From Prevotella sp. (GTDB lineage Bacteria > Bacteroidota > Bacteroidia > Bacteroidales > Bacteroidaceae), in NCBI GenBank assembly GCA_017442825.1, contig JAFRYZ010000009.1, positions 36,923 to 100,922 on the forward strand: a DNA stretch of 64,000 nucleotides, read 5' to 3'. A program made the position numbers and the translations under genes. Below are positions 1-64,000 of the stretch, one piece after another (position 1 is the stretch's first letter; each line of letters opens with the position of its first letter). The notes under the pieces are model-generated. The model was not told the DNA's origin. It saw only the letters and a list, made by a program, of their open reading frames with translations, and searched no databases.

Positions 1-40
1 ATCCCTTTGTTTATCGTATGTTTGCAGTCTTATGTAATAT

Positions 41-73
41 GTTCACCAAGTGGTGTAACACCAAGTGGTGAAC
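41..73. repeat. Tandem/inverted dyad CACCAAGTGGTG x2
   Basis: Two copies of CACCAAGTGGTG (44-55 and 59-70) lie inside a larger inverted repeat with arms GTTCACCA and TGGTGAAC. It sits next to the terminator hairpin that would end the minus-strand transcript. Function unknown; it belongs with the other short dyads seen in this window. Confidence 0.6.
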
Positions 74-106
74 AAAAAGAGTCCCGCGCTTCACAGCGCA
101 GGACTC
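74..106 (-). terminator. Intrinsic terminator for the minus-strand transcript
   Basis: Positions 79-106 form a hairpin (outer stem GAGTCC/GGACTC, inner stem GCGCT/AGCGC, loop TCAC, one mismatch). On the minus strand it is followed by five T residues (complement of 74-78). It lies downstream of the small minus-strand gene and the giant surface-protein gene, so it probably ends that transcript. The plus-strand side is also followed by an A-run, so bidirectional use is possible. Confidence 0.7.
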
Positions 107-261
107 AAAAAAACTCAAATATAATATGATGTTTATGAAAAACATCCGACGTAATGTTTCGTGTCTCTCGTGCGTTTTCGTTTCGTTGTTACGGCATTGC
201 TGTGTTTCGTTGCCGTCGTCACGCTACGTCTCGCACGGCAGTCACGAGTGGAGTGGGGAGG

Positions 262-471
262 TTAATATTCATCCTCCATCGTGTCCCACATCCAGTTGTT
301 GTGCTGGCGGGCGTCTGGATTTTGTGTGCCATCGCCGAGACCTTCGTTGGTTGTACCACCTGTCTGAATGTTTTCGCTGGTACCACTACCATTGAATGTT
401 CCAGCACATAGCGGAACTTCCTTGATGACGTGTAACTGTTCTGTTTCTGGTGCAATATATATCTTTCTCAT
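262..471 (-). CDS. Small hypothetical protein (69 aa) downstream of the surface protein
   Basis: This short protein begins MRKIYIAPETEQLHVI and ends in an acidic tail (WDTMEDEY). It has no signal peptide or membrane segment, and its middle is Gly/Thr/Asn-rich. I chose the ATG at 471 because the open frame upstream of it (to 567) is encoded by a C/G-rich hairpin repeat and reads as non-protein-like. The opening K(I/T)YIxP followed by a low-complexity middle is, from memory, a frequent pattern of small unannotated Prevotella proteins near large surface proteins. The role is unknown. It could be cotranscribed with the large gene upstream, but a 157-bp spacer holding a strong hairpin separates them. 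Confidence 0.6.
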   Translation of the reverse strand: MRKIYIAPETEQLHVIKEVPLCAGTFNGSGTSENIQTGGTTNEGLGDGTQNPDARQHNNWMWDTMEDEY

Positions 472-508
472 GATTGTAAATGCTATTTGTTGATGTTCTT
501 TTTTATGT

Positions 509-545
509 CCTCCCACCTCCCCCCATGGAGGGGAAGGTAGGGAGG
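509..545. repeat. C-rich/G-rich hairpin repeat
   Basis: CCTCCC...GGGAGG arms with an inner CCCC-CCATGGA-GGGG hairpin lie between the surface-protein stop and the small gene. The arm composition resembles the CCCCCTAAAGGGGG-type hairpins found inside coding sequence at 14185-14240 and 61417-61460. It could attenuate or process the minus-strand transcript. Confidence 0.6.
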
Positions 546-628
546 AAACTTTGTTATTTAACTGCAACTTTAAGCTTCGCTCGAACTTGCTCTCGCTTGG
601 AAGAGTCTGAGCAAGCTCAGCTCTTCAC

Positions 629-3600
629 TCACTTAATCGCAACTTTTTTGCCATTTACGATATATATACCCTTTGGCAGTCCTTCGAGAGAGGTGCTGTT
701 CTTGCGTACCAGCTGACCGCTGATGGTGTATACATTCGCAGGTTTGTTGGTCTGGATGATGCCATCCTCCTCAACACCGTTGATGTATGTCACCACGTCT
801 TCCTTCTGTACAAATGGCTGCGGGTTGCCGGCTACGTTCCACTCATCAGCACCGAAGGCATCAGCCGAGAACATCATCATGTCTGTTCGTGCACCGGTAG
901 ATGGAGAAGAAATCCATGCACGTCCTGCTGACATAGCAACAGGTCCTGCTGAGCGGCAAGCCAACTGTCCACCTGCGATGTAGTAGTCACCATCCTTGAT
1001 AGTGCTGCCATTGGTGAAGTCGCCAGTCATCGTGTAGTTGCCATTTTCCATAGCAGTAACACTCTCTGCTTCGATGCGCACGCCCTCGAAGATGGCACCT
1101 GTTTCCTTGTCAATCGTCTTAGATGGTCTGATGAGTACCGGAGTACCAGCAACAATCATCGGGTACCAGTGACGCTTGAAGTTAATCTTCGAGCCTTCAA
1201 TGCCTTCGAAATGCAGTACGTCAACGCTTTCGCCGAAGACCTTCTGCAATTGAGTACGGCTGACGCTGAACGGCAGTACGATACCAGCCAGCTTGCCCGC
1301 AGTGAACGCACGCTTGTAGGTGACGTTGCAGATTTCATCAGCGGCGATAGGACCGTCAGTTCCACCAGCCTTGATGGTAGCCACTATGTTGTCAGTGTTG
1401 TCAGCGACGGTCACGCTCTTTGCCTCTGTCTCGTTTGATGGCTGGAAGCGGAAGCCGCGAACACCGAGTTTCGTGCGGAAGCCGAAGAGGTAGTAGCTCT
1501 TGCCACCCTTCACGTCGAAGTTGTAGCGGACGTATCCGCCGGAAGGCATCACGTAGCCGTAACCTGTCAGACCGAGATTGCTCAGCATGGTCTTCACGTC
1601 GCCATCAGGAACTTCGAACGGTTCGATGGCATCGCCTGCACCCTTGCCGTCCAAGTAGTTGTTGTACATCGCATAGATCTTATTCGACTCTTCTGTGGTA
1701 TAGTAGATGTTGGTGACACCCAGCTGTTTTTCGTCCTTCGGTGTCCACTTGCCAACACCCTGCAGTTTGTCCCAGTTGCTGCTCAGTCGTGTTGACGACT
1801 TGATACCTCTGTTCGAAGATACCGGGATGCTGTTGCCCTGTTCATCGAACAGATATACAGGGCGCAGACGCATGAAGGCGTCACAGAACTCGCCGTCGTC
1901 GGTGTAGTTCAGACCACCCTGCTGCAACAGCCAGATGGTGAGCTGTCCGTCGCGCTCAGGCTCGAAGCGTACCATGTCGCCCTGTGCAGGCAGCTTGAAG
2001 GTGCGGTCGTGCAGCGCAAGCGTTGATGTGTTCTGCGGCTCCTTGCCACTCTCGTCCCAGGCGTCGATGACGTTGCGGATGCTGTAGTTTCCAATACCGT
2101 CGAGCGGAGTTCCCTTGGTGCTTTCGCTGATGTCGGCGTGGCTCCAACCTGCGTTGTCCATGCCTCCGAAGGTGGCGGTCAGGTACTTCACAGCCTTGGT
2201 GCTGCTGTTACCCGTCTGCTTGCCATAGACCACATAGCGGTCGTCGTTAGCCATCTTGCCGCCCGGCGTGGTCTCCTCGACAGCCTCCCAGAGGTTCTCC
2301 AGGTCACTTTCGAGCACGAACTCAACCGTAGTGACGGGGCTGGAAGCATCGTCGAGGATGGCAAGTGCCCTACCCGTAGTGTTCTTCATGATGAGGAACG
2401 GAGCACTCTCGTCACTGACATCAAACTCTCTTGAAGCACCTGGTGTCGGTGTAGAACCGTCGAGGGTGTAGTAGAGCGTAGAACCACCAGGACCTTCTAT
2501 CTTCACACGGTCGTTAGGACCAACGACTACCGTTCCCTCAATGTGTCCTTCATCCCAAGTTGATCCATCATCGTCGCTGACATAGAATTTCGGCTGAGTG
2601 ATGTTACCCGTGTAGACATATACGCCAGACGCAATAGGACTGATACGTCCTGTAGATGGTTCGTAGGCAATAGCCTTCACCGTGGTGGAAGCACCGCTGA
2701 TCTTAATCTTCTCACTACCATTGAACAGTTCACCAGTGGTTGGTGTCGGGTCGGTGCCGTCGGTGGTGTAGTAAACCTCCAGACCTGAGATGGCATCCTT
2801 CAGCGTCACGTTGACTGTAAGGTCTTTCGTGGTGCGCACGTGCGGGTTACCGCTCGGAGAGAGCACCGGTGCCTGCAGCGGGTCAAGCTTGGTATAGGTT
2901 TCGTAGACCTCCTTGCTGGTGTTCGTGCCTGTCGACGTGGGTTCGTGGTTCTCTGTAAACTCGTTCTGATCGTAAGCGAAGGCACGGACACGTGCGCTCT
3001 CTGTAAGTGTCAGCATGACAAACTCTCCCTTTTCCAGCAAGAAGCAGTTCTTCTGCTCACCTGAGGAAATGTAGGTTACATTGTCATAGATGGGGTTCTT
3101 ATGCTCTGTATCCGTAGATTCATACGTTGGTTCTTGAATCATGTACAGCGTATTCCAGTCCTTCGGCGCCTGGACTCTCACTGCCTGTTCGTCGGTGAAG
3201 TTACGTGTTGTAGGCGTGATGTTCGGAATCTGTTCCGATGGGTCGGTGAGGTAGATGGTAAAGGTCTCTGTAGCCTCTGCGGTATAGCCCTCTTTTTTGT
3301 TCACCGTCTTCTTATAGGTTCCACCCGGATAGGTGAAGGTGATGATTACCTGACCAGAGTGTGCACCGATGGTGACAATACCATTTTCCACCGTAGTTCC
3401 ACCTTCGCCACCGGCACCGTTGCGGTACTCAACCTCGTAGGTGACGGTCTCCTTCTGTGTAGCCGTCGTTTCGCCATTATTCGATTCCGTATTGGTGATG
3501 TCGATATCCTTCTTCTCATCCTTATTATAATAGGTGATAGACTGGATAAGGTCGTCCAAGTTAATGGTTTGTGCGTCGTCTCCACTCTTGACTACATTGG

Positions 3601-6600
3601 TATAGTGTGAGTTCTTCGTGAGGTTCAACTCCGTAGCAAAGCGGTAGGTGTAAGTCAGGTTCACCTGACCGCCGATATAGTAGTAGCCGTCAGCGTTCTT
3701 CAATACCTGCGTAGCGGAAATCTTACGTTTGTTTACCTCAGTAGAGAACACAGCCACAGAGCTTACTCCACCCAATACACCCTTCTCGTTGATGAGGTTA
3801 GGAGTGGTGTATGTGGAGGAAGAACTGAACTTACCATAGACGTAGGCTCCCTCGGCACCCACTACAGCCACCGTCTGAGCGGTACTCAGCGGGTTGGTCG
3901 CCGTGCTCGGTTCCAGTCTGATGGGTGCGCTCGCACTGGGTCGCCTGCTATCGTTGTTCAGCACCGTGAACTTCGCCTTGATGGGCGATCCTTCGAAGGT
4001 CTTCGTGGAGTTGTTGTAGGTGTGTACGTTCAGATAGAAGAACTTCTCATTTGCACCTCCCCACTCATTATCGTCCTCGATGAGTATCGGCATACCATTG
4101 AACTCAATCGGTGCATCGGGATATTCGTCCGTCGGGTCGTTATAGGTGTACTTATAGTAGTTCACACCGTTCTTCTTGCTGTTTGAGCTGACATTGCTGA
4201 CAGAACCAGAGTTGATACCGGCGGCGACGTAGATGGTGTAGCCGTCATCGGGTTTCGCATAGATCATGCGGCCGTTGTACATCTTCTCGGAGAAGATGGT
4301 TACCGATGACTCGTCGCCAGTACCTAAGTTATACTCGCTGGGGTCTACCTGCTGCTTGTACTCCGGATCCCAGTAGAAGGTCATGTGGAAGCCGGTTTCC
4401 TTCGCAACGACCTTGATAGTAGCCTGGTTGAAGGTATAGCTGGTCTGGTTGAACGGCCACTTACCATCAGTGCTTTCATTCCACCCGCTCTTCTTCGTTG
4501 CCGTCACGGTGAATACAGCCTCAGTACCCACAGTAGCCTTGGTGCCGGAAGCATCCTTGGTTTTCACCACGCCGTTTCCGTCGACGCTGATATAGCTATC
4601 TTGGTCAGTAGGAGTGACGCTGTTCTTCGTGAAGGTGAAGTCGAAGTAATCGTTGATGGAACTATGGATGTCATCGCCAGAGGGATCAAACTCTGTGCCG
4701 TCGTTATATTTGAAGACGGGTTTCAGCGTGCGTTCCTCACCATACTGAATGTCGAGGTGGTCAACAGTAAGGTTAGAGCTTTTCACACCTGTGTAAGGAT
4801 AGGTAGCAGTGACGATGTCACTGTAATAGGTGCTGCTACCCTTCTCATACTTCGTAACGGCATTCAGTACCATCGTGCGCTCGTTGACATCGGCAGCAGT
4901 GATAGTTGCTGTAGCAGTATTAGTGGTGAAGCCATTGTTGGCAGCAACAATCTGTGCACGGGTCATCGCAGCCGTAGAGTATGCCCAGTAGGTCGTGACG
5001 GTGCCGCCATCCTCTGCCTGGGTGGTCGTTACGGTAGGACTGAGGGCGGTAGTACCGTCATATTCTGTACCATCAGCAGGATTGGTGATGGTTGGTGCCG
5101 ATACCGTAACAGCCGTGCCGACAACAATCCTATAGATCTTGAAGCCGCTGGACTCGGTGGTAAGTGTCACATTTTTACTGCCGTCAGTAACCACGATGGT
5201 TGCATTGGCGTTCTCACCGATAATCTTGGTAACGCCACTACTTCCCTTCACGGTAGCATTCTCTAGTTCGAAGCCCTTCGTAGACGAACCGCTATAATAA
5301 ACGGTCAGTTCCGTATTGGCTTCAAGCAAAGGCAACTGGACGGAGATGCTGCTGTTATCCAACTGCAAGTAACCGTCGGTACCACCAGTAGTAGTAGGCT
5401 TGAATACCTTGACGGCATTGTCTTGCAAGCTTCCACCGCTCATTCGACCGAACTGCATACCGTAAATCTGCTCGATATTCGTAGTAGAATAACTTGCATA
5501 ACTACCTTTGCTCGCAGTAAAGGCATTGCCGTAGATGGGCTTGCTGTTAGAGGTGGTTGAGTTCCAATCGGAAGAAGCGTCGTAGAGTGCCATGTCGGAA
5601 GAGTTCATCGTCGTGAAGTTCCAACGGTCGCCAGCAGATACCTGCTGAGCTACGAACGTTGCCGTAACGGTGACGGTGTCGTTAGGCATGGTGAACTGGT
5701 TGTTCGTCACGGTGACAGCCTGGCTGTTGCCGTCGGTGACGGTGATGGCGTTGAGGGCATAGCCGCTGGCAGGTGTGGCGGTAATAGTTACCGTTGCACC
5801 TTCCTCAGCATAAGAAGCCGGACTGGTGGTTACCGTACCGTTAGAAGGAGCGGTAATCTTAATCTTCGGCAGAGCCACGAACGTTGCAGTCACGTCGACA
5901 GCGTATGCCGGCATGGTGAACGAACGGCTGTTGCCCGTACCACTGACGGGAGTCGTCGTAGTGTCACCATTCTTCGTAACGGTGACAGTATTCAGTTTAT
6001 ATCCGTTATCTGGATTAGCGGTTACGGTTACGGTAGCACCCGCAGCGGCAGAAGCTGGGGCAGAGATAGAGCCATTGGTAAGCCCCGTGGCACAATTGAT
6101 GTTATAAGTGGTAGCCGAAGACTCCGTCAGAATGACAAGCACGTCGTATTCCTTTCCAGAGGAGTTCGATATGGTGATGTCTGAATTGAACGTCTTGGTA
6201 ATCGTTGCAAGGTGTGCATTCTTGTCACTGGTATCATATGCTGTACCGTCAATAGTGATTGACTTTGCATCAGTACTGGCACATCTATAGATGACATCCA
6301 TCTTGGAGAACGTCTTGCTACCTATATCAATGGTCATGGTATTGCCACTTGTCAGCTTGATGGCCTGCATCGTCCTATTTGATGATGAACCTGAAGCATA
6401 GTTGCTTGTATTTGTCAAGTCAGCGTATGCAGGCGATGTGGAATTGTAATAGTAGTTTGCAGCGGTTGTTAAGGATGATGAGATGTCTGTTGTTGCAGTT
6501 ACCGTTGAACCGTCCGATTTGAGTACTTGATATTTTGCATTGTTCATTCCTGCTGTCAGCGGAACATTACATAAAGCGCTTAAAATATAGTAATTAGTAG

Positions 6601-7813
6601 AAGAACCAGAAGCGTTTACGGTAATGGTAGCTGTTTTCTCTATGGAAGAGTAAGAACCAGAGACGGCTGCCTGTGTAGCTTTTACGGTTGCCGTTCCTGC
6701 TGTTGTTGCAGTAAAGTTAGAGCCAGAGATGGTTGCACCTGTACCGTTGGCATTGGTCACGGTATAGGTCACAGCACCAGAACTATTAGAAGTCCACAAC
6801 GTGCTGAGGTCAAGGGCTGAGCCTCCAATCGTATAGCTGCCGTTGTTAAACGTAGCAGTCGGCTCAATAGCGGCAGCAACCGTTGTAAAGGTGATGCCGC
6901 TTAGTGCTGCATTTTCGTTGTTAGCGGCATCCTCTACTGCACCCGCTGCGGTGTTAAGAGTGTAGGATGTGCTGTTGTCGAAACCTGTATAGGGAATTGT
7001 GACAACGGCACCACTTGCACTGATATTTGCTGTAGTCAGTGAGCCTGCGCCAGTTGTTGTAAGTGTAAATTTACTTGCGTCTTTAATTGTTACGTTCTCA
7101 CTGAACGTCAAAGTGATGTTACCACTTGTGGCAACATCTGTTGCGCCATTGCCTGGGTTAGCGCTGCTGAGAGTGGGAGGTGTGGTGTCGCTACCACCGC
7201 CAGAATCTTCAGTATAAACTTTGATGCTACCTATCCATGTTTCTTTACTATTTTTGGCTATCTGTATATATTGAAGTGGTGTATCAAAGGTTACGACAAC
7301 AGTTGTTCCTGCTGCATCATATCCAGCCATATTGATGTTTGTCAACGATGCAAGAGAACTACCATCTCTTGTTGCACTAAAACCAGAGGATACGACTGCG
7401 TATGTTCCATCTTGGGTGGCACATGATTTGACATCACACGCATTGCTCGCAGAACTGCTGTTTGCCCATCCTGTAAATTCAATCTTCTTGATATTTGCTG
7501 AGGTTGATGAAATATATAAAGGATTAGAAGAAATTTGGATGTAAACATTGTTTGTATTGGAACTTCCGCCCCATTTATGAGATGAGGTTTTTGCATTGTT
7601 GCCGCTACTAATACTAATAGATCCAACTGTAGCATTCACTGAAGAACCAGATGTCCAATCAGATGAAGATTTGCTGAGTGTTAGCGTCTCTGCTGCCCAC
7701 CCCGCTTGTGTGGTAGCGAGCAAACAAAGAAGTAGGAAGAGTCGGGTGAGGACACTCCCGTAGCGGCTTCCGCCTTGCGGAAGGTCACGCCATAAGTTTC
7801 TTGCTTTTTTCAT
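629..7813 (-). CDS. Giant multidomain surface protein (2,394 aa), Ig-like and InlB-type repeats
   Basis: An exported protein with a signal peptide at residues 1-41 (hydrophobic core LFLLLCLLATTQ, cleavage near WAA). Recognisable blocks: a Big_5/SbsA-like Ig domain near 208-312 (motif DTTPPTLSSxxP, TFSENV), two InlB B-repeat-like modules near 568-724 (GYKLNTVTVT and GYALNAITVT followed by TMPxxxVxVTATF), chitobiase-type C-terminal modules near 1648-1830 (VYYTTDGTDPTP, LYYTLDGSTPTPG), and a final 40 residues (VYTISGQLVRK...GIYIVNGKKVAIK) resembling a T9SS/Por-type sorting tail. No catalytic domain is evident, so a cell-surface adhesin or matrix role is inferred. The n-region of the signal peptide is unusual: residues LPQGGSRYGS are encoded by a perfect hairpin at 7767-7783. 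A promoter about 410 bp upstream suggests a long structured leader. It has no clear link to the pectin locus. Confidence 0.8.
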   Translation of the reverse strand: MKKARNLWRDLPQGGSRYGSVLTRLFLLLCLLATTQAGWAAETLTLSKSSSDWTSGSSVNATVGSISISSGNNAKTSSHKWGGSSNTNNVYIQISSNPLYISSTSANIKKIEFTGWANSSSASNACDVKSCATQDGTYAVVSSGFSATRDGSSLASLTNINMAGYDAAGTTVVVTFDTPLQYIQIAKNSKETWIGSIKVYTEDSGGGSDTTPPTLSSANPGNGATDVATSGNITLTFSENVTIKDASKFTLTTTGAGSLTTANISASGAVVTIPYTGFDNSTSYTLNTAAGAVEDAANNENAALSGITFTTVAAAIEPTATFNNGSYTIGGSALDLSTLWTSNSSGAVTYTVTNANGTGATISGSNFTATTAGTATVKATQAAVSGSYSSIEKTATITVNASGSSTNYYILSALCNVPLTAGMNNAKYQVLKSDGSTVTATTDISSSLTTAANYYYNSTSPAYADLTNTSNYASGSSSNRTMQAIKLTSGNTMTIDIGSKTFSKMDVIYRCASTDAKSITIDGTAYDTSDKNAHLATITKTFNSDITISNSSGKEYDVLVILTESSATTYNINCATGLTNGSISAPASAAAGATVTVTANPDNGYKLNTVTVTKNGDTTTTPVSGTGNSRSFTMPAYAVDVTATFVALPKIKITAPSNGTVTTSPASYAEEGATVTITATPASGYALNAITVTDGNSQAVTVTNNQFTMPNDTVTVTATFVAQQVSAGDRWNFTTMNSSDMALYDASSDWNSTTSNSKPIYGNAFTASKGSYASYSTTNIEQIYGMQFGRMSGGSLQDNAVKVFKPTTTGGTDGYLQLDNSSISVQLPLLEANTELTVYYSGSSTKGFELENATVKGSSGVTKIIGENANATIVVTDGSKNVTLTTESSGFKIYRIVVGTAVTVSAPTITNPADGTEYDGTTALSPTVTTTQAEDGGTVTTYWAYSTAAMTRAQIVAANNGFTTNTATATITAADVNERTMVLNAVTKYEKGSSTYYSDIVTATYPYTGVKSSNLTVDHLDIQYGEERTLKPVFKYNDGTEFDPSGDDIHSSINDYFDFTFTKNSVTPTDQDSYISVDGNGVVKTKDASGTKATVGTEAVFTVTATKKSGWNESTDGKWPFNQTSYTFNQATIKVVAKETGFHMTFYWDPEYKQQVDPSEYNLGTGDESSVTIFSEKMYNGRMIYAKPDDGYTIYVAAGINSGSVSNVSSNSKKNGVNYYKYTYNDPTDEYPDAPIEFNGMPILIEDDNEWGGANEKFFYLNVHTYNNSTKTFEGSPIKAKFTVLNNDSRRPSASAPIRLEPSTATNPLSTAQTVAVVGAEGAYVYGKFSSSSTYTTPNLINEKGVLGGVSSVAVFSTEVNKRKISATQVLKNADGYYYIGGQVNLTYTYRFATELNLTKNSHYTNVVKSGDDAQTINLDDLIQSITYYNKDEKKDIDITNTESNNGETTATQKETVTYEVEYRNGAGGEGGTTVENGIVTIGAHSGQVIITFTYPGGTYKKTVNKKEGYTAEATETFTIYLTDPSEQIPNITPTTRNFTDEQAVRVQAPKDWNTLYMIQEPTYESTDTEHKNPIYDNVTYISSGEQKNCFLLEKGEFVMLTLTESARVRAFAYDQNEFTENHEPTSTGTNTSKEVYETYTKLDPLQAPVLSPSGNPHVRTTKDLTVNVTLKDAISGLEVYYTTDGTDPTPTTGELFNGSEKIKISGASTTVKAIAYEPSTGRISPIASGVYVYTGNITQPKFYVSDDDGSTWDEGHIEGTVVVGPNDRVKIEGPGGSTLYYTLDGSTPTPGASREFDVSDESAPFLIMKNTTGRALAILDDASSPVTTVEFVLESDLENLWEAVEETTPGGKMANDDRYVVYGKQTGNSSTKAVKYLTATFGGMDNAGWSHADISESTKGTPLDGIGNYSIRNVIDAWDESGKEPQNTSTLALHDRTFKLPAQGDMVRFEPERDGQLTIWLLQQGGLNYTDDGEFCDAFMRLRPVYLFDEQGNSIPVSSNRGIKSSTRLSSNWDKLQGVGKWTPKDEKQLGVTNIYYTTEESNKIYAMYNNYLDGKGAGDAIEPFEVPDGDVKTMLSNLGLTGYGYVMPSGGYVRYNFDVKGGKSYYLFGFRTKLGVRGFRFQPSNETEAKSVTVADNTDNIVATIKAGGTDGPIAADEICNVTYKRAFTAGKLAGIVLPFSVSRTQLQKVFGESVDVLHFEGIEGSKINFKRHWYPMIVAGTPVLIRPSKTIDKETGAIFEGVRIEAESVTAMENGNYTMTGDFTNGSTIKDGDYYIAGGQLACRSAGPVAMSAGRAWISSPSTGARTDMMMFSADAFGADEWNVAGNPQPFVQKEDVVTYINGVEEDGIIQTNKPANVYTISGQLVRKNSTSLEGLPKGIYIVNGKKVAIK

Positions 7814-7902
7814 TTTTTGTAGTTTTATATTGTAAATTGAGTTTTCTGTTTGAACAACTCAGTTTGCCTATAAAACTCCCCAGATTCGGCGATGAATATC
7901 CT

Positions 7903-8223
7903 AAAAAAGCGCCCTGCTTTGAACGCGAAAGACGTGGGAGTCTCTACGATTTTCGCTTATCCCGCTGTCAGGCTCTAGCAACGCCACTCTCTAAGGATAA
8001 GCAACTGCAGTCAGCCCACGTCTGAGATATTATACGAACTTACACTTAAAATATGTACGCGCGTACATATTATAAACAATCGAGTATAATAATCCCAACG
8101 CGGACGTTCCGGTTGCCGGTACCTTCGTAGAGATGTCGAATTTGCTAGATTTGACCGCCGAAGATAACGTTCGTAAACGTCCTTTATGTTGAGACTCACC
8201 AGCCCACAGACGGACTGACTGAG
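7903..8223 (-). ncRNA. Candidate structured RNA / long 5' leader of the surface-protein gene
   Basis: No gene lies between the surface-protein start (7813) and the next gene. On the minus strand a canonical promoter (8230-8260) would start RNA near 8223. The transcript contains nested helices: P1 AGACGTGGG (7930-7938) with CCCACGTCT (8015-8023), and within it P2 GCTTATCC (7955-7962) with GGATAAGC (7995-8002). Upstream is a 22-bp perfect palindrome (8050-8071). A short hairpin AAAGC/GCTTT precedes a run of six T on the minus strand (7903-7908) and could be a weak terminator. It is therefore either a free small RNA of about 320 nt or a cis-acting leader. I do not recognise the Rfam family. Confidence 0.45.
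8050..8071. repeat. 22-bp perfect palindrome centred on GTACGCGCGTAC
   Basis: A perfect self-complementary sequence with core ATATGTACGCGCGTACATAT and one more A/T pair outside. It lies within the leader region of the surface-protein gene and could be an RNA hairpin or a protein-binding dyad. Confidence 0.75.
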
Positions 8224-8229
8224 ACGATG

Positions 8230-8260
8230 CAAAGGTATGAAGAATTTTTGAAACACCAAA
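8230..8260 (-). promoter_or_regulatory. Bacteroidota promoter for the surface-protein leader
   Basis: On the minus strand, TTTG (8257-8260) and TACCTTTG (8230-8237) are separated by exactly 19 bp, matching the -33/-7 consensus TTTG-N19-TAnnTTTG. Transcription would run towards the giant surface-protein gene. Confidence 0.8.
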
Positions 8261-8565
8261 GGATTATCAAAATATTTTTCAAAAAACAATACAACAAAGG
8301 TCATTTATAACTACGAAACAACGGAAAAACTCCTTGAATAACAAAACAACGGAAAACACAGAAAGCACGGAAATATTGAACACGAATCTCTCGAATTAAA
8401 CGAAAAATCCTAAACTCCTTGACTCCTTGGCTCCTTAGAAATAAGAAAAACAGAAAACGCAAAAAACGGAAAAAGAGAAAATACCCATTCCCCTAAAGGG
8501 GATATCTCTAAACTATAGACTATAAACTCTCAACTTTAGACCATAAACAATTTATGCGCGATTTC

Positions 8566-8596
8566 TTTGCCGTTTCAACAATAATCTCTATTTTTG
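8566..8596 (+). promoter_or_regulatory. Bacteroidota promoter for the 47-aa ORF
   Basis: TTTG (8566-8569), a 19-bp spacer and TATTTTTG (8589-8596) match the -33/-7 consensus. It lies 21 bp upstream of a small ORF with a purine-rich AAAGGAGAGAAG stretch before its ATG. Confidence 0.75.
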
Positions 8597-8617
8597 CACA
8601 CAGAAAAAGGAGAGAAG

Positions 8618-8761
8618 ATGACAACAGCAGTAAAAGAATCAAACAAGGCAGAGGTGCTGGCAGCGTGGAGAAAAGCGTTGCGGCATAAGAAAGAGGCCAA
8701 AGACACCTTCGAAAAGTGGTTGCAAGAAAAAGGAATTGCTGGTAAAGTTGTTATGTTATGA
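8618..8761 (+). CDS. Small hypothetical protein (47 aa), Trp/Lys-rich helix
   Basis: The ATG is preceded by a good Shine-Dalgarno-like stretch (AAAGGAGAG), rare in this window, and by a canonical promoter. The product (MTTAVKESNKAEVLAAW...) looks like one or two charged amphipathic helices with W17 and W34 and a basic centre (RKALRHKKEAK). It resembles the 44-aa protein at 9470 in its pattern of W-(K/R)-x-x-L-x-x-K followed by a second W, so the two may be related. No signal peptide or membrane segment. Function unknown. Dedicated expression signals argue that it is a real gene despite its size. Confidence 0.6.
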   Translation: MTTAVKESNKAEVLAAWRKALRHKKEAKDTFEKWLQEKGIAGKVVML

Positions 8762-9412
8762 TAGACTTTTCCTTAAGTATTAAGTAAGTAACTGGATTCC
8801 TAATATCAAGCCACTGACGAACAAAACAACGGTAACCGCGTAGCGCTTGCCAGAGCAAGAATCCCACAAATTTTACGAATATTTTTGAACACGGATAGCT
8901 CGGATACACACCGAAAAACTCCTTAACTCCTTAGAATGAATAACAACAGTAACCGCGAAGCGCTTTTACGGCTCGAACTTGTTCACTTATATGAGCAAAG
9001 CGAATCTTAAGAAGGCGACAGCCGACTAAAAGAAAGCACGGAAATTTTGAACACGGATTGCTCGGATATACACGGATATGGATTATGTCACACAGAAATC
9101 ACGGAAATTTTGAACACGGATTCTCAAGACCTTCGGAATGAGCGAGCAAAGCTCGAGCGGCTCGGATATACACGAATATGGATGATGTCACACAGAAATC
9201 ACAGTAATCGCGAAGCGCTTTTACAAAGGCGACAGCCGACTAAAAGAAATCACAGAAATTCTTCTTTTGAACAACAAAAAAAACTCCTTGACTCCTTAAC
9301 TCCTTAGAATGAATAACAACGGAAATCACGGAAATCACGGAAAAATTGAACACGGATAATCTGTAGAATCGCATAAATCGCCCGCAGGGCTTGTTTTTTC
9401 ATTCGTATTTAG
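8762..9412. repeat. Gene-free stretch built of dispersed short repeats
   Basis: I see no credible gene here. The stretch is a mosaic of recurrent phrases: CACGGAAATTTTGAACACGGAT (several copies), ACTCCTTGACTCCTTAG, and a block of about 100 bp at 8941-9043 that recurs nearly identically at 13192-13292. Stops are frequent in all frames and the short ORFs here are made of repeat. Confidence 0.6.
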
Positions 9413-9443
9413 TTGGTGAATTCGAAAGATATACTTAATTTTG
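9413..9443 (+). promoter_or_regulatory. Bacteroidota promoter for the tiny two-gene unit
   Basis: TTGG (9413-9416), about 19 bp, then TAATTTTG (9436-9443). The surrounding 40 bp (TTCGAAAGATAT core) is nearly the same as the minus-strand promoter at 9917-9947, so the promoter segment is an inverted duplicate. Confidence 0.75.
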
Positions 9444-9469
9444 CAGCGGAATACTAAAAGGTGATTACC

Positions 9470-9604
9470 ATGAATGTTACAAAAATCTCACGCGAGGAGG
9501 CATTGCGCCGCTGGAAACATTCGCTGGAAATAAAACGCGAATGGGAACGCAAGGTTGCTGAACGCTGGGCTAATGAAGACCAGCAAAAGATTGCTATAGC
9601 ATGA
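9470..9604 (+). CDS. Small hypothetical protein (44 aa), first of a coupled pair
   Basis: ATG at 9470, 26 bp after the -7 element. The product (MNVTKISREEALRRWKHSLEIK...) is a charged, probably helical peptide with two Trp residues and no signal peptide. It may be related to the 47-aa protein at 8618. The stop overlaps the start of the next ORF (ATGA, 9601-9604), a sign of translational coupling. Function unknown; a regulatory peptide or toxin-antitoxin type pair can be imagined but nothing in the sequence proves it. Confidence 0.6.
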   Translation: MNVTKISREEALRRWKHSLEIKREWERKVAERWANEDQQKIAIA

Positions 9605-9738
9605 TTAAGATTACTCTTGAAGATATCAATTTAAAGTCGCCATACGAGATTACTCTCAATAATGGCGACTTTGATTTTACTACGGATTATTTGTGTTTGA
9701 TTTCTGCATCCACAACAAAGATGTCACCATCAGCATAA
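9601..9738 (+). CDS. Small hypothetical protein (45 aa), second of the coupled pair
   Basis: The start overlaps the upstream stop by 4 bp (ATGA). The product begins MIKITLEDINLKSPYEITL and looks like a small beta-rich protein without signal peptide or membrane segment. It ends 7 bp before the end of a convergent small ORF on the minus strand. Function unknown. The overlap with its neighbour and the shared promoter are the main support. Confidence 0.5.
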   Translation: MIKITLEDINLKSPYEITLNNGDFDFTTDYLCLISASTTKMSPSA

Positions 9739-9745
9739 TGCTACT

Positions 9746-9889
9746 TTACATCTTTTTGGCAATTTCCACGTTGCGCTTCATGTACTGAGCAAAGTCGCTC
9801 GAGTTCAGAGGCGATTCCTGCGATGCGGCTATTTTCCGCATCTTGCGCTCGGTCACTTCCTTGTGGAATGGGTTGAGAAATGTCATCAT
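9746..9889 (-). CDS. Small hypothetical protein (47 aa), convergent with the pair
   Basis: The minus-strand ORF starts ATGATG at 9889 and ends TAA at 9746. The product (MMTFLNPFHKEVTERKMRK...) is basic and probably helical, with no signal peptide. A promoter of the same repeated type lies 28 bp upstream (9917-9947). A longer overlapping frame (9741-9983) exists but runs through the promoter and repeat DNA, so this shorter frame starting after the promoter is preferred. Function unknown. Confidence 0.5.
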   Translation of the reverse strand: MMTFLNPFHKEVTERKMRKIAASQESPLNSSDFAQYMKRNVEIAKKM

Positions 9890-9916
9890 ACATTCTGTGT
9901 AATGTTACTAACGCCG

Positions 9917-9947
9917 CAAAATTAAGCATATCTTTCGAATTTGCCAA
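9917..9947 (-). promoter_or_regulatory. Bacteroidota promoter, minus strand, inverted duplicate
   Basis: On the minus strand TTGG (9944-9947), 19 bp, then TAATTTTG (9917-9924). Sequence around it matches the plus-strand promoter at 9413-9443, including TTCGAAAGATAT. Confidence 0.75.
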
Positions 9948-10412
9948 CAAAATATGAATGAAAAACAATACAACAAAGGTCATTTATAACTACGAAACAA
10001 CGGAAACATAGCCTGACGGCTAATTGACAATTCTCCAGACTCGCTGACGCTCGAAGGAGCGGCAAAGCCGAAAGGTAATTGATAATTGACAATTCACAAT
10101 TCTTTGCAAGCAAAGCGCTACGCGATTACATAATTGATAATTGACAATAAAACAACGGTGACTGCGGAGTGCAACTTTCCTTTTGGACATTCTTTCTTGG
10201 GGGACTCTGCGGCTCAGTGTGAGATACACAACATCCTGTTATTTTTTTTGCTTAAAAATCTGCCAATCTGCAACACTCGTTGATTGTCAGGTGGTTACGG
10301 GTGGCAGATGGGTGGCAGATATGGCAGATATTTCTTACTTTCCTGCCTTTTTATCGAAAAAAATGAGCATCATTGGAATAATGTCTGAATCATTTCTGTT
10401 CGTACCAAAATC
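9948..10412. repeat. Gene-free repeat mosaic
   Basis: A 45-bp segment (9960-10006) repeats the one at 8281-8325. A block of about 50 bp with TCGCTGACGCTCGAAGGAGC (10023-10075) recurs at 16961-17011. AATTGATAATTGACAATT-type repeats follow. An open frame at 10183-10473 overlaps these repeats and the dyad array and is not convincing as a gene. Nothing else is seen. Confidence 0.55.
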
Positions 10413-10566
10413 GTACCAACGCTTGGTACTCCTCGTACCAAAACTTGGTAGTCCTCATACCAAGCGTTGGTAGCCTCCCGACCACAGTGTGGTCTCTGGA
10501 ATACCTAAACATGGTCGCACGCCGACCAAAAAATGGTCATGACCCGACCACGATGGGGTATTACAA
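10413..10566. repeat. Dyad array A: seven palindromes with exact 22-bp period
   Basis: Seven consecutive 22-bp units start at 10413, 10435, 10457, 10479, 10501, 10523 and 10545. Each is centred on an ACC-N-GGT dyad: unit 1 GTACCAACGCTTGGTAC, unit 3 TACCAAGCGTTGGTA, unit 4 GACCACAGTGTGGTC, unit 6 GACCAAAAAATGGTC; units 5 and 7 are weaker. Arms drift from unit to unit but the register is kept. It ends where the duplicated leader cassette before GH127 begins. There are no unique spacers of CRISPR size. Confidence 0.8.
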
Positions 10567-10800
10567 AAATGAGGATGGCGCGTCTTATTGTTGAAGGGGA
10601 GTTAAAGGGGAGTTAAAGGGGAGTGAATAGGGAGTTAAAAGGGAGTTGAAAGGGAGTTAAAGGGGAGTTAAAGGGGAGTTAAAGGGGAGTTCGAGGGGAG
10701 TGAATAGGGAGTTAAAAGGGAGTTAAAAGGGAGTTAAAAGGGAGTTAAAGGGGAGTGAAAGGGAGTGAAAGGGGAGTTAAATAAAAGAAGTGAAAAATAT
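10561..10800 (+). promoter_or_regulatory. Duplicated leader cassette with 17-copy 11-bp array, upstream of GH127
   Basis: A 36-bp head (TTACAAAAATGAGGATGGCG...) is followed by about 17 imperfect copies of GGGGAGTTAAA (10596-10782) and by AAATAAAAGAAGTGAAAAAT just before the GH127 ATG. The same head, a 6-copy array and the same tail precede GH141 at 13541-13684. The head also holds a possible 15-codon upstream ORF (10569-10616) ending in the array. The G-rich units look like repeated Shine-Dalgarno motifs in the mRNA; whether this affects translation is unknown. Confidence 0.75.
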
Positions 10801-12954
10801 ATGAGAAATCTATGGAAGACTGGAGCTGTCGGCATGTTGCTGATGGCAGTGAGCATGAGCGTGCCGGCACAGCATAGGGGGCTGACGGATATGTCGAAGA
10901 GTAAGCAGGCGGTGATGCAGAACACGCCGATGGGTGCGGTGCGATGGACAGGCGGTTTTTGGAAAGACCGCTTCGACGTGCTGGCGACAACGGGTGTGTG
11001 GGGCATGTGGGACACCTGGAACACGCCGTGGGAGGTGCTCGACGCCGACGGCAAGCACGGCAGTCATGGTTTCCGCAACTTCGAGGTGGCTGCCGGTACG
11101 GTGAAAGGTAAGCACCACGGTCCGCCGTTCCACGACGGGGACATGTATAAGTGGCTGGAGGCTGCCGCCTCTGTCTATGCCGTGACGAAAGACGCGAAGC
11201 TCGACGCGCTGATGGATAAGTTTATCGAACAGGTGGCGCTGGCACAGCGTGCCGACGGATATATCCATACGCCGGTGGTCATTTCCGAACGTAACTTGGG
11301 AATAGATTCTCACGCAGGTACGGAGAATGCGGCAGGCATTGAGATCGGCAAAGACCAGAAACACGCCTTTGCCTCGCGTCTGAACTTCGAGACGTATAAC
11401 CTGGGTCACCTGATGACGGCAGGCATCATCCACAAGCGCGTGACGGGGAAGAACACCCTGTTTGACTGTGGACGGAAGGCTGCCGACTTCCTGTATAACT
11501 TCCTGAAGAGCGACGCGGCAGAGCTGTCGCGCAACGCTATCTGTCCCAGCCACTATATGGGGGCTGCGGAGATGTACCGTGAGACGGGTGACAAGAAATA
11601 CCTGGAGCTGGCAGAGGGACTCATCGGCATTCGCGACTCGGTGAAGAACGGTGAAGACCATAACCAAGACCGTCATAAGCTGCGCGACCAATACGAGGCA
11701 ATGGGACATGCTGTGCGTGCCAACTACCTCTATGCCGGCGTTGCCGACCTCTATGCGGAGACGGGCGAAGGGCAGCTGATGAAGAACCTCTCAGCTATCT
11801 GGGACGACATCGTGAACCATAAGATTTATATCATGGGCGGATGCGGTGCCTTGTACGACGGCGTGAGTCCCGACGGCACCACCTATAACCAGCCGAGCAT
11901 ACAACAGATACACCAGGCTTACGGCAGACAGTTCCAGTTGCCACAGGAGGCTGCCCACAACGAGATCTGTGCACAGATAGGTATGCTGCTCTTCTCGTGG
12001 CGCATGTATCAGGTGACGGGCGACGGCAAGTATGTGGATAACATCGAGAACGAACTCTATAACGGTATTCTTTCGGGCATTTCCCTCGATGGAAAGGACT
12101 ATTTTTATACCGAGGCACTGCGCCGCACGAAGGAGTTTCCCTATACCATGCGATGGCCGAAACACCGCCAGCGCTACATCTCCTGCTTCTGCTGTCCACC
12201 GAACACGCTGCGCACCCTGGCTCAGGCACAGGAGTATGCGTATTCGTTTGGAGAAAACGAGAACGGAGGAGAAAGAGAGAAAGGGAAAAGGGGAACGGAG
12301 GGAAAAGGCTGCGTGCTGAACGTGAACCTGTATGGCGAGAGTACGTTGAAGACGAAGGACCTGGAGGTGGAGCAGAAGACGGACTACCCGTGGGACGGTA
12401 AGGTGACGCTGACGGTGAAGAAGGCGAAAAACCTTGGTGCAGTGAGACTGCATATCCCGAACTGGTGCGACAAATATACGGTCAAGGTGAATGGAGAGAC
12501 TTATCCCACTGAAGGTGGAACGAAAGGTGCCGCTGTGGTAGAAAAGAAGTTCAAAAAGGGCGATTTCATCGAAATAAATATGAATATGCGCCCACGCCTG
12601 ATAGAGGCGAACCCGCTGGTAGAGGAAGCGAAAAACCAGGTGGCTGTGATGCGTGGACCAGTGGTCTATTGCCTGGAAGGTCAGGACATAGAAGGTGGAC
12701 ACCGTATCAACGATATCGCTATCCCCGATGACATCGAACTGAAAGAGGTGCCGATGGAGATTGCCGGCCACAAGTTTGTGGCTTTGGAAGGGGAGGTCAA
12801 GGTGGTTGACAATGCCAAGTGGGACAACAACACGTTGTACCGTGAGATTGGCAAGATGAAGGAAAAGGAGGTGAAGATACGACTGATTCCTTACTATGCC
12901 TGGGACAACAGAGGCGTGCAGGATATGACGCTGTGGATGAACCGAGGAGAGTGA
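10801..12954 (+). CDS. GH127 glycosidase, probable RG-II aceric acid hydrolase or beta-L-arabinofuranosidase
   Basis: DUF1680/GH127 family, an (alpha/alpha)6 barrel with a zinc-cysteine active site. The metal motifs are present: E388-I-C390 and C462-F-C464-C465, the last pair matching the nucleophile region of the family. The signal peptide at residues 1-21 implies periplasmic or surface location. I chose ATG 10801 over the in-frame 10765 because the signal peptide starts there and the same MRNLWKTG opens the GH141 gene. In B. thetaiotaomicron the GH127 next to GH141 is the aceric acid hydrolase BT1003, so chain B of RG-II is the likely target; a plain beta-L-arabinofuranosidase is the alternative. 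A stretch rich in E, G and K (12252-12309) is an apparent in-frame insertion. First gene of the plus-strand series. Confidence 0.85.
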   Translation: MRNLWKTGAVGMLLMAVSMSVPAQHRGLTDMSKSKQAVMQNTPMGAVRWTGGFWKDRFDVLATTGVWGMWDTWNTPWEVLDADGKHGSHGFRNFEVAAGTVKGKHHGPPFHDGDMYKWLEAAASVYAVTKDAKLDALMDKFIEQVALAQRADGYIHTPVVISERNLGIDSHAGTENAAGIEIGKDQKHAFASRLNFETYNLGHLMTAGIIHKRVTGKNTLFDCGRKAADFLYNFLKSDAAELSRNAICPSHYMGAAEMYRETGDKKYLELAEGLIGIRDSVKNGEDHNQDRHKLRDQYEAMGHAVRANYLYAGVADLYAETGEGQLMKNLSAIWDDIVNHKIYIMGGCGALYDGVSPDGTTYNQPSIQQIHQAYGRQFQLPQEAAHNEICAQIGMLLFSWRMYQVTGDGKYVDNIENELYNGILSGISLDGKDYFYTEALRRTKEFPYTMRWPKHRQRYISCFCCPPNTLRTLAQAQEYAYSFGENENGGEREKGKRGTEGKGCVLNVNLYGESTLKTKDLEVEQKTDYPWDGKVTLTVKKAKNLGAVRLHIPNWCDKYTVKVNGETYPTEGGTKGAAVVEKKFKKGDFIEINMNMRPRLIEANPLVEEAKNQVAVMRGPVVYCLEGQDIEGGHRINDIAIPDDIELKEVPMEIAGHKFVALEGEVKVVDNAKWDNNTLYREIGKMKEKEVKIRLIPYYAWDNRGVQDMTLWMNRGE
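12252..12309 (+). repeat. In-frame purine-rich insertion in GH127
   Basis: Roughly 58 bp of almost pure G/A encode GGEREKGKRGTEGKG between the helical domain (ending YAYSFGE) and the beta-domain strand VLNVNLYGES. GH127 proteins usually connect these directly. It appears to be a surface-loop expansion. Confidence 0.5.
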
Positions 12955-13540
12955 GGTACACGGAAATTTTTGAACTACAAATTCAACGAATTACACGAAA
13001 AATCCTTGACTCCTTAGAATAACAACGGAAAGCACGGAAAGCACGGAAAATAATTCAGTCGCCCTAGGGCGAGAAATCTTACAAATCTATACAAATCCTA
13101 CAAATAAGAGCATTAGATTTGAGAGATTTTGAACAGATTTGTGGGATGTCTTCGACAAGCGAAGCGAGGAGAACTCCATAACTCCAAAGAATAACAACGG
13201 TAACCGCGAAGCGCTTTTACGGCTCGAACTTGTTCGCTTATATGAGCAAAGCGAGTCTTAAGAAGGCGACAGCCGACTAAAAGAAAGCACGGAAAAGAAT
13301 TCAGTCGCCCTAGGGCGAGAAATCTCACAAATCAGTACAAATTCTACAAATCAGTGTGGATATACAGGTTGAAAGATTTGGATAGATTTGTGGAAAGTCT
13401 TCGACGAGCGAAGCGCTGCGCGGTTACTTCGACAAGCGAAGCGAGGAGAACTCCATTACTGCGCGTAGCGCTTGCCAGAGCAAGAACGCACGGAAAGACA
13501 CTGATTTAATTGACAATTGTCAATTGCCGAAAGCCGCTGT
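12955..13540. repeat. Gene-free repeat mosaic between GH127 and GH141
   Basis: No credible gene. Contains two copies of a CAGTCGCCCTAGGGCGAG hairpin block followed by ACAAAT-rich DNA (about 13054-13104 and 13301-13354), the second copy of the block of about 100 bp also found at 8941-9043, and AATTGACAATT-type repeats. GH127 and GH141 may be separately transcribed, each with its own copy of the leader cassette. Confidence 0.6.
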
Positions 13541-13684
13541 ATTACAAAAATGAGGATGGCGCGTCTTATTGTTGAAAGGGAGTTAAAGGGGAGTTAAAGG
13601 GGAGTTAAAGGGGAGTTAAAGGGGAGTTAAAGGGGAGTTGTAGCGGCTAACTCCCGAGACTTAAATAAAAGAAGTGAAAAATAT
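13541..13684 (+). promoter_or_regulatory. Duplicated leader cassette with 6-copy 11-bp array, upstream of GH141
   Basis: The 36-bp head is identical to that at 10561. Six copies of GGGGAGTTAAA follow (starts 13578, 13588, 13599, 13610, 13621, 13632), then a GTAGCGGCTAACTCCCGAGA segment and the same AAATAAAAGAAGTGAAAAAT tail before the ATG. Confidence 0.75.
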
Positions 13685-15580
13685 ATGAGAAATCTATGGA
13701 AGACTGGGCTTGTCGGCATGTTGCTGATGGCACTTTGTCCGTGGTTGGTTGCTGCGCAAGAGGTGATACTAGTTACACCCGACTCGTCGCTGACCGATGC
13801 CGTGAGGAAGGCGCGGGAGATGCGGCGACTGGGTAAGGCTGAGCGCGTGACGATACAGCTGCAGCCAGGTACCTACGGGCTGTATGAGCCGTTGCGACTG
13901 CGCCCTGAAGACGAGGGGCTGACCATCGTGAGCGACGGTGCCGTTATCAGCGGTGGTATGACGGTGGACGGCTGGAGGAAACAAGGACGGCTGTGGGTGG
14001 CTGATGTGCCCGACTTCAACGGCAGACCTGTTGACTTCCGCCAGGTGTGGGTAAACGGCAGGAAGGCTGTGCGTGCCCGTGACGTGAGCGACTTCGAGAA
14101 GATGAACCGTATCATGACCTACGACAAGAAAAACCGCGTGTTGTGGGTGCCGACAAAGAGTCTGCCTGAGAGTTGGAGGACGCCCCCCAGCCCCCTAAAG
14201 GGGGTGAAAGCCCCCCAGCCCCCTAAAGGGGGTGGCGAAGGTCGGAGGAAGTGGAGTAATCAGAGTAATCGGAATAATCGGAATAGTCGGAGTAATCAGA
14301 GTCTTTATCAATTTGCAGAACTCGTTCTGCACGAGATGTGGTGCGTCAGCAACTTGCGCATCAAGGACATCCGTGTTGACGGTGATTCGGCAGCTGTCAC
14401 CTTCCACGACCCTGAAGCGAAGATACAGTTTGAACATCCGTGGCCGTCGCCGATGACACCCGACACCAAACATCCGTCACCGTTCTACCTGACGAATGCA
14501 AAGGTGTTGTTGGACGAGCCAGGTGAATGGTATCATGACATCCGTACGCACCAACTGTACTATCTGCCGCGAGCTGGGGAAGACATGGCTACGGCAGAAG
14601 TGGTCGTGCCCGTCTTGGAGACGCTGGTGGAGGTCATCGGTACGGCTGAAAGACCGGTGCGGAACATCACCTTCAAGGGCATTACCTTTGCCCATACCAC
14701 GTGGATGCGTCCCAGCGAGAAGGGACATGTGCCGCTGCAGGCGGGTATGTTCCTGACGGAAGCCTACAAATTGCGTCCGCAGATAGACCGGAAAAACAAC
14801 CACAAGCTGGATAACCAGGGATGGCTCGGCAGGGCTGATGCCGCCGTGGAGGTGCGCTACGGTGACGGCATCGACTTCAGCACGTGTCGTTTTACCCACC
14901 TGGGCGGAAGCGGCTTGGACTATGTGTGGGGATGTCGCGGGGGGGCGACGACAGGCTGCGTCTTTGAAGACATTGCGATGAACGGCTATGTCAGCGGCTC
15001 TTTCTCACCCGAAGGACTGGAGACGCACCTGCCCTATCAACCTACTGACGGTCGGGAGGTGTGCCGCGGACAGGAGGTGAAGCAATGTTTGTTCCACAAC
15101 GTGACGAACGAAGACTGGGGATGCGTGGCGATAGCTGCCGGCTATGTGGCTGAGATGAACATCGAGCACAACACCATTCATGATGTGTCTTATACGGGCA
15201 TCAGCATAGGGTGGGGATGGAACCGCGACCTGGTGTGCATGAAGGACAACCGCATCCATGCCAACTTGATTTATGACTATGCGAAGCACATGTATGACTG
15301 TGCCGGCATCTATACCCTCGGCAATCAGCCGGGGACGATGATTACGGAGAATGTGGTGCGCGACATCGCCAAACCATCGTATGTGCACGACCCGAACCAT
15401 TGGTTCTATCTCTATACTGACGAGGGGTCGTCGAATATCACACTCAAGGACAACTGGACACCGGAGGAGAAGTTCCTGAAGAATGCGGTGGGCCCCAACA
15501 ACGTATGGGAGAACAACGGTCCGATGGTGAGCGAGGAGATTAAAGCGAGAGCGGGAGCTCAATTCATAATTGACAATTGA
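13685..15580 (+). CDS. GH141 right-handed beta-helix glycosidase, probable RG-II alpha-L-fucosidase
   Basis: An exported beta-helix protein. The signal peptide (MRNLWKTGLVGMLLMA..., cleaved near VAAQ) is nearly identical to that of GH127. After a DUF1565-like N-terminus (LQPGTYGLYEPLRLRPEDEG) come helix coils with conserved WGCVAIAAGYV, YTGISIGWGW and YDCAGIYTLGNQPG. It is homologous to the 538-aa protein at 31832. In B. thetaiotaomicron the GH141 founding member BT1002 removes alpha-L-fucose from RG-II chain A and lies beside GH127, as here. Residues about 168-208 are an in-frame repeat insertion absent from the paralogue. The last residues (AQFIIDN) and the stop come from an AATTGACAATT tandem repeat, so the original C-terminus may have been replaced. 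The MFS gene follows after 40 bp of the same repeat. Confidence 0.8.
   Translation: MRNLWKTGLVGMLLMALCPWLVAAQEVILVTPDSSLTDAVRKAREMRRLGKAERVTIQLQPGTYGLYEPLRLRPEDEGLTIVSDGAVISGGMTVDGWRKQGRLWVADVPDFNGRPVDFRQVWVNGRKAVRARDVSDFEKMNRIMTYDKKNRVLWVPTKSLPESWRTPPSPLKGVKAPQPPKGGGEGRRKWSNQSNRNNRNSRSNQSLYQFAELVLHEMWCVSNLRIKDIRVDGDSAAVTFHDPEAKIQFEHPWPSPMTPDTKHPSPFYLTNAKVLLDEPGEWYHDIRTHQLYYLPRAGEDMATAEVVVPVLETLVEVIGTAERPVRNITFKGITFAHTTWMRPSEKGHVPLQAGMFLTEAYKLRPQIDRKNNHKLDNQGWLGRADAAVEVRYGDGIDFSTCRFTHLGGSGLDYVWGCRGGATTGCVFEDIAMNGYVSGSFSPEGLETHLPYQPTDGREVCRGQEVKQCLFHNVTNEDWGCVAIAAGYVAEMNIEHNTIHDVSYTGISIGWGWNRDLVCMKDNRIHANLIYDYAKHMYDCAGIYTLGNQPGTMITENVVRDIAKPSYVHDPNHWFYLYTDEGSSNITLKDNWTPEEKFLKNAVGPNNVWENNGPMVSEEIKARAGAQFIIDN
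14185..14310 (+). repeat. In-frame hairpin and simple-repeat insertion in GH141
   Basis: A tandem pair of 27-bp units, each with the hairpin AGCCCCCTAAAGGGGGT, is followed by a run of GGAATAATC/GGAGTAATC units. It reads through as a P/K/G-rich then N/S/R-rich segment. The paralogue at 31832 lacks it between the equivalents of LPESW and ELVLHEMW. The hairpins are of the intergenic type. Confidence 0.8.
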
Positions 15581-15582
15581 CA

Positions 15583-15620
15583 ATTGACAATTGATAATTG
15601 ACAATTCATAATTCACAATA
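15583..15620. repeat. AATTGACAATT tandem repeat at a gene junction
   Basis: About five overlapping copies of AATTGACAATT/AATTGATAATT (from 15560) span the GH141 stop codon and the start of the MFS gene. The same element is found at 10080-10150, 13508-13530, 17012, 17230, 20385 and 20568. Confidence 0.7.
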
Positions 15621-16958
15621 ATGGAAAAGAAAGAAAGTAGTTTGAAGAGTACGATAGCGGTGTCCTTGACCAATTATCTGGATGCCGGTGCTATCGTAGC
15701 TGGTGCCAGCGGACTGACGCTATGGCAGAATTACCTGGGATTGAGTGAGGTGCATCTGGGATGGTTGAACTTTATCAGTGCCAACTGTCTGGGGGCTGCC
15801 GTTGGTGCCATCATCGGCGGATTCCTTGCCGACAAGTATGGCAGGAAGTTTATCTTTACCTATAACCTGCTGGTGTATATGACGGGTGTGCTGCTCATCA
15901 TGTTGAGTGTGAACTTCCCCATGCTGCTGGCGGGATTCTTGGTGACGGGTATCTCCGTGGGTGTCGGTGTGCCGGCATCATGGACGTATATCTCTGAGAG
16001 TTCGGAAATCAACAACCGCGGACGTAACATCTGTATCTCGCAGATGTCGTGGGGCATCGGTCCGATGATTATCCTGTTGTTAGGAATGTTCTTCGCCCCT
16101 GGTGGTTATCTGTTTGGTTGGGTAGAGGCGGCAGCTCATGCCGTCGGCGGTGACCAGTTGGCGACAGATGCTGTCAACGTGTTCAGTTCGCGTATCGTCT
16201 TCCTCTCGTTGTTCATCGTGGCGTTCATCGCCTGGAACCTGCAGCGCGGCTTACAGGAGAGTGCCGAGTTCGAGGCGCAGAAGAGTGAGGAGAAGAAAGC
16301 AGGACTGGTGGATAACATCAAGGTGCTCTTCCAGAACCATATCGCCGTGAAGACGGTTTGCTTCCTCGCTACCATCTACCTGACATGGAACCTCGTGGCT
16401 TCGGTGATGGGTTTCTTCCAGCCCCATATCTACGAGACGGCAGGAGGGGTGAGCAACGAACAGGCAAACTGGATGAACTTTATCCAGTGGGCGATTATCG
16501 TGGGAGTGACTCTTATCACGTCGCGGCTCATCGACAAGACCAGTCATAAGGGTATCTACATCTTCGGACTGGTGGCAGCACTGAGTGCCTGGCTCGTCAT
16601 CGTCACCATCGGTGTGAACGGACCGGCGGGCTTGTGGGCTTTCGCTATCCTCTGGGGTATTCAAGGCGGTGCTTCGCCTCAGATCTTCTATGCCCTGTGG
16701 GGATCGGAGCTGTTCCCTGCCAAATTCCGCGCCGGTGCACAAGGACTGATGTTCTTCATCGTCCGCGGCTTGTCGGCTTTGTGGGGACTGGTGTTCACCT
16801 ATATCTACGGCGAGAATGGTGAGGGCTTTACGATTGCCGCCTACTGCATGATTGCCCTACTGCTGATTTCGCTGATTGTAGGTGTGGCTCTCGCTCCGAA
16901 GACGCGCGGGAAGTCGCTGGAACAGATTACGAGAGAAAGATATGGGAGTCTTGGTTGA
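15621..16958 (+). CDS. MFS sugar transporter (445 aa)
   Basis: An inner-membrane major facilitator with about 12 membrane segments. The sugar-porter signature GGFLADKYGRKF lies in the loop after TM2, and PAxWTYISE and WGSELFPAKFRAGAQG match conserved parts of the family. Expected to import a monosaccharide or short oligosaccharide released from the pectin; substrate not determinable from sequence. It lies between GH141 and a signal-less GH78, so it may feed that cytoplasmic enzyme. The start is set by the ATG after the AATT-repeat; there is no clear ribosome binding site. The C-terminus (KTRGKSLEQITRERYG) resembles the PETKGKSLEE end of sugar porters. Confidence 0.85.
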   Translation: MEKKESSLKSTIAVSLTNYLDAGAIVAGASGLTLWQNYLGLSEVHLGWLNFISANCLGAAVGAIIGGFLADKYGRKFIFTYNLLVYMTGVLLIMLSVNFPMLLAGFLVTGISVGVGVPASWTYISESSEINNRGRNICISQMSWGIGPMIILLLGMFFAPGGYLFGWVEAAAHAVGGDQLATDAVNVFSSRIVFLSLFIVAFIAWNLQRGLQESAEFEAQKSEEKKAGLVDNIKVLFQNHIAVKTVCFLATIYLTWNLVASVMGFFQPHIYETAGGVSNEQANWMNFIQWAIIVGVTLITSRLIDKTSHKGIYIFGLVAALSAWLVIVTIGVNGPAGLWAFAILWGIQGGASPQIFYALWGSELFPAKFRAGAQGLMFFIVRGLSALWGLVFTYIYGENGEGFTIAAYCMIALLLISLIVGVALAPKTRGKSLEQITRERYGSLG

Positions 16959-17243
16959 TAATTCTCCAGACTCGCTGACGCTCGAAGGAGCGGCAAAGCC
17001 GAAAGACAATTGATAATTGACTCAACTTTCGGAAGTTACCGCGACTAAAGCCGCTTGGAAGTTATCGCGGTCTTTGACCGCTTGGAAGTTAAAAAGGAGT
17101 TATCGCCCCTTCGGGGCTTGGACGTTAGATTTCCTTGTTTGAAGATACTATCGTCCTTTTAACTTCGCCGCATAGCGGCATAACTTCCTTTTAACTCCAG
17201 CCGCGTAGCGGCAAACTCCCGAAACTTAAATAATTGATAATTG
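16959..17243. repeat. Hairpin-cassette spacer between MFS and GH78
   Basis: No gene. Successive short hairpins: CGGTC-TTT-GACCG, GCCCC-TTC-GGGGC, GCCGC-ATA-GCGGC and GCCGC-GTA-GCGGC, interspersed with GGAAGTTA/GGAGTTA motifs (starts 17031, 17057, 17084) and ending in AATTGATAATTG. The block at 16961-17011 repeats 10023-10075. Confidence 0.65.
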
Positions 17244-19481
17244 ATGGCAACATGGATATGGTATCCCGGAGACTTTGAAGTATGGTTAGGTAACCGGTTT
17301 AACAACAGGCGGACGGAGAGGGGGGCGATGTTTCCTCCTTTCTGGAAGCAGGACAGTCATTGGGTGACGGTGGAGTTTTCGAAAGCTTTTACGCTGGAGG
17401 AGGCGGAGGACATTGCCATTGGTTGTGAGGGACGGTACAACCTGATGTTGGACGGGAAGTTGCAGTTCCTGGCTGGGCGCAATACCTTCACCATTCCTGC
17501 CGGAGAGCACAAACTGAACTTGAAGGTGTGGAACCAGACCTCTCCGCCAGCATTGTTTATTGACGGGAAGACCGTGAAGACCGACAGCACGTGGCTGGCA
17601 ACCTACGAGGACAAGATATGGATTGACGAGAATGGTGTTGCCCACGGGTCGGGCATCTATGTGCCTGCAGCTTCGTGGAACTTCGACAAGATGGAAACAC
17701 CGCCTTCCAACTACCAACTGGAAAGAAAGGTGCAACGGCCGGTGGGTTGCGATGAAATCGCAACAAACGGGACGGAGGGGGTAACGGGCTGCGACAAATT
17801 TGCAACAAACGGGTCGGCAAGGGAGGCAAGAAGCACCGTTGCAACAAACGGGACAGGCAGGCTTTATGACTTTGGGAAAGAGACTTTCGGCTACTTGAGG
17901 GTGAAAGGGCTGAAAGGAAGGATACGTATCTATTATGGTGAGAGCCGTGAAGAGGCGCTGGACAAAGAGCACTGCGAAACGCTGGACGTGATGGCGGGTT
18001 GCGACAAAGTCGCAACAAACGGAACGAAAAGAAACGGGACAGTAAGGGAGGCACCGAACGGGACAGCAGGGGAGGTGACGAACGACGACGGACAGCTGGG
18101 CAGTAAGGCGTTCCGCTATGTATATATAGAAACGGAAGAGGGGAGTCGTTATGACGAGGTGTATATGGAATATGAGTATGCACCTTTTGATGTTGACAAG
18201 AGTGGTTCGTTTTGTTGCAGCGATGGACTGTTGAACCAGATATGGGAGGTAGGAGCCTACACCATGGACCTGACGACGCGCGAGTTCTTTATGGACGGCA
18301 TCAAGCGTGACCGATGGACATGGAGCGGTGATGCCATACAGTCGTATCTGATGAACTACTATCTGCGTTTCGATACGGAGTGTGTGAAGCGTACCATACG
18401 TCAGTTGCGCGGTAAAGACCCCGTGACGGCACACGTCAACACGATCATGGACTATACGTTCTATTGGTTTAAGTCGGTGCTGGACTACTATCTCTACACG
18501 GGAGACATTGACTTTGTGCGGGAGATATACCCGAAGATGCAGACGCTGATGGACTATGTGCTGGGGCGGACCAACGACGATGGTATGGCAGAGGGACAAG
18601 CCGACGACTGGATTTTTGTGGATTGGGTGGATTTCCCGATGCACAAGCGAGGGGTTCTCTGTTTCGAGCAGATACTCTTCTGCAAGGCTTTGGAGACCAT
18701 GCAACGGTGTGCGGAGGAATTGCGGAGCCATCCGCTGGAGCAAGCCCCGCAGGGTAGTATCACCGATGAGGCTTATGCAGCTGATGCCGAACGCTATCGG
18801 GAGTTGGCAGAACAGTTGTGGATCAAGGTGAAAAACCTTTTCTGGGACAAGGAAAAGAAGACTTTTATGCACGCTGTTGAAGACGGGAAGATGAATGAGC
18901 AAGTGACGAAGTTCCCGAATATGTTTGCCATGATTTACGGCTTTGCCAGTGAGGAAGAACAACGGCAGATCATGGAGCGGGTGATGTTGAACCCGCAGGT
19001 GGACGCTATCACAACGCCCTACATGCGCTTCTATGAGTTGGAGGCACTCTGCAGGATGGGACGGCAGCAAGAGGTGTTGAAGGAAATACGCGATTACTGG
19101 GGCGGTATGTTAGCGGAAGGAGCCACCACGTTTTGGGAGAAATACAACCCTGGAGAGAAGGGAACAGAGCATCTGGCGATGTACGGCAGACCATACGGTA
19201 AGAGTCTCTGTCATGCGTGGGGAGCCAGTCCGGTGTATCTCTTGGGCAGGTACTATCTGGGTGTCAGTCCGCTGGCACCTGGTTATGCGGAATATGAGGT
19301 GCGCCCTGTTTTGGGTGACCTGCAATGGATGGAGGGCGCCGTACCAACACCCTTTGGCTTGATACATGTGAAGATGACCACCGACACCATCACCGTGGAG
19401 GCTGATGGCGGCAAGGGCATCTTGATTGCCCCTGACGGACAACGAATAGACATTCAAGGAAAGACAACCTATCATTATTAA
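17244..19481 (+). CDS. GH78 alpha-L-rhamnosidase without signal peptide (745 aa)
   Basis: A Bac_rhamnosid-type enzyme: N-terminal beta-sandwich domains (residues 1 to about 310), then the (alpha/alpha)6 catalytic domain with the family motif FFMDGIKRDRWTWSGD and a C-terminal beta domain (YEVRPVLGDLQWMEGAVPTPFG). It hydrolyses terminal alpha-L-rhamnose. It starts MATWIWYPG with no signal peptide, so it probably acts in the cytoplasm on imported oligosaccharide; the MFS transporter just upstream supports that. Two regions of the N-terminal part (17747-17854 and 17999-18064) are in-frame repeat insertions encoding CDxxATNGT-type peptides. The GH127-GH141-GH78 order resembles BT1003-BT1002-BT1001 of B. 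thetaiotaomicron (from memory). It ends 6 bp before the GH43 gene. Confidence 0.85.
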   Translation: MATWIWYPGDFEVWLGNRFNNRRTERGAMFPPFWKQDSHWVTVEFSKAFTLEEAEDIAIGCEGRYNLMLDGKLQFLAGRNTFTIPAGEHKLNLKVWNQTSPPALFIDGKTVKTDSTWLATYEDKIWIDENGVAHGSGIYVPAASWNFDKMETPPSNYQLERKVQRPVGCDEIATNGTEGVTGCDKFATNGSAREARSTVATNGTGRLYDFGKETFGYLRVKGLKGRIRIYYGESREEALDKEHCETLDVMAGCDKVATNGTKRNGTVREAPNGTAGEVTNDDGQLGSKAFRYVYIETEEGSRYDEVYMEYEYAPFDVDKSGSFCCSDGLLNQIWEVGAYTMDLTTREFFMDGIKRDRWTWSGDAIQSYLMNYYLRFDTECVKRTIRQLRGKDPVTAHVNTIMDYTFYWFKSVLDYYLYTGDIDFVREIYPKMQTLMDYVLGRTNDDGMAEGQADDWIFVDWVDFPMHKRGVLCFEQILFCKALETMQRCAEELRSHPLEQAPQGSITDEAYAADAERYRELAEQLWIKVKNLFWDKEKKTFMHAVEDGKMNEQVTKFPNMFAMIYGFASEEEQRQIMERVMLNPQVDAITTPYMRFYELEALCRMGRQQEVLKEIRDYWGGMLAEGATTFWEKYNPGEKGTEHLAMYGRPYGKSLCHAWGASPVYLLGRYYLGVSPLAPGYAEYEVRPVLGDLQWMEGAVPTPFGLIHVKMTTDTITVEADGGKGILIAPDGQRIDIQGKTTYHY
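17747..17854 (+). repeat. In-frame hairpin element, three copies, inside GH78
   Basis: Copies at 17747-17773, 17789-17815 and (truncated) 17838-17854 carry TTGCGA-N5-TCGCAA (or the variant CTGCGA-N5-TTGCAA), then ACAAACGGGAC. In frame they encode CDEIATNGT, CDKFATNGS and VATNGT. The same element occurs at 17999 and in the second GH78 gene at 24660. Confidence 0.85.
17999..18064 (+). repeat. In-frame hairpin element, fourth copy in GH78
   Basis: TTGCGA-CAAAG-TCGCAA followed by ACAAACGGAAC (17999-18025), encoding CDKVATNGT, then two partial tails AACGGGAC (18033-18040, 18057-18064). Confidence 0.8.
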
Positions 19482-19487
19482 AGTGAG

Positions 19488-20396
19488 ATGAAGAAGCATA
19501 CCTTATTATATTTAGTCTTCGTGGGTTTACTGATGTGTGCCTGCAAGAGTGAGGTTTTTGTTTATTCCTCCTTTCACGAGCCAGCCACCGACGGCCTGCG
19601 CTTCCTGACCAGTAAGGACGGCATACACTGGGATTCGATACCCGGCACATGGCTGACGCCGGCAGTGGGAAAGCAGCGTGTGATGCGTGACCCCAGCATA
19701 CAGTCCACCCCCGACGGCACTTTCCATCTGGTGTGGACTTCCAGTTGGAGAGGAGACCTGGGTTTCGGCTATGCCTCGTCGAAAGACCTGAAGCACTGGA
19801 CGAAAGAAGAGTTTATTCCCGTGATGACCGATACGACGACCGTCAATGTGTGGGCACCAGAGCTGTTCTGGGATGATACCCGAAAGGAGATGATGGTGAT
19901 TTGGGCAAGTTGCATTCCGGGGAAATTTGCCCGTGGCATTGAGGACGAGAAGAACAACCACCGTCTGTATTACACGACCACCAGGGATTTCAAGACCTTT
20001 GCTCCGGCACAGTTGCTGATAGACCCCGGTTTCAGTAGCATCGATGCTACGTTGGTGAAGCGCGGTGAGCGTGACTATGTGATGGTGTTGAAAGACAACA
20101 CCCGCCCTGAGCGTGACCTGAAGATTGCTACGGCACGAGATCCGCGTGGCCCGTGGAGTGCTGCCGGTCCTGCTTTTACGGAGAAACTGACCGAAGGACC
20201 GGCGACAGTACGGGTGAAAGAAGGGTGGGTGATTTACTACGACCGCTACGGCAACAAAGATTTTGGAGCTGTTTTCACAAAAGACTTCAAATCTTTTGAA
20301 GATTGGTCGAAGAAGGTCAGCATTCCTCCCTTGCACAAGCATGGAACTATCTTCAAGGCGAAACGAATCATCGTAGATGATTTAATTCATAATTGA
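19488..20396 (+). CDS. GH43-type five-bladed propeller glycosidase, probable arabinosidase lipoprotein
   Basis: 302 residues with a lipoprotein-like signal (LVFVGLLMCAC). GH43/clan GH-F propeller signatures: RDPSI with base candidate D68, NVWAPELFWDD in blade 2 or 3, and LTEGPATV with acid candidate E236. The likely activity is removal of an arabinose residue from pectin, possibly arabinopyranose or arabinofuranose of RG-II; the exact linkage cannot be read from sequence. It begins 6 bp after GH78, so it is cotranscribed. The last residues (DDLIHN) and the stop are encoded by the AATTCATAATTGATT repeat, as also seen at the end of GH141. Confidence 0.75.
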   Translation: MKKHTLLYLVFVGLLMCACKSEVFVYSSFHEPATDGLRFLTSKDGIHWDSIPGTWLTPAVGKQRVMRDPSIQSTPDGTFHLVWTSSWRGDLGFGYASSKDLKHWTKEEFIPVMTDTTTVNVWAPELFWDDTRKEMMVIWASCIPGKFARGIEDEKNNHRLYYTTTRDFKTFAPAQLLIDPGFSSIDATLVKRGERDYVMVLKDNTRPERDLKIATARDPRGPWSAAGPAFTEKLTEGPATVRVKEGWVIYYDRYGNKDFGAVFTKDFKSFEDWSKKVSIPPLHKHGTIFKAKRIIVDDLIHN

Positions 20397-20599
20397 TTCA
20401 ACTTTCGGAAGTTAAAAGGGAGTTAAAAAGGAGTTAAAAAGGAGTTAAATGGACATCAGAACCTCCAAATAAAGAAAAGTATCGTCCCTTTCACTCCAGC
20501 AGCGAAGCTGCTAACTCCCCTTCCATTCCTTTCCACTCCAAAGTTGAGCAATAAGCGAAACTTGAATAATTGATAATTGAAACACAATGATTATAACGT
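20397..20599. repeat. Spacer with GGAGTTAAA units and a perfect hairpin
   Basis: Three GGAGTTAAA-type units (20413-20450), a perfect AGCAGC-GAA-GCTGCT hairpin (20498-20512), CACTCC/ACTCC repeats and an AATTGATAATTG element directly before the next gene. No ORF seen. Confidence 0.6.
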
Positions 20600-23500
20600 A
20601 TGAATAGACCTTTTTTATGTGTTCTTATTACGCTGATAGTTGCTGTATCTGCAACGGCACAAGTACACTATAGCGGTAGCCAGTTGAGTAATCCCAACCG
20701 GCATGACGGAGGCTTGTCGCCTGTAGTTGGTGTGCACAACATTCAGGTGATGCGTGCCAACCGGGAACATCCGGCAGCAGAGAATGGCGGTGGGTGGACG
20801 TATAACCACCAGCCGATGATGGCATATTGGAACGGACGGTTCTGGTTGCACTACCTCAGTGACCCGAAAGACGAGCAGGTTCCGCCATCACGCACGCTTC
20901 TCTTGTCGAGTGCCGATGGCTATACATGGACGACGCCTGAGATTCTTTTTCCCGAATACGACGTGCCGGAAGGGTTTAAAAAAGCTGGCGTTGAGGGTGA
21001 AGCCCACAACTTGAAAGCGGTGATGCACCAGCGACAAGGTTTTTACGTATCGAAAGACAACCACCTCTATGCGTTAGGAGGTTATGGTGTCTGCCTGAAC
21101 AAGAAAGACCACAACAACGACGGTAACGGCATAGGGCGCGTTATCCGTGAGATTAAGCGTGACGGGTCGTTAGGAAAAATCTATTTCATCTACTATAACC
21201 ACGATTTCAACGAAAAAAATACCGATTTCCCCTATTATAAGAAAGGTGACAAATACCTGCGTAAAGCTTGTGAAGAAATTCTTTCCAATCCCCGCATGCT
21301 GATGGGATGGGTAGAGGAAGCCGACCGCAACGAACCCCTGATACCCTTGCAGAAACCCTATAAAGCCTATTGCGACTATACTCTTCCTGACGGAAGGCTG
21401 GTTGCTTTGTGGAAACATGCGCTGACCAGCATCAGCAGTGATGGCGGAAAGACATGGTCGGAGCCTGTTGAGCGTGCACCTGGATTTGTCAACAGCAATG
21501 CGAAGATATGGGGACAGCGGTTGAGTGACGGCTCGTATGCCACCATCTATAATCCTTCCGAGTTCCGTTGGCCGTTAGGCATTTCCCTGTCGGAAGACGG
21601 ACTGGACTATACGACGTTGAACCTCGTTTGCGGTGAGGTGCCGCCGATGCGCTATGGCGGCAACTACAAGAGTTACGGTCCGCAGTATGTGCGCGGCATC
21701 TTGGAAGGCAACGGTATGCCAAAAGACAGCGATCTGTGGGTGACCTGGTCGATGAACAAGGAGGATATGTGGGTATCGCACATCCCTGTTCCCGTACGGA
21801 CAACTGCCCATGCCCATGCTGCCGATGACTTCAGTAAAATAGGACGAATAGCAGAACTCTCACAATGGAACATCTATTCACCGAAGTGGGCACCCGTCAG
21901 TCTTGATGGACAATGGCTGGTGCTGGCAGATGAAGACCCGTTTGACTATGCCCGTGTGGAGCGGAAGATACCAGCTACGAGTGAGTTGAAGGTATCCTTC
22001 GACCTGCAGGCAGCACAAGACGACCAGGGATTGTTGCAGATAGAGTTCTTGGACGAGGCAGGAACCGCCTGTTCGCGCATAGAACTGACTGCCGAAGGCA
22101 TCATGCAGGCAAAGGGTGGAGCTCGTTATGGCGGACTGGGCAAGTACGAGGCAGGCAAGGTCTATCATATTGAGGTGGAGTTATCGGTAAGCAAACGTAC
22201 TGCCACTTTCTTTGTGGACGGTAAAAAAGCCGGTCAGCGTATGTTCTATGCTCCTGTGAAAGCCATCGAGCGCATCATGTTCCGTACAGGCAGTCAGCGT
22301 ACTTTCCCCGATGTGGATACACCGGCAGACTGGGATGGCATCTTGGACCATGCCGGTGAGCATGCCCCCAAAGCCGTCTTCCGCATCGCTCACGTGAAGA
22401 CCGTTTCAACAGACGAGAATGTCGGTGCTGCTTTTCTGAAATACGAAGACTTCAAGCATTATGTCGATGACTTCAACACGATGGAGCCCGAAGGCATCGT
22501 CCAGGCGATACCCAACGGTAAGGCTTGGGAGTGGATGAAGGAGAATGTGCCGCTGTTTGAATGTTCGCAAAAAAACTTTGAAGAAATCTATTGGTTTCGT
22601 TGGTGGACCTTGCGCAAGCATCTGCGCAAGACCGATGACGGCAAGTATGCCATGACGGAGTTTCTCGTCAACCGCAGCTATGCGGACAAATACAATCTCA
22701 TTGCCTCGGGAGTAGGGCATCATATCCATGAGGCTCGATGGTTGCGCAATCCGAAGTATCTCGATGAGGTGATGGAAACGTGGTATCGCGGTAACGGCGG
22801 ACAGCCGATGAAGAAGATTTGGAACTACAGTTCGTGGATGCCCGCTTCGTTGTGGGACCGTTATCTCGTGGATGGTCGCAAAGACTGGATTATCGGTATG
22901 CTTCCCGACTTGGAACGTGAATACCAGCATTGGGATACCACCCATCGGTGGATAGAGGATGGACAACGAACCCTCTTCTGGCAAGCCGACGTACAGGACG
23001 CGATGGAGGAAACCATCAGTGGCGGCAGGAAAAAGCAGTATGCCCGTCCGAGCATCAACAGCTATATGTACGGCAATGCCCGTGCGATAGCCCATATCGC
23101 AGCCTTGAAAGGTGATGAAGCCTTGGCACAGACCTACAACCAACATGCCGACACCATCAAGACGTTGGTGGAGCGTCGCCTGTGGAACGGAAAACAGCAG
23201 TTTTTCGAGACCCTCCGTAAAGACTCCTCGTCGAATGTGCGTGAGGCTATCGGTTTTCTGCCTTGGTATTTCAACCTGCCCAGTCGTGATGTGCGTTATG
23301 AGAATGCCTGGCTCCAGTTGGCAGATGTGGAAGGTTTCAGTGCCCCGTATGGGTTGACAACGGCAGAAAGGCGTCATCCGCAATTTCGTTCGCATGGTGT
23401 AGGAAAATGTGAATGGGACGGTGCCGTTTGGCCTTTTGCCACCAGTCAGACGCTCACAGCCCTTGCCAACTACCTTTACGAACGGCGTAGCAACCAGATT

Positions 23501-23935
23501 TATCCGAAGTTGAACCAAGTTGTCCAGATGGATTCCGTCTTTTTCGATGAAATGGAGAAATATGTGCAGAGTCAGCACATGCGCGGTAAACCCTATATCG
23601 GCGAATATCTCGATGAAACCACAGGTTTTTGGTTGAAAGGAGACCAAGAACGCTCACGTTATTATAATCATTCCACTTTTTGCGACCTTGTCATCAGCGG
23701 ACTCGTCGGTCTGCGCCCGCAAGCAGGTAACAAGTTGCAGGTGTGTCCATTGATTCCTCAGGGGAAATGGGACTGGTTCTGTTTGGATCGTGTACGCTAT
23801 CACGGTCATGACATCACTATCCTTTGGGACAAGGACGGTTCCCGTTACCATGTGGGCAAGGGATTTTTCATCTTTGTCGATGGAGAAAAGAAAGCCCATC
23901 GTGAAATCTTAAACTGGCTGTCATGCGAACTATAA
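20600..23935 (+). CDS. GH143-GH142 bifunctional RG-II enzyme (DHA hydrolase plus beta-L-arabinofuranosidase), BT1020-like
   Basis: 1,111 residues with signal peptide 1-21. Residues about 45-390 form a sialidase-like propeller (WTYNHQPMMAYWNGRFWLHYLSD; LSSADGYTWTTPE; ISSDGGKTWSEP), matching GH143. About 410-610 is a jelly-roll segment (DLQAAQDDQGLLQIEFLDE). About 640-1100 is an MGH1/GH63-like (alpha/alpha)6 domain (WNYSSWMPASLWDR, CEWDGAVWPFATSQTL, YYNHSTFCDLVISGLVGL), matching GH142. This domain order and length match my memory of BT1020, which removes chain D: GH142 takes beta-L-Araf and GH143 takes DHA. No insertion of repeat type is seen. The 3' end overlaps the next GH78 start by 13 bp, so the two are translationally linked. 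Confidence 0.8.
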   Translation: MNRPFLCVLITLIVAVSATAQVHYSGSQLSNPNRHDGGLSPVVGVHNIQVMRANREHPAAENGGGWTYNHQPMMAYWNGRFWLHYLSDPKDEQVPPSRTLLLSSADGYTWTTPEILFPEYDVPEGFKKAGVEGEAHNLKAVMHQRQGFYVSKDNHLYALGGYGVCLNKKDHNNDGNGIGRVIREIKRDGSLGKIYFIYYNHDFNEKNTDFPYYKKGDKYLRKACEEILSNPRMLMGWVEEADRNEPLIPLQKPYKAYCDYTLPDGRLVALWKHALTSISSDGGKTWSEPVERAPGFVNSNAKIWGQRLSDGSYATIYNPSEFRWPLGISLSEDGLDYTTLNLVCGEVPPMRYGGNYKSYGPQYVRGILEGNGMPKDSDLWVTWSMNKEDMWVSHIPVPVRTTAHAHAADDFSKIGRIAELSQWNIYSPKWAPVSLDGQWLVLADEDPFDYARVERKIPATSELKVSFDLQAAQDDQGLLQIEFLDEAGTACSRIELTAEGIMQAKGGARYGGLGKYEAGKVYHIEVELSVSKRTATFFVDGKKAGQRMFYAPVKAIERIMFRTGSQRTFPDVDTPADWDGILDHAGEHAPKAVFRIAHVKTVSTDENVGAAFLKYEDFKHYVDDFNTMEPEGIVQAIPNGKAWEWMKENVPLFECSQKNFEEIYWFRWWTLRKHLRKTDDGKYAMTEFLVNRSYADKYNLIASGVGHHIHEARWLRNPKYLDEVMETWYRGNGGQPMKKIWNYSSWMPASLWDRYLVDGRKDWIIGMLPDLEREYQHWDTTHRWIEDGQRTLFWQADVQDAMEETISGGRKKQYARPSINSYMYGNARAIAHIAALKGDEALAQTYNQHADTIKTLVERRLWNGKQQFFETLRKDSSSNVREAIGFLPWYFNLPSRDVRYENAWLQLADVEGFSAPYGLTTAERRHPQFRSHGVGKCEWDGAVWPFATSQTLTALANYLYERRSNQIYPKLNQVVQMDSVFFDEMEKYVQSQHMRGKPYIGEYLDETTGFWLKGDQERSRYYNHSTFCDLVISGLVGLRPQAGNKLQVCPLIPQGKWDWFCLDRVRYHGHDITILWDKDGSRYHVGKGFFIFVDGEKKAHREILNWLSCEL

Positions 23936-26346
23936 AGAGCCTTTTTCTGTTTTTTGTCCTGTCTGGTATAGCTCTTCCTGTTGAGGCGCAGCAATGGATA
24001 GGTGCCATCACAAAGGCAGATGCCCACATCCCGGACGGTCGTTCCTTCTCCGGCGGGAAGTTGAAAGGGCAGGCAAAGCTGTTATGGGAGGGTGTTGACA
24101 GTTTGTCGCGGCGCAGTATCGTCGTTGCCAAGACCTTCAAGGCACAAGGCGTTGTGCGGAAAGCAGAGGCGAAGATCTGTGGATTGGGTTTCTATGAGTT
24201 TACCATCAATGGAGAGAAGGTAGGCGAGTCTGTGTTTGCCCCTTTGTGGAGCGACTACGACAAGACAGTATGGTATAACACCTACGACGTAACGAAACAG
24301 TTGAAGAAAGGGAAGAACAGCCTTGCCGTGCTGTTGGGCAACGGCTTCTATAACGAGCAGGGCGGAAGGTATGCCAAGATGCGCATCTCTTTCGGTCCGC
24401 CCACTCTTTGGTTGGATATGACGGTGACGTATCAAAACGGTACTACCGAACATATTGTCAGTGACGGCTCGTGGGCGTATAGGTCCAGTCCGATTACCTT
24501 CAACAGCATCTATGGTGGCGAGGACTACGATGCACGGCTAGAAGGAACAGGCAACTGGCAACCGGTAGTGGTGCAAGAAGGACCGAAAGGAGTACTTCGC
24601 GAACAGATTGCCGAGCCCGTGAAAATCATGGAGCGGTTCGGGGTTGTTCGTTTAGTATGTTGCGATACAATCGCAACAAACGGGACACAAAAGCAAGATG
24701 GGGACGCAATCGCAACCAACTGGACGAAGAAGGTAGGAAGGAAAGCGCCTTTTGTAGTTTTCGACATGGGGCAGAACCTGGCAGGTTTTCCAGAGATTAC
24801 CGTCAATGGGAAGGCTGGACAGACGGTGAAGCTCATGGTTGGCGAGACGTTGACAGCCGACGGGCATGTGAACCAACGACAGACAGGTCGTCCACATTAT
24901 TATGTCTATACGTTGAAGGGAGAGGGTGTGGAAACATGGCATCCACATTTCTCCTATTACGGTTTTCGTTATATTGAGGTAGAAGGTGCCGATTGTTCTG
25001 TCTTGGGTGGAAAGCAGACAGACCAGCAGTTGCCACAGTTGCTGGATTTGAAATCTTGTTTTGTATATAACAGTGCCCGTAAAATAGGAGAATTTGAATG
25101 TTCCAATCCGCTTTTCAATGAGACCTACCGCATCATCGACCGTGCCATCCGCAGCAATTGGCAGGGCGTATGGACCGATTGTCCGCACCGTGAGAAGTTG
25201 GGGTGGCTGGAACAAGACTGGCTGAACGGGGAGGGTCTCATCTACAACTACGACTGCCGTAGGATGATAGAACAGACCATGCAGGTCGTTGCCGATGCCC
25301 AGCATGCCGACGGCAGTATGCCAGAGATAGCGCCCGAATATACCGTTTTCGAAGGTTCGTGGGCGAAACCATTTTTGGAGTCGCCGGAGTGGGGCGGTGC
25401 CTTGGTGGCACTTCCCATGCTCTACAGGAGCTATTACGGTGACGACAAGCTGATACAGCGCTACTACGACCACATGAAACGGTATGTCGATTACCTTCAT
25501 ACGCAGGACTCCTGCTATATCCTGAACCAAGGACTCGGCGACTGGTATGACTACGGTGAAGGGAAGGCTGGCTTTTCCAAGAATACACCCGTGACTTTGG
25601 TGGCAACAGCCCACTATGCCCTGTGGACCTACTACACGGCTTTTGCCGCAGAACAGTTGGGCAAGGCTGGGGATGTGGAAACGTTGAAAGCCCGCACCAG
25701 GAAGATTATTGATGCCTTCAACAAGGAGTTCTATCATCCCGACACCCATCAATATGGTACAGGCAGTCAGGCTTCCAATGCCATTCCCCTTTCCTTAGGT
25801 TTCGTTCCGAAGGAATTGAAAGACTCCGTTTTGGCTCAGCTGGTGGCAGATATCCATGCCCATGGCGACCGTTTGACGACAGGCGATGTCGGTACGCGCT
25901 ACCTGTTCGATGCTCTATGGAAAAACCATCAAGGCGAACTCTTTTATAAAATACTGAACCACTACGATGTGCCCGGCTACGGCTATCAGATTAAGAAAGG
26001 AGCCACGACGCTTACCGAACAATGGAATCCAGAACATGGTGCTTCGCAAAACCACTTCATGATGGCACATGTCAACAACCATCTGATACCCCACATCGTA
26101 GGCATTGACATCATCAAAGGTAAGGTTGCCGTGATTCGTCCGCATGTATTGGGCGACATGACCTGGGCACGCGGAGCTACCGAGGTGAACGGTAGGCGTG
26201 TAGCCGTCAGTTGGAAGGTGGAAGACGGCAAGTTCATCATCGACATCGACGTTCCTAACCCCGTTCTTCTTAGGTTGCCTTCAGGTAAACGTATCGAGGT
26301 GACCACGCCCGGACACCATCAGTATGTGGAAGTTTGGAAGAGATGA
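23923..26346 (+). CDS. GH78 alpha-L-rhamnosidase (807 aa), exported
   Basis: Signal peptide 1-22 (FLFFVLSGIALPVEAQ). An N-terminal Bac_rhamnosid_N-like domain (GLGFYEFTINGEKVGESVFAPLWSDYDKTVWYNTYDVT), a second beta domain (FDMGQNLAGFPEI), then the (alpha/alpha)6 catalytic domain with TDCPHREKLGWLEQDWL (E of the REK motif as probable acid) and the conserved GATTLTEQWNPEHGASQNHFM near the end. It hydrolyses alpha-L-rhamnose; which RG-II side chain is not determinable. Residues about 246-268 are an in-frame repeat insertion of the TTGCGA-N5-TCGCAA type also present in the other GH78 gene. The 5' end overlaps the GH143-GH142 gene. Confidence 0.85.
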   Translation: MRTIKSLFLFFVLSGIALPVEAQQWIGAITKADAHIPDGRSFSGGKLKGQAKLLWEGVDSLSRRSIVVAKTFKAQGVVRKAEAKICGLGFYEFTINGEKVGESVFAPLWSDYDKTVWYNTYDVTKQLKKGKNSLAVLLGNGFYNEQGGRYAKMRISFGPPTLWLDMTVTYQNGTTEHIVSDGSWAYRSSPITFNSIYGGEDYDARLEGTGNWQPVVVQEGPKGVLREQIAEPVKIMERFGVVRLVCCDTIATNGTQKQDGDAIATNWTKKVGRKAPFVVFDMGQNLAGFPEITVNGKAGQTVKLMVGETLTADGHVNQRQTGRPHYYVYTLKGEGVETWHPHFSYYGFRYIEVEGADCSVLGGKQTDQQLPQLLDLKSCFVYNSARKIGEFECSNPLFNETYRIIDRAIRSNWQGVWTDCPHREKLGWLEQDWLNGEGLIYNYDCRRMIEQTMQVVADAQHADGSMPEIAPEYTVFEGSWAKPFLESPEWGGALVALPMLYRSYYGDDKLIQRYYDHMKRYVDYLHTQDSCYILNQGLGDWYDYGEGKAGFSKNTPVTLVATAHYALWTYYTAFAAEQLGKAGDVETLKARTRKIIDAFNKEFYHPDTHQYGTGSQASNAIPLSLGFVPKELKDSVLAQLVADIHAHGDRLTTGDVGTRYLFDALWKNHQGELFYKILNHYDVPGYGYQIKKGATTLTEQWNPEHGASQNHFMMAHVNNHLIPHIVGIDIIKGKVAVIRPHVLGDMTWARGATEVNGRRVAVSWKVEDGKFIIDIDVPNPVLLRLPSGKRIEVTTPGHHQYVEVWKR
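24660..24725 (+). repeat. In-frame hairpin element in second GH78
   Basis: A full copy TTGCGA-TACAA-TCGCAA plus ACAAACGGGAC (24660-24686) encodes CDTIATNGT. A degenerate copy (24703-24725) encodes DAIATNWT. Same element as 17747-18025. Confidence 0.85.
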
Positions 26347-26528
26347 GAGTCTAGAGATGAGAGTTTAGAGACTAGAGTTCTTTCAGTCGCTTCGCTTTGT
26401 GTAATCGGCTCTGCCGCTTCGCTAGTCGAAGAAAGCGAGCAAGCTCGAACGAGAGACGAGAGTCTAGAGATGAGAGTCGAGAGACTAGAGTTTAGAGATG
26501 AGAGTTAAATGAAATAAACGATAGAAAG
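26347..26528. repeat. Spacer of GAGAGTCTAGAGAT-type repeats
   Basis: Two runs of (T)AGAGATGAGAGT(C/T)(T)AGAG units flank a TCGCTTCGCTTTG...AGCAAGCTCGAACGAG segment related to 560-620. The run type is the complement of the in-frame repeat found at 47500-47562. No gene. Confidence 0.6.
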
Positions 26529-27866
26529 ATGAAAAAACTGATAGTAATCCTGTTGATGGGAGTTGTTTCAGCCGTCAGCTCTGCGCAGAACAACTATGCT
26601 GGTCAATACACCCGTTCCGTGTCCGACCTGATGCACGATGTGGAGCAACGTTTTGGTGTGCGTTTCAAGTATAATGTAGATACGGCAGGGGTGAAATTGC
26701 CGTATGCCGACTGGCGCATTCGTCCCTACTCGTTGGAGGAAACTCTGACGAACATTTGCAAATACTTCGATTGGAACTGGTGGAAGCAGAGCGGCAACTT
26801 ATATAAAATAAAACCCTATGAATATCCGCGTCGCCATACGGAAGAGGGTGAGAAGATGCTCCAGTATCTCAGTTCGCTCTATGCCGACCGCAGAGCGTGG
26901 GAACAGCGCAGGGACAGCCTGCGGCGTGAAGTCCGCCAGCTATTAGAGATAGACTGCTACCTCGACTCCCTTGTCCACGGCAAGCCCGTCTTGTCGAAAG
27001 TACGAAAATACGATGGTTACACCGTACAGAACATCTGTATAGAGACGCTTCCAGGTGAACACGTCTTCGGTTCTATCTATACGCCAGCAACAAAAGGCAA
27101 GCACCCACTCATTATCTGTCCCGACGGTCATTGGGTGACGCGCAGCCGTGCCAACGAGCAGAAGCGATTGGCAACACTGGCACGCATGGGAGCTATCTGT
27201 GTCGATTTTGACCTTTATGCCTACGGACAGAGTGAGGCTGAGATACGTGCCAAAGCACAAAAGGCAAACCCATCCGCCCCATTCAGTGGTGAAAGTCTTC
27301 ATCGTACCGACCGTGCTCATGTCATGCAGGTGCTGAACGCACTCGTCCTTCTCGACTATATGTGGGACAACCGTAAGGACGTGGATAAGACACGCGTAGG
27401 AGTCAATGGCGGCAGTGGCGGAGGTTCGCACACCATCCTGCTGACAGCCATCGACAACCGGTTTACGGCAGCCGCACCCACCGTCAACCTTGCCTCGCAC
27501 TTCGATGGAGGTTGCCCCTGCGAGAGTGGAAAACCCATTCAACGTGCTGCCGGAGGAACTTGTAACCCTGAGCTGTTGGCTATGTTTGCGCCTCATCCCG
27601 TGCAGGTGGTCAGTGACGGCGGCGACTGGACAGCCAGTGTGCCCACATTGGAATATCCCTATCTACAGCGCATCTGGAATTTCTATGATGCCCAAGACAA
27701 GGTGGAGAATGTGCATCTGCCGAAGGAACGTCACGACTACGGACCCAACAAACGCATGGCGAACTACGACTTCTTCATCCGCGTCTTCCACCTCGACCGC
27801 TCTCAACTTGATGAGTCGAAGGTGACGATAGAACCGCGTGAAGTGTTGGAGAGCATAGGTCTTTAG
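26529..27866 (+). CDS. CE19-type alpha/beta-hydrolase esterase, probable RG-II pectin methylesterase (BT1017-like)
   Basis: 445 residues with signal peptide 1-19. Residues about 22-100 resemble an STN (secretin/TonB short N-terminal) domain: SVSDLMHDVEQRFGVRFKYN, YSLEETLTNICKYFDWNW. The rest is an alpha/beta hydrolase of the acetyl-xylan-esterase-like fold with nucleophile elbow GGSGG (S296) and catalytic His402 in KERHDYG; D in SDGGDW is the probable acid. The founding CE19 member BT1017 demethylates the homogalacturonan backbone of RG-II. It is last in this plus-strand series. Its stop overlaps by 3 bp the stop of the convergent transporter gene. Confidence 0.75.
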   Translation: MKKLIVILLMGVVSAVSSAQNNYAGQYTRSVSDLMHDVEQRFGVRFKYNVDTAGVKLPYADWRIRPYSLEETLTNICKYFDWNWWKQSGNLYKIKPYEYPRRHTEEGEKMLQYLSSLYADRRAWEQRRDSLRREVRQLLEIDCYLDSLVHGKPVLSKVRKYDGYTVQNICIETLPGEHVFGSIYTPATKGKHPLIICPDGHWVTRSRANEQKRLATLARMGAICVDFDLYAYGQSEAEIRAKAQKANPSAPFSGESLHRTDRAHVMQVLNALVLLDYMWDNRKDVDKTRVGVNGGSGGGSHTILLTAIDNRFTAAAPTVNLASHFDGGCPCESGKPIQRAAGGTCNPELLAMFAPHPVQVVSDGGDWTASVPTLEYPYLQRIWNFYDAQDKVENVHLPKERHDYGPNKRMANYDFFIRVFHLDRSQLDESKVTIEPREVLESIGL

Positions 27867-29428
27867 TTAAAGAAGATATAAAGTCCTATCATGACGAGGG
27901 CAAGAGCCGTCCACAGAGCCGTGACGAGTTTGCCACCGCCATCGCTTGTATTCTTAGCATAGGAGATGGTTGCCCGCCCAGCATCGCGTTCGCAGAGACT
28001 CACTACCGCCATGCCGGCTGCAAGAATGACAAAGAGATAGAAAGAGAGCAGCATGAAGTGAGGCCACTGGAATGTGAGCCATGATGGAGGCCATAGATAC
28101 AGTACACCTACGAGGAGACAGAATGCAGTGCCGACGGTCAGCGCCAGGTTGGCAGCTCGTGTCGTCGTCCGTTTCCAGAATACACCCAACAAAAAGACGG
28201 CAGCCATCGGTGGTGCGATGAATCCCAATACACTTTGGAACACATTGAAGAGGTTCAGACCTTTGATGCTGTCGATGGCTACAGTGAGGATGATGGCAAG
28301 GCACGCACCAACCGCCGTGACAACACGCCCCACATAATTGATTTGTCGCTGCGATGCCTCAGGATTAAACTTCTTGACATAGATGTCCATGGTGAAGACT
28401 GTGCTCAAGGCGTTGAGGGCAGAGCCGATAGTTGATACAAGGCAGGCGGTCAGTACGGCGAAGACCAGTCCGACCATACCTACCGGAAACAGGTTCTCTA
28501 CCATGGTCAGGTAGGCTTCGTCGGGATTCTTCAAGTTGGGGAAGAGGGCGAAGCAGATGACACCAGGCAGGATGTAGAGAACTACATCGAGAATCTTCAG
28601 CCATCCGGTGAAGTTGGTGCCGAGTTGTCCTTCGCGCAGGGTGCGGGCAGCAAGAACAGGTTGTACCATGCTTTGGTCGGTGCACCAGAACCAAACGCCC
28701 ATGACTGGATATCCCAGGAGGATAGGTAGCCACGGGAAAGCTTCATCGCTGTTGGGCTTGAACATGACCCAATAGTCTGAAGGAACTTTACTTGCCAGTT
28801 CACTAATACCTCCAACACGGTGAAGTCCTACGATAACGAGAACAGCAGAGACCACGATAAGCAGAATCATCTGATAGACATTGGTATAGGCTACGGCTTT
28901 CAGTCCGCCCATCATCGTAAAGAAGGCAGAGATGAGAAGCAGAATGAGTGCAGACATCCACATCGGGATATCGAAGACCTGACGGATAAGGATGCCTCCG
29001 GCAAAGAGCGTCAGTGCCAGCCATGAGATGATGATGGTGACAATGGTGTACCAGGCAAGGATGTTGCGTGTGGATTGTCCAAAACGCAAGCCCATGAACT
29101 CCGGCAGTGTATGCACTTTCGCCCCCAGGTAGCGTGGTGCGAAGACAAAGGCTAGCAAGGCAATGAAGACAAAGGCGTACCAAGCGTAGTTGCCCGACAC
29201 GATGCCTGTCGTGAAACCTGCTGAAGCTGATGCTATCAGCATAGAAGGTCCGACATTTGTTCCCCACATGGAGAAACCGATGTGATGCCATCGCAATGAG
29301 TGTTCAGCAAGGAAAAGACTGCCTTCCTTCTTGCGTTTTGAACTTGCCCATACACCGATGGCGATGAGGATGATAAAATAGACTGCTAAGATTGCCCAGT
29401 CGAGCCCTTGCATATAGTGAGTATTCAT
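27863..29428 (-). CDS. SSS-family sodium:solute symporter (521 aa)
   Basis: An inner-membrane protein with about 13 hydrophobic segments and SGLT-like motifs (GTNVGPSMLIASASAGF, MMGGLKAVAYTNVYQM, GSALNALSTVFTMDIYVKKF). Such Bacteroidota symporters take up sugars or uronic acids with sodium. It is the third gene of the minus-strand operon and starts 15 bp after the GH31 stop. Co-occurrence with GH31 and a GH141-like enzyme suggests it imports a product of these enzymes; the substrate is unknown. Confidence 0.85.
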   Translation of the reverse strand: MNTHYMQGLDWAILAVYFIILIAIGVWASSKRKKEGSLFLAEHSLRWHHIGFSMWGTNVGPSMLIASASAGFTTGIVSGNYAWYAFVFIALLAFVFAPRYLGAKVHTLPEFMGLRFGQSTRNILAWYTIVTIIISWLALTLFAGGILIRQVFDIPMWMSALILLLISAFFTMMGGLKAVAYTNVYQMILLIVVSAVLVIVGLHRVGGISELASKVPSDYWVMFKPNSDEAFPWLPILLGYPVMGVWFWCTDQSMVQPVLAARTLREGQLGTNFTGWLKILDVVLYILPGVICFALFPNLKNPDEAYLTMVENLFPVGMVGLVFAVLTACLVSTIGSALNALSTVFTMDIYVKKFNPEASQRQINYVGRVVTAVGACLAIILTVAIDSIKGLNLFNVFQSVLGFIAPPMAAVFLLGVFWKRTTTRAANLALTVGTAFCLLVGVLYLWPPSWLTFQWPHFMLLSFYLFVILAAGMAVVSLCERDAGRATISYAKNTSDGGGKLVTALWTALALVMIGLYIFFN

Positions 29429-29443
29429 GGTGGTTGTTGTTTT

Positions 29444-31783
29444 TTAGTTTTGTCGGAATGCCGTGATGTCGGAATGGTTCAATCCTCGGAATTCAAGGCT
29501 GACGTCGAGGATGATGCTCTTGGAAAGGTCTATGTCGTCAGTACTCTCCACTTCTTCTGGATAAAGGCGGATGTGCTCGCCTTGACGGACGAAGACTGGC
29601 ATGCGTTCAAGGGGAACTTCTACATCGTAATACCATTTCCCGCCATCGAATCGCTCGCCTGTGAAGAAATCTATCCACATGCCTTTCGGAAGGTAGATGT
29701 CGCGTCGGTTGTTGCTGTTCATGACGGGACATACCAAGAACGAGTCGCCAAAGTAGTATTCGTCATCAATATGCCAGCATGTACGGTCGTTGGGATGGTG
29801 CATGAGTAGGGCGCGCACCATCGGCCAACCCGTGTGTGTTGATTTTTCTGCCTGTTCCATGATGTAAGGCAGTAGATGGTAACGCAGTTTCCACCATTTC
29901 TTCACAATGGGGGCTATGGCTGGATAATGCCATGGCTCGCGTTTGCAGGTACCGTGGTAACGTATATGGGAAGAGAAGACGCCGAACTGAGTCCAACGTA
30001 CATATACCTGTTCATCGAGCGGAGAGTTCATGAAGTCTGGTGTGGAGTGAAATCCTGGCACATCGTGACTCCAGAATGCAAAGCCAGAGAGTCCGAGATG
30101 CAGTCCGCCTTTCAAAGAACCCGCCATGCCGTCCCATGAGCTTTGAGAGTCGCCGCCCCAATGCAACGGATAGCGTTGGCAGCCAGCCCACGCTGCACGT
30201 GCCCATACAATACCGTCGCCAGTAGTATCTTTGGTCACCTCGAAAGCGGCTTTCTGATAGAGTAGGGCGTAGATGTTGTTCAGTTGTTCGGGTGTCATAG
30301 CATGATAGACATGGTCCATATGGATGTTTTCTCCAAAGTCAGTCTTAATACATTTTACCCCCATCTCCAATAGTGGCTTCAGTAGTTTCTCCTTATACCA
30401 TTTTGCCGCTTGCGGGTAAGTGAAGTCGATAGTGCCGGCATAGTCGAGCGTTGAGAAGTTGCTTGCACCGCCTGTTGAACTGTCTTTTTCTATTGCCGGC
30501 TGACTGATGAATTTGTTTTGCTTAGCTTCGTCGATTTGTTCGGCACCAGCAGCCACATAGGGCAGTTGCCATAAGCTGACCTTAAATCCTTTTTTCAATA
30601 AGTCTTGGATGAATTCTTTGGGATGAGGGAATCGTTCGGGGTTGAACTGCCACTCGCAAAGCCAGTCCGTGCGGAACCATCCTGTGTCTAGATGGATGAC
30701 ATCACAGGGATAGTGTTCCCTACGGAGACGGTCGCAGATGTCGTTCACCTCCTCGGCAGAGAAATAGGTCATGCGACTCATCCAGATGCCGAAACTCCAA
30801 AGGGGAAGCATGGGCGGGAATCCCGTCAGCATGCGATAGGTGCGGAGGATGCGTTCGGGCGTCTTTCCACCGATGAGGAATACGTCGAGGGTGGCACGGT
30901 CGCAGAGAAATTGTACGGATCGTGTGGAATGGTCAGCCAATGACAGTTTGCAGTAGTCATAAGTATGGTAGAATGCCCCATACATACGGCTGGAGAGATA
31001 GAACGGGATGTTTTTATAGCAACGCCGATTGTTTACTCCTTGACCGTCTTGATTTTTCAGTTGGAAAGTTTGCCCACTCAGGTCCATCTTGCGGAAACGT
31101 TCTCCCGTGCCTACGAAGCACTCGTCAGGGGTGCAACGGAAAGAGATGGTAGCGCGCTCGTTGCTTGCTGTCTTATTCTCTGCGGCTGCCTTGCAGCTGA
31201 CATAGCCGATGGGGAGCGCATCATAACGTGGCGGTGAGAAATGGTCGTCGCTGAGTGCAACAGGTTTATGGCTATCTCCATCGGGATAGAGGGTGATAAA
31301 GGGTGCCGGTTGAGGTGTCGGCAGCAAATCACTCCAATGATCCATTGGGTAGGGACGATTGTCGATGACAGCACGAATGCGTCCTTCACTGTCGATAATG
31401 GTGAACAGTTGTGCTTCCTCCTCCTTGATATCTAATGGCTCATGCCGGACATCGTCGTGCTTGTCGAGCATCATCGAGGTCTCTTGTATCTCATCTCCAT
31501 TCATACTGATGAACAGTCGGATGATGTCAGGCTGATAAGCACGGATAATGAGCGTATATGTCTGTTGGGGTACCAGGTTGTCTGGTGCCATATCTTCTTG
31601 TCGTAGCTGTTGTTGGAAAGGTAGCGTCACCAAAATGTCACCGTCTTGTTGGCTGACCTTTGTCGGTGCGTATGCTTTCCAAAGCGTTTCTTCCTTCTGC
31701 CATGAAAGGTCGTCATCGTTCTTTGAACGCTCGAAAGGCGAGAAGTCCATGAAATCGAAAAGATGATAATTCGTTTGCTTCAT
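29444..31783 (-). CDS. GH31 glycosidase, alpha-xylosidase-like (779 aa)
   Basis: An N-terminal beta-sandwich (residues 1 to about 250) and a TIM barrel with the nucleophile motif CIKTDFGE (D482, the KTDFGE form common in alpha-xylosidases) and acid/base region HWGGDSQSSW (D545). The start MKQTNYHLFDF lacks a signal peptide, so a cytoplasmic site is likely. RG-II chain A carries a 2-O-methyl-alpha-D-xylose, so an alpha-(methyl)xylosidase role is attractive but inferred; plain alpha-xylosidase or alpha-glucosidase is possible. It lies 48 bp downstream of the GH141-like gene and 15 bp upstream of the symporter. Confidence 0.8.
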   Translation of the reverse strand: MKQTNYHLFDFMDFSPFERSKNDDDLSWQKEETLWKAYAPTKVSQQDGDILVTLPFQQQLRQEDMAPDNLVPQQTYTLIIRAYQPDIIRLFISMNGDEIQETSMMLDKHDDVRHEPLDIKEEEAQLFTIIDSEGRIRAVIDNRPYPMDHWSDLLPTPQPAPFITLYPDGDSHKPVALSDDHFSPPRYDALPIGYVSCKAAAENKTASNERATISFRCTPDECFVGTGERFRKMDLSGQTFQLKNQDGQGVNNRRCYKNIPFYLSSRMYGAFYHTYDYCKLSLADHSTRSVQFLCDRATLDVFLIGGKTPERILRTYRMLTGFPPMLPLWSFGIWMSRMTYFSAEEVNDICDRLRREHYPCDVIHLDTGWFRTDWLCEWQFNPERFPHPKEFIQDLLKKGFKVSLWQLPYVAAGAEQIDEAKQNKFISQPAIEKDSSTGGASNFSTLDYAGTIDFTYPQAAKWYKEKLLKPLLEMGVKCIKTDFGENIHMDHVYHAMTPEQLNNIYALLYQKAAFEVTKDTTGDGIVWARAAWAGCQRYPLHWGGDSQSSWDGMAGSLKGGLHLGLSGFAFWSHDVPGFHSTPDFMNSPLDEQVYVRWTQFGVFSSHIRYHGTCKREPWHYPAIAPIVKKWWKLRYHLLPYIMEQAEKSTHTGWPMVRALLMHHPNDRTCWHIDDEYYFGDSFLVCPVMNSNNRRDIYLPKGMWIDFFTGERFDGGKWYYDVEVPLERMPVFVRQGEHIRLYPEEVESTDDIDLSKSIILDVSLEFRGLNHSDITAFRQN

Positions 31784-31831
31784 ATTATTATTGTTTATAA
31801 GCGGGGGAGGGATAGACTGAATGGGAATGGG

Positions 31832-33448
31832 TTATGGAATGAGCTTTTCTACTTCCGGTCCGTTATTTTCCCATATGACAGCTTCTCCAGGATGGTTGTC
31901 GCCAAATTTCTGTTCCGGACACCAGTTATTGCGGATCGTATATCCGTTGGTCTCAGCATCGAGATAGATGTAGAAGCCACGGTCGTTGGTGGCGTATGGT
32001 GCTATACCGAGACTGTCTATGACATTATTCTCAATAACGGAGTTGGGTTGGTTGGAGAGGGTGTAAATACCTCCGGCATCATACAGCTGCCGTGCAAAGT
32101 CTGTTACCTTATTGCCAGCGATGATGTTGTGGTGCATCCCCGTATTTTTGGGAGTCCATCCCCATCCTACACAGATGCCGGAATAGTTGACGTGGTTGAT
32201 TATGTTGTCCGTGATGCTCGTGTTGCAGACATAGCCGGCTCCAATGGCGACAGCTCCCCAGTCTTCAAAGGAAGCATCAATCACGGTGTTTTGGTGGATG
32301 AGCAGTCGCTGACATTGTCGGGCGAGGTCGGTGTAAGGGCAATGTACCTCACGAGGACTCTCGGCAAAAGAACCAGCAAGGATGGCTGTTCCTCCAATAT
32401 GTTCAAACTGATTATAGATGATGGAGCAGTCGCTGATGCCTGTAACGTAGTCGAGAGCTGTGCTTGCCAGGTTGCGGAACCGACAACCAGAGAAATCGAC
32501 ATGTCGAGCATTCGTTACGCTGACGGCAGCTACAGGACGTTCTATCCATGCCTGATTCTCCAAGGTGGCAGCCCAAGGAAGTCCCTCTTGTGCCAGTTTG
32601 TAGGCATCGATGATGGGGAATCCGCCTTGCAGCGTGACGTGACCTTTGTGTAACGGACGATTCCAACATGTGTTCTCGAAGACAACATCCTCAAAATGGA
32701 TATATTCCACCGGTTGTTGTTCCGTGCCTTGGATGATGACCAGTTGTTCAATACCGTCACGTTGTTCTGTTTTACGGATGAGAAACGAAGAACTTCCTTT
32801 TTCACCGTTGATAATAGGCTGAGGCCACGGGTGTTCAAACTCCAGACGACTCTCTGGTTCCAGGAAAGAGACCATGGCGAGTTTTCCTTTCACCTGAATA
32901 TCCTTGATACGCAGGATGGCGATAGCCCATCGTTGGTGGACAACCATCTCTAATGGTTCTGCTGGCGTCATAAGTTTGTTGCCCTTGGTACTGAGAAGGA
33001 ACTCTTTCAGTGCAGAAACAGCTTTCTTGGGAATAGTAATGGTGCGATTTTCTTTGTCGAAGTCCGTCATGCGTTCCATACCCGTTGCAGGATAAAGTTG
33101 CTGATGGTGTTGCATGGGGTCACCGCAAAGCACCGCCATTTCGCCCTCCTTGCTGCGGATGATGGTAGGAGCATCCTCCGTTCCGCTGTCTTCTGGACGA
33201 ATGAACAGGGGTTCGTCCATTTTGTAGCTTCCTGCAAGCAGGATGATATTGATGCCGTTCGTCACCCTGTTGTCGCCCAGTCGTCGCCATTCACGAGCCT
33301 GTCGGAGTGCCTGATGGATGGTTTTAAGGGGGGTCGTCTGCGTGCCATCGCCTCGGTCGTTGCCGTTGGGAGAGACATAGATATCGCCTGCTGACAGGCT
33401 TGTCAAAAGGGTCAACAATAGAGTTGAAAGGATGGTTAGTCTTTTCAT
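31832..33448 (-). CDS. GH141-like right-handed beta-helix protein (538 aa)
   Basis: Signal peptide 1-20 (LSTLLLTLLTSLSAG), a DUF1565-type N-terminus (IYVSPNGNDRGDGTQTTPLKTIHQAL) and beta-helix coils. It shares with the GH141 at 13685 the motifs LRIKDI, EFEHPWP, W(G)AVAIGAGYV, YSGICVGWGW, YDAGGIYTLSNQP and WENNGP near the end, so the two are paralogues. It lacks the repeat insertion of the other copy. An alpha-L-fucosidase or related activity on a different linkage is inferred. First gene of the three-gene minus-strand operon, divergent from GH95. Confidence 0.7.
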   Translation of the reverse strand: MKRLTILSTLLLTLLTSLSAGDIYVSPNGNDRGDGTQTTPLKTIHQALRQAREWRRLGDNRVTNGINIILLAGSYKMDEPLFIRPEDSGTEDAPTIIRSKEGEMAVLCGDPMQHHQQLYPATGMERMTDFDKENRTITIPKKAVSALKEFLLSTKGNKLMTPAEPLEMVVHQRWAIAILRIKDIQVKGKLAMVSFLEPESRLEFEHPWPQPIINGEKGSSSFLIRKTEQRDGIEQLVIIQGTEQQPVEYIHFEDVVFENTCWNRPLHKGHVTLQGGFPIIDAYKLAQEGLPWAATLENQAWIERPVAAVSVTNARHVDFSGCRFRNLASTALDYVTGISDCSIIYNQFEHIGGTAILAGSFAESPREVHCPYTDLARQCQRLLIHQNTVIDASFEDWGAVAIGAGYVCNTSITDNIINHVNYSGICVGWGWTPKNTGMHHNIIAGNKVTDFARQLYDAGGIYTLSNQPNSVIENNVIDSLGIAPYATNDRGFYIYLDAETNGYTIRNNWCPEQKFGDNHPGEAVIWENNGPEVEKLIP

Positions 33449-33495
33449 CTTTTTTCATAAATGACGTTTCCTGTTACTGTTTGTCCTCATTTGGC

Positions 33496-33514
33496 GACAA
33501 AACGCGCGTTTGTC
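33496..33514. promoter_or_regulatory. 19-bp dyad in the divergent GH141-like/GH95 intergenic region
   Basis: GACAAAACGCGCGTTTGTC has 6-bp arms GACAAA/TTTGTC around a CG-rich centre. It lies midway in the 108-bp region between two divergent operons, a position expected for a shared operator. No clear -7 TAnnTTTG element was found here. Confidence 0.45.
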
Positions 33515-33556
33515 CGTCATATTTTATATCAAGCAAAGCTTTTTATGGGACAGGAG

Positions 33557-35890
33557 ATGATGAAGAGAACGATAATAGGAATGGTGGCGATGCTGTCTGT
33601 CGTCATGGCGGGTGCCCAGCAACACCTGTTGTGGTATGCTGAACCGGCACGGGTGTGGACGGATGCCCTGCCTTTGGGTAACGGCAGGTTGGGAGCTATG
33701 GTCTATGGCATTCCTGCGGCTGAACGCATACAACTGAATGAAGAAACGATATGGGCAGGACAACCCAATGCCAATCATAATCCTGAAGCCAAGATATGGT
33801 TGCCGATAATACAGCAGATGGTTTGGGACGAAAGGTATGCGGAGGCGCAGGAGGCAGCGACAGCCCATGTCATGTCTGCCAAAAACTGGGGCATGCCCTA
33901 CCAGACTTTCGGTAGTGTGCATATCGCTCAGGCGGGTGTGGGCGACTATACCGACTATCGGCGCGAACTGTCGTTGGACTCTGCTGTCTGCGTGACGACA
34001 TTCAAGGCGGATGGGGTGAATTATCGGCGTGAGGTCATCACCTCTTTTGTGGATCAGGTGGTGACGGTTCGCATGACTGCTGACCGTCGTGGCGCCATCT
34101 CGTTCCAAACGCACTTTGCCACTCCGCATGAAGATGTCATCATCCGTTCGGAGGGAGACGAAGCCACTTTGCTGGGCGTCAGCTCCAAGCATGAAGGGTT
34201 GAAGGGTAAGGTGCGCTTCATGGGACGCATGGCTGTGCGCCAGCAAGGGGGCAGACAGGTGTCGAAGGATGGTGTGCTGAGTGTGTCGGGGGCTGACGAG
34301 GCAACGCTCTATATCTCGATAGCAACGAATTTCAAGAACTACAAAGATATTTCGGGTGACGAGGCAGCGTTGTCGGAGCAGTATCTCCACAGGGCTATGG
34401 CAAACGATTACCGGCAGAGCCGCGCGAAGCATGTTGCCCGTTTCCAGTCGTTGATGAACCGCGTGAGTATGAACCTGGGTGAAGACAGGTATGGCGATGA
34501 GCCTACAGACGAACGCCTGATACGCTTCAGTGAGCGTGATGACAATCATTTGGTGGCTACCTATTTTCAGTTTGGGCGTTACCTGTTGATTTGTTCGTCG
34601 CAGCCAGGTGGTCAGGCTGCCAACCTGCAAGGCATCTGGAACGACAAGCTTTTCCCGTCATGGGACTCGAAATACACGACGAATATTAACATGGAGATGA
34701 ACTACTGGCCGGCTGAGGTAACTAATCTTAGTGAACTGAATGAGCCGTTGTTCAGGTTAATTGACGAGGTGGAACAGACGGGTAGCGTTACGGCTCGTGA
34801 ACAGTATGGCAAGAACGGATGGGTGTTGCACCACAATACCGACATCTGGCGTGTCACGGGGGGTATCGACCGATCGCCGAGTGGGATGTGGATGACGGGT
34901 GGTGCGTGGGTGTGCCAGCATTTGTGGCAGCATTATCTCTATACCGGTGACAAGGAGTTCCTACGGAAAGTTTATCCGACGATGAAAGGGGCAGCACAAT
35001 TCCTCGACGAAATGTTGGTGAAAGAACCCAAGACGGGGTATATGGTTATAGCCCCAGCGGTATCGCCAGAGAATGTCCATCCTACGCCTGACGGAAAGAA
35101 GAATGCCCTGACGGCAGGGACAACGATGGACAACCAGTTGCTGAACGACCTTTTTTCGGAAGTGGCGCAGGCTGCCGGCATACTGGGTGTGGATGCCGAC
35201 CTTGCCAAGCACTATACGGAGCGTATGAAACAGCTGCCGCCCATGCAGATTGGACGATGGGGACAGTTGCAGGAATGGTTGTATGACTGGGACGACCCTG
35301 ACGACGTGCACCGCCATGTGAGTCATTTGTACGGGCTTTACCCCAGTAGTCTGATTACCAAAGATAAGACGCCGAAGTTGTATGAGGCGGCTAAGACTTC
35401 GTTGATTCATCGGGGTGATCCCTCTACGGGGTGGTCGATGGGGTGGAAGGTTTGTCTATGGGCGCGCCTGCATGACGGAAACCATGCCTATCGCCTCATT
35501 CGCGACCAGCTGACGCTGACCGACGACCGTTTCCTTGCCTACGGGACCACCAAAAAGCGGGGCGGCACCTACCGTAATTTTTTCGATGCCCATCCTCCGT
35601 TCCAGATTGACGGCAATTTTGGTTGTACGGCAGGTATTGCCGAAATGTTGGTACAGAGTCATGAAGGATATATAGAGCTGTTGCCTGCCCTTCCCGACGT
35701 GTGGAAAGACGGTGAGGTGAAAGGCTTGCGGGTGCGTGGAGGCTTTGAGATTGCCGATATGGCATGGAAAGACGGCAGGGTGGTGCGCCTGACGGTGAAG
35801 TCTGATGCGGGTAACGTCATGTCGCTGCGTTACAACGGAAAGAAAAGAGAATTGAAAACCAAAGCAAACAAAACATATCGGATATTATGA
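33557..35890 (+). CDS. GH95 glycosidase, probable RG-II alpha-L-galactosidase or alpha-L-fucosidase
   Basis: About 777 residues. I set the start at ATG 33557 (or 33560) because the signal peptide [21 protein letters not shown] begins there; the upstream in-frame extension is not signal-like. GH95 hallmarks: [14 protein letters not shown]...[27 protein letters not shown] (catalytic Asn region), [19 protein letters not shown] and [17 protein letters not shown]. In RG-II the terminal sugar of chain A is L-galactose, removed in B. thetaiotaomicron by a GH95 (BT1010, from memory). Fucosidase activity cannot be excluded. It ends with ATGA overlap into GH140, and is first gene of the second plus-strand operon. 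Confidence 0.85.
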
Positions 35891-37353
35891 AAAAACTATC
35901 TTTGATCTTTTTGCTGGCCGTCGCTGCCTGCCAGTTGTCGATGGCACAGAAACCTTGGGACAACGGAAGGTTGAAAGTATCGGACAACCAACGTTATCTG
36001 CAGTTTGAAAACGGAAAACCGTTCTTCTGGTTGGGTGAGACGGGCTGGCTGTTACCCGAACGCTTGGACCGTGCAGAAGCACAATACTACTTGCAGAAGT
36101 GCAGGGCTGCTGGTTACAACATGGTACAGGTACAGGTCATGGATGGCGTTCCTGCCTATAACATCTACGGACATCCTTCGCTGGTCGATGGCTGGAATTT
36201 TGAGAAGATCAACCAGAAAGGAGTCTATGGTTATTGGGACCACATGGACTATATCATCTCGCTGGCAGAGCAGAACGGCATCTATGTAGGCATGGTGGCG
36301 ATTTGGGGTGGACTGGTGAAGGACGGCCTCATCGACGTGAAGGGTGCCAAAGCATACGGCAGGTTTCTTGCTGAGCGTTACAAGAATCGTCCTAACATCA
36401 TCTGGATGATGGGTGGCGACATTCAGGGTGACATCCGGCCAGAGGTGTGGGAGGCGCTGGCAACCACCATTAAGTCTATTGACAAGAACCACCTGATGAC
36501 CTTCCATCCGCGTGGACGCTACACGTCGGCAAAGTGGTGGAGCAAGGCTTCGTGGATGGATTTCCACATGTTCCAAAGTGGGCACCGCAAGTATGGTCAG
36601 CGTATGGGCAACAAGGATTATCCCATACCCGATGATACGGAAGAAGACAACTGGATGTATGTTGATTCCACATGGGCTTACAAACCGATGAAACCCGTGT
36701 TGGATGACGAACCCAGCTATGAAGACATTCCCAAAGGACTGCATGACGCGAACGAGGCTCGCTGGCAGGACTATGATGTTCGTCGCTATGCCTATTGGTC
36801 GGTGTTCGCAGGTTCCTGCGGTCATAGCTACGGACATAATGCCATTATGCAGATGTTGAAGCCTGGCTATCCTACTTCCTATGGCTCAGACGGTGCAGAG
36901 AAATCATGGTACCAGGCGTTGAACGATCCAGGTTTCAACCAGATGAAGCACTTGAAAAACCTCATGCTGTCGTTTCCATACTTTGAGCGCGTGCCCGACC
37001 AAAGTGTTATTGCCGGCAAGAATGGTGTGAAATATAACCGTTTGTTGGCAACACGAGGCAATGATTATATCTTAGTGTATAACTATAACTCCGTACCCAT
37101 GAAGATAGACTTGACGAAAGTGTCGGGTGACAAGAAAAACGTATGGTGGTTTGATGCTGCCACGGGCAGGTTGTCGTATATCGGTGAATTCGACAACAAA
37201 CCCACCACCTTCAGTCAGCAGAATCCGCATCATGGTATTCCCAACGATGGGGTGCTGATAGCCGTGGATGCGTCGAAGGACTATCTGACCAAGGAACAGA
37301 CGGAGATTTCCGACCATACGTTGGCTGGTAAGGCGCGTAACTTGAACGAATAA
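35887..37353 (+). CDS. GH140 apiosidase (488 aa)
   Basis: A DUF4038-type TIM barrel with signal peptide 1-20 and a C-terminal beta domain ([17 protein letters not shown]). Candidate catalytic residues by motif: D178 in [11 protein letters not shown] and E275 in VLDDEPSYE. These match the Asp/Glu pair of the characterised apiosidase BT1012, which cuts apiose from the galacturonan backbone and so frees RG-II chains A and B. It overlaps GH95 by 4 bp and the next gene by 1 bp (TAATG), indicating tight translational coupling. Confidence 0.88.
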
Positions 37354-40300
37354 TGATGCACTGGAGTTTCAAACAACTGTTGATAGTGTGCTTGCTGTTA
37401 CCCATGACCATCATGGCGAAGGTGAGTACTTACGACTGGCGTGTGGAGAATCTGCATGCCCCGTTAGGGCTGGACACACAGGTTCCTCGCTTTTCGTGGA
37501 AGATAGAGAGTGACAAACGCAATGTTGTTCAAAAGAGTTATCAGATTCTGGTGGCATCGTCCATGGAGAAGTTGCAGCGGAATGACGGTGATTTATGGAA
37601 TAGTGGCGAGGTGGTCAGCAACAATCAGTTGTGGATTAGTTACCAAGGTGCTCGGTTGAAAAGCAACCAGCGTGCTTTCTGGAAGGTGCGCATCACAACC
37701 AATCGTGGCAAAAGCGAATGGAGTGAGCCGCAGGAGTTCGGAATCGGACTGCTGACGGAGCCGCAGTGGCGAGGACAATGGATTGGTCTCGACGGCTTGC
37801 AGCAAGGCGAACAGGCGGGGTTGCATACGCGTTTGGCTGCCCGATACCTTCGGCGGGAGTTCAAGGCTGATGCGCAGATTCGTCGTGCAACGGCATACAT
37901 AGCCGGATTGGGGTTGTATGAATGTTATGTCAATGGTGAACGCCTGGGAGGCAAGCAGATGCTGTCGCCTGTTCCTTCTGATTATCGGAAAACCGTTTAC
38001 TACAACACGTTCGACGTCACCCGTCTGTTGAAAGAAGGACAGAATGCCATCGGTATCACGCTCGCTAGTGGTCGTTTCTTCCCCATGCGTCAGGAGAAAG
38101 CTTATAAATCACCTGTTTTCGGCTATCCAAAGTGCAGAATCAACATCATAGTGGAATATGCTGACGGCAGGCAGGAAACGTGGGCAACGGACAGCAAATG
38201 GAAGTTGACGACCGATGGTCCGATACGTTCGAGTAATGAATACGACGGTGAAGAGTATGATGCACGCAAGGAACTTCAAGGATGGAACTGCGTAGGCTTC
38301 GACGACTCCTCTTGGCAGAACGTGCAACGTGTGGCTTTCCCTGATGGGGTGCTGCGTGGTCAGATGACCGAAGGCATGGTTGAAGAACAGCGCGTAAAAC
38401 CCGTAAGTGGTCATCGGACACCAGACGGACGCTATATCGTTGATTTCGGACAAAATACAGCAGGCTTCGTGGCGATGAAGGTACGTGGAGCTGCTGGTGA
38501 CACGATTCGTATTCGTTATGCTGAGAAACTCGTTTCGCCTGACACGCTTTATACTGCCAATCTGCGCAACGCTTTTTCCCGTGACATCTATGTCTGCAAT
38601 GGAAAGGAAGCCCACAAAGAGTGGCATGGTCGTTTTGCCTATCATGGTTTCCGCTTTATAGAAGTTACGGGATTGAAAAATGCTACAAAGGATGATTTTG
38701 AAGCCCTTGTCGTCAGTGACAAGATGAAAACCATAGGACATTTCGAATGTGCCGACACCATGTTGAACCGCATCGTGAAAAATGCATGGTGGGGTATCAA
38801 GTCCAACTACAAGGGAATGCCAGTTGATTGTCCCCAGCGCAACGAGCGGCAACCGTGGCTTGGCGATCGCACGGTGGGTTCTTTGGGTGAGTCGTTCCTT
38901 TTCAACAACGAACGATTATATACGAAGTGGATGCGTGACATCTGTGAATCGCAGCGTGATGGCGTCTTCTGCGATGTGGCTCCTGCTTTCTGGAACTACT
39001 ATAATGATGATGTCACCTGGCCTGCCGCCTTGCCTTTCGGTTGCGAGATGTTGTATCGCCAGTTTGGCAACCGACAGCCCATTATAGACAGCTATCCCTA
39101 TTTGAAACGATGGTTTGCCCATGTAGTTGACGAATATCGCAACGCGGAAGGCATTGTCACCAAAGACAAATACGGTGATTGGTGTGTGCCGCCGGAGAAA
39201 CTGGAACTGATTCATAGTCAGGATCCTGCACGTCAGACCGACGGTTCGCTGATTTCCACCGCCTACATGATTCGTATCGCCCAGTTGATGCAGCAGTTTG
39301 CAGCTATGCAGAATCTGGAGGCGGAAGCTTTGGAATATAGCCGTCAGGCATTGTTCATGAAGGAAGCGTTCAACAAGCACTTCCTGACTGTAAAGCGAGG
39401 AACATCTGTAAGGCCCGGTCATGTGCTCTATCCCGACAGCGTCTTCTACGGCAACAACACCGCAACAGCCAATTTGCTGCCGTTGGCTTTCGGTATTGTT
39501 CCCGACGACTGTAAAGAGGAAGTGGTGAAAAACCTGGTCACTAACATCATGACAACAGGCAACGGACATGTCACCTGTGGTGTCATCGGAATCTCGTGGT
39601 TGTTGCGCGGTCTATCGGATAACGGTTTTTCCGACGTTGCCTACCTGTTGGCCACGAATAAAAGTTATCCTTCTTGGGGCTATATGGCTGAAAACGGGGC
39701 AACGACGATATGGGAGTTGTGGAATGGTGACAAGGCTAATCCGGCGATGAACAGCGGCAATCACGTCATGTTGTTGGGCGACTTGCTGACGTGGTGCTAC
39801 CAGTATCTTGCCGGTATCAGACAGGATTGTCCATTAAACCATGTTTCCAGTTCAGAAAACTGTACCGATAATATAGCCTATCAAACACTCGTTTTGAAAC
39901 CCGCTTTTGATATTCCAGACTGCGAATGGGTGAATGCCGATTATGAAACTCCTTACGGAAAGGTGGTGAGCAGATGGAAGAAAACGCTTCAACAGATGGA
40001 ATGGGATGTAGAGATACCAGCCAATACGAAGGCTGTGGTATGTTTGTCCGACGGTACGAAACAGGAGATTGGTTCTGGTGCCTACCATTTCAAGTGCGAT
40101 ATACCGACTACTCATCCTGCCATTGTGAAGGATGAGTTTCTCTATGAGCGTGTATCCTTCCCCCAATGTCATGCCGGCACTATTGTAGAACTGAAGAATG
40201 GAGACTTGGTTGCCTCCTATTTCGGTGGCAAACATGAGCGTAACCCCGACGTCTGTATCTGGGTGAGCATCAAGAAGAAAGGTTCTAAGGAGTGGAGTCT

Positions 40301-41294
40301 GCCCATCCTTGCCGGCGACGGTGTATTTGAACTTGGTACTGCCGATGCCCGTTTGGCAGGTATAACGGAGGAGAGTACGGTGGCAGAGGCGGGTCCTATC
40401 AAGTCGTTCGACACGAACTTTCCTATTAGTCGGTTGCGTCGTAAGGCATGTTGGAACCCCGTTCTTACAGTGATGCCCGATGGCGAGCTGTGGCTTTTCT
40501 ATAAGATAGGACTGAAAGTGGCAGACTGGACGGGGTGGCTGGTGAAGTCGAAAGATGGCGGACGAACGTGGAGTCAGCGTGAACCATTGCCCGAAGGGTT
40601 TATCGGACCTGTGAAGAACAAACCGGAAATCATTGACAACAGACTCCTTTGTGGATCGAGTACAGAAGGAAATGGTTGGAAATTCCACATGGAAATCTAT
40701 GATTTGACCACGAAACAATGGAAGTATGTCGGTCCGGTTGCTGCTGTTCCAGCCATGCGGACAGAAGACATGAAAGCAGGAACGGCAACTAGGGTAGAGG
40801 ATATAGAAGCTCCTGATGCCGGTGGAGTGGCTGATGCCAGCGGCAAACATCCTATTGACTGCATTCAACCGAGTATTCTGAAACTGAAAGACGGACGACT
40901 GCAGGTGCTCATGCGTACCCGTAACGGTAAGTTGGCAACCTCCTTCAGCAGTGACAATGGCGACTCTTGGACACCTGTAACACTCACCGACGTGCCCAAC
41001 AACCAAAGTGGTACGGATGCTGTTACGCTCCGTGACGGCAGACATGCGTTGATTTACAACGACTTCGAGACGCTGCCTGGCACGAAGAAAGGACCACGCA
41101 CGCCCGTCAGTATAGCTCTTTCCAACGATGGAAGCCATTGGCATCATGTGCTGACTCTGGAAGATTCACCCATCAGCCAGTATAGTTATCCTGCCATCAT
41201 TGAAGGAAAAGACGGCACATTGCATTGTCTCTACACCTGGAGACGACAGCGGATGGCATATAAGCAGATAGACCTTAGTCGCTTACAACCTTAG
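37353..41294 (+). CDS. GH78-GH33 fusion: alpha-L-rhamnosidase plus sialidase-like Kdo hydrolase
   Basis: 1,313 residues with signal peptide 1-22. Residues about 25-915 are a full GH78 with Fn3-like N-terminus (PLGLDTQVPRFSWKIES), Bac_rhamnosid_N (LGLYECYVNGERLGG), catalytic domain motif GMPVDCPQRNERQPWLGD and GATTIWELWNGD. From about residue 920 a BNR/sialidase domain begins (FPQCHAGTIVELKNGDLVASYFGG) with Asp-boxes SKDGGRTW and SSDNGDSW and closing motif SYPAIIEGKDGTLHCLYTWRR. RG-II chain C is Rha-Kdo, so one polypeptide could remove rhamnose and then Kdo; GH33 includes Kdo-active members. The activity of the second domain is inferred. The start overlaps the GH140 stop. Confidence 0.8.
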   Translation: MMHWSFKQLLIVCLLLPMTIMAKVSTYDWRVENLHAPLGLDTQVPRFSWKIESDKRNVVQKSYQILVASSMEKLQRNDGDLWNSGEVVSNNQLWISYQGARLKSNQRAFWKVRITTNRGKSEWSEPQEFGIGLLTEPQWRGQWIGLDGLQQGEQAGLHTRLAARYLRREFKADAQIRRATAYIAGLGLYECYVNGERLGGKQMLSPVPSDYRKTVYYNTFDVTRLLKEGQNAIGITLASGRFFPMRQEKAYKSPVFGYPKCRINIIVEYADGRQETWATDSKWKLTTDGPIRSSNEYDGEEYDARKELQGWNCVGFDDSSWQNVQRVAFPDGVLRGQMTEGMVEEQRVKPVSGHRTPDGRYIVDFGQNTAGFVAMKVRGAAGDTIRIRYAEKLVSPDTLYTANLRNAFSRDIYVCNGKEAHKEWHGRFAYHGFRFIEVTGLKNATKDDFEALVVSDKMKTIGHFECADTMLNRIVKNAWWGIKSNYKGMPVDCPQRNERQPWLGDRTVGSLGESFLFNNERLYTKWMRDICESQRDGVFCDVAPAFWNYYNDDVTWPAALPFGCEMLYRQFGNRQPIIDSYPYLKRWFAHVVDEYRNAEGIVTKDKYGDWCVPPEKLELIHSQDPARQTDGSLISTAYMIRIAQLMQQFAAMQNLEAEALEYSRQALFMKEAFNKHFLTVKRGTSVRPGHVLYPDSVFYGNNTATANLLPLAFGIVPDDCKEEVVKNLVTNIMTTGNGHVTCGVIGISWLLRGLSDNGFSDVAYLLATNKSYPSWGYMAENGATTIWELWNGDKANPAMNSGNHVMLLGDLLTWCYQYLAGIRQDCPLNHVSSSENCTDNIAYQTLVLKPAFDIPDCEWVNADYETPYGKVVSRWKKTLQQMEWDVEIPANTKAVVCLSDGTKQEIGSGAYHFKCDIPTTHPAIVKDEFLYERVSFPQCHAGTIVELKNGDLVASYFGGKHERNPDVCIWVSIKKKGSKEWSLPILAGDGVFELGTADARLAGITEESTVAEAGPIKSFDTNFPISRLRRKACWNPVLTVMPDGELWLFYKIGLKVADWTGWLVKSKDGGRTWSQREPLPEGFIGPVKNKPEIIDNRLLCGSSTEGNGWKFHMEIYDLTTKQWKYVGPVAAVPAMRTEDMKAGTATRVEDIEAPDAGGVADASGKHPIDCIQPSILKLKDGRLQVLMRTRNGKLATSFSSDNGDSWTPVTLTDVPNNQSGTDAVTLRDGRHALIYNDFETLPGTKKGPRTPVSIALSNDGSHWHHVLTLEDSPISQYSYPAIIEGKDGTLHCLYTWRRQRMAYKQIDLSRLQP

Positions 41295-41318
41295 ATATGA
41301 GAAAGAATAGATAAAGCA

Positions 41319-44060
41319 ATGAAGAAGAACCAACGATACATTGCCCTGTTTGTAGGGCTGTTCCTGACCGTAGCAACGACGACGGCACAGCGTGTAAGAA
41401 TCGTAACACAGAAACAAACATCTGCTCGTGAGCAGTATGCTGCAGACTATTTGCGGCAGAAACTCACAGAGTTAGGTTATGAGGTTACGCCGAAAAGAGG
41501 CAAATACAAGATTACCTTGTCCATCGCCCGTGATACGACCGGACTGTCAAAGGAGGGCTTCCGTCTCATCGGAAAGAAAAAATCCGTCGTCATTGAGGGC
41601 AGAGATGGCGCTGGAGTCATATACGGTGCGGTGGAATTGGCTGACCGTGCCAAGAATAGTGGTAAACTGACGGGTTTCGGTACGATTACCAGCAACCCGC
41701 AGATGGTGATGCGTGGTACTTGTATCGGCATGCAGAAAACCGAGTATCTGCCTGGTCATACGGTGTATGAGTACCCTTATACCCCTGAAAACTTTCCGTG
41801 GTTCTACGACAAAGAACAGTGGATAGACTATTTGGATATGATGGTGGATAACCGTTTCAATTCCCTTTATCTTTGGAATGGTCACCCCTTTGCCTCGTTG
41901 GTGAAGCTGAAAGATTATCCTTTTGCCCTGGAAGTGGATGAAGAAACTTTCCGCAAGAACGAGGACATGTTTTCGTTCCTGACACAGGAAGCCGACAAGC
42001 GCGGTATCTGCATTATCCAGATGTTTTATAATATCATTCTTTCCAAACCTTTTGCTGACCATTACGGATTGAAGACGCAAGACCGTAACCGACCTATATC
42101 CCCCCTGATCAGCGACTATACGCGCAAATCAATCGCGGCTTTCGTGGAGAAATATCCCAACGTTGGCTTTCTCGTGTGCCTCGGTGAGGCGATGGCAACT
42201 ATCGACGATGATGTCACATGGATGAAAGAAACCATCATTCCAGGTATCAAGGATGGCTTGGCTGCCAGTGGGCGAACCGACACTCCGCCCATTGTCTTGC
42301 GTTCCCACGACACCGACGGACCATTGGTGCTGAAAGAATCGTTGCCTCTTTATCCCAATATCTACACCATGTCGAAATATACAGGTGAGTCTCTGACCAC
42401 CTATCAGCCTGGAGGACCGTGGGGAGAGACACACCGTCAGCTGGCTGCAGCGGCTCCCGTCCATATCGACAACGTCCATATCCTTGCCAACCTCGAACCT
42501 TGGCGCTGGTCATCTCCCGACTTTGTGCAGAAAGCAGTGTGTGCCATGCACGACATACACCATTCCAAAGGCCTCCATCTCTATCCGCAGGCATCCTATT
42601 GGGACTGGCCCTATACCGCCGACCGTATGACTGACGGCAGTAGGATGAAGCAATTGAACCGTGACTGGATGTGGTATAAAGCTTGGGGACGCTATTCTTG
42701 GGGAACCCAAGGTTCCTTGTCGGCTGTGGAACCGACTGAACCGCAGGAAAACTATCCTGCTCCCGCTTCCTATTGGAGTAAGGACGATGGCGAAACCTCC
42801 TATTGGATAGCTGTCCTTTCCAACCATTACGGTTTGGATTCCCTGCATGCCCGTCGTCTATTAAAAGCTTATGATGAGGCTGGAGAGATAGCCCCTAAGT
42901 TGCTCCGACGCTTCGGTATCACTGAAGGCAATCGTCAGACGCTGCTCTTGGGCATGAAGGCTGCACAGTTGGTGAACCCCTATAAGTTTACCGTCTATCC
43001 TGGTTTCTATGAAAGTTGTGGTCCGAAAGGTGAGAAACTCATCGATTATGCAGAACGGGAATACCGCAACCAGCCGCATGAAGGTGAACTACCTGTCGAT
43101 ATTGTGGAACAGTGTGTGGCACATGGCGAGCAGGCTGTAGAGGCGATGAAGGGGGTTGTTGACGCCGCAACCCGCCATCGTGATGAACTGGAACGGGTGC
43201 AGAACGACATGGAGTGTTACCGTCTTTTCGCCTTGTCGTTCCGCTATAAGGTGCTGGGTGCCTTGCAGGTACTGAATTATAAGTGGTATCAAGATCTTCA
43301 TTATCTGGATGCTGCCATCCCGTTCTTTGAACAAAGTCTCGACTATTGGCGTCAGTTGACAGCATTGGCTGACCGAACTTATCTCTACGCCAACTCCATG
43401 CAGACCGCCCAGCGTCGTATTCCCGTAGGGGGAGACCATGGAAAGATGAAGACGTGGGGCGAGCTGCTGACCGTTTATCAAGAAGAGTTGGAGGCACTAA
43501 AGTTCAATATAGCCAAGCTGAAACATCCTGTTAAGCATACCAACGTAGAGATTCTTCCAGCCGAACCTGCTACGGTTGAACTCTTTCATCCCGTGACTTC
43601 GGTAACCTTACACAAAGGAGCAGTACTCTTTGAGAAGCGTGCCGACACCCGTGTAACCGACCTTGCACCCGAGTTGAAGGGCTTGCAAGCATTGGTTTTG
43701 AATCGTGATACCACGCGCATCAAGGGTACTTCCGTCGAGTTCAATACTGAACAGCCCGTGAAGATGTTGGTGGGTTTCTTCCAAGACGACGACCCCAAGT
43801 GGGCAAAACCGCCGAAGTTGGAAGTCGATGCCACAGGCAACGAATACGGACAGGCAGAGCCTGTGCTCACCAGTGCCATCAGTCTGCGCCAGATGCCGAA
43901 GGTGAACGTACACCAATACCAGCTTCCTGTCGGTCACCACACGTTGAATCTACCGAAGGGAATCATCATGGTTCTCGGTTTTACGACATCGGATATCGAA
44001 CCGCGCGATGTGGGATTAAACAGTGCCGACAATGAGGTGGATTGGCTTTTCCAACGCTAA
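41319..44060 (+). CDS. GH138-like alpha-D-galacturonidase (913 aa)
   Basis: Signal peptide 1-23. Residues 25-125 resemble the GH20/GH67-type N-terminal alpha/beta domain (REQYAADYLRQKLTELGYEV, DGAGVIYGAVELADR). A TIM barrel follows (MVDNRFNSLYLWNGHP, GFLVCLGEAM, YTGESLTTYQPGG, ANLEPWRWSSPDF), then a helical region and a C-terminal beta domain. E290 (CLGEA) and E357 (YTGES) are spaced like the two catalytic glutamates I recall for GH138 (about 294 and 361), which supports GH138. That enzyme removes alpha-GalA from the rhamnose of RG-II chain A. The family call is by recognition only; another alpha-uronidase family is the alternative. It starts 24 bp after GH78-GH33. Confidence 0.7.
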   Translation: MKKNQRYIALFVGLFLTVATTTAQRVRIVTQKQTSAREQYAADYLRQKLTELGYEVTPKRGKYKITLSIARDTTGLSKEGFRLIGKKKSVVIEGRDGAGVIYGAVELADRAKNSGKLTGFGTITSNPQMVMRGTCIGMQKTEYLPGHTVYEYPYTPENFPWFYDKEQWIDYLDMMVDNRFNSLYLWNGHPFASLVKLKDYPFALEVDEETFRKNEDMFSFLTQEADKRGICIIQMFYNIILSKPFADHYGLKTQDRNRPISPLISDYTRKSIAAFVEKYPNVGFLVCLGEAMATIDDDVTWMKETIIPGIKDGLAASGRTDTPPIVLRSHDTDGPLVLKESLPLYPNIYTMSKYTGESLTTYQPGGPWGETHRQLAAAAPVHIDNVHILANLEPWRWSSPDFVQKAVCAMHDIHHSKGLHLYPQASYWDWPYTADRMTDGSRMKQLNRDWMWYKAWGRYSWGTQGSLSAVEPTEPQENYPAPASYWSKDDGETSYWIAVLSNHYGLDSLHARRLLKAYDEAGEIAPKLLRRFGITEGNRQTLLLGMKAAQLVNPYKFTVYPGFYESCGPKGEKLIDYAEREYRNQPHEGELPVDIVEQCVAHGEQAVEAMKGVVDAATRHRDELERVQNDMECYRLFALSFRYKVLGALQVLNYKWYQDLHYLDAAIPFFEQSLDYWRQLTALADRTYLYANSMQTAQRRIPVGGDHGKMKTWGELLTVYQEELEALKFNIAKLKHPVKHTNVEILPAEPATVELFHPVTSVTLHKGAVLFEKRADTRVTDLAPELKGLQALVLNRDTTRIKGTSVEFNTEQPVKMLVGFFQDDDPKWAKPPKLEVDATGNEYGQAEPVLTSAISLRQMPKVNVHQYQLPVGHHTLNLPKGIIMVLGFTTSDIEPRDVGLNSADNEVDWLFQR

Positions 44061-44097
44061 GGCGACGTCACTGATTTGTAATTTGAGAAAGAAAGAT

Positions 44098-47000
44098 ATG
44101 ACGGATCAAAGAAGAATAGCTGTCGTGATGGTCTGGATGTGCTGTATTGCGCAAGCGGTATGGGGCATCGGCAAGGACGAGATGCAACGTATCTACGAGG
44201 AAGTGCGCACACCTTATAAATATGGTATGGTGGTTGCCCCTTCTGACAACTACCACAAGATAGACTGTCCGACGGTTTTCCGCGAAGGCAACTGCTGGTA
44301 CATGACCTATGTGGTCTATAACGGAAAGGACGGATTAGATGGCCGTGGATACGAAACATGGCTGGCTTCGTCGGACAATCTCTTAGAGTGGACGACAGAA
44401 GGTCGTATCCTTTCCTTCCGTAACGACACTACCTTGTGGGACGGCAACCAACGTGGTGGTTTTCCTGCGCTGATAGATTGGACATGGAACGGCACCTATC
44501 AGATGCAGAAATACAAGGGAAAACACTGGATGACCTATATCGGCGGACACGGAACGGGCTATGAAGCCGTACGCGAACCATTACATATCGGTCTGGCATG
44601 GACGAAGAATGACATTACCCAGGCACACGAATGGGAGTCGAATGCCGACCATCCGCTCCTTTCCTGTCAGGATTCCTCTGCCCAATGGTGGGAAAAACTG
44701 ACGGAATATAAGAGTTCTATCTATTCAGATACAAAGAAAACACTAGGCAAACGCTTTGTGATGTTCTACAATGCAGGCGGTGTTCATCCCGAAACAAAAC
44801 TGAAAGCCGAACGAATAGGTATTGCCTTGTCTGACGATATGCTCCATTGGAGCCGCTATCAGGGAAATCCTGTCTTCTCCCATGAGGCGCCTGGCATCAT
44901 CACTGGTGATGCTCAGATTGTCAAGATGCTCCTGCCCGAGCCGCTGTATGTGATGTTCTATTTCTCTGCCTACAATCCTTCGCGCAAGTATGATGCCTAC
45001 AATACATTTTCGGTGAGTCGCGACTTGATTCATTGGCAGGACTGGGACGGCGAGGATTTGATTACCCCTTCCAAGTCGTATGACAACCTGTTTGCTCATA
45101 AAAGCTATGTGCTGAAGCACGATGGGGTGGTGTATCACTTCTATTGTGCCGTAAACAAAGCCGGTCAACGTGGTATTGCCGTTGCCACAAGCGTACCTAT
45201 GGGGCGTTCGAAAGTGGCATTCCCTATGCCAGAAAAGAAAGGGAAGCGCACCATAACACTACTCAACGACGACTGGACGGCACGCTGTTCGGTGGGGCGC
45301 GACACCCTTCCCATGCGCGTAAACCTGCCACATAACTTCGATGACTATTATGGTTATCGTCAGTTGCGACATGGAAATCTGCACGGGAGTGCTATATATA
45401 ATAAGGTGTTCCAGGCACAGAAGCAACACGGCAAGCGCTATTTCCTCCAGTTGGAGGGCGTCGGTACCTATGCCACCATCACCCTGAATGGTGTCAGATA
45501 TCCCAAAGAATTGGTCGGTCGCACCGTTTTCACCCTCGATGTAACCGATGCTTTGCACAATGGCGACAACCAGTTGCAGGTGGAGGTCGATCATCCTGCC
45601 ATGCAGACGGCATCGCCTTGGGTTTGTGGCGGCTGTTCTTCCGAGTGGGGATTCTCAGAGGGTAGTCAACCGTTTGGCATCTTCCGTCCCGTTTCCTTGA
45701 TTGAAACCGACGGTGTTCGCATAGAACCTTTCGGAGTGCATGTATGGAACAACGCTGCTTGCGACTCCCTGTTCGTTGAGGCAGAGGTACATAACTACAC
45801 CGATGAACCGCAGCAAGTAGAATTGGTCAATAAGTTTGCCCTTGCAAGCGGCAAGCAGGTGTTCCGCCATAGTGTCCCCCTGACGTTGCAGGCTGGTGAG
45901 GTTCGCGTGCTTCGTCATGCTGAAAAACTCGACTATCCCACCCGTTGGAGCGTGGAGAATCCTTATCTCTACACCCTGACCACGATGGTTAAGCGCGGAG
46001 GGAAGACCACCGACGAGGTGGCAACCCCCGTAGGTGTGCGCTCCGTCTCATGGCCGGTGCTCCGCCAAAAGGTGCAACCTGCAGCTGGCGACCGTCGCTT
46101 CTTCTTGAACGACAAACCCCTCTTCATCAACGGAACCTGTGAGTACGAGCACCTGTTGGGTGGAAGTCACGCCTTCAGCGACGAGCAGATTCGGTCGCGG
46201 GTGAAGCAGATTCGCAATGCCGGCTTCAACGCTTTCCGTGAAGCCCACCAACCCCATAACCTCCTTTATCAGCAACTTTTCGACGAACAAGGTATGTTGT
46301 TCTGGAGTCAGTTCTCTGCACATATCTGGTATGATACACCTGCTTTCCGCGAAAACTTCAAACGTCTGCTCACCCGTTGGGTGAAAGAGCGGCGCAATTC
46401 GCCCAGTATCATCCTCTGGGGACTGCAAAACGAGAGTATCCTTCCCAAAGACTTTGCCGAGGAGTGCAGTGAACTCATCCGCCAACTTGACCCCACTTGC
46501 CGTGACCAGCGTGCCATCACGACCTGCAATGGTGGTGAAGGTACGGACTGGAACGTTATCCAGAACTGGAGCGGAACATACGGCGGAACTGCTGACAACT
46601 ATGACAAAGAACTGAAACAAGACGACCAACTGCTCAACGGGGAGTACGGTGCGTGGCGTACGCTCGACCTGCATGGTGCTGAGAAGTACAGCGAAGAGTC
46701 ATCGACGAAACTGTTAGAGACGAAGCAACGCTTGGCATGGAGTGCGCAAGATAGCGTCTGCGGTCACTTCCAGTGGCTCTTTTCGTCGCACGACAATCCT
46801 GGTCGTGTGCAACCAGATGGTGCCTATCGCCGCATCGACAAAATCGGTCCCGTCAACTACAAGGGTCTGACTACCATCTGGGAGGAACCCACCCAGGGGT
46901 ATTATATGTACAGAAATTTCGCTAACAAAACTGATTCCCGTCCGCTTGCTCCCTCTCCGAAGGGTAATGGAGAGATTCTTGAAGGTGGAAATGAGACCTA

Positions 47001-47946
47001 TCTCTACCGCATCAACTGCGGAGGTGACGCCTATACCGATACGTTTGGCAACCTATGGTTGGCCGACGACACGCTGTTTAGTCACTCTTGGGGTCAAGAT
47101 TTCGAAGACATCAACCCCTATCAGGCTAGTCAACGCCATTCGGCGGAGCCTGTCCGCGGCACAGCCAACGCCGAGTTGTTCCAGTTTTTCCGCTTCGGAA
47201 GACACCGCCTATGGTATGATTTCCCCGTTCCCGACGGCGATTATCGCGTGGAGGTCTATACGTTTGAACCTTGGCACGGCAAGGGTGGCGGAGAGAAAGA
47301 CGACTATGAGGGCATGCGCATTTTCGATGTTGCCGTCAATGGAACGGTTATTGCCAACGATGTTGACCCGTGGGCGGAAGCCGGATACAGAGGAGCTGTG
47401 AAGTTGACGGGCACCTGTCACGTCACCGGCGGCAACCTCCGTGTCTCCTTCCCTGAGGTGAAAGCAGGTCAAGCCATTGTCTGTGCCATCTCCATCGCCT
47501 CCCTTTCCAATCCCTCATCCCTCAACTCTCAACTCTCATCTCTCAACTCTCATCCCTCTTTCTGGCACTCCCTCGATGCCGATACCATTGCTAAGTTGCC
47601 GAAAGAACTGTTGCCGAAGGACACGGAAGCACGTCCAGCTACGGTCTATACACCCACACCTTTGAAGGCAGGACAGGGTTATAGTTTCCAAATCAAACCC
47701 GGACTGGGACAGGAATATGCCCTGCGTTTCAAATACAAGAATGTCACAGGCAACCCGGTGCGTGCCCGACTTACGGTCACCGACAGTAAGCGTGCCGTAC
47801 TGGTTGACCGCTTTGTCAACTTCCCGCCTACGCCTCCGAAGTTCAAGATGCTATCAACGACCACCGGAACACAAATCAATGCCGGTACATATACCGTGCG
47901 CATCGAGGCGGAAGGCGTTGAAATCAAAGAATTGGAGATACAATAA
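44098..47946 (+). CDS. GH137-GH2 bifunctional enzyme (beta-L-arabinofuranosidase plus beta-glucuronidase), BT0996-like
   Basis: 1,282 residues counted from ATG 44098, chosen because it opens a signal peptide (MTDQRRIAVVMVWMCCIAQAVWG) 37 bp after the previous stop; the longer frame from 44023 overlaps GH138. Residues about 30-375 form a five-bladed propeller (MVVAPSDNYHKIDCPTVF, MTYIGGHGTGYEA) typical of GH137. From 380 a GH2 enzyme follows with acid/base E779 (LQNES) and nucleophile E849 (NGEYG). Residues about 975-1130 look malectin-like. In B. thetaiotaomicron this pair removes beta-L-Araf (chain B) and beta-D-GlcA (chain A). Two in-frame low-complexity inserts are present (about 46936-46990 and 47500-47562), the second at a domain border. 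Confidence 0.8.
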   Translation: MTDQRRIAVVMVWMCCIAQAVWGIGKDEMQRIYEEVRTPYKYGMVVAPSDNYHKIDCPTVFREGNCWYMTYVVYNGKDGLDGRGYETWLASSDNLLEWTTEGRILSFRNDTTLWDGNQRGGFPALIDWTWNGTYQMQKYKGKHWMTYIGGHGTGYEAVREPLHIGLAWTKNDITQAHEWESNADHPLLSCQDSSAQWWEKLTEYKSSIYSDTKKTLGKRFVMFYNAGGVHPETKLKAERIGIALSDDMLHWSRYQGNPVFSHEAPGIITGDAQIVKMLLPEPLYVMFYFSAYNPSRKYDAYNTFSVSRDLIHWQDWDGEDLITPSKSYDNLFAHKSYVLKHDGVVYHFYCAVNKAGQRGIAVATSVPMGRSKVAFPMPEKKGKRTITLLNDDWTARCSVGRDTLPMRVNLPHNFDDYYGYRQLRHGNLHGSAIYNKVFQAQKQHGKRYFLQLEGVGTYATITLNGVRYPKELVGRTVFTLDVTDALHNGDNQLQVEVDHPAMQTASPWVCGGCSSEWGFSEGSQPFGIFRPVSLIETDGVRIEPFGVHVWNNAACDSLFVEAEVHNYTDEPQQVELVNKFALASGKQVFRHSVPLTLQAGEVRVLRHAEKLDYPTRWSVENPYLYTLTTMVKRGGKTTDEVATPVGVRSVSWPVLRQKVQPAAGDRRFFLNDKPLFINGTCEYEHLLGGSHAFSDEQIRSRVKQIRNAGFNAFREAHQPHNLLYQQLFDEQGMLFWSQFSAHIWYDTPAFRENFKRLLTRWVKERRNSPSIILWGLQNESILPKDFAEECSELIRQLDPTCRDQRAITTCNGGEGTDWNVIQNWSGTYGGTADNYDKELKQDDQLLNGEYGAWRTLDLHGAEKYSEESSTKLLETKQRLAWSAQDSVCGHFQWLFSSHDNPGRVQPDGAYRRIDKIGPVNYKGLTTIWEEPTQGYYMYRNFANKTDSRPLAPSPKGNGEILEGGNETYLYRINCGGDAYTDTFGNLWLADDTLFSHSWGQDFEDINPYQASQRHSAEPVRGTANAELFQFFRFGRHRLWYDFPVPDGDYRVEVYTFEPWHGKGGGEKDDYEGMRIFDVAVNGTVIANDVDPWAEAGYRGAVKLTGTCHVTGGNLRVSFPEVKAGQAIVCAISIASLSNPSSLNSQLSSLNSHPSFWHSLDADTIAKLPKELLPKDTEARPATVYTPTPLKAGQGYSFQIKPGLGQEYALRFKYKNVTGNPVRARLTVTDSKRAVLVDRFVNFPPTPPKFKMLSTTTGTQINAGTYTVRIEAEGVEIKELEIQ
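47500..47562 (+). repeat. In-frame CAACTCTCAT-type repeat in GH137-GH2
   Basis: About seven units of (C)TCAACTCTCA/TCATCCCTC read as an S/L/N-rich linker after the malectin-like domain. The complement of the same unit makes up the intergenic spacer at 26347-26528. Confidence 0.75.
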
Positions 47947-47994
47947 TATCCCGAGTGTAACCCTCTAAACCAATAAAAGATGGTATGTCATAAA

Positions 47995-48082
47995 GTAAAA
48001 CATTATATTTTACTTAGTAAAACATTATATTTTGGTCGGTAAAACATTATGTTTTACTTTGCAAAACATTATATTTTACTTG
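47995..48082. repeat. Dyad array B: four palindromes with exact 22-bp period
   Basis: Units start at 47995, 48017, 48039 and 48061. Unit 1 core is GTAAAACATTATATTTTAC and unit 3 core GTAAAACATTATGTTTTAC, the latter a perfect 9+1+9 palindrome; units 2 and 4 are one-sided variants. The array ends 44 bp before the GH2 start at 48127 and 49 bp after the GH137-GH2 stop. It is operator-like in size and phase. Confidence 0.85.
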
Positions 48083-48099
48083 ATGAGAACAATACATAG

Positions 48100-51378
<3,279 letters not shown>

Positions 51379-51434
51379 ACTCAACCTTTGCCGAGAAAGT
51401 ATAGACAAATTGCCAACTGGTACGTCTTTTCATT

Positions 51435-54344
51435 ATGATGAAAAGAATCGTTATCAGTTTGGCATTTTTGCTTTCGTGCACGCTCATGGCGGCACAGGAG
51501 GCTGTGGAAACACATCGTCAGTATCTGTCGGGTCGTGGTTGCGACGACATGGTGCAATGGGATTTCAAGTGTTCGGACGGCAGGAATGCCGGCAAATGGA
51601 CGAAAATAGGTGTCCCATCGTGTTGGGAATTGCAAGGCTTTGGTACCTATCAGTACGGCATGCGGTTCTATGGTAAGCCGACGCCAGAGGGCATTGCCGA
51701 CGAGAAAGGTTTTTATAAATATGAGTTTACGCTTCCGAAAGCATGGGAAGGACGGCAGATAGAGCTGGTCTTTGAGGCGGTCTTTACCGATGCAAAGGTG
51801 ACTATCAATGGTCGAAAGGCGGGCAGTGGACTCCATCAAGGGGGCTTCACCCGTTTCGTCTTCGATGTCTCCGACCGCATTTTCTTTGGGACTAAGAAGA
51901 ACAAACTGGAGGTGGAAGTGGCGAAAGAGAGTGCCAACAGTCAGGTAAACATGGCGGAACGCCGTGCCGACTACTGGAATTTCGGTGGTATCTGGCGCCC
52001 TGTCTTCATTGTTGCTAAACCGGTTCAGAATATCGACCGCGTAGCTGTCAACGCTGATATGCACGGCCGATTCCGTGCAGATGTATATCTCAGTCGAGCT
52101 GTCGCGGGCGCTATAGAGGTTGAAATCCTCGACGATAAAGGAAAAAAAGTGGCTTCTGGTCCGTCAACAACGATTGATAGCGATAGGACGAAAGTAGATT
52201 TCTCCGTCAGTCAGCCTCGTCTGTGGACGGCAGAGACGCCGAATCTCTATACGGCGGTGTTCACGTTGAAGGATAAGAACGGTCAGGTGCTTCATCGGGA
52301 ACGTCAGAAATTCGGTTTCAGAACAATAGAATACCGCCATACTTTCACTGGAGAGGATTTAAAATATCTACATGTGCAAGGAGCAAAAGAGGATGGATTG
52401 TTCATCAACGGGAAGAAAGTCATCATCAAGGGTGCCAACCGTCACTCGTTCCGTCCTGAGACCGGACGCACCCTTTCCAAAGCAAAAAACATTGAGGATG
52501 TGCTCCTGATCAAGTCGATGAACATGAATGCTGTGCGTTTGTCTCACTATCCTGCCGACCCGGAGTTCCTCGATGCTTGCGACTCGTTAGGTCTTTATGT
52601 CGAAAATGAACTTCCAGGATGGCATTGGGCGCACGAAACCGTCATCGGACAGCAGCTGGTGAAGGAGATGGTGACACGCGATGTCAATCATCCTTCGGTC
52701 ATCTTCTGGAGCAATGGCAACGAGGGTGGTTTCAATTACGAATTGGATGGAGAGTTCGGACGCTGGGATCCTCAGAACCGCGTGGTGCTCTATCCTTGGG
52801 CAAACCGTAACGGATTCGAGACCAAGCACTACCGTTCGTGGGGTGAGACGGCGGAATACATGCGTCAGAAGGAATTGTTCATGCCGACTGAGTTCCTTCA
52901 CGGACTCTATGACGGTGGCCACGGTGCTGGACTGAAGGACTATTGGCAACTGATGATGTCGAATCCGCGGTGCGTAGGTGGTTTCCTTTGGGACCTGATG
53001 GACCAAGGAGTGGTTCGTACCGACCGTGACAACATCGTCGATTGTATGGGTAATTTCGGTGCTGACGGTATTGTCGGACCGCACATGGAGAAAGAAGGTT
53101 CGTTCTATACCATCAAAGACATCTGGAGTCCGATACAGATAACCTACAAAGAGGACAACAATCATAAGAGTGCCTATCTAGATTTCACAAACAAATACGA
53201 CTTTACAACGATGGACAAGTGCAAGTTTACATATAAATACTTGCAGATGCCAGAGCCTGGAATGTCTGATGTGAAAACGAAGAAAGAAGGTGTTTTTGAT
53301 GTGAAGGCATGGAAGTCCACGATAGACTTACCTGCTCCACTCAATCCGAACGAAGTGTTACAGGTGACAGGAACGGACCCCTTCGGACGTGAAATCAACA
53401 CTTGGAGTTTCTATAACCGATTGCTTCCCTCATCGGGTAAAAAAGTGGAATGGGACAAAAAGGTGGTTATCAGCGAGACGGATAGCGTGTTGACCGCAAA
53501 GTCGGGCAAGAATACTTATGTGTTCTCTAAGACTGACGGTCGCTTGAAATATGTGAAAGTGGACAACCGAACCGTCTCTTTCGGTAATGGTCCGCGTTTT
53601 GTTGCCGCCAAGCGTAGCGACCGTTCGCAGGATGGCTTCTATAATCACGATGACAAGGATGCTTTCAATAAGAAAACACAATATACCGAGTATGCCGACC
53701 AAGGGCATTTTGCCGGTTTTACATTCCGCCACGAACCCAAGACAGACCGATTGATTGCCACCTACCAACACGGCAGTCTCCAAGAAGTACAGTGGTCTTT
53801 TGCTGAAGATGGTACTGTAGGATTGACGATTTCTTATGCTTTCAATGGCATTGTTGACCTCATGGGTATTTGTTTCGATTATCCAGAACAGTTGGTCCAG
53901 AGCAAGTCTTGGGTGGGCAAAGGACCATATCGTGTATGGCAAAACCGATTGGAAGGTCCTCAAATGGGCTACTGGCACAATGCGTATAATGATCCGATAC
54001 CTGGCGAAAGTTGGGATTATCCCGAATTCAAGGGCTATTTTGCCGATGTGAAATGGATGCAATTGCAAACGAAAGAAGGGAAAATTAGTGTTGACCATAT
54101 AGGTCTTTTACCTGATTTAGAGCCGATGTATGTAGGTGTTTATCAGCCAAGAGACGGACGTGACCAACTGCTTTATGACCTTCCACAGACTGGACTATCG
54201 GTATTGCAAGTGATTCCTGCCGTTCGCAACAAGGTGAACACGACTGATTTGAACGGTCCGTCAGCACAACCTTATTGTACCGCAGATTATTCTGATTGGA
54301 CAGAATCACCGAGAACATTGTTTGTGAACCTAAAGTTTGAGTAA
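51435..54344 (+). CDS. GH2 glycosidase, candidate beta-galacturonidase or beta-galactosidase (969 aa)
   Basis: Signal peptide about 1-21 (MMKRIVISLAFLLSCTLMAAQ; ATG 51435 or 51438). GH2 domains in order: sugar binding (ISCWELQGFGTYQYG type), immunoglobulin-like, TIM barrel with KGANRHSFRPETG, acid/base E430 (WSNGNEGG) and nucleophile candidate E486 (MPTEFLHGLYDGG), and C-terminal beta domains. The active-site surroundings differ from LacZ, and RG-II chain A carries a beta-D-GalA removed by a GH2 in B. thetaiotaomicron, so beta-galacturonidase is a reasonable inference. It follows LacZ-type GH2 by 56 bp. Confidence 0.75.
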   Translation: MMKRIVISLAFLLSCTLMAAQEAVETHRQYLSGRGCDDMVQWDFKCSDGRNAGKWTKIGVPSCWELQGFGTYQYGMRFYGKPTPEGIADEKGFYKYEFTLPKAWEGRQIELVFEAVFTDAKVTINGRKAGSGLHQGGFTRFVFDVSDRIFFGTKKNKLEVEVAKESANSQVNMAERRADYWNFGGIWRPVFIVAKPVQNIDRVAVNADMHGRFRADVYLSRAVAGAIEVEILDDKGKKVASGPSTTIDSDRTKVDFSVSQPRLWTAETPNLYTAVFTLKDKNGQVLHRERQKFGFRTIEYRHTFTGEDLKYLHVQGAKEDGLFINGKKVIIKGANRHSFRPETGRTLSKAKNIEDVLLIKSMNMNAVRLSHYPADPEFLDACDSLGLYVENELPGWHWAHETVIGQQLVKEMVTRDVNHPSVIFWSNGNEGGFNYELDGEFGRWDPQNRVVLYPWANRNGFETKHYRSWGETAEYMRQKELFMPTEFLHGLYDGGHGAGLKDYWQLMMSNPRCVGGFLWDLMDQGVVRTDRDNIVDCMGNFGADGIVGPHMEKEGSFYTIKDIWSPIQITYKEDNNHKSAYLDFTNKYDFTTMDKCKFTYKYLQMPEPGMSDVKTKKEGVFDVKAWKSTIDLPAPLNPNEVLQVTGTDPFGREINTWSFYNRLLPSSGKKVEWDKKVVISETDSVLTAKSGKNTYVFSKTDGRLKYVKVDNRTVSFGNGPRFVAAKRSDRSQDGFYNHDDKDAFNKKTQYTEYADQGHFAGFTFRHEPKTDRLIATYQHGSLQEVQWSFAEDGTVGLTISYAFNGIVDLMGICFDYPEQLVQSKSWVGKGPYRVWQNRLEGPQMGYWHNAYNDPIPGESWDYPEFKGYFADVKWMQLQTKEGKISVDHIGLLPDLEPMYVGVYQPRDGRDQLLYDLPQTGLSVLQVIPAVRNKVNTTDLNGPSAQPYCTADYSDWTESPRTLFVNLKFE

Positions 54345-54363
54345 CCGTCATTCGTTCATCAAT

Positions 54364-54393
54364 ATGAAAAGAATCACCATCTTATCAATATGA
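54364..54393 (+). other. 9-codon mini-ORF made by tandem duplication of the GH106 start region
   Basis: A 26-bp unit (ATCAATATGAAAAGA(A/T)TCACC...) is duplicated in tandem. The first copy opens MKRITILSI and stops at TGA 54391-54393, overlapping the GH106 ATG at 54390 (ATGA). A ribosome ending there could restart on GH106. Confidence 0.6.
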
Positions 54394-57300
54394 AAAGATT
54401 CACCATCCTCCTCTTGTTTATTTATGTTGCGTCAGCAGCGCAATCCTCTCCCCATTCCAAACCTTGGACGTTTTGGTATTGGATGTATGGTGCTGTGTCC
54501 AAAGAGGGAATAAAAGCTGATTTGCAGGCGATGAAAGACGTGGGACTAGGAGGCTGCTATCTCATGCCGATACGCAGTTCTGCAGAGAAACCAGAATATA
54601 AAGGAAAGGCAGAACAACTGTCGCCAGAGTTTTGGGAGATGGTGCGTTATGCCATGCAACAGGCAGACTCGCTTGGTCTGGAGATGGGTATTCATATCTG
54701 TGATGGCTTTGCTTTGGCTGGCGGTCCGTGGATAACTCCCGCAGAGTCGATGCAGAAAATGGTGTTTTCCGATACCATTGTCACGGGAAATCCCAAGCAA
54801 CTCTTTAACCGGAAGTACGGACTCACATTGCCGCGTCCGGCTGCTAATCAAGGCTATTATGAAGATATTGCCACGTTTGCCATCCCTTTGAGGACCGGCG
54901 AAACGATTCAGAGTACTCAGAATATTCCGAATCTTCAGAAAATACCAATTTCTTTTTCATTGCTTGCGGTTGTCGGCGATGCTGCATTGACGATGTCGCC
55001 CACGATGACACGAAATGCCAAAGGCATCTTCGCGGCTTCTGAACCGGCATGGATTCAATATGATTTTCAAATGCCACAAACGTTTAGAAACGTTGAAATA
55101 GCAGCTAATGGAACGAACATACAGGCGCAGCGTATGAAGGTGGAAGTGTCGGACGACGGAATATCGTTCCGTAAGGTAAAGCAACTCGTTCCGCCACGCC
55201 AAGGTTGGCAGAACTATGATTACGCTACTACTTTCGCTTTTCCGCAAACAACCGCTCGTTATTGGCGACTATCCTGGACACCGGAAAGTACAGAACCGGG
55301 TAGTGAAGACTTGGATGCAGCCAAGTGGAGGCCTCGTCTTGGACTGAAGGATGCGGTATTCACCAATCTGCCGCGCATCGGTAGCTGGGAAGGAAAGGCG
55401 GGGCTCGTGTGGCGTATTGCTGATGAGACGACAAAAGCGGAACTGTCCGATGCTGATTGTGTACAGCCGGATGCGATGATTCCTTTACAACTGCAAGGAA
55501 ATCAAGTTGTCGGAATCTCTGCTCATTCCAATCAGAAAAGTTTTTCTAGAAATTCTAGATTATCTAGTAGTTCTAGTAAATCTAGATTATCTAGTAGTTC
55601 TAGTAAATCTAGATTATCTAGTCATTCTGCCACTACATATCTCATTCTCCGTATGGGTCATACCTCTACGGGCTACACCAATGCTACGGCAGGAGGAGGT
55701 AAAGGTTTGGAATGCGATAAATTCTCTTCAACTATCGTCAATAAACAAATTGACCATTGGTTTTCCCGTTTCGATTCGTTGGCCCGTTCGTCATCAGTAG
55801 CCCCCCTGAAATACCTCCATGTAGATTCATGGGAATGTGGCTGCCAAAACTGGAGTGACAACTTTGCCTCTGAGTTTAAGACTCGCCGTGGCTACGATCT
55901 CATCCCTTATTTGCCGGTGATGGCAGGATTTCCTGTCGAGTCGGCTGCGAAGAGCGAACAGGTGCTGCGGGATGTGCGCCTGACCATCAATGAACTGTTG
56001 AACGACAATTTCTTTGTAACGGTGCGCGACCGCGCTCATCAGATGGGGCTGCAGTTCTCTTCTGAGAGCATTGCACCTACCATGGTTAGCGATGGATTGG
56101 CGCATTATCAGTATGCCGACCTGCCTATGGGCGAATATTGGCTCAATTCTCCTACCCATGACAAACCGAATGATATGTTGGATGCTATTAGTGGTGCACA
56201 TATCTACGGGAAACCGATAGTTCAGGCCGAAGGCTTCACGGAAGTGCGTGGTGTATGGAATGAAACACCGGCTATGGTGAAGCCGTTGCTCGATCGTAAC
56301 TTTGCTTTGGGAATGAACAAATTATTTTTCCATGTTACCGCACATAATCCGTGGATGGATAGGAAGCCAGGCATGACCCTCGATGGAATCGGACTTTTCT
56401 TCCAACGTGATAATACATGGTATCGAGAGGCAAAAGGATTTGTTGACTATATCACCCGTTGTCAGGACATCCTGCAAAGTGGTAAACCTGTTGTGGATAT
56501 AGCAGTCTTTACGGGTGAAGAGATGCCCAGTCGTGCTGTGCTACCAGAGCGTTTACTCCCGATGCTTCCAGGTCTTTTCGGTAATGAGCGTGTGAAAGCT
56601 GAGCAACAACGCCTTGCTAATATAGAGCAACCCATGGCGGAGAGTCCTGTCGGAGTTTGGCATTCTGCCGGCATCGTTGATACGAAAGACTGGGTGAATC
56701 CTTTACGAGGATATCATTATGATTCGGTGAACAAGGATGTTTTGCTTTCAGCGATGGCGTTGGATGGTTATGTGTTCCTTCCCAATGGAGCAAAGTACAG
56801 GGTGTTGGTTGTTCCCCAATATAATCCTCAGTCTAATCCGACACAGCCTATTCCGGCGACATATTCTAAAGAAGTGTTGAACCAGATTGATGCCTTTAGA
56901 AAAGCAGGGGTAATCGTTATTGACCGACCCTATCAAGAGGAAGATTTCTCACGTTATGGTATGGAGCGTGATATCGTTCTCCCCGAAAACATCGCTTATA
57001 CACATGTCCGGAAAGGTTATGATACGCATATTTATTTCTTGTCCAATCAAGAGAATCGGGAACGCACTTTTACGGTGTCGTTCCGTGAAAAGACATCGTG
57101 TTATGCTCTGATTGATGCTGTGATAGGTCGGAGAACCTTATATAATATGCCGTTGAATAGTACCGGTCGTTCGGAGATACAACTCTCCTTGCCCGCTTAC
57201 GGGTCTGTGTTTGTAGAATTGTTTAATGGCATTGTTGACAAACAACAGGTTCCGCATGTGCCCCACAACCTGACCCTCCAACAGCCTTGGCAGGTGGAAT

Positions 57301-57725
57301 TTGTGGAGAATCATGTCAAGAAGCAAGTACAGCTGCCCCATGACTGGTCGCAGGATAATTCTTCCGCTATTCGTTTTTACAGTGGAACAGCCATTTATCG
57401 GACTTCCTTTAATTATAAGGAGAGTCCATCGGGTAGGGTAGTACTCAACCTTGGTGAGGTACATGACCTTGCCCATGTCTATCTGAATGATGTTGATTGC
57501 GGTATCGCTTGGACTTCCCCCTACGAGGTTGATGTTACCAAAGCCATTAAAGAAGGCAAGAACAATTTGCGCATAGACGTAGTAAATACATGGCACAATG
57601 CCTTGAAAGGACTCGATGCCGGAACACCGCCATTCGATGGAATATGGACGAATGCCCGTTATCGGACAAAGGGTGACAGTCTGCTGCCTGCCGGTCTCTT
57701 CGGTCCTGTGCAATTCAAGTGGTAG
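54390..57725 (+). CDS. GH106 alpha-L-rhamnosidase (1,111 aa)
   Basis: Signal peptide 1-18. The N-terminal TIM-barrel start has the hallmark WTFWYWMYGAVSKEGIKADLQAMKDVGLGG, then a beta domain insert, HVDSWECGCQNWSDNF (catalytic region), SSESIAPTMVSDG, YWLNSPTHDKPND, AEGFTEVRGVWNETPAMVKPL, and a C-terminal jelly-roll (LNLGEVHDLAHVYLNDVDCGIAW). It cleaves alpha-L-rhamnose; in B. thetaiotaomicron a GH106 acts on RG-II chain B. Residues about 385-412 are an in-frame tandem repeat of S, R and L. A second possible repeat-derived stretch encodes QSTQNIPNLQKI (54905-54945). The start was set at the second copy of a duplicated start region. Confidence 0.88.
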   Translation: MKRFTILLLFIYVASAAQSSPHSKPWTFWYWMYGAVSKEGIKADLQAMKDVGLGGCYLMPIRSSAEKPEYKGKAEQLSPEFWEMVRYAMQQADSLGLEMGIHICDGFALAGGPWITPAESMQKMVFSDTIVTGNPKQLFNRKYGLTLPRPAANQGYYEDIATFAIPLRTGETIQSTQNIPNLQKIPISFSLLAVVGDAALTMSPTMTRNAKGIFAASEPAWIQYDFQMPQTFRNVEIAANGTNIQAQRMKVEVSDDGISFRKVKQLVPPRQGWQNYDYATTFAFPQTTARYWRLSWTPESTEPGSEDLDAAKWRPRLGLKDAVFTNLPRIGSWEGKAGLVWRIADETTKAELSDADCVQPDAMIPLQLQGNQVVGISAHSNQKSFSRNSRLSSSSSKSRLSSSSSKSRLSSHSATTYLILRMGHTSTGYTNATAGGGKGLECDKFSSTIVNKQIDHWFSRFDSLARSSSVAPLKYLHVDSWECGCQNWSDNFASEFKTRRGYDLIPYLPVMAGFPVESAAKSEQVLRDVRLTINELLNDNFFVTVRDRAHQMGLQFSSESIAPTMVSDGLAHYQYADLPMGEYWLNSPTHDKPNDMLDAISGAHIYGKPIVQAEGFTEVRGVWNETPAMVKPLLDRNFALGMNKLFFHVTAHNPWMDRKPGMTLDGIGLFFQRDNTWYREAKGFVDYITRCQDILQSGKPVVDIAVFTGEEMPSRAVLPERLLPMLPGLFGNERVKAEQQRLANIEQPMAESPVGVWHSAGIVDTKDWVNPLRGYHYDSVNKDVLLSAMALDGYVFLPNGAKYRVLVVPQYNPQSNPTQPIPATYSKEVLNQIDAFRKAGVIVIDRPYQEEDFSRYGMERDIVLPENIAYTHVRKGYDTHIYFLSNQENRERTFTVSFREKTSCYALIDAVIGRRTLYNMPLNSTGRSEIQLSLPAYGSVFVELFNGIVDKQQVPHVPHNLTLQQPWQVEFVENHVKKQVQLPHDWSQDNSSAIRFYSGTAIYRTSFNYKESPSGRVVLNLGEVHDLAHVYLNDVDCGIAWTSPYEVDVTKAIKEGKNNLRIDVVNTWHNALKGLDAGTPPFDGIWTNARYRTKGDSLLPAGLFGPVQFKW
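55543..55625 (+). repeat. In-frame TCTAGA-rich 27-bp tandem repeat in GH106
   Basis: Three units of about 27 bp (TCTAGATTATCTAGTAGTTC and on) read as RLSSSSSKS, RLSSSSSKS, RLSSHS. It lies between two ordered segments of the insert domain (GNQVVGIS... and TTYLILRMGHTSTGYT). Confidence 0.85.
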
Positions 57726-57746
57726 AATCATCAAAAGAAACACAAT

Positions 57747-59150
57747 ATGAAAAGACTCATGACCATTATTGCTGCTTTTTGTTGTATTACAGCAAATGCA
57801 GAAGTGAAGTTGCCGAAGATATTCAGTGACAATATGGTGCTACAGCAACAGACTGTCTGCAACCTTTGGGGTACAGCTGCTGCGAACAAAACCGTCAAGG
57901 TAACGACTTCTTGGGATAAGCAGACGTACAAGGTACAGGCTGCCGAAGATGGTTCTTGGAAGGTGCAGGTACGGACTCCACAGGCAGGCGGACCATACGA
58001 CATTTCCTTTAACGACGGCAAGGAGACCGTTTTGAAGAACGTTCTGATTGGCGAAGTGTGGATTTGTAGCGGTCAGTCGAATATGGAGATGCAAATGAAA
58101 GGCTTCAAGGCGCAACCCGTTGAGGGTGCCAACGAAGAGCTGTTGCAATGTGGCGACAGCAATCTGCGACTTCTCTATGTCAAGCGGACGGCACAGTTTA
58201 AACCGCAATCCGACATTAAAGACGGTACTTGGAAAGTCGCCGATGCAGCTTCGGTACGTGATTTCTCGGCAACTGCTTATTATTTCGGGCGCGCCTTGCG
58301 CCGTACGTTAGGTATTCCTGTCGGCTTGATTTGTACCGCCTTTGGCGGTTCCGCTTGTGAGGCGTGGATGAAAGCAGACTGGCTGCGTGCGTTCCCACAA
58401 GTGCAGCAGACCATTACCGAAGATGATGTCAAGAAACTGAACCAGCGTTGCCCCACTGCTCTTTATAATGGTCAGCTGTTTCCGCTCATTGGTTACACCA
58501 TGCGCGGAGTCCTATGGTATCAAGGTGAGGACAACGTCCCCCGATATAGTTACTATGCTGAATTGTTGAAGCGTATGGTTGAGGGCTGGCGTTCGGAGTG
58601 GAATCAAGGTGAATTCCCCTTCTATTTCTGTCAGATAGCTCCCTATGACTATAGTATTGTCAATTGGAAAGATAGTCAATATTTGCGTGAACAGCAACAA
58701 AAGGCTGAAGAAATAATTCCCAATGCCCGTATGGCAGTGCTGATGGATGCTGGTTTGGAGTATGGCATTCATCCTCGGAAAAAACGTGAGGTTGGTGAGC
58801 GTTTGGCGATGTTGGCCTTGTCGAATACCTATCATGTGAAGGGATTGCCTGAATATGCTAAATATAGTAGTGTGGAGTTTCGTGGTGATACAGCAGTGGT
58901 GGCTTTCGACCGTTCCAAGGAATGGGTCTATTTTGAACACGGAACGACCAGCAAGAACTTTGAAGTCGCCGGCAATGATCGTGTGTTCCATCCCGCCACC
59001 AAGGTATGGATTTCGCGCAATAGGGTATATCTCCTGTGTGATGCCGTCAAACAACCGATAGCTGTCCGCTATGCTTTCCACGATTGGGCAGAGGGCGATC
59101 TGATGCACGACGGACTTCCTGTCAGTTCTTTCCGTACCGACAATTGGTAA
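57747..59150 (+). CDS. SASA-family carbohydrate esterase (467 aa), probable acetylesterase
   Basis: Signal peptide 1-19. An SGNH-like esterase of the sialate O-acetylesterase (SASA/DUF303) type: N-terminal Ig-like domain (VQVRTPQAGGPYDISF), nucleophile S111 in ICSGQSNMEM, oxyanion-side GLICTAFGGSACEAWM, GVLWYQGEDN, and the Asp-x-x-His part near MDAGLEYGIHPRKKREVGERLA. It probably removes acetyl groups; RG-II carries acetyl esters on aceric acid and methylfucose in chain B. Exact substrate is inferred. It starts 21 bp after GH106 and is followed by a terminator hairpin. Confidence 0.8.
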   Translation: MKRLMTIIAAFCCITANAEVKLPKIFSDNMVLQQQTVCNLWGTAAANKTVKVTTSWDKQTYKVQAAEDGSWKVQVRTPQAGGPYDISFNDGKETVLKNVLIGEVWICSGQSNMEMQMKGFKAQPVEGANEELLQCGDSNLRLLYVKRTAQFKPQSDIKDGTWKVADAASVRDFSATAYYFGRALRRTLGIPVGLICTAFGGSACEAWMKADWLRAFPQVQQTITEDDVKKLNQRCPTALYNGQLFPLIGYTMRGVLWYQGEDNVPRYSYYAELLKRMVEGWRSEWNQGEFPFYFCQIAPYDYSIVNWKDSQYLREQQQKAEEIIPNARMAVLMDAGLEYGIHPRKKREVGERLAMLALSNTYHVKGLPEYAKYSSVEFRGDTAVVAFDRSKEWVYFEHGTTSKNFEVAGNDRVFHPATKVWISRNRVYLLCDAVKQPIAVRYAFHDWAEGDLMHDGLPVSSFRTDNW

Positions 59151-59162
59151 AACCTACTGCAA

Positions 59163-59194
59163 ACCCTCTCGCAAGGGAGGGTATTATCTTTTTT
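59163..59194 (+). terminator. Intrinsic terminator or attenuator after the SASA esterase
   Basis: Stem ACCCTCTC/GGGAGGGT (8 pairs including one G-T) capped by a GCAA tetraloop (59163-59182), followed after 6 bp by TTTTTT. It sits 12 bp past the esterase stop and before the next GH2, so it either ends the operon or attenuates the last gene. Confidence 0.75.
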
Positions 59195-59224
59195 AGTATT
59201 TAATCCATTAAGCATATTCTATTC

Positions 59225-61945
59225 ATGAGCAACAAGCATACCGGCATTCTGCTTTCAATAGTCTTTACCATCGCGTTTTGGCCTGCATTCTCCTCCCTTG
59301 GTCAGGGAATAGAAGCCCTTCCCTCGGTTGCGGGTCTTTTCCCCATCGAAAACCAAGGCAGGCAAGTTTGGAACTTCAATCCCGATTGGCTGTTCCATCT
59401 GGGAGATGCTTCTGGTGCCGAACAGATAGCATTTGATGATAGCAGTTGGGAGCGCGTTTCTACCCCTCACTCTGTAAAACTGGAGCCGGCAGAGGCTTCC
59501 GGTTGTCGCAACTATCAAGGTGTGGCATGGTATAGAAAGCATTTTATAGTACCTGAAGAACGAGCTGAACTACATTTTGAAGCCGTAATGGGAAAGCAGC
59601 GGTTTTATGTCAATGGAAAATTGGCACAAGAACATTTAGGTGGTTACCTTCCTGTATCTATCGACTTGACTCAGTTTGGTTTGACAAAAGGAGACTCTTG
59701 TGTTGTTGCCGTCATGGTTGACAATTCCAACGACAACAGCTATCCGCCAGGAAAACCGCAATACACCCTCGACTTCGCTTATCACGGGGGCATCTATCGT
59801 GATGTGTGGCTTATTGGCAAGAATGAAGTTTCTATTACCGACCCTGTTGTAGCCAACAAACAAGCGGGGGGCGGTATCTTTGTCCATTACGACAATATCT
59901 CTGAGCGCAGTGCCGATGTCTTTGTTGATACAGACTTGCGTAATGTAGGACGCCAACAGACGGTAACCGTAGAGCAGACTCTTCTCGATAAAACGGGAAA
60001 AACATTGAAGAAAGTCTCAAAAAAAGTAACGATTCCATCGGAGGGAACGACTACAGCACGACAGAAGCTGACGGTGAAGTCGCCGCATTTGTGGTCGCCG
60101 GAGACACCTTATTTATATAGAGTGGTAACACGCGTCAAAGCAGGTAATCGCATCCTTGATGGTGGCGAGACTCGTATAGGCATCCGTTCGTTTGAGTTTA
60201 AGGGGAAGGATGGCTTCTGGTTGAATGGTAAGCGTTATCGGAAATTCATCGGTGCCAACCGTCATCAAGACTTTGCCTACGTTGGTAATGCCGTTCCCAA
60301 CTCACAGCAGTGGCGTGATGTCGTCCGACTGAAGAATGCAGGCTTTAATATCATCCGTACAGCCCATTATCCACAAGATCCTTCTTTTATGGATGCTTGC
60401 GATGAAATCGGCATTTTTATCATTGTCGCCACTCCAGGATGGCAGTATTGGAACAAGAAAAATCCAGAATTTGAACAGCGCGTTTTACAAAATACACGTG
60501 AGATTATCCGCCGCGATCGTAATCATCCTTCTGTGCTCATGTGGGAACCGATTCTCAACGAGACCCGCTTCCCGTTGGACTTCTCGTTGAAGTCGCTGCA
60601 GATTACCAAGGACGAGTATCCCTATCCCTACCGACCAGTGGCTGCTGCCGACATGCACTCGGCAGGTGTGCGGGAAAACTACGATGTCGTCTACGGCTGG
60701 CCTGGTGACGAGAAGAAAGCCGACCGTCCCGACCAGTGCATTTTCACGCGTGAGTTTGGTGAGTATGTCGATGACTGGTATGCCCACAACAACCTCAATC
60801 GTGCCAGTCGTTCGTGGGGGGAGAAGGCGCAGCTGACACAGGCTCAATCCTTAGCGAAGACGATGCAGGAGTTGGTGAACACTGGCGACCAGTTTATCGG
60901 TGGTGCACAGTGGCATCCTTTCGACCACCAGCGCGGCTACCATCCCGACCCTTATTGGGGTGGCATCTACGATGCCTTCCGTCAGCCCAAGTATGCGCAA
61001 CCGATGTTTACGGCAGCGCTGACCCAACCTAAAGCCGCTCCTTTCGTCTATATTGCCCATGAGATGACCCAGTTCTCTGACAGTAATGTTGTTGTCTTCA
61101 GCAATTGCGACAGCGTACGCCTCTCCCTCTACGACGGCGAGAAGTCCTGGACGCTCCCCGTACCCTCACCCCCCATCCCTCAACCTTCATCCTTCAACCC
61201 TCACCCCTCATCCCTCCACCTCCCTGTCTGTTTCCAGCGCGTCTGGAACTTCTGGGAAGCTCGCGAGTTCAGCTATACCCAGCGTAACTGGCAGAAGGTG
61301 AATATGTTAGCAGAAGGAATAGTCGACGGTAAGGTCGTCTGTTCCGTCCGTAAGATGCCGTCGCGCCGCTCAACCAAGCTTCGCCTTTATGTTGATAACC
61401 CCTCGCTCTTCACGGCGCACCCCCTTCAGGGGGCTGGGGGGCTTTCCTTCGCTCCCCCTCTCGTTGCCGATGGCAGCGACTTTGTTGTCGTTGTCTGTGA
61501 GGTCACCGATGACAACAGCAACGTTCGTCGTTTGGCTAAAGAGAACATTGTCTTCACCGTGGAGGGGGAGGGCGAGATGATTGGTGATGCTGCTATCAAC
61601 GCCAACCCACGGGCTGTAGAGTGGGGTAGTGCCCCCGTCCTCATCCGTTCTACCCGCAAGGCAGGAAAGATCAAGGTTCATGCCGAGGTGCAGTTCCCCG
61701 GTACCCATGCTCCCACACCTGCCGACATCGAGTTGGAAAGCGTCCCCTACCCAGGTCAGTTTTGTGAAGGAATTGTCGATTCGTCCTCCCCTGAAGAGAG
61801 CGGAAAGGTGGGTGGTGCTGCCGGTAATGGCAGTCAAGCATCCTCATCGTCGGAAGTCGGTAAAGGCACCCTCTCCAACGAAGAGAAGGCTCGCCTCTTG
61901 AAAGAGGTACAGGATCAGCAGGCTGACTTCGGCATAGGGCAGTAA
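59225..61945 (+). CDS. GH2 glycosidase (906 aa) with low-complexity inserts
   Basis: Signal peptide 1-27 (ILLSIVFTIAFWPAFSSLGQ). GH2 domains: sugar binding (WYRKHFIVPEERAELHFEAVMGKQRFYVNGKL), Ig-like, TIM barrel with IGANRHQDFAYVG, acid/base E446 (EPILNETRF) and nucleophile E510 or E513 (TREFGEYVDDW). C-terminal Ig-like domains include DUF4982-like parts. Beta-galactosidase or beta-uronidase; linkage not determinable. Two in-frame inserts: a P/S-rich run (61158-61226) and a hairpin of type CCCCCTTCAGGGGG (61417-61460). The last 60 residues are S/G/K-rich and probably disordered. A terminator hairpin separates it from the esterase gene. Confidence 0.75.
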   Translation: MSNKHTGILLSIVFTIAFWPAFSSLGQGIEALPSVAGLFPIENQGRQVWNFNPDWLFHLGDASGAEQIAFDDSSWERVSTPHSVKLEPAEASGCRNYQGVAWYRKHFIVPEERAELHFEAVMGKQRFYVNGKLAQEHLGGYLPVSIDLTQFGLTKGDSCVVAVMVDNSNDNSYPPGKPQYTLDFAYHGGIYRDVWLIGKNEVSITDPVVANKQAGGGIFVHYDNISERSADVFVDTDLRNVGRQQTVTVEQTLLDKTGKTLKKVSKKVTIPSEGTTTARQKLTVKSPHLWSPETPYLYRVVTRVKAGNRILDGGETRIGIRSFEFKGKDGFWLNGKRYRKFIGANRHQDFAYVGNAVPNSQQWRDVVRLKNAGFNIIRTAHYPQDPSFMDACDEIGIFIIVATPGWQYWNKKNPEFEQRVLQNTREIIRRDRNHPSVLMWEPILNETRFPLDFSLKSLQITKDEYPYPYRPVAAADMHSAGVRENYDVVYGWPGDEKKADRPDQCIFTREFGEYVDDWYAHNNLNRASRSWGEKAQLTQAQSLAKTMQELVNTGDQFIGGAQWHPFDHQRGYHPDPYWGGIYDAFRQPKYAQPMFTAALTQPKAAPFVYIAHEMTQFSDSNVVVFSNCDSVRLSLYDGEKSWTLPVPSPPIPQPSSFNPHPSSLHLPVCFQRVWNFWEAREFSYTQRNWQKVNMLAEGIVDGKVVCSVRKMPSRRSTKLRLYVDNPSLFTAHPLQGAGGLSFAPPLVADGSDFVVVVCEVTDDNSNVRRLAKENIVFTVEGEGEMIGDAAINANPRAVEWGSAPVLIRSTRKAGKIKVHAEVQFPGTHAPTPADIELESVPYPGQFCEGIVDSSSPEESGKVGGAAGNGSQASSSSEVGKGTLSNEEKARLLKEVQDQQADFGIGQ
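61158..61226 (+). repeat. In-frame CATCCCTCAACC-type repeat in GH2
   Basis: Repeated (C)CCTCA(A/C)CC/TCATCC units read as PPIPQPSSFNPHPSSLHLP within the first C-terminal beta domain. Same unit type as 47500-47562. Confidence 0.75.
61417..61460 (+). repeat. In-frame CCCCCTTCAGGGGG hairpin in GH2
   Basis: A perfect 5-bp C/G stem (CCCCC-TTCA-GGGGG) followed by a second G-run and CTCCCCCTC. It reads as HPLQGAGGLSFAPPL. Related to the hairpins at 14185-14240 and 509-545. Confidence 0.7.
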
Positions 61946-62003
61946 CCTCTCTTCCCTATGCGTTTTCAATATATAATCGAACATGCGACGCTATGTCCCG
62001 TAT

Positions 62004-62022
62004 GTCACTATTTTATAGTGAC
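62004..62022. repeat. Single 19-bp palindrome GTCACTAT-TTT-ATAGTGAC
   Basis: A perfect 8-bp stem with 3-nt centre, flanked by CCGTAT and TTA. A related 19-bp dyad with the same flanks is at 62287-62305. Confidence 0.75.
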
Positions 62023-62140
62023 TTACAGGACTGAGGTCGCTGTGTAGATGTACGCTAATTGAGCGCAAGTCGAGCGCACTCTCCCGTTAACATCCATTAA
62101 GTACACAGGTCCGAAAAAACAAACATAAAGTCCTTGTCTT

Positions 62141-62228
62141 GCAACTGTTATGTGTTTACCTTCCAACTATTATGAGTTTGCAACGCAACTACATAGAGTT
62201 TGGCGTGCAAACTCTATGTAGTTGGAAC
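62141..62228. repeat. Dyad array C: four palindromes with exact 22-bp period
   Basis: Units start at 62141, 62163, 62185 and 62207. Cores are GCAACTGTTATGTGTTTAC, CCAACTATTATGAGTTTGC, GCAACTACATAGAGTTTGG and GCAAACTCTATGTAGTTGG; unit 4 is the inverse of unit 3, giving a perfect 17-bp inverted repeat (62186-62202 with 62208-62224). Same unit length and number as array B, different sequence. The rest of 61946-62518 holds the two single 19-bp dyads and a promoter, and no gene. Confidence 0.85.
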
Positions 62229-62286
62229 CTCCAGTGCTCGACTTTCGCTCGAATGCGTAGTTCTTTATGCGACCTCAACTCCGTAT

Positions 62287-62305
62287 GTCGCTAATTATTA
62301 ACGAC
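62287..62305. repeat. Single 19-bp dyad GTCGCTAATTATTAACGAC
   Basis: Imperfect palindrome with arms GTCG-TAAT/ATTA-CGAC, flanked by CCGTAT and TTA like the dyad at 62004-62022. Confidence 0.65.
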
Positions 62306-62406
62306 TTATAAAATCTGCGTCGCACGTTTAATTTGAATCTTTTTCATCCCCAGTAGGGGACAATCCCGAAGAATTGCGCTCAATAGCGCTACAAAAAGTT
62401 GTTTAA

Positions 62407-62440
62407 TTTGTTGGTGATTAAAAAATATTTTTTAATTTTG
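62407..62440 (+). promoter_or_regulatory. Bacteroidota promoter for the isomerase-like gene
   Basis: TTTGTTG (62407-62413) as -33 region and TAATTTTG (62433-62440) as -7 element; 19 bp if the second TTG is used. The start codon is 78 bp further on. Confidence 0.65.
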
Positions 62441-62518
62441 TGGCGACAATCCTTAGTTTAATGCGTCTATAAAACAGCAAAAGTTAACTTTATTACCTAT
62501 TTAGGACCTAAATTTATT

Positions 62519-63403
62519 ATGACTTCGAGGATGCTAAGAACCGCTCTGCTGGGTATGTTGTTGTGTGTACAGGCACTCCCACTTGATGCTCAGGACGTTC
62601 CTGTGCGCTACCGTGTGGCAGCGTGCGATTGGATGATGCTAAAGCGTCAGAAGCTTGGTGCTTTTGCTTTGGCAAAAGAAATTGGTGCCGACGGTGTAGA
62701 GTTGGATATGGGTCCGCTGGGAAAGCGCGTCCTTTTTGAAAACAAGTTGCGCGATGAAGCGCAAGCCTCGAAGTTCAAGCATGTTGCCGACTCACTCGGC
62801 ATCGAAGTGCCGTCCATAGCGATGAGCGGTTTCTTCGCCCAAAATTTCATGTCTCGTGATAACTATCGTGACCTTGTCAGCGATGGATTAGAGACAGCGC
62901 GGCGATTCGGCTCGAAGGTCATTTTCCTGCCTTTAGGCGGCAGTGGTCATGAGTGGAAACAAAAAGGAGCGCCGCGCGACACCCTCGTCAGCCGTCTGCG
63001 CGTAGCAGGAACAATGGCGCAGGCGCAAGGAGTCACTATCGGCATTCGTACGCAGTTGCCTGCCAAAGAGACGCTCCGTCTCCTGAAGGACATCGGTAGT
63101 CCTGCCGTCAAAGTCTATTACAATTTCCAAGACGCTGCCGATAACCATCGGTGTATCGTCAAGGAGTTGAAACAACTTGGTCGTGACCGCATCATCCAGA
63201 TTCATGCTTCGAATACAGACAGCGTGAACTTGCGTGAAGACCCCGAAATCGACCTTCCGAAAATTAAGAAAACCCTCGATGAAATGGGCTGGAATGGTTG
63301 GTTGGTTGTTGAGCGCAGTCGCGATGCCAATCGTGTGCGTGATGTCCGTTATAACTTCGGACGCAATGTAGCCTACCTGAAAGAAGTGTTCGGAATACCT
63401 TAG
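62519..63403 (+). CDS. Exported sugar isomerase/epimerase-like TIM barrel (294 aa)
   Basis: Signal peptide about 1-24 (TALLGMLLCVQALPLDAQ). An AP-endonuclease-2/xylose-isomerase-like barrel (LAKEIGADGVELDMG, VIFLPLGGS, IIQIHASNTDSV, GWLVVERSRD). Of the usual four metal ligands, His (QIHAS) and the last Glu (VVERS) are present, but the strand that normally carries Glu reads TIGIRTQ and the one with Asp reads VYYNFQDA, so divalent-metal catalysis may be altered. Cytoplasmic isomerases lack signal peptides; exported relatives in Bacteroidota have been linked to keto-glycoside chemistry, but a role here is unknown. It has its own promoter and sits upstream of a lipoprotein gene. Confidence 0.7.
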   Translation: MTSRMLRTALLGMLLCVQALPLDAQDVPVRYRVAACDWMMLKRQKLGAFALAKEIGADGVELDMGPLGKRVLFENKLRDEAQASKFKHVADSLGIEVPSIAMSGFFAQNFMSRDNYRDLVSDGLETARRFGSKVIFLPLGGSGHEWKQKGAPRDTLVSRLRVAGTMAQAQGVTIGIRTQLPAKETLRLLKDIGSPAVKVYYNFQDAADNHRCIVKELKQLGRDRIIQIHASNTDSVNLREDPEIDLPKIKKTLDEMGWNGWLVVERSRDANRVRDVRYNFGRNVAYLKEVFGIP

Positions 63404-63500
63404 AACGAAAGAGGATAATAAAGTGCAAGAGCAAAATCAATAGAAAATGAATTATTGAAAACTGTAACTAAACATAAGTCTAATTAAAAACCTAACAAAC

Positions 63501-64000
63501 ATGAAAAAGAATCATTTAATGACACTGCCTAAGCTATGTGCAGTTGCCCTGTTGGGAGCAACAACACTCTTGGCATCGTGCGCTGTGGATGGTTTCAAGG
63601 ATGAGTCGTTCGTTGGAACGTATGGTTCAACGGACTTGATCACTCCAGGTGTTTCTGAGATTACGGTAACACCGAGTGCTGACAAAAAGACCCAAACCAT
63701 TTCTTGGCCAGCTGTTAGTGGTGCCGGTAAGTACTTTATTTCTCTATACAAGGGAACTATTGAGGACGGTGACCAAATTGTTTCAGAAGTCATTGAGCGC
63801 GGTCGTACTGTGAAGGTTAATTCTGTAACTTTCCCACGTGAGGAAGAGACAGACTACATCTTCCAGCTAAGCGTTCTGGACAATGAGCCTGAAGGCAACA
63901 AATCTGATGGTAAGACAACAGTCTATCCTTTCTCTACCTTTACGCCGACATTCGCTACGTTGGAAGATGGTACAGACTTGAAACAGTACTTCGACGAGAA
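63501..64000 (+). CDS. Partial lipoprotein with Fn3-like domain, probable surface glycan-binding protein
   Basis: Only the first 166 residues are in the window; the frame runs off the end. The lipobox LLASC (Cys at about residue 27) marks a lipoprotein. Residues about 49-128 resemble a fibronectin-III domain (TQTISWPAVSGAGKYFISLYKG ... TDYIFQLSVLDNEP). This start is typical of DUF4957/DUF5123-type surface lipoproteins that sit beside SusC/SusD in pectin loci, so the remaining outer-membrane machinery may lie just downstream. A SusE/F-like protein is an alternative. The ATG follows an AT-rich leader without a ribosome binding site. Confidence 0.6.
   Translation, partial: MKKNHLMTLPKLCAVALLGATTLLASCAVDGFKDESFVGTYGSTDLITPGVSEITVTPSADKKTQTISWPAVSGAGKYFISLYKGTIEDGDQIVSEVIERGRTVKVNSVTFPREEETDYIFQLSVLDNEPEGNKSDGKTTVYPFSTFTPTFATLEDGTDLKQYFDE

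Follow-up and report, generated by a model that had tools for sequence, protein, structure and literature searches.

Prevotella is a common genus of the gut, rumen and mouth. In a 64-kb window of Prevotella DNA (the whole stretch analysed, 64,000 nucleotides), three arrays of short dyads share a period of 22 bp and have unrelated arms. This raises the question of what kind of element keeps its spacing while its sequence changes. The arrays are probably, with modest confidence, mobile intergenic two-turn-phased operator arrays for one or more putative dimeric proteins.

All three arrays are unstranded features. Array A (10412..10565) has seven 22-bp units, each consisting of an odd-centred palindrome of about 15 bp and a 7-nt linker; its arms are TACCA/TGGTA at first and GACCA/TGGTC further on, and unit 5 is imperfect. 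Array B (47995..48082) has four units with the 19-bp palindrome GTAAAACATTATRTTTTAC and a 3-nt linker. Arms are changed in units 2 and 4, and TRF reports a period of 22, 4.0 copies and an 83% match. Array C (62141..62228) has four units of 17-nt imperfect dyads, CAA..TTG, with a 5-nt linker; unit 4 has a 17-mer that is the exact reverse complement of the one in unit 3. It falls below the dyad threshold passed by A and B, and its dispersed copies keep both period and frame. By way of context, array A lies upstream of a GH127 gene (10765..12954, + strand), B of a GH2 beta-galactosidase-like gene (48127..51378, + strand) and C of a xylose-isomerase-like TIM-barrel gene (62519..63403, + strand).

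The first-pass annotation described three intergenic palindrome arrays with an exact 22-bp period in front of these genes. Position and period are confirmed for all three; the palindromes of A and B exceed a Markov control, while those of C are loose. The best three-dyad sum at period 22 is 19 for A and 20 for B; when the 5,863 non-coding bases of the window were Markov-sampled 300 times, no copy had a best sum above 18. The arrays are also rightly separated from CRISPRs, which combine a constant repeat with unique, longer spacers of fixed length; here the palindromes are separated by linkers of 1-9 nt. B-DNA has 10.5 bp per turn. Since 22 bp is about 2.1 turns, the proposal that all dyads of an array face the same side holds only approximately.

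A fixed period with exchangeable arms

Dyad rows prefer a period of 22 well beyond the window. In an 861-kb sample of the window's own genome, made up mostly of contigs already known to hold array matches, 19 three-dyad rows have this period, against 1 in one Markov control; 14 rows fall at the harmonic of 33, 11 at 44 and 0-6 elsewhere. In G367, where stretches were chosen because a pattern with linkers of 1-14 left free had listed arrays there, 16 rows are found at 22, 15 at 33, 5 at 44 and 0-2 at other periods; this corresponds to 16 strict arrays in 320 contiguous kb. G166, sampled at regular steps, has 6 rows of period 22, whose arms are unrelated and at least one of which is doubtful by eye, and 0-3 at other periods. 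Different arms with the same period also occur in other genomes of the genus. Most arrays have 3-4 units, with a maximum of 7.

In our reading, palindrome and linker add up to 22 in each family: 15+7 in A, 19+3 in B, 17+5 in C, 21+1 in family D and 13+9 in G367. The CAAA arm class has a match in 40 of 200 genomes of the genus. In 30 of the 40 matching genomes, one locus each was read with any linker length from 1 to 14 permitted and with a 5/5 match taken where present: the first linker measures 5 in 26 of the 30, and both linkers do so in 20. When this preference is removed, the first linker is 5 in 19 of 22 forward-strand loci; the remaining 8 of the 30 loci are matches on the other strand and were not read. 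The control for this pattern, namely its reversed form, also describes a palindrome array and matched many genomes; it is not a clean negative, and was taken as a second arm class, GTTT. This class matches in all 7 of the genomes picked for having it, and of 14 cuts at 7 places, 12 were read and every one is 5/5.

The first-pass annotation had proposed a class defined by geometry rather than sequence, unless the period varied freely or shuffled DNA gave such arrays as often. The rows at 22, the exchangeable arms and the linker counts bear the proposal out: the period is preferred in both the own genome and G367, and the Markov copies are poorer in dyad sums and in rows.

Some observations count against the operator reading. 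Exceptions to the linker of 5 include two genomes with 3/3, which is a period of 20. There is 1 period-22 row in 200 kb of G150, and a masked re-scan of 75 named loci (557 kb) gave 2 further period-22 rows, a number that several other periods equal or exceed. Period-22 repeats also occur outside the genus (5 TRF rows); the non-Prevotella samples are small, at 274 kb and 345 kb. In addition, one genome contains about seven or eight arm families, for which several proteins or one tolerant protein would be needed.

The own-genome sample has many intergenic tandem repeats, of several periods and with period 7 foremost (66 TRF rows), and unit cores of P. koreensis occur in both orientations in our reading, as from loop inversion. 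Both are in keeping with purely mutational minisatellites, formed by tandem duplication and by template switching at quasi-palindromes without the involvement of a binding protein. Such an origin is quite unlikely, as the dyad-row period is not free and linker sequence varies more than linker length.

Dispersal, neighbours and candidate proteins

In the window's own genome, which is 79% complete, array A has 8 matches at 7 loci (L001-L008), array B is present at 6 loci and array C at about 11. Every arm type forms a family of its own, dispersed and in multiple copies; the earlier idea of a repeat that diversifies per locus has to be modified accordingly, and retains the support of one viral-catalogue site with seemingly two arm types. 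Sister species differ by gain or loss of arrays at orthologous sites: in the sister genome G209, array B is missing from its orthologous site, and a 7-unit A-type array is present at an orthologous site. Two pairs of C copies share 91% identity, one pair over 453 bp and the other over 464 bp, with flanks that do not match; for comparison, the flanks of a true orthologue are 81-88% identical. Dispersed families, with near-identical C copies amid different flanks, are a further argument against minisatellites. A plasmid search with array B gave no match. The arrays probably belong to a Prevotella-wide class of small, dispersed, gain- and loss-prone intergenic elements.

Array C is contained in a larger MITE-like element (61977..62335, unstranded) with imperfect inverted-repeat ends, TCGAACATGCGACGC ... 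GCGTCGCACGTTTAAT. It was delimited by alignment and by self-comparison of copy L067, and its approximate ends were placed by eye. The G209 orthologue lacks the left half.

Movement by a Y1 (RAYT) transposase, as for REP/BIME elements, would suit arrays that are dispersed, mostly intergenic, palindromic and as numerous as in G367. It is very unlikely: PF01797 (Y1_Tnp) matched 7 of 14 array-bearing genomes and has no match in the other 7, which include G219 (99% complete) and G353 (91% complete). RAYT was rejected as the mover.

Of 188 gene neighbours within 600 bp of arrays, called as long ORFs, 113 present their 3' ends and 75 their 5' ends, so the upstream position suggested by the window is not general. 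The implied tie to sugar genes is likewise unsupported: a Pfam scan of 92 of the 188 neighbour proteins found 160 families, none in more than two members, and no Rep family is among the 25 most frequent. An Abi_2 ORF adjoining arrays in L128 was rejected as a partner as it is a single case.

Rep3 genes in G257 and G367 have upstream an array of the family found in their own genome, and encode proteins 82% identical over 365 residues; each is located on the second contig of its genome, and its product may be a secondary-chromosome initiator. In G219, 22-bp direct repeats (L412:2248-2333) adjoin a Rep3 gene. A Rep3 initiator is rejected as universal partner because it matched in 26 of 200 genomes and PF01051 has no match in 11 of 16 array genomes. 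General phage-initiator iterons were likewise rejected, with an array at 0 of 23 further initiator loci. Across the neighbour Pfam, PF01797, PF01051 and Rep3-protein searches, no candidate protein common to all array genomes was found.

Viral-catalogue contigs also carry arrays. L416, L417 and L419 (the last two are alike) have family-A-like arrays with TACCA/TGGTA arms within a small ORF; at a seemingly homologous site, L422/L423 have GTTT/AAAC arms. On a family-A matrix, in which ACCA/TGGT match by construction and the other positions are scored, six distinct viral-catalogue units score -9.6 to 5.1 (null mean -8.0, sd 5.6, 99th percentile 4.1); L418 scores -12.1 and does not fit. L382, L383 and L386 have 22-bp arrays within a gene. 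DUF6291 is present in both proteins scanned (L382 and L386); the L386 protein also carries the phage domain Phg_2220_C, and an IstB/DnaC-type ATPase gene adjoins. Palindromes in viral-catalogue genes are kept across three reading frames, which is not expected of minisatellites.

These contigs favour decoys, i.e. chromosomal copies of phage or plasmid operator or iteron arrays which soak up a phage or plasmid protein; the iterons of R6K and pPS10 are also 22 bp (PMC4980987). The decoy reading is quite improbable given that the viral-catalogue contigs match none of the Prevotella sequence compared, and given the array-free initiator loci. Equally doubtful is a geometry-only mobile element, in which dimer sites form a fixed two-turn lattice and swap arms as specificity shifts, carried by Prevotella chromosomes and phages alike, with chromosomal copies titrating a phage or plasmid initiator or regulator. 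Arm diversity would then record an arms race over DNA-binding specificity.

Arm pairing and the operator model

In sets assembled irrespective of dyads, the two arms of a unit show no overall covariation. In CAA arrays (unselected positions; 76 arrays and 285 units, from 75 of 117 named loci), pairing is on the whole no lower after right arms are shuffled among the units of an array (z 1.7, -2.8, 0.8, -2.3 and -3.2). At some positions pairing is worse within units than across units, with z down to -3.2; this is not predicted by the operator model either. Shuffling also gives no overall loss in family A (41 units at 7 loci found by BLAST, with the units least like the first dropped) or in G367 arrays (66 cores, 44 linkers). 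Mild exceptions are one G367 core pair (z 2.5) and the outermost pair of family A (z 1.9). Dyad-selected arrays show more covariation, which is set aside because it is biased by selection.

This pattern is operator-like rather than hairpin-like, and supports the operator-like dyads of the first-pass annotation. Structured-RNA or single-strand hairpin arrays (REP-like mRNA hairpins or terminators), with each 22-nt unit a stem-loop, are unlikely. They would account for palindromic units, for the somewhat commoner 3' gene ends and for the flank hairpins of the C element, which by eye are changed on both sides; the last of these counts against operators. They are opposed by the near-absence of covarying pairs within units, by equal G-T and A-C mismatches in CAA arrays (81 each; arrays not oriented), by a palindrome length that varies while its sum with the linker stays at 22, and by 0 matches to Rfam 15 at gathering scores in the window.

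In the preferred operator model, each palindrome would be the operator of a predicted homodimeric DNA-binding protein, and adjacent dimers would touch along one DNA face. Such contacts would hold the spacing, with specificity and arms differing from family to family and from species to species. The putative protein, host-coded or mobile-element-coded, most likely uses the array for element copying or DNA regulation. The array body is like alternately inverted 11-bp half-sites, and the evidence as a whole suggests palindrome arrays as mobile protein-landing strips.

Comparison with known systems

Sequence is the usual means of recognising dispersed repeats in bacteria. These arrays are almost unconstrained in sequence but not in spacing, so that repeat finders which rely on sequence would break up one class into many unrelated families. 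Among the matches listed from open-licence literature, none describes palindrome arrays of 22 bp in Prevotella. Should they prove to be protein lattices, the arrays would point to an abundant, hitherto unrecognised DNA-binding system, and would offer a natural experiment in which binding specificity changes but cooperativity is retained.

BrickBuilt of Porphyromonas gingivalis is described in PMC4596501 as a dispersed intergenic MITE-like Bacteroidales element with an internal minisatellite and predicted stem-loops, all of which the arrays resemble. It consists of a single family of 23-nt direct repeats with a leader and a tail, whereas the arrays have many arm families and palindromic 22-bp units. 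Inverted-repeat ends around a minisatellite are present in the C element; seven P. koreensis arrays that were read have no common flanks and no visible inverted-repeat ends.

REP/BIMEs are short dispersed extragenic palindromes of alternating orientation. The arrays share the dispersed, mostly intergenic, many-copy habit, and differ in lacking a RAYT match in half of the array genomes, in a fixed spacing of about 22 bp and in having mostly 3-4 units.

The replication-origin iterons of R6K and pPS10 show cooperative binding that depends on helical placement (PMC4980987), and the arrays share their whole-turn phasing of about two turns. Iterons themselves are direct repeats to which Rep monomers bind at an origin; in contrast, the arrays are palindromic, dispersed and mostly without a nearby rep gene, the exceptions being Rep3 in G257 and G367. 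Tandem operators of dimeric repressors are phased rows of palindromes with contacts between dimers. The arrays differ from these in being tied to no gene family and in occurring in many copies per genome.

Period, dyads and copies in the window and its genome

The three arrays lie where the first-pass annotation placed them: A (10412-10565) has seven 22-bp units, B (47995-48082) has four and C (62141-62228) has four. Palindromes every 22 bp, as described there, are present in A and B; in C the period holds but the dyads (palindromic centres) are imperfect. The 17-mers of C units 3 and 4 are exact reverse complements; the dyad score does not pick C out, and it was identified via its copies. Randomised DNA does not yield arrays such as A and B as often: in 300 Markov-sampled copies of 5,863 non-coding bases of the window, the best three-dyad sum at 22 bp was 18 or less (A, 19; B, 20). 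The 22-bp array observation is real, and it marks a genus-wide class.

Non-palindromic tandem arrays with a period of 11 bp, half of 22 bp, are also found in the window (10590-10781, 13571-13639 and 20410-20449); they are GTTAAAGGGGA-like with up to 17.5 copies, and one is directly behind array A. Heptad repeats (CAATTGA/ATAATTG) occur at 15560-15619, 17230-17245 and 10076-10148.

All three arrays belong to families dispersed through their own genome (G000; 2.31 Mb, 79% complete), with 8 matches at 7 loci for A, 6 loci for B and about 11 for C. A survey of 860,900 bases of G000, mainly contigs already known to carry matches, gave 19 three-dyad rows at 22 bp; the harmonics 33 and 44 gave 14 and 11, the remaining periods from 12 to 45 gave 0-6 rows each, and a single Markov control gave one row at 22. 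Further period-22 arm families in this sample are D (CAGTACGAA/TTCGTACTG), E (GTAATATA), F (CAAAAG), G (TTCCGAA) and H (TTGGTAAA); several weaker rows among those listed look like chance. The dyad centre falls on a base in 63 of 74 rows and between bases in 11, with thresholds scaled by the number of pairs. When TRF was used to count all tandem repeats, the 22 peak was also present (32 rows) and period 7 was commoner (66 rows); no other tandem period is as frequent between genes in the sample. A distinct repeat, which begins TAGTTTAACGATTTTAGTTGACTAC, is dispersed over L041 (near 212), L043:11768 (where it is shorter), L054:18164, L074:15172 and L079:13726; four of the five copies are joined to a D or G array.

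Fixed period and variable arms across the genus

CAAA N9 TTTG repeats, with linkers (the bases between palindromes) of 1-14 permitted, match 40 of 200 genus genomes. The period does not vary freely. Among 30 of the 40, counted at one locus each with a 5/5 match preferred wherever the locus had one, 26 have a first linker of 5 and 20 have 5 in both; without this preference, the first is 5 at 19 of 22 loci read. Exceptions are 3/3 (two genomes), 4/5 and 12/1. Counted by hand, the first linker is 5 in 147 of 150 listed CAAA-pattern rows. GTTT N9 AAAC arms behave alike in seven genomes chosen for carrying them; in G350, five listed GTTT rows stop early at a GTTT within the linker.

Units are GTNATNTGNNGCANATNAC-like in G166 and AAACGGNCCGTTT with 9-nt linkers in G367. 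A contiguous 320-kb stretch of the latter, selected where matches were listed, holds 16 strict arrays; the special end half-units of G367, by our own reading ATACATGCCATTT ... AAATGGCATGTAT, point to an element of about 105-127 bp that is 22-phased to its ends. Palindrome plus linker is 22 in every family, though each length varies by family. The proposal of a class set by geometry and not by sequence is thus borne out: period 22 is kept while arm families change in G000, G166, G367 and the genus scan.

A CAA..TTG pattern, in which only these bases and the 17+5 spacing are fixed, was scanned over GTDB r220 genomes and matched at least 117 stretches, in places several per genome; about 0.1 chance matches are expected by our own arithmetic, which ignores base composition. 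By title, 106 of the 117 listed belong to Prevotella, Prevotellaceae, Hoylesella, Leyella or Segatella, a further five come from 'Bacteroidaceae bacterium' MAGs and six are outside these groups (Methanosarcina, a Bacteroidales MAG, Kiritimatiellae, Parapedobacter, Gastranaerophilales and Parabacteroides). The Bacteroidales MAG match is a simple repeat. Dyad rows at 22 number zero in 274 kb from other genera of the family and zero in 345 kb from other families, where the own-genome density predicts about 6 and 8; without the dyad condition, TRF gives five period-22 rows in these samples.

Mobility, gene context and the level of conservation

Array C lies in a larger MITE-like element (window 61977-62335, ends approximate), which is common to G000 and its sister genome G209 (Prevotella sp. 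UBA2746, via L149) and matched in none of 59 relatives. Two pairs of copies share 91% identity over 453 and 464 bp, with flanks that do not match. At the true G209 orthologue of the C locus in the window, the flanks are 81-88% identical and the left half of the element is missing. The B array is missing from its orthologous G209 site, where the genes appear adjoining, and a seven-unit A-type array of G209 stands at a place where two genes of the window are separated by 24 bp. Target duplications are not discernible at this divergence; no shared flanks were found among seven P. koreensis arrays read.

A general position upstream of genes, also proposed at first pass, was not upheld: 188 neighbours (long ORFs) within 600 bp comprise 113 3' ends and 75 5' ends. 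No Pfam family is shared by more than two of 92 neighbour proteins. Together, these results make local regulation of particular genes unlikely as the common function. At L128:3600-4700, a short Abi_2-type ORF (140 aa) has CAA..TTG arrays on both sides, and by our own reading its 3' end carries one more 22-bp repeat.

Pairing was examined in 76 CAA arrays (285 units, 75 of 117 named loci) chosen regardless of inner pairing. Inner positions 1-3 are palindromic, with 65, 55 and 59% pairing. Shuffling right arms within arrays did not lower pairing (z 1.7, -2.8 and 0.8; -2.3 and -3.2 at positions 4 and 5), and G-T and A-C mismatches number 81 each. Neither family A (41 units) nor G367 (66 cores, 44 linkers) shows general covariation, apart from two mild exceptions (z 2.5 and 1.9). 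Hairpins would covary unit by unit; the half-sites instead track a consensus independently, as the halves of an operator would. By the negative z values, pairing of arms is better between units than inside one, which the operator model does not predict. Apparent covariation in dyad-selected sets is put down to selection; in the C element flanks, small hairpins changing on both sides were seen by eye.

Similar arrays occur inside genes in viral-catalogue contigs, which match none of the Prevotella sequence searched. AAACCA..TGGTTT-type 22-bp arrays lie within a phage-type gene at L382:12796-13404, L383:2573-3178 and L386:6348-7088; a Pfam scan of L382 and L386 matched DUF6291 in both, and the L383 gene is nearly identical to that of L382. 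A RusA gene is upstream in L382, and an IstB/DnaC-type ATPase gene is downstream in L386. Since 22 cannot be divided by 3, the reading frame shifts from one unit to the next, and the L386 palindrome is translated successively as KPVVF, KTSGF and NQWF. Three TACCA/TGGTA units lie within a small ORF in L416 (894-1163), L417 (790-1059) and L419. L422 and L423 align by eye to the ORF start, which is alike across contigs, and carry the array at the same place in its middle with GTTT/AAAC arms; the two arm types thus look to occupy one homologous site. By eye, the ORF probably has a C-terminal membrane segment. In L417 a terminase family is matched (E 3.6e-7); in L416 the match to a phage family of unknown function is strong and those to tail and portal families are weak. 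Reading in three frames and different arms at one apparent site suggest that the lattice is kept at the DNA level. Such arrays were found at none of 23 further initiator loci. In L420 (1019-1198), GTAAAC..GTTTAC 22-bp units lie just before a gene with an N-terminus that resembles ribbon-helix-helix by eye and has no Pfam match.

The best-supported mechanism, towards which we lean slightly, is a phased operator lattice for putative dimeric protein(s); the arrays would be phased dimer operators carried by mobile intergenic elements. The original idea of tandem operators is partly supported: the dyads are operator-like, and a general upstream position is not borne out.

Candidate partner proteins

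A Y1 transposase was not found in 7 of 14 genomes tested. The Rep3 winged-helix initiators of G257 and G367 (L413:1198-2355 and L414:973-2250, on the second contig of each genome) are 82% identical, have an array of the respective genome's own arm family upstream in both and are perhaps second-chromosome initiators. They were rejected as a universal partner since only 26 of 200 genus genomes match. PF01051 has no match in G000, G209, G231, G353, G235, G318, G308, G323, G350, G166 or G150; in G158 and G219, Rep3 genes are present with no such array in the 1.5 kb covered. Exact 22-bp direct repeats (3.9 copies; L412:2248-2333) adjoin a Rep3 gene in G219, and these look like ordinary plasmid-type iterons.
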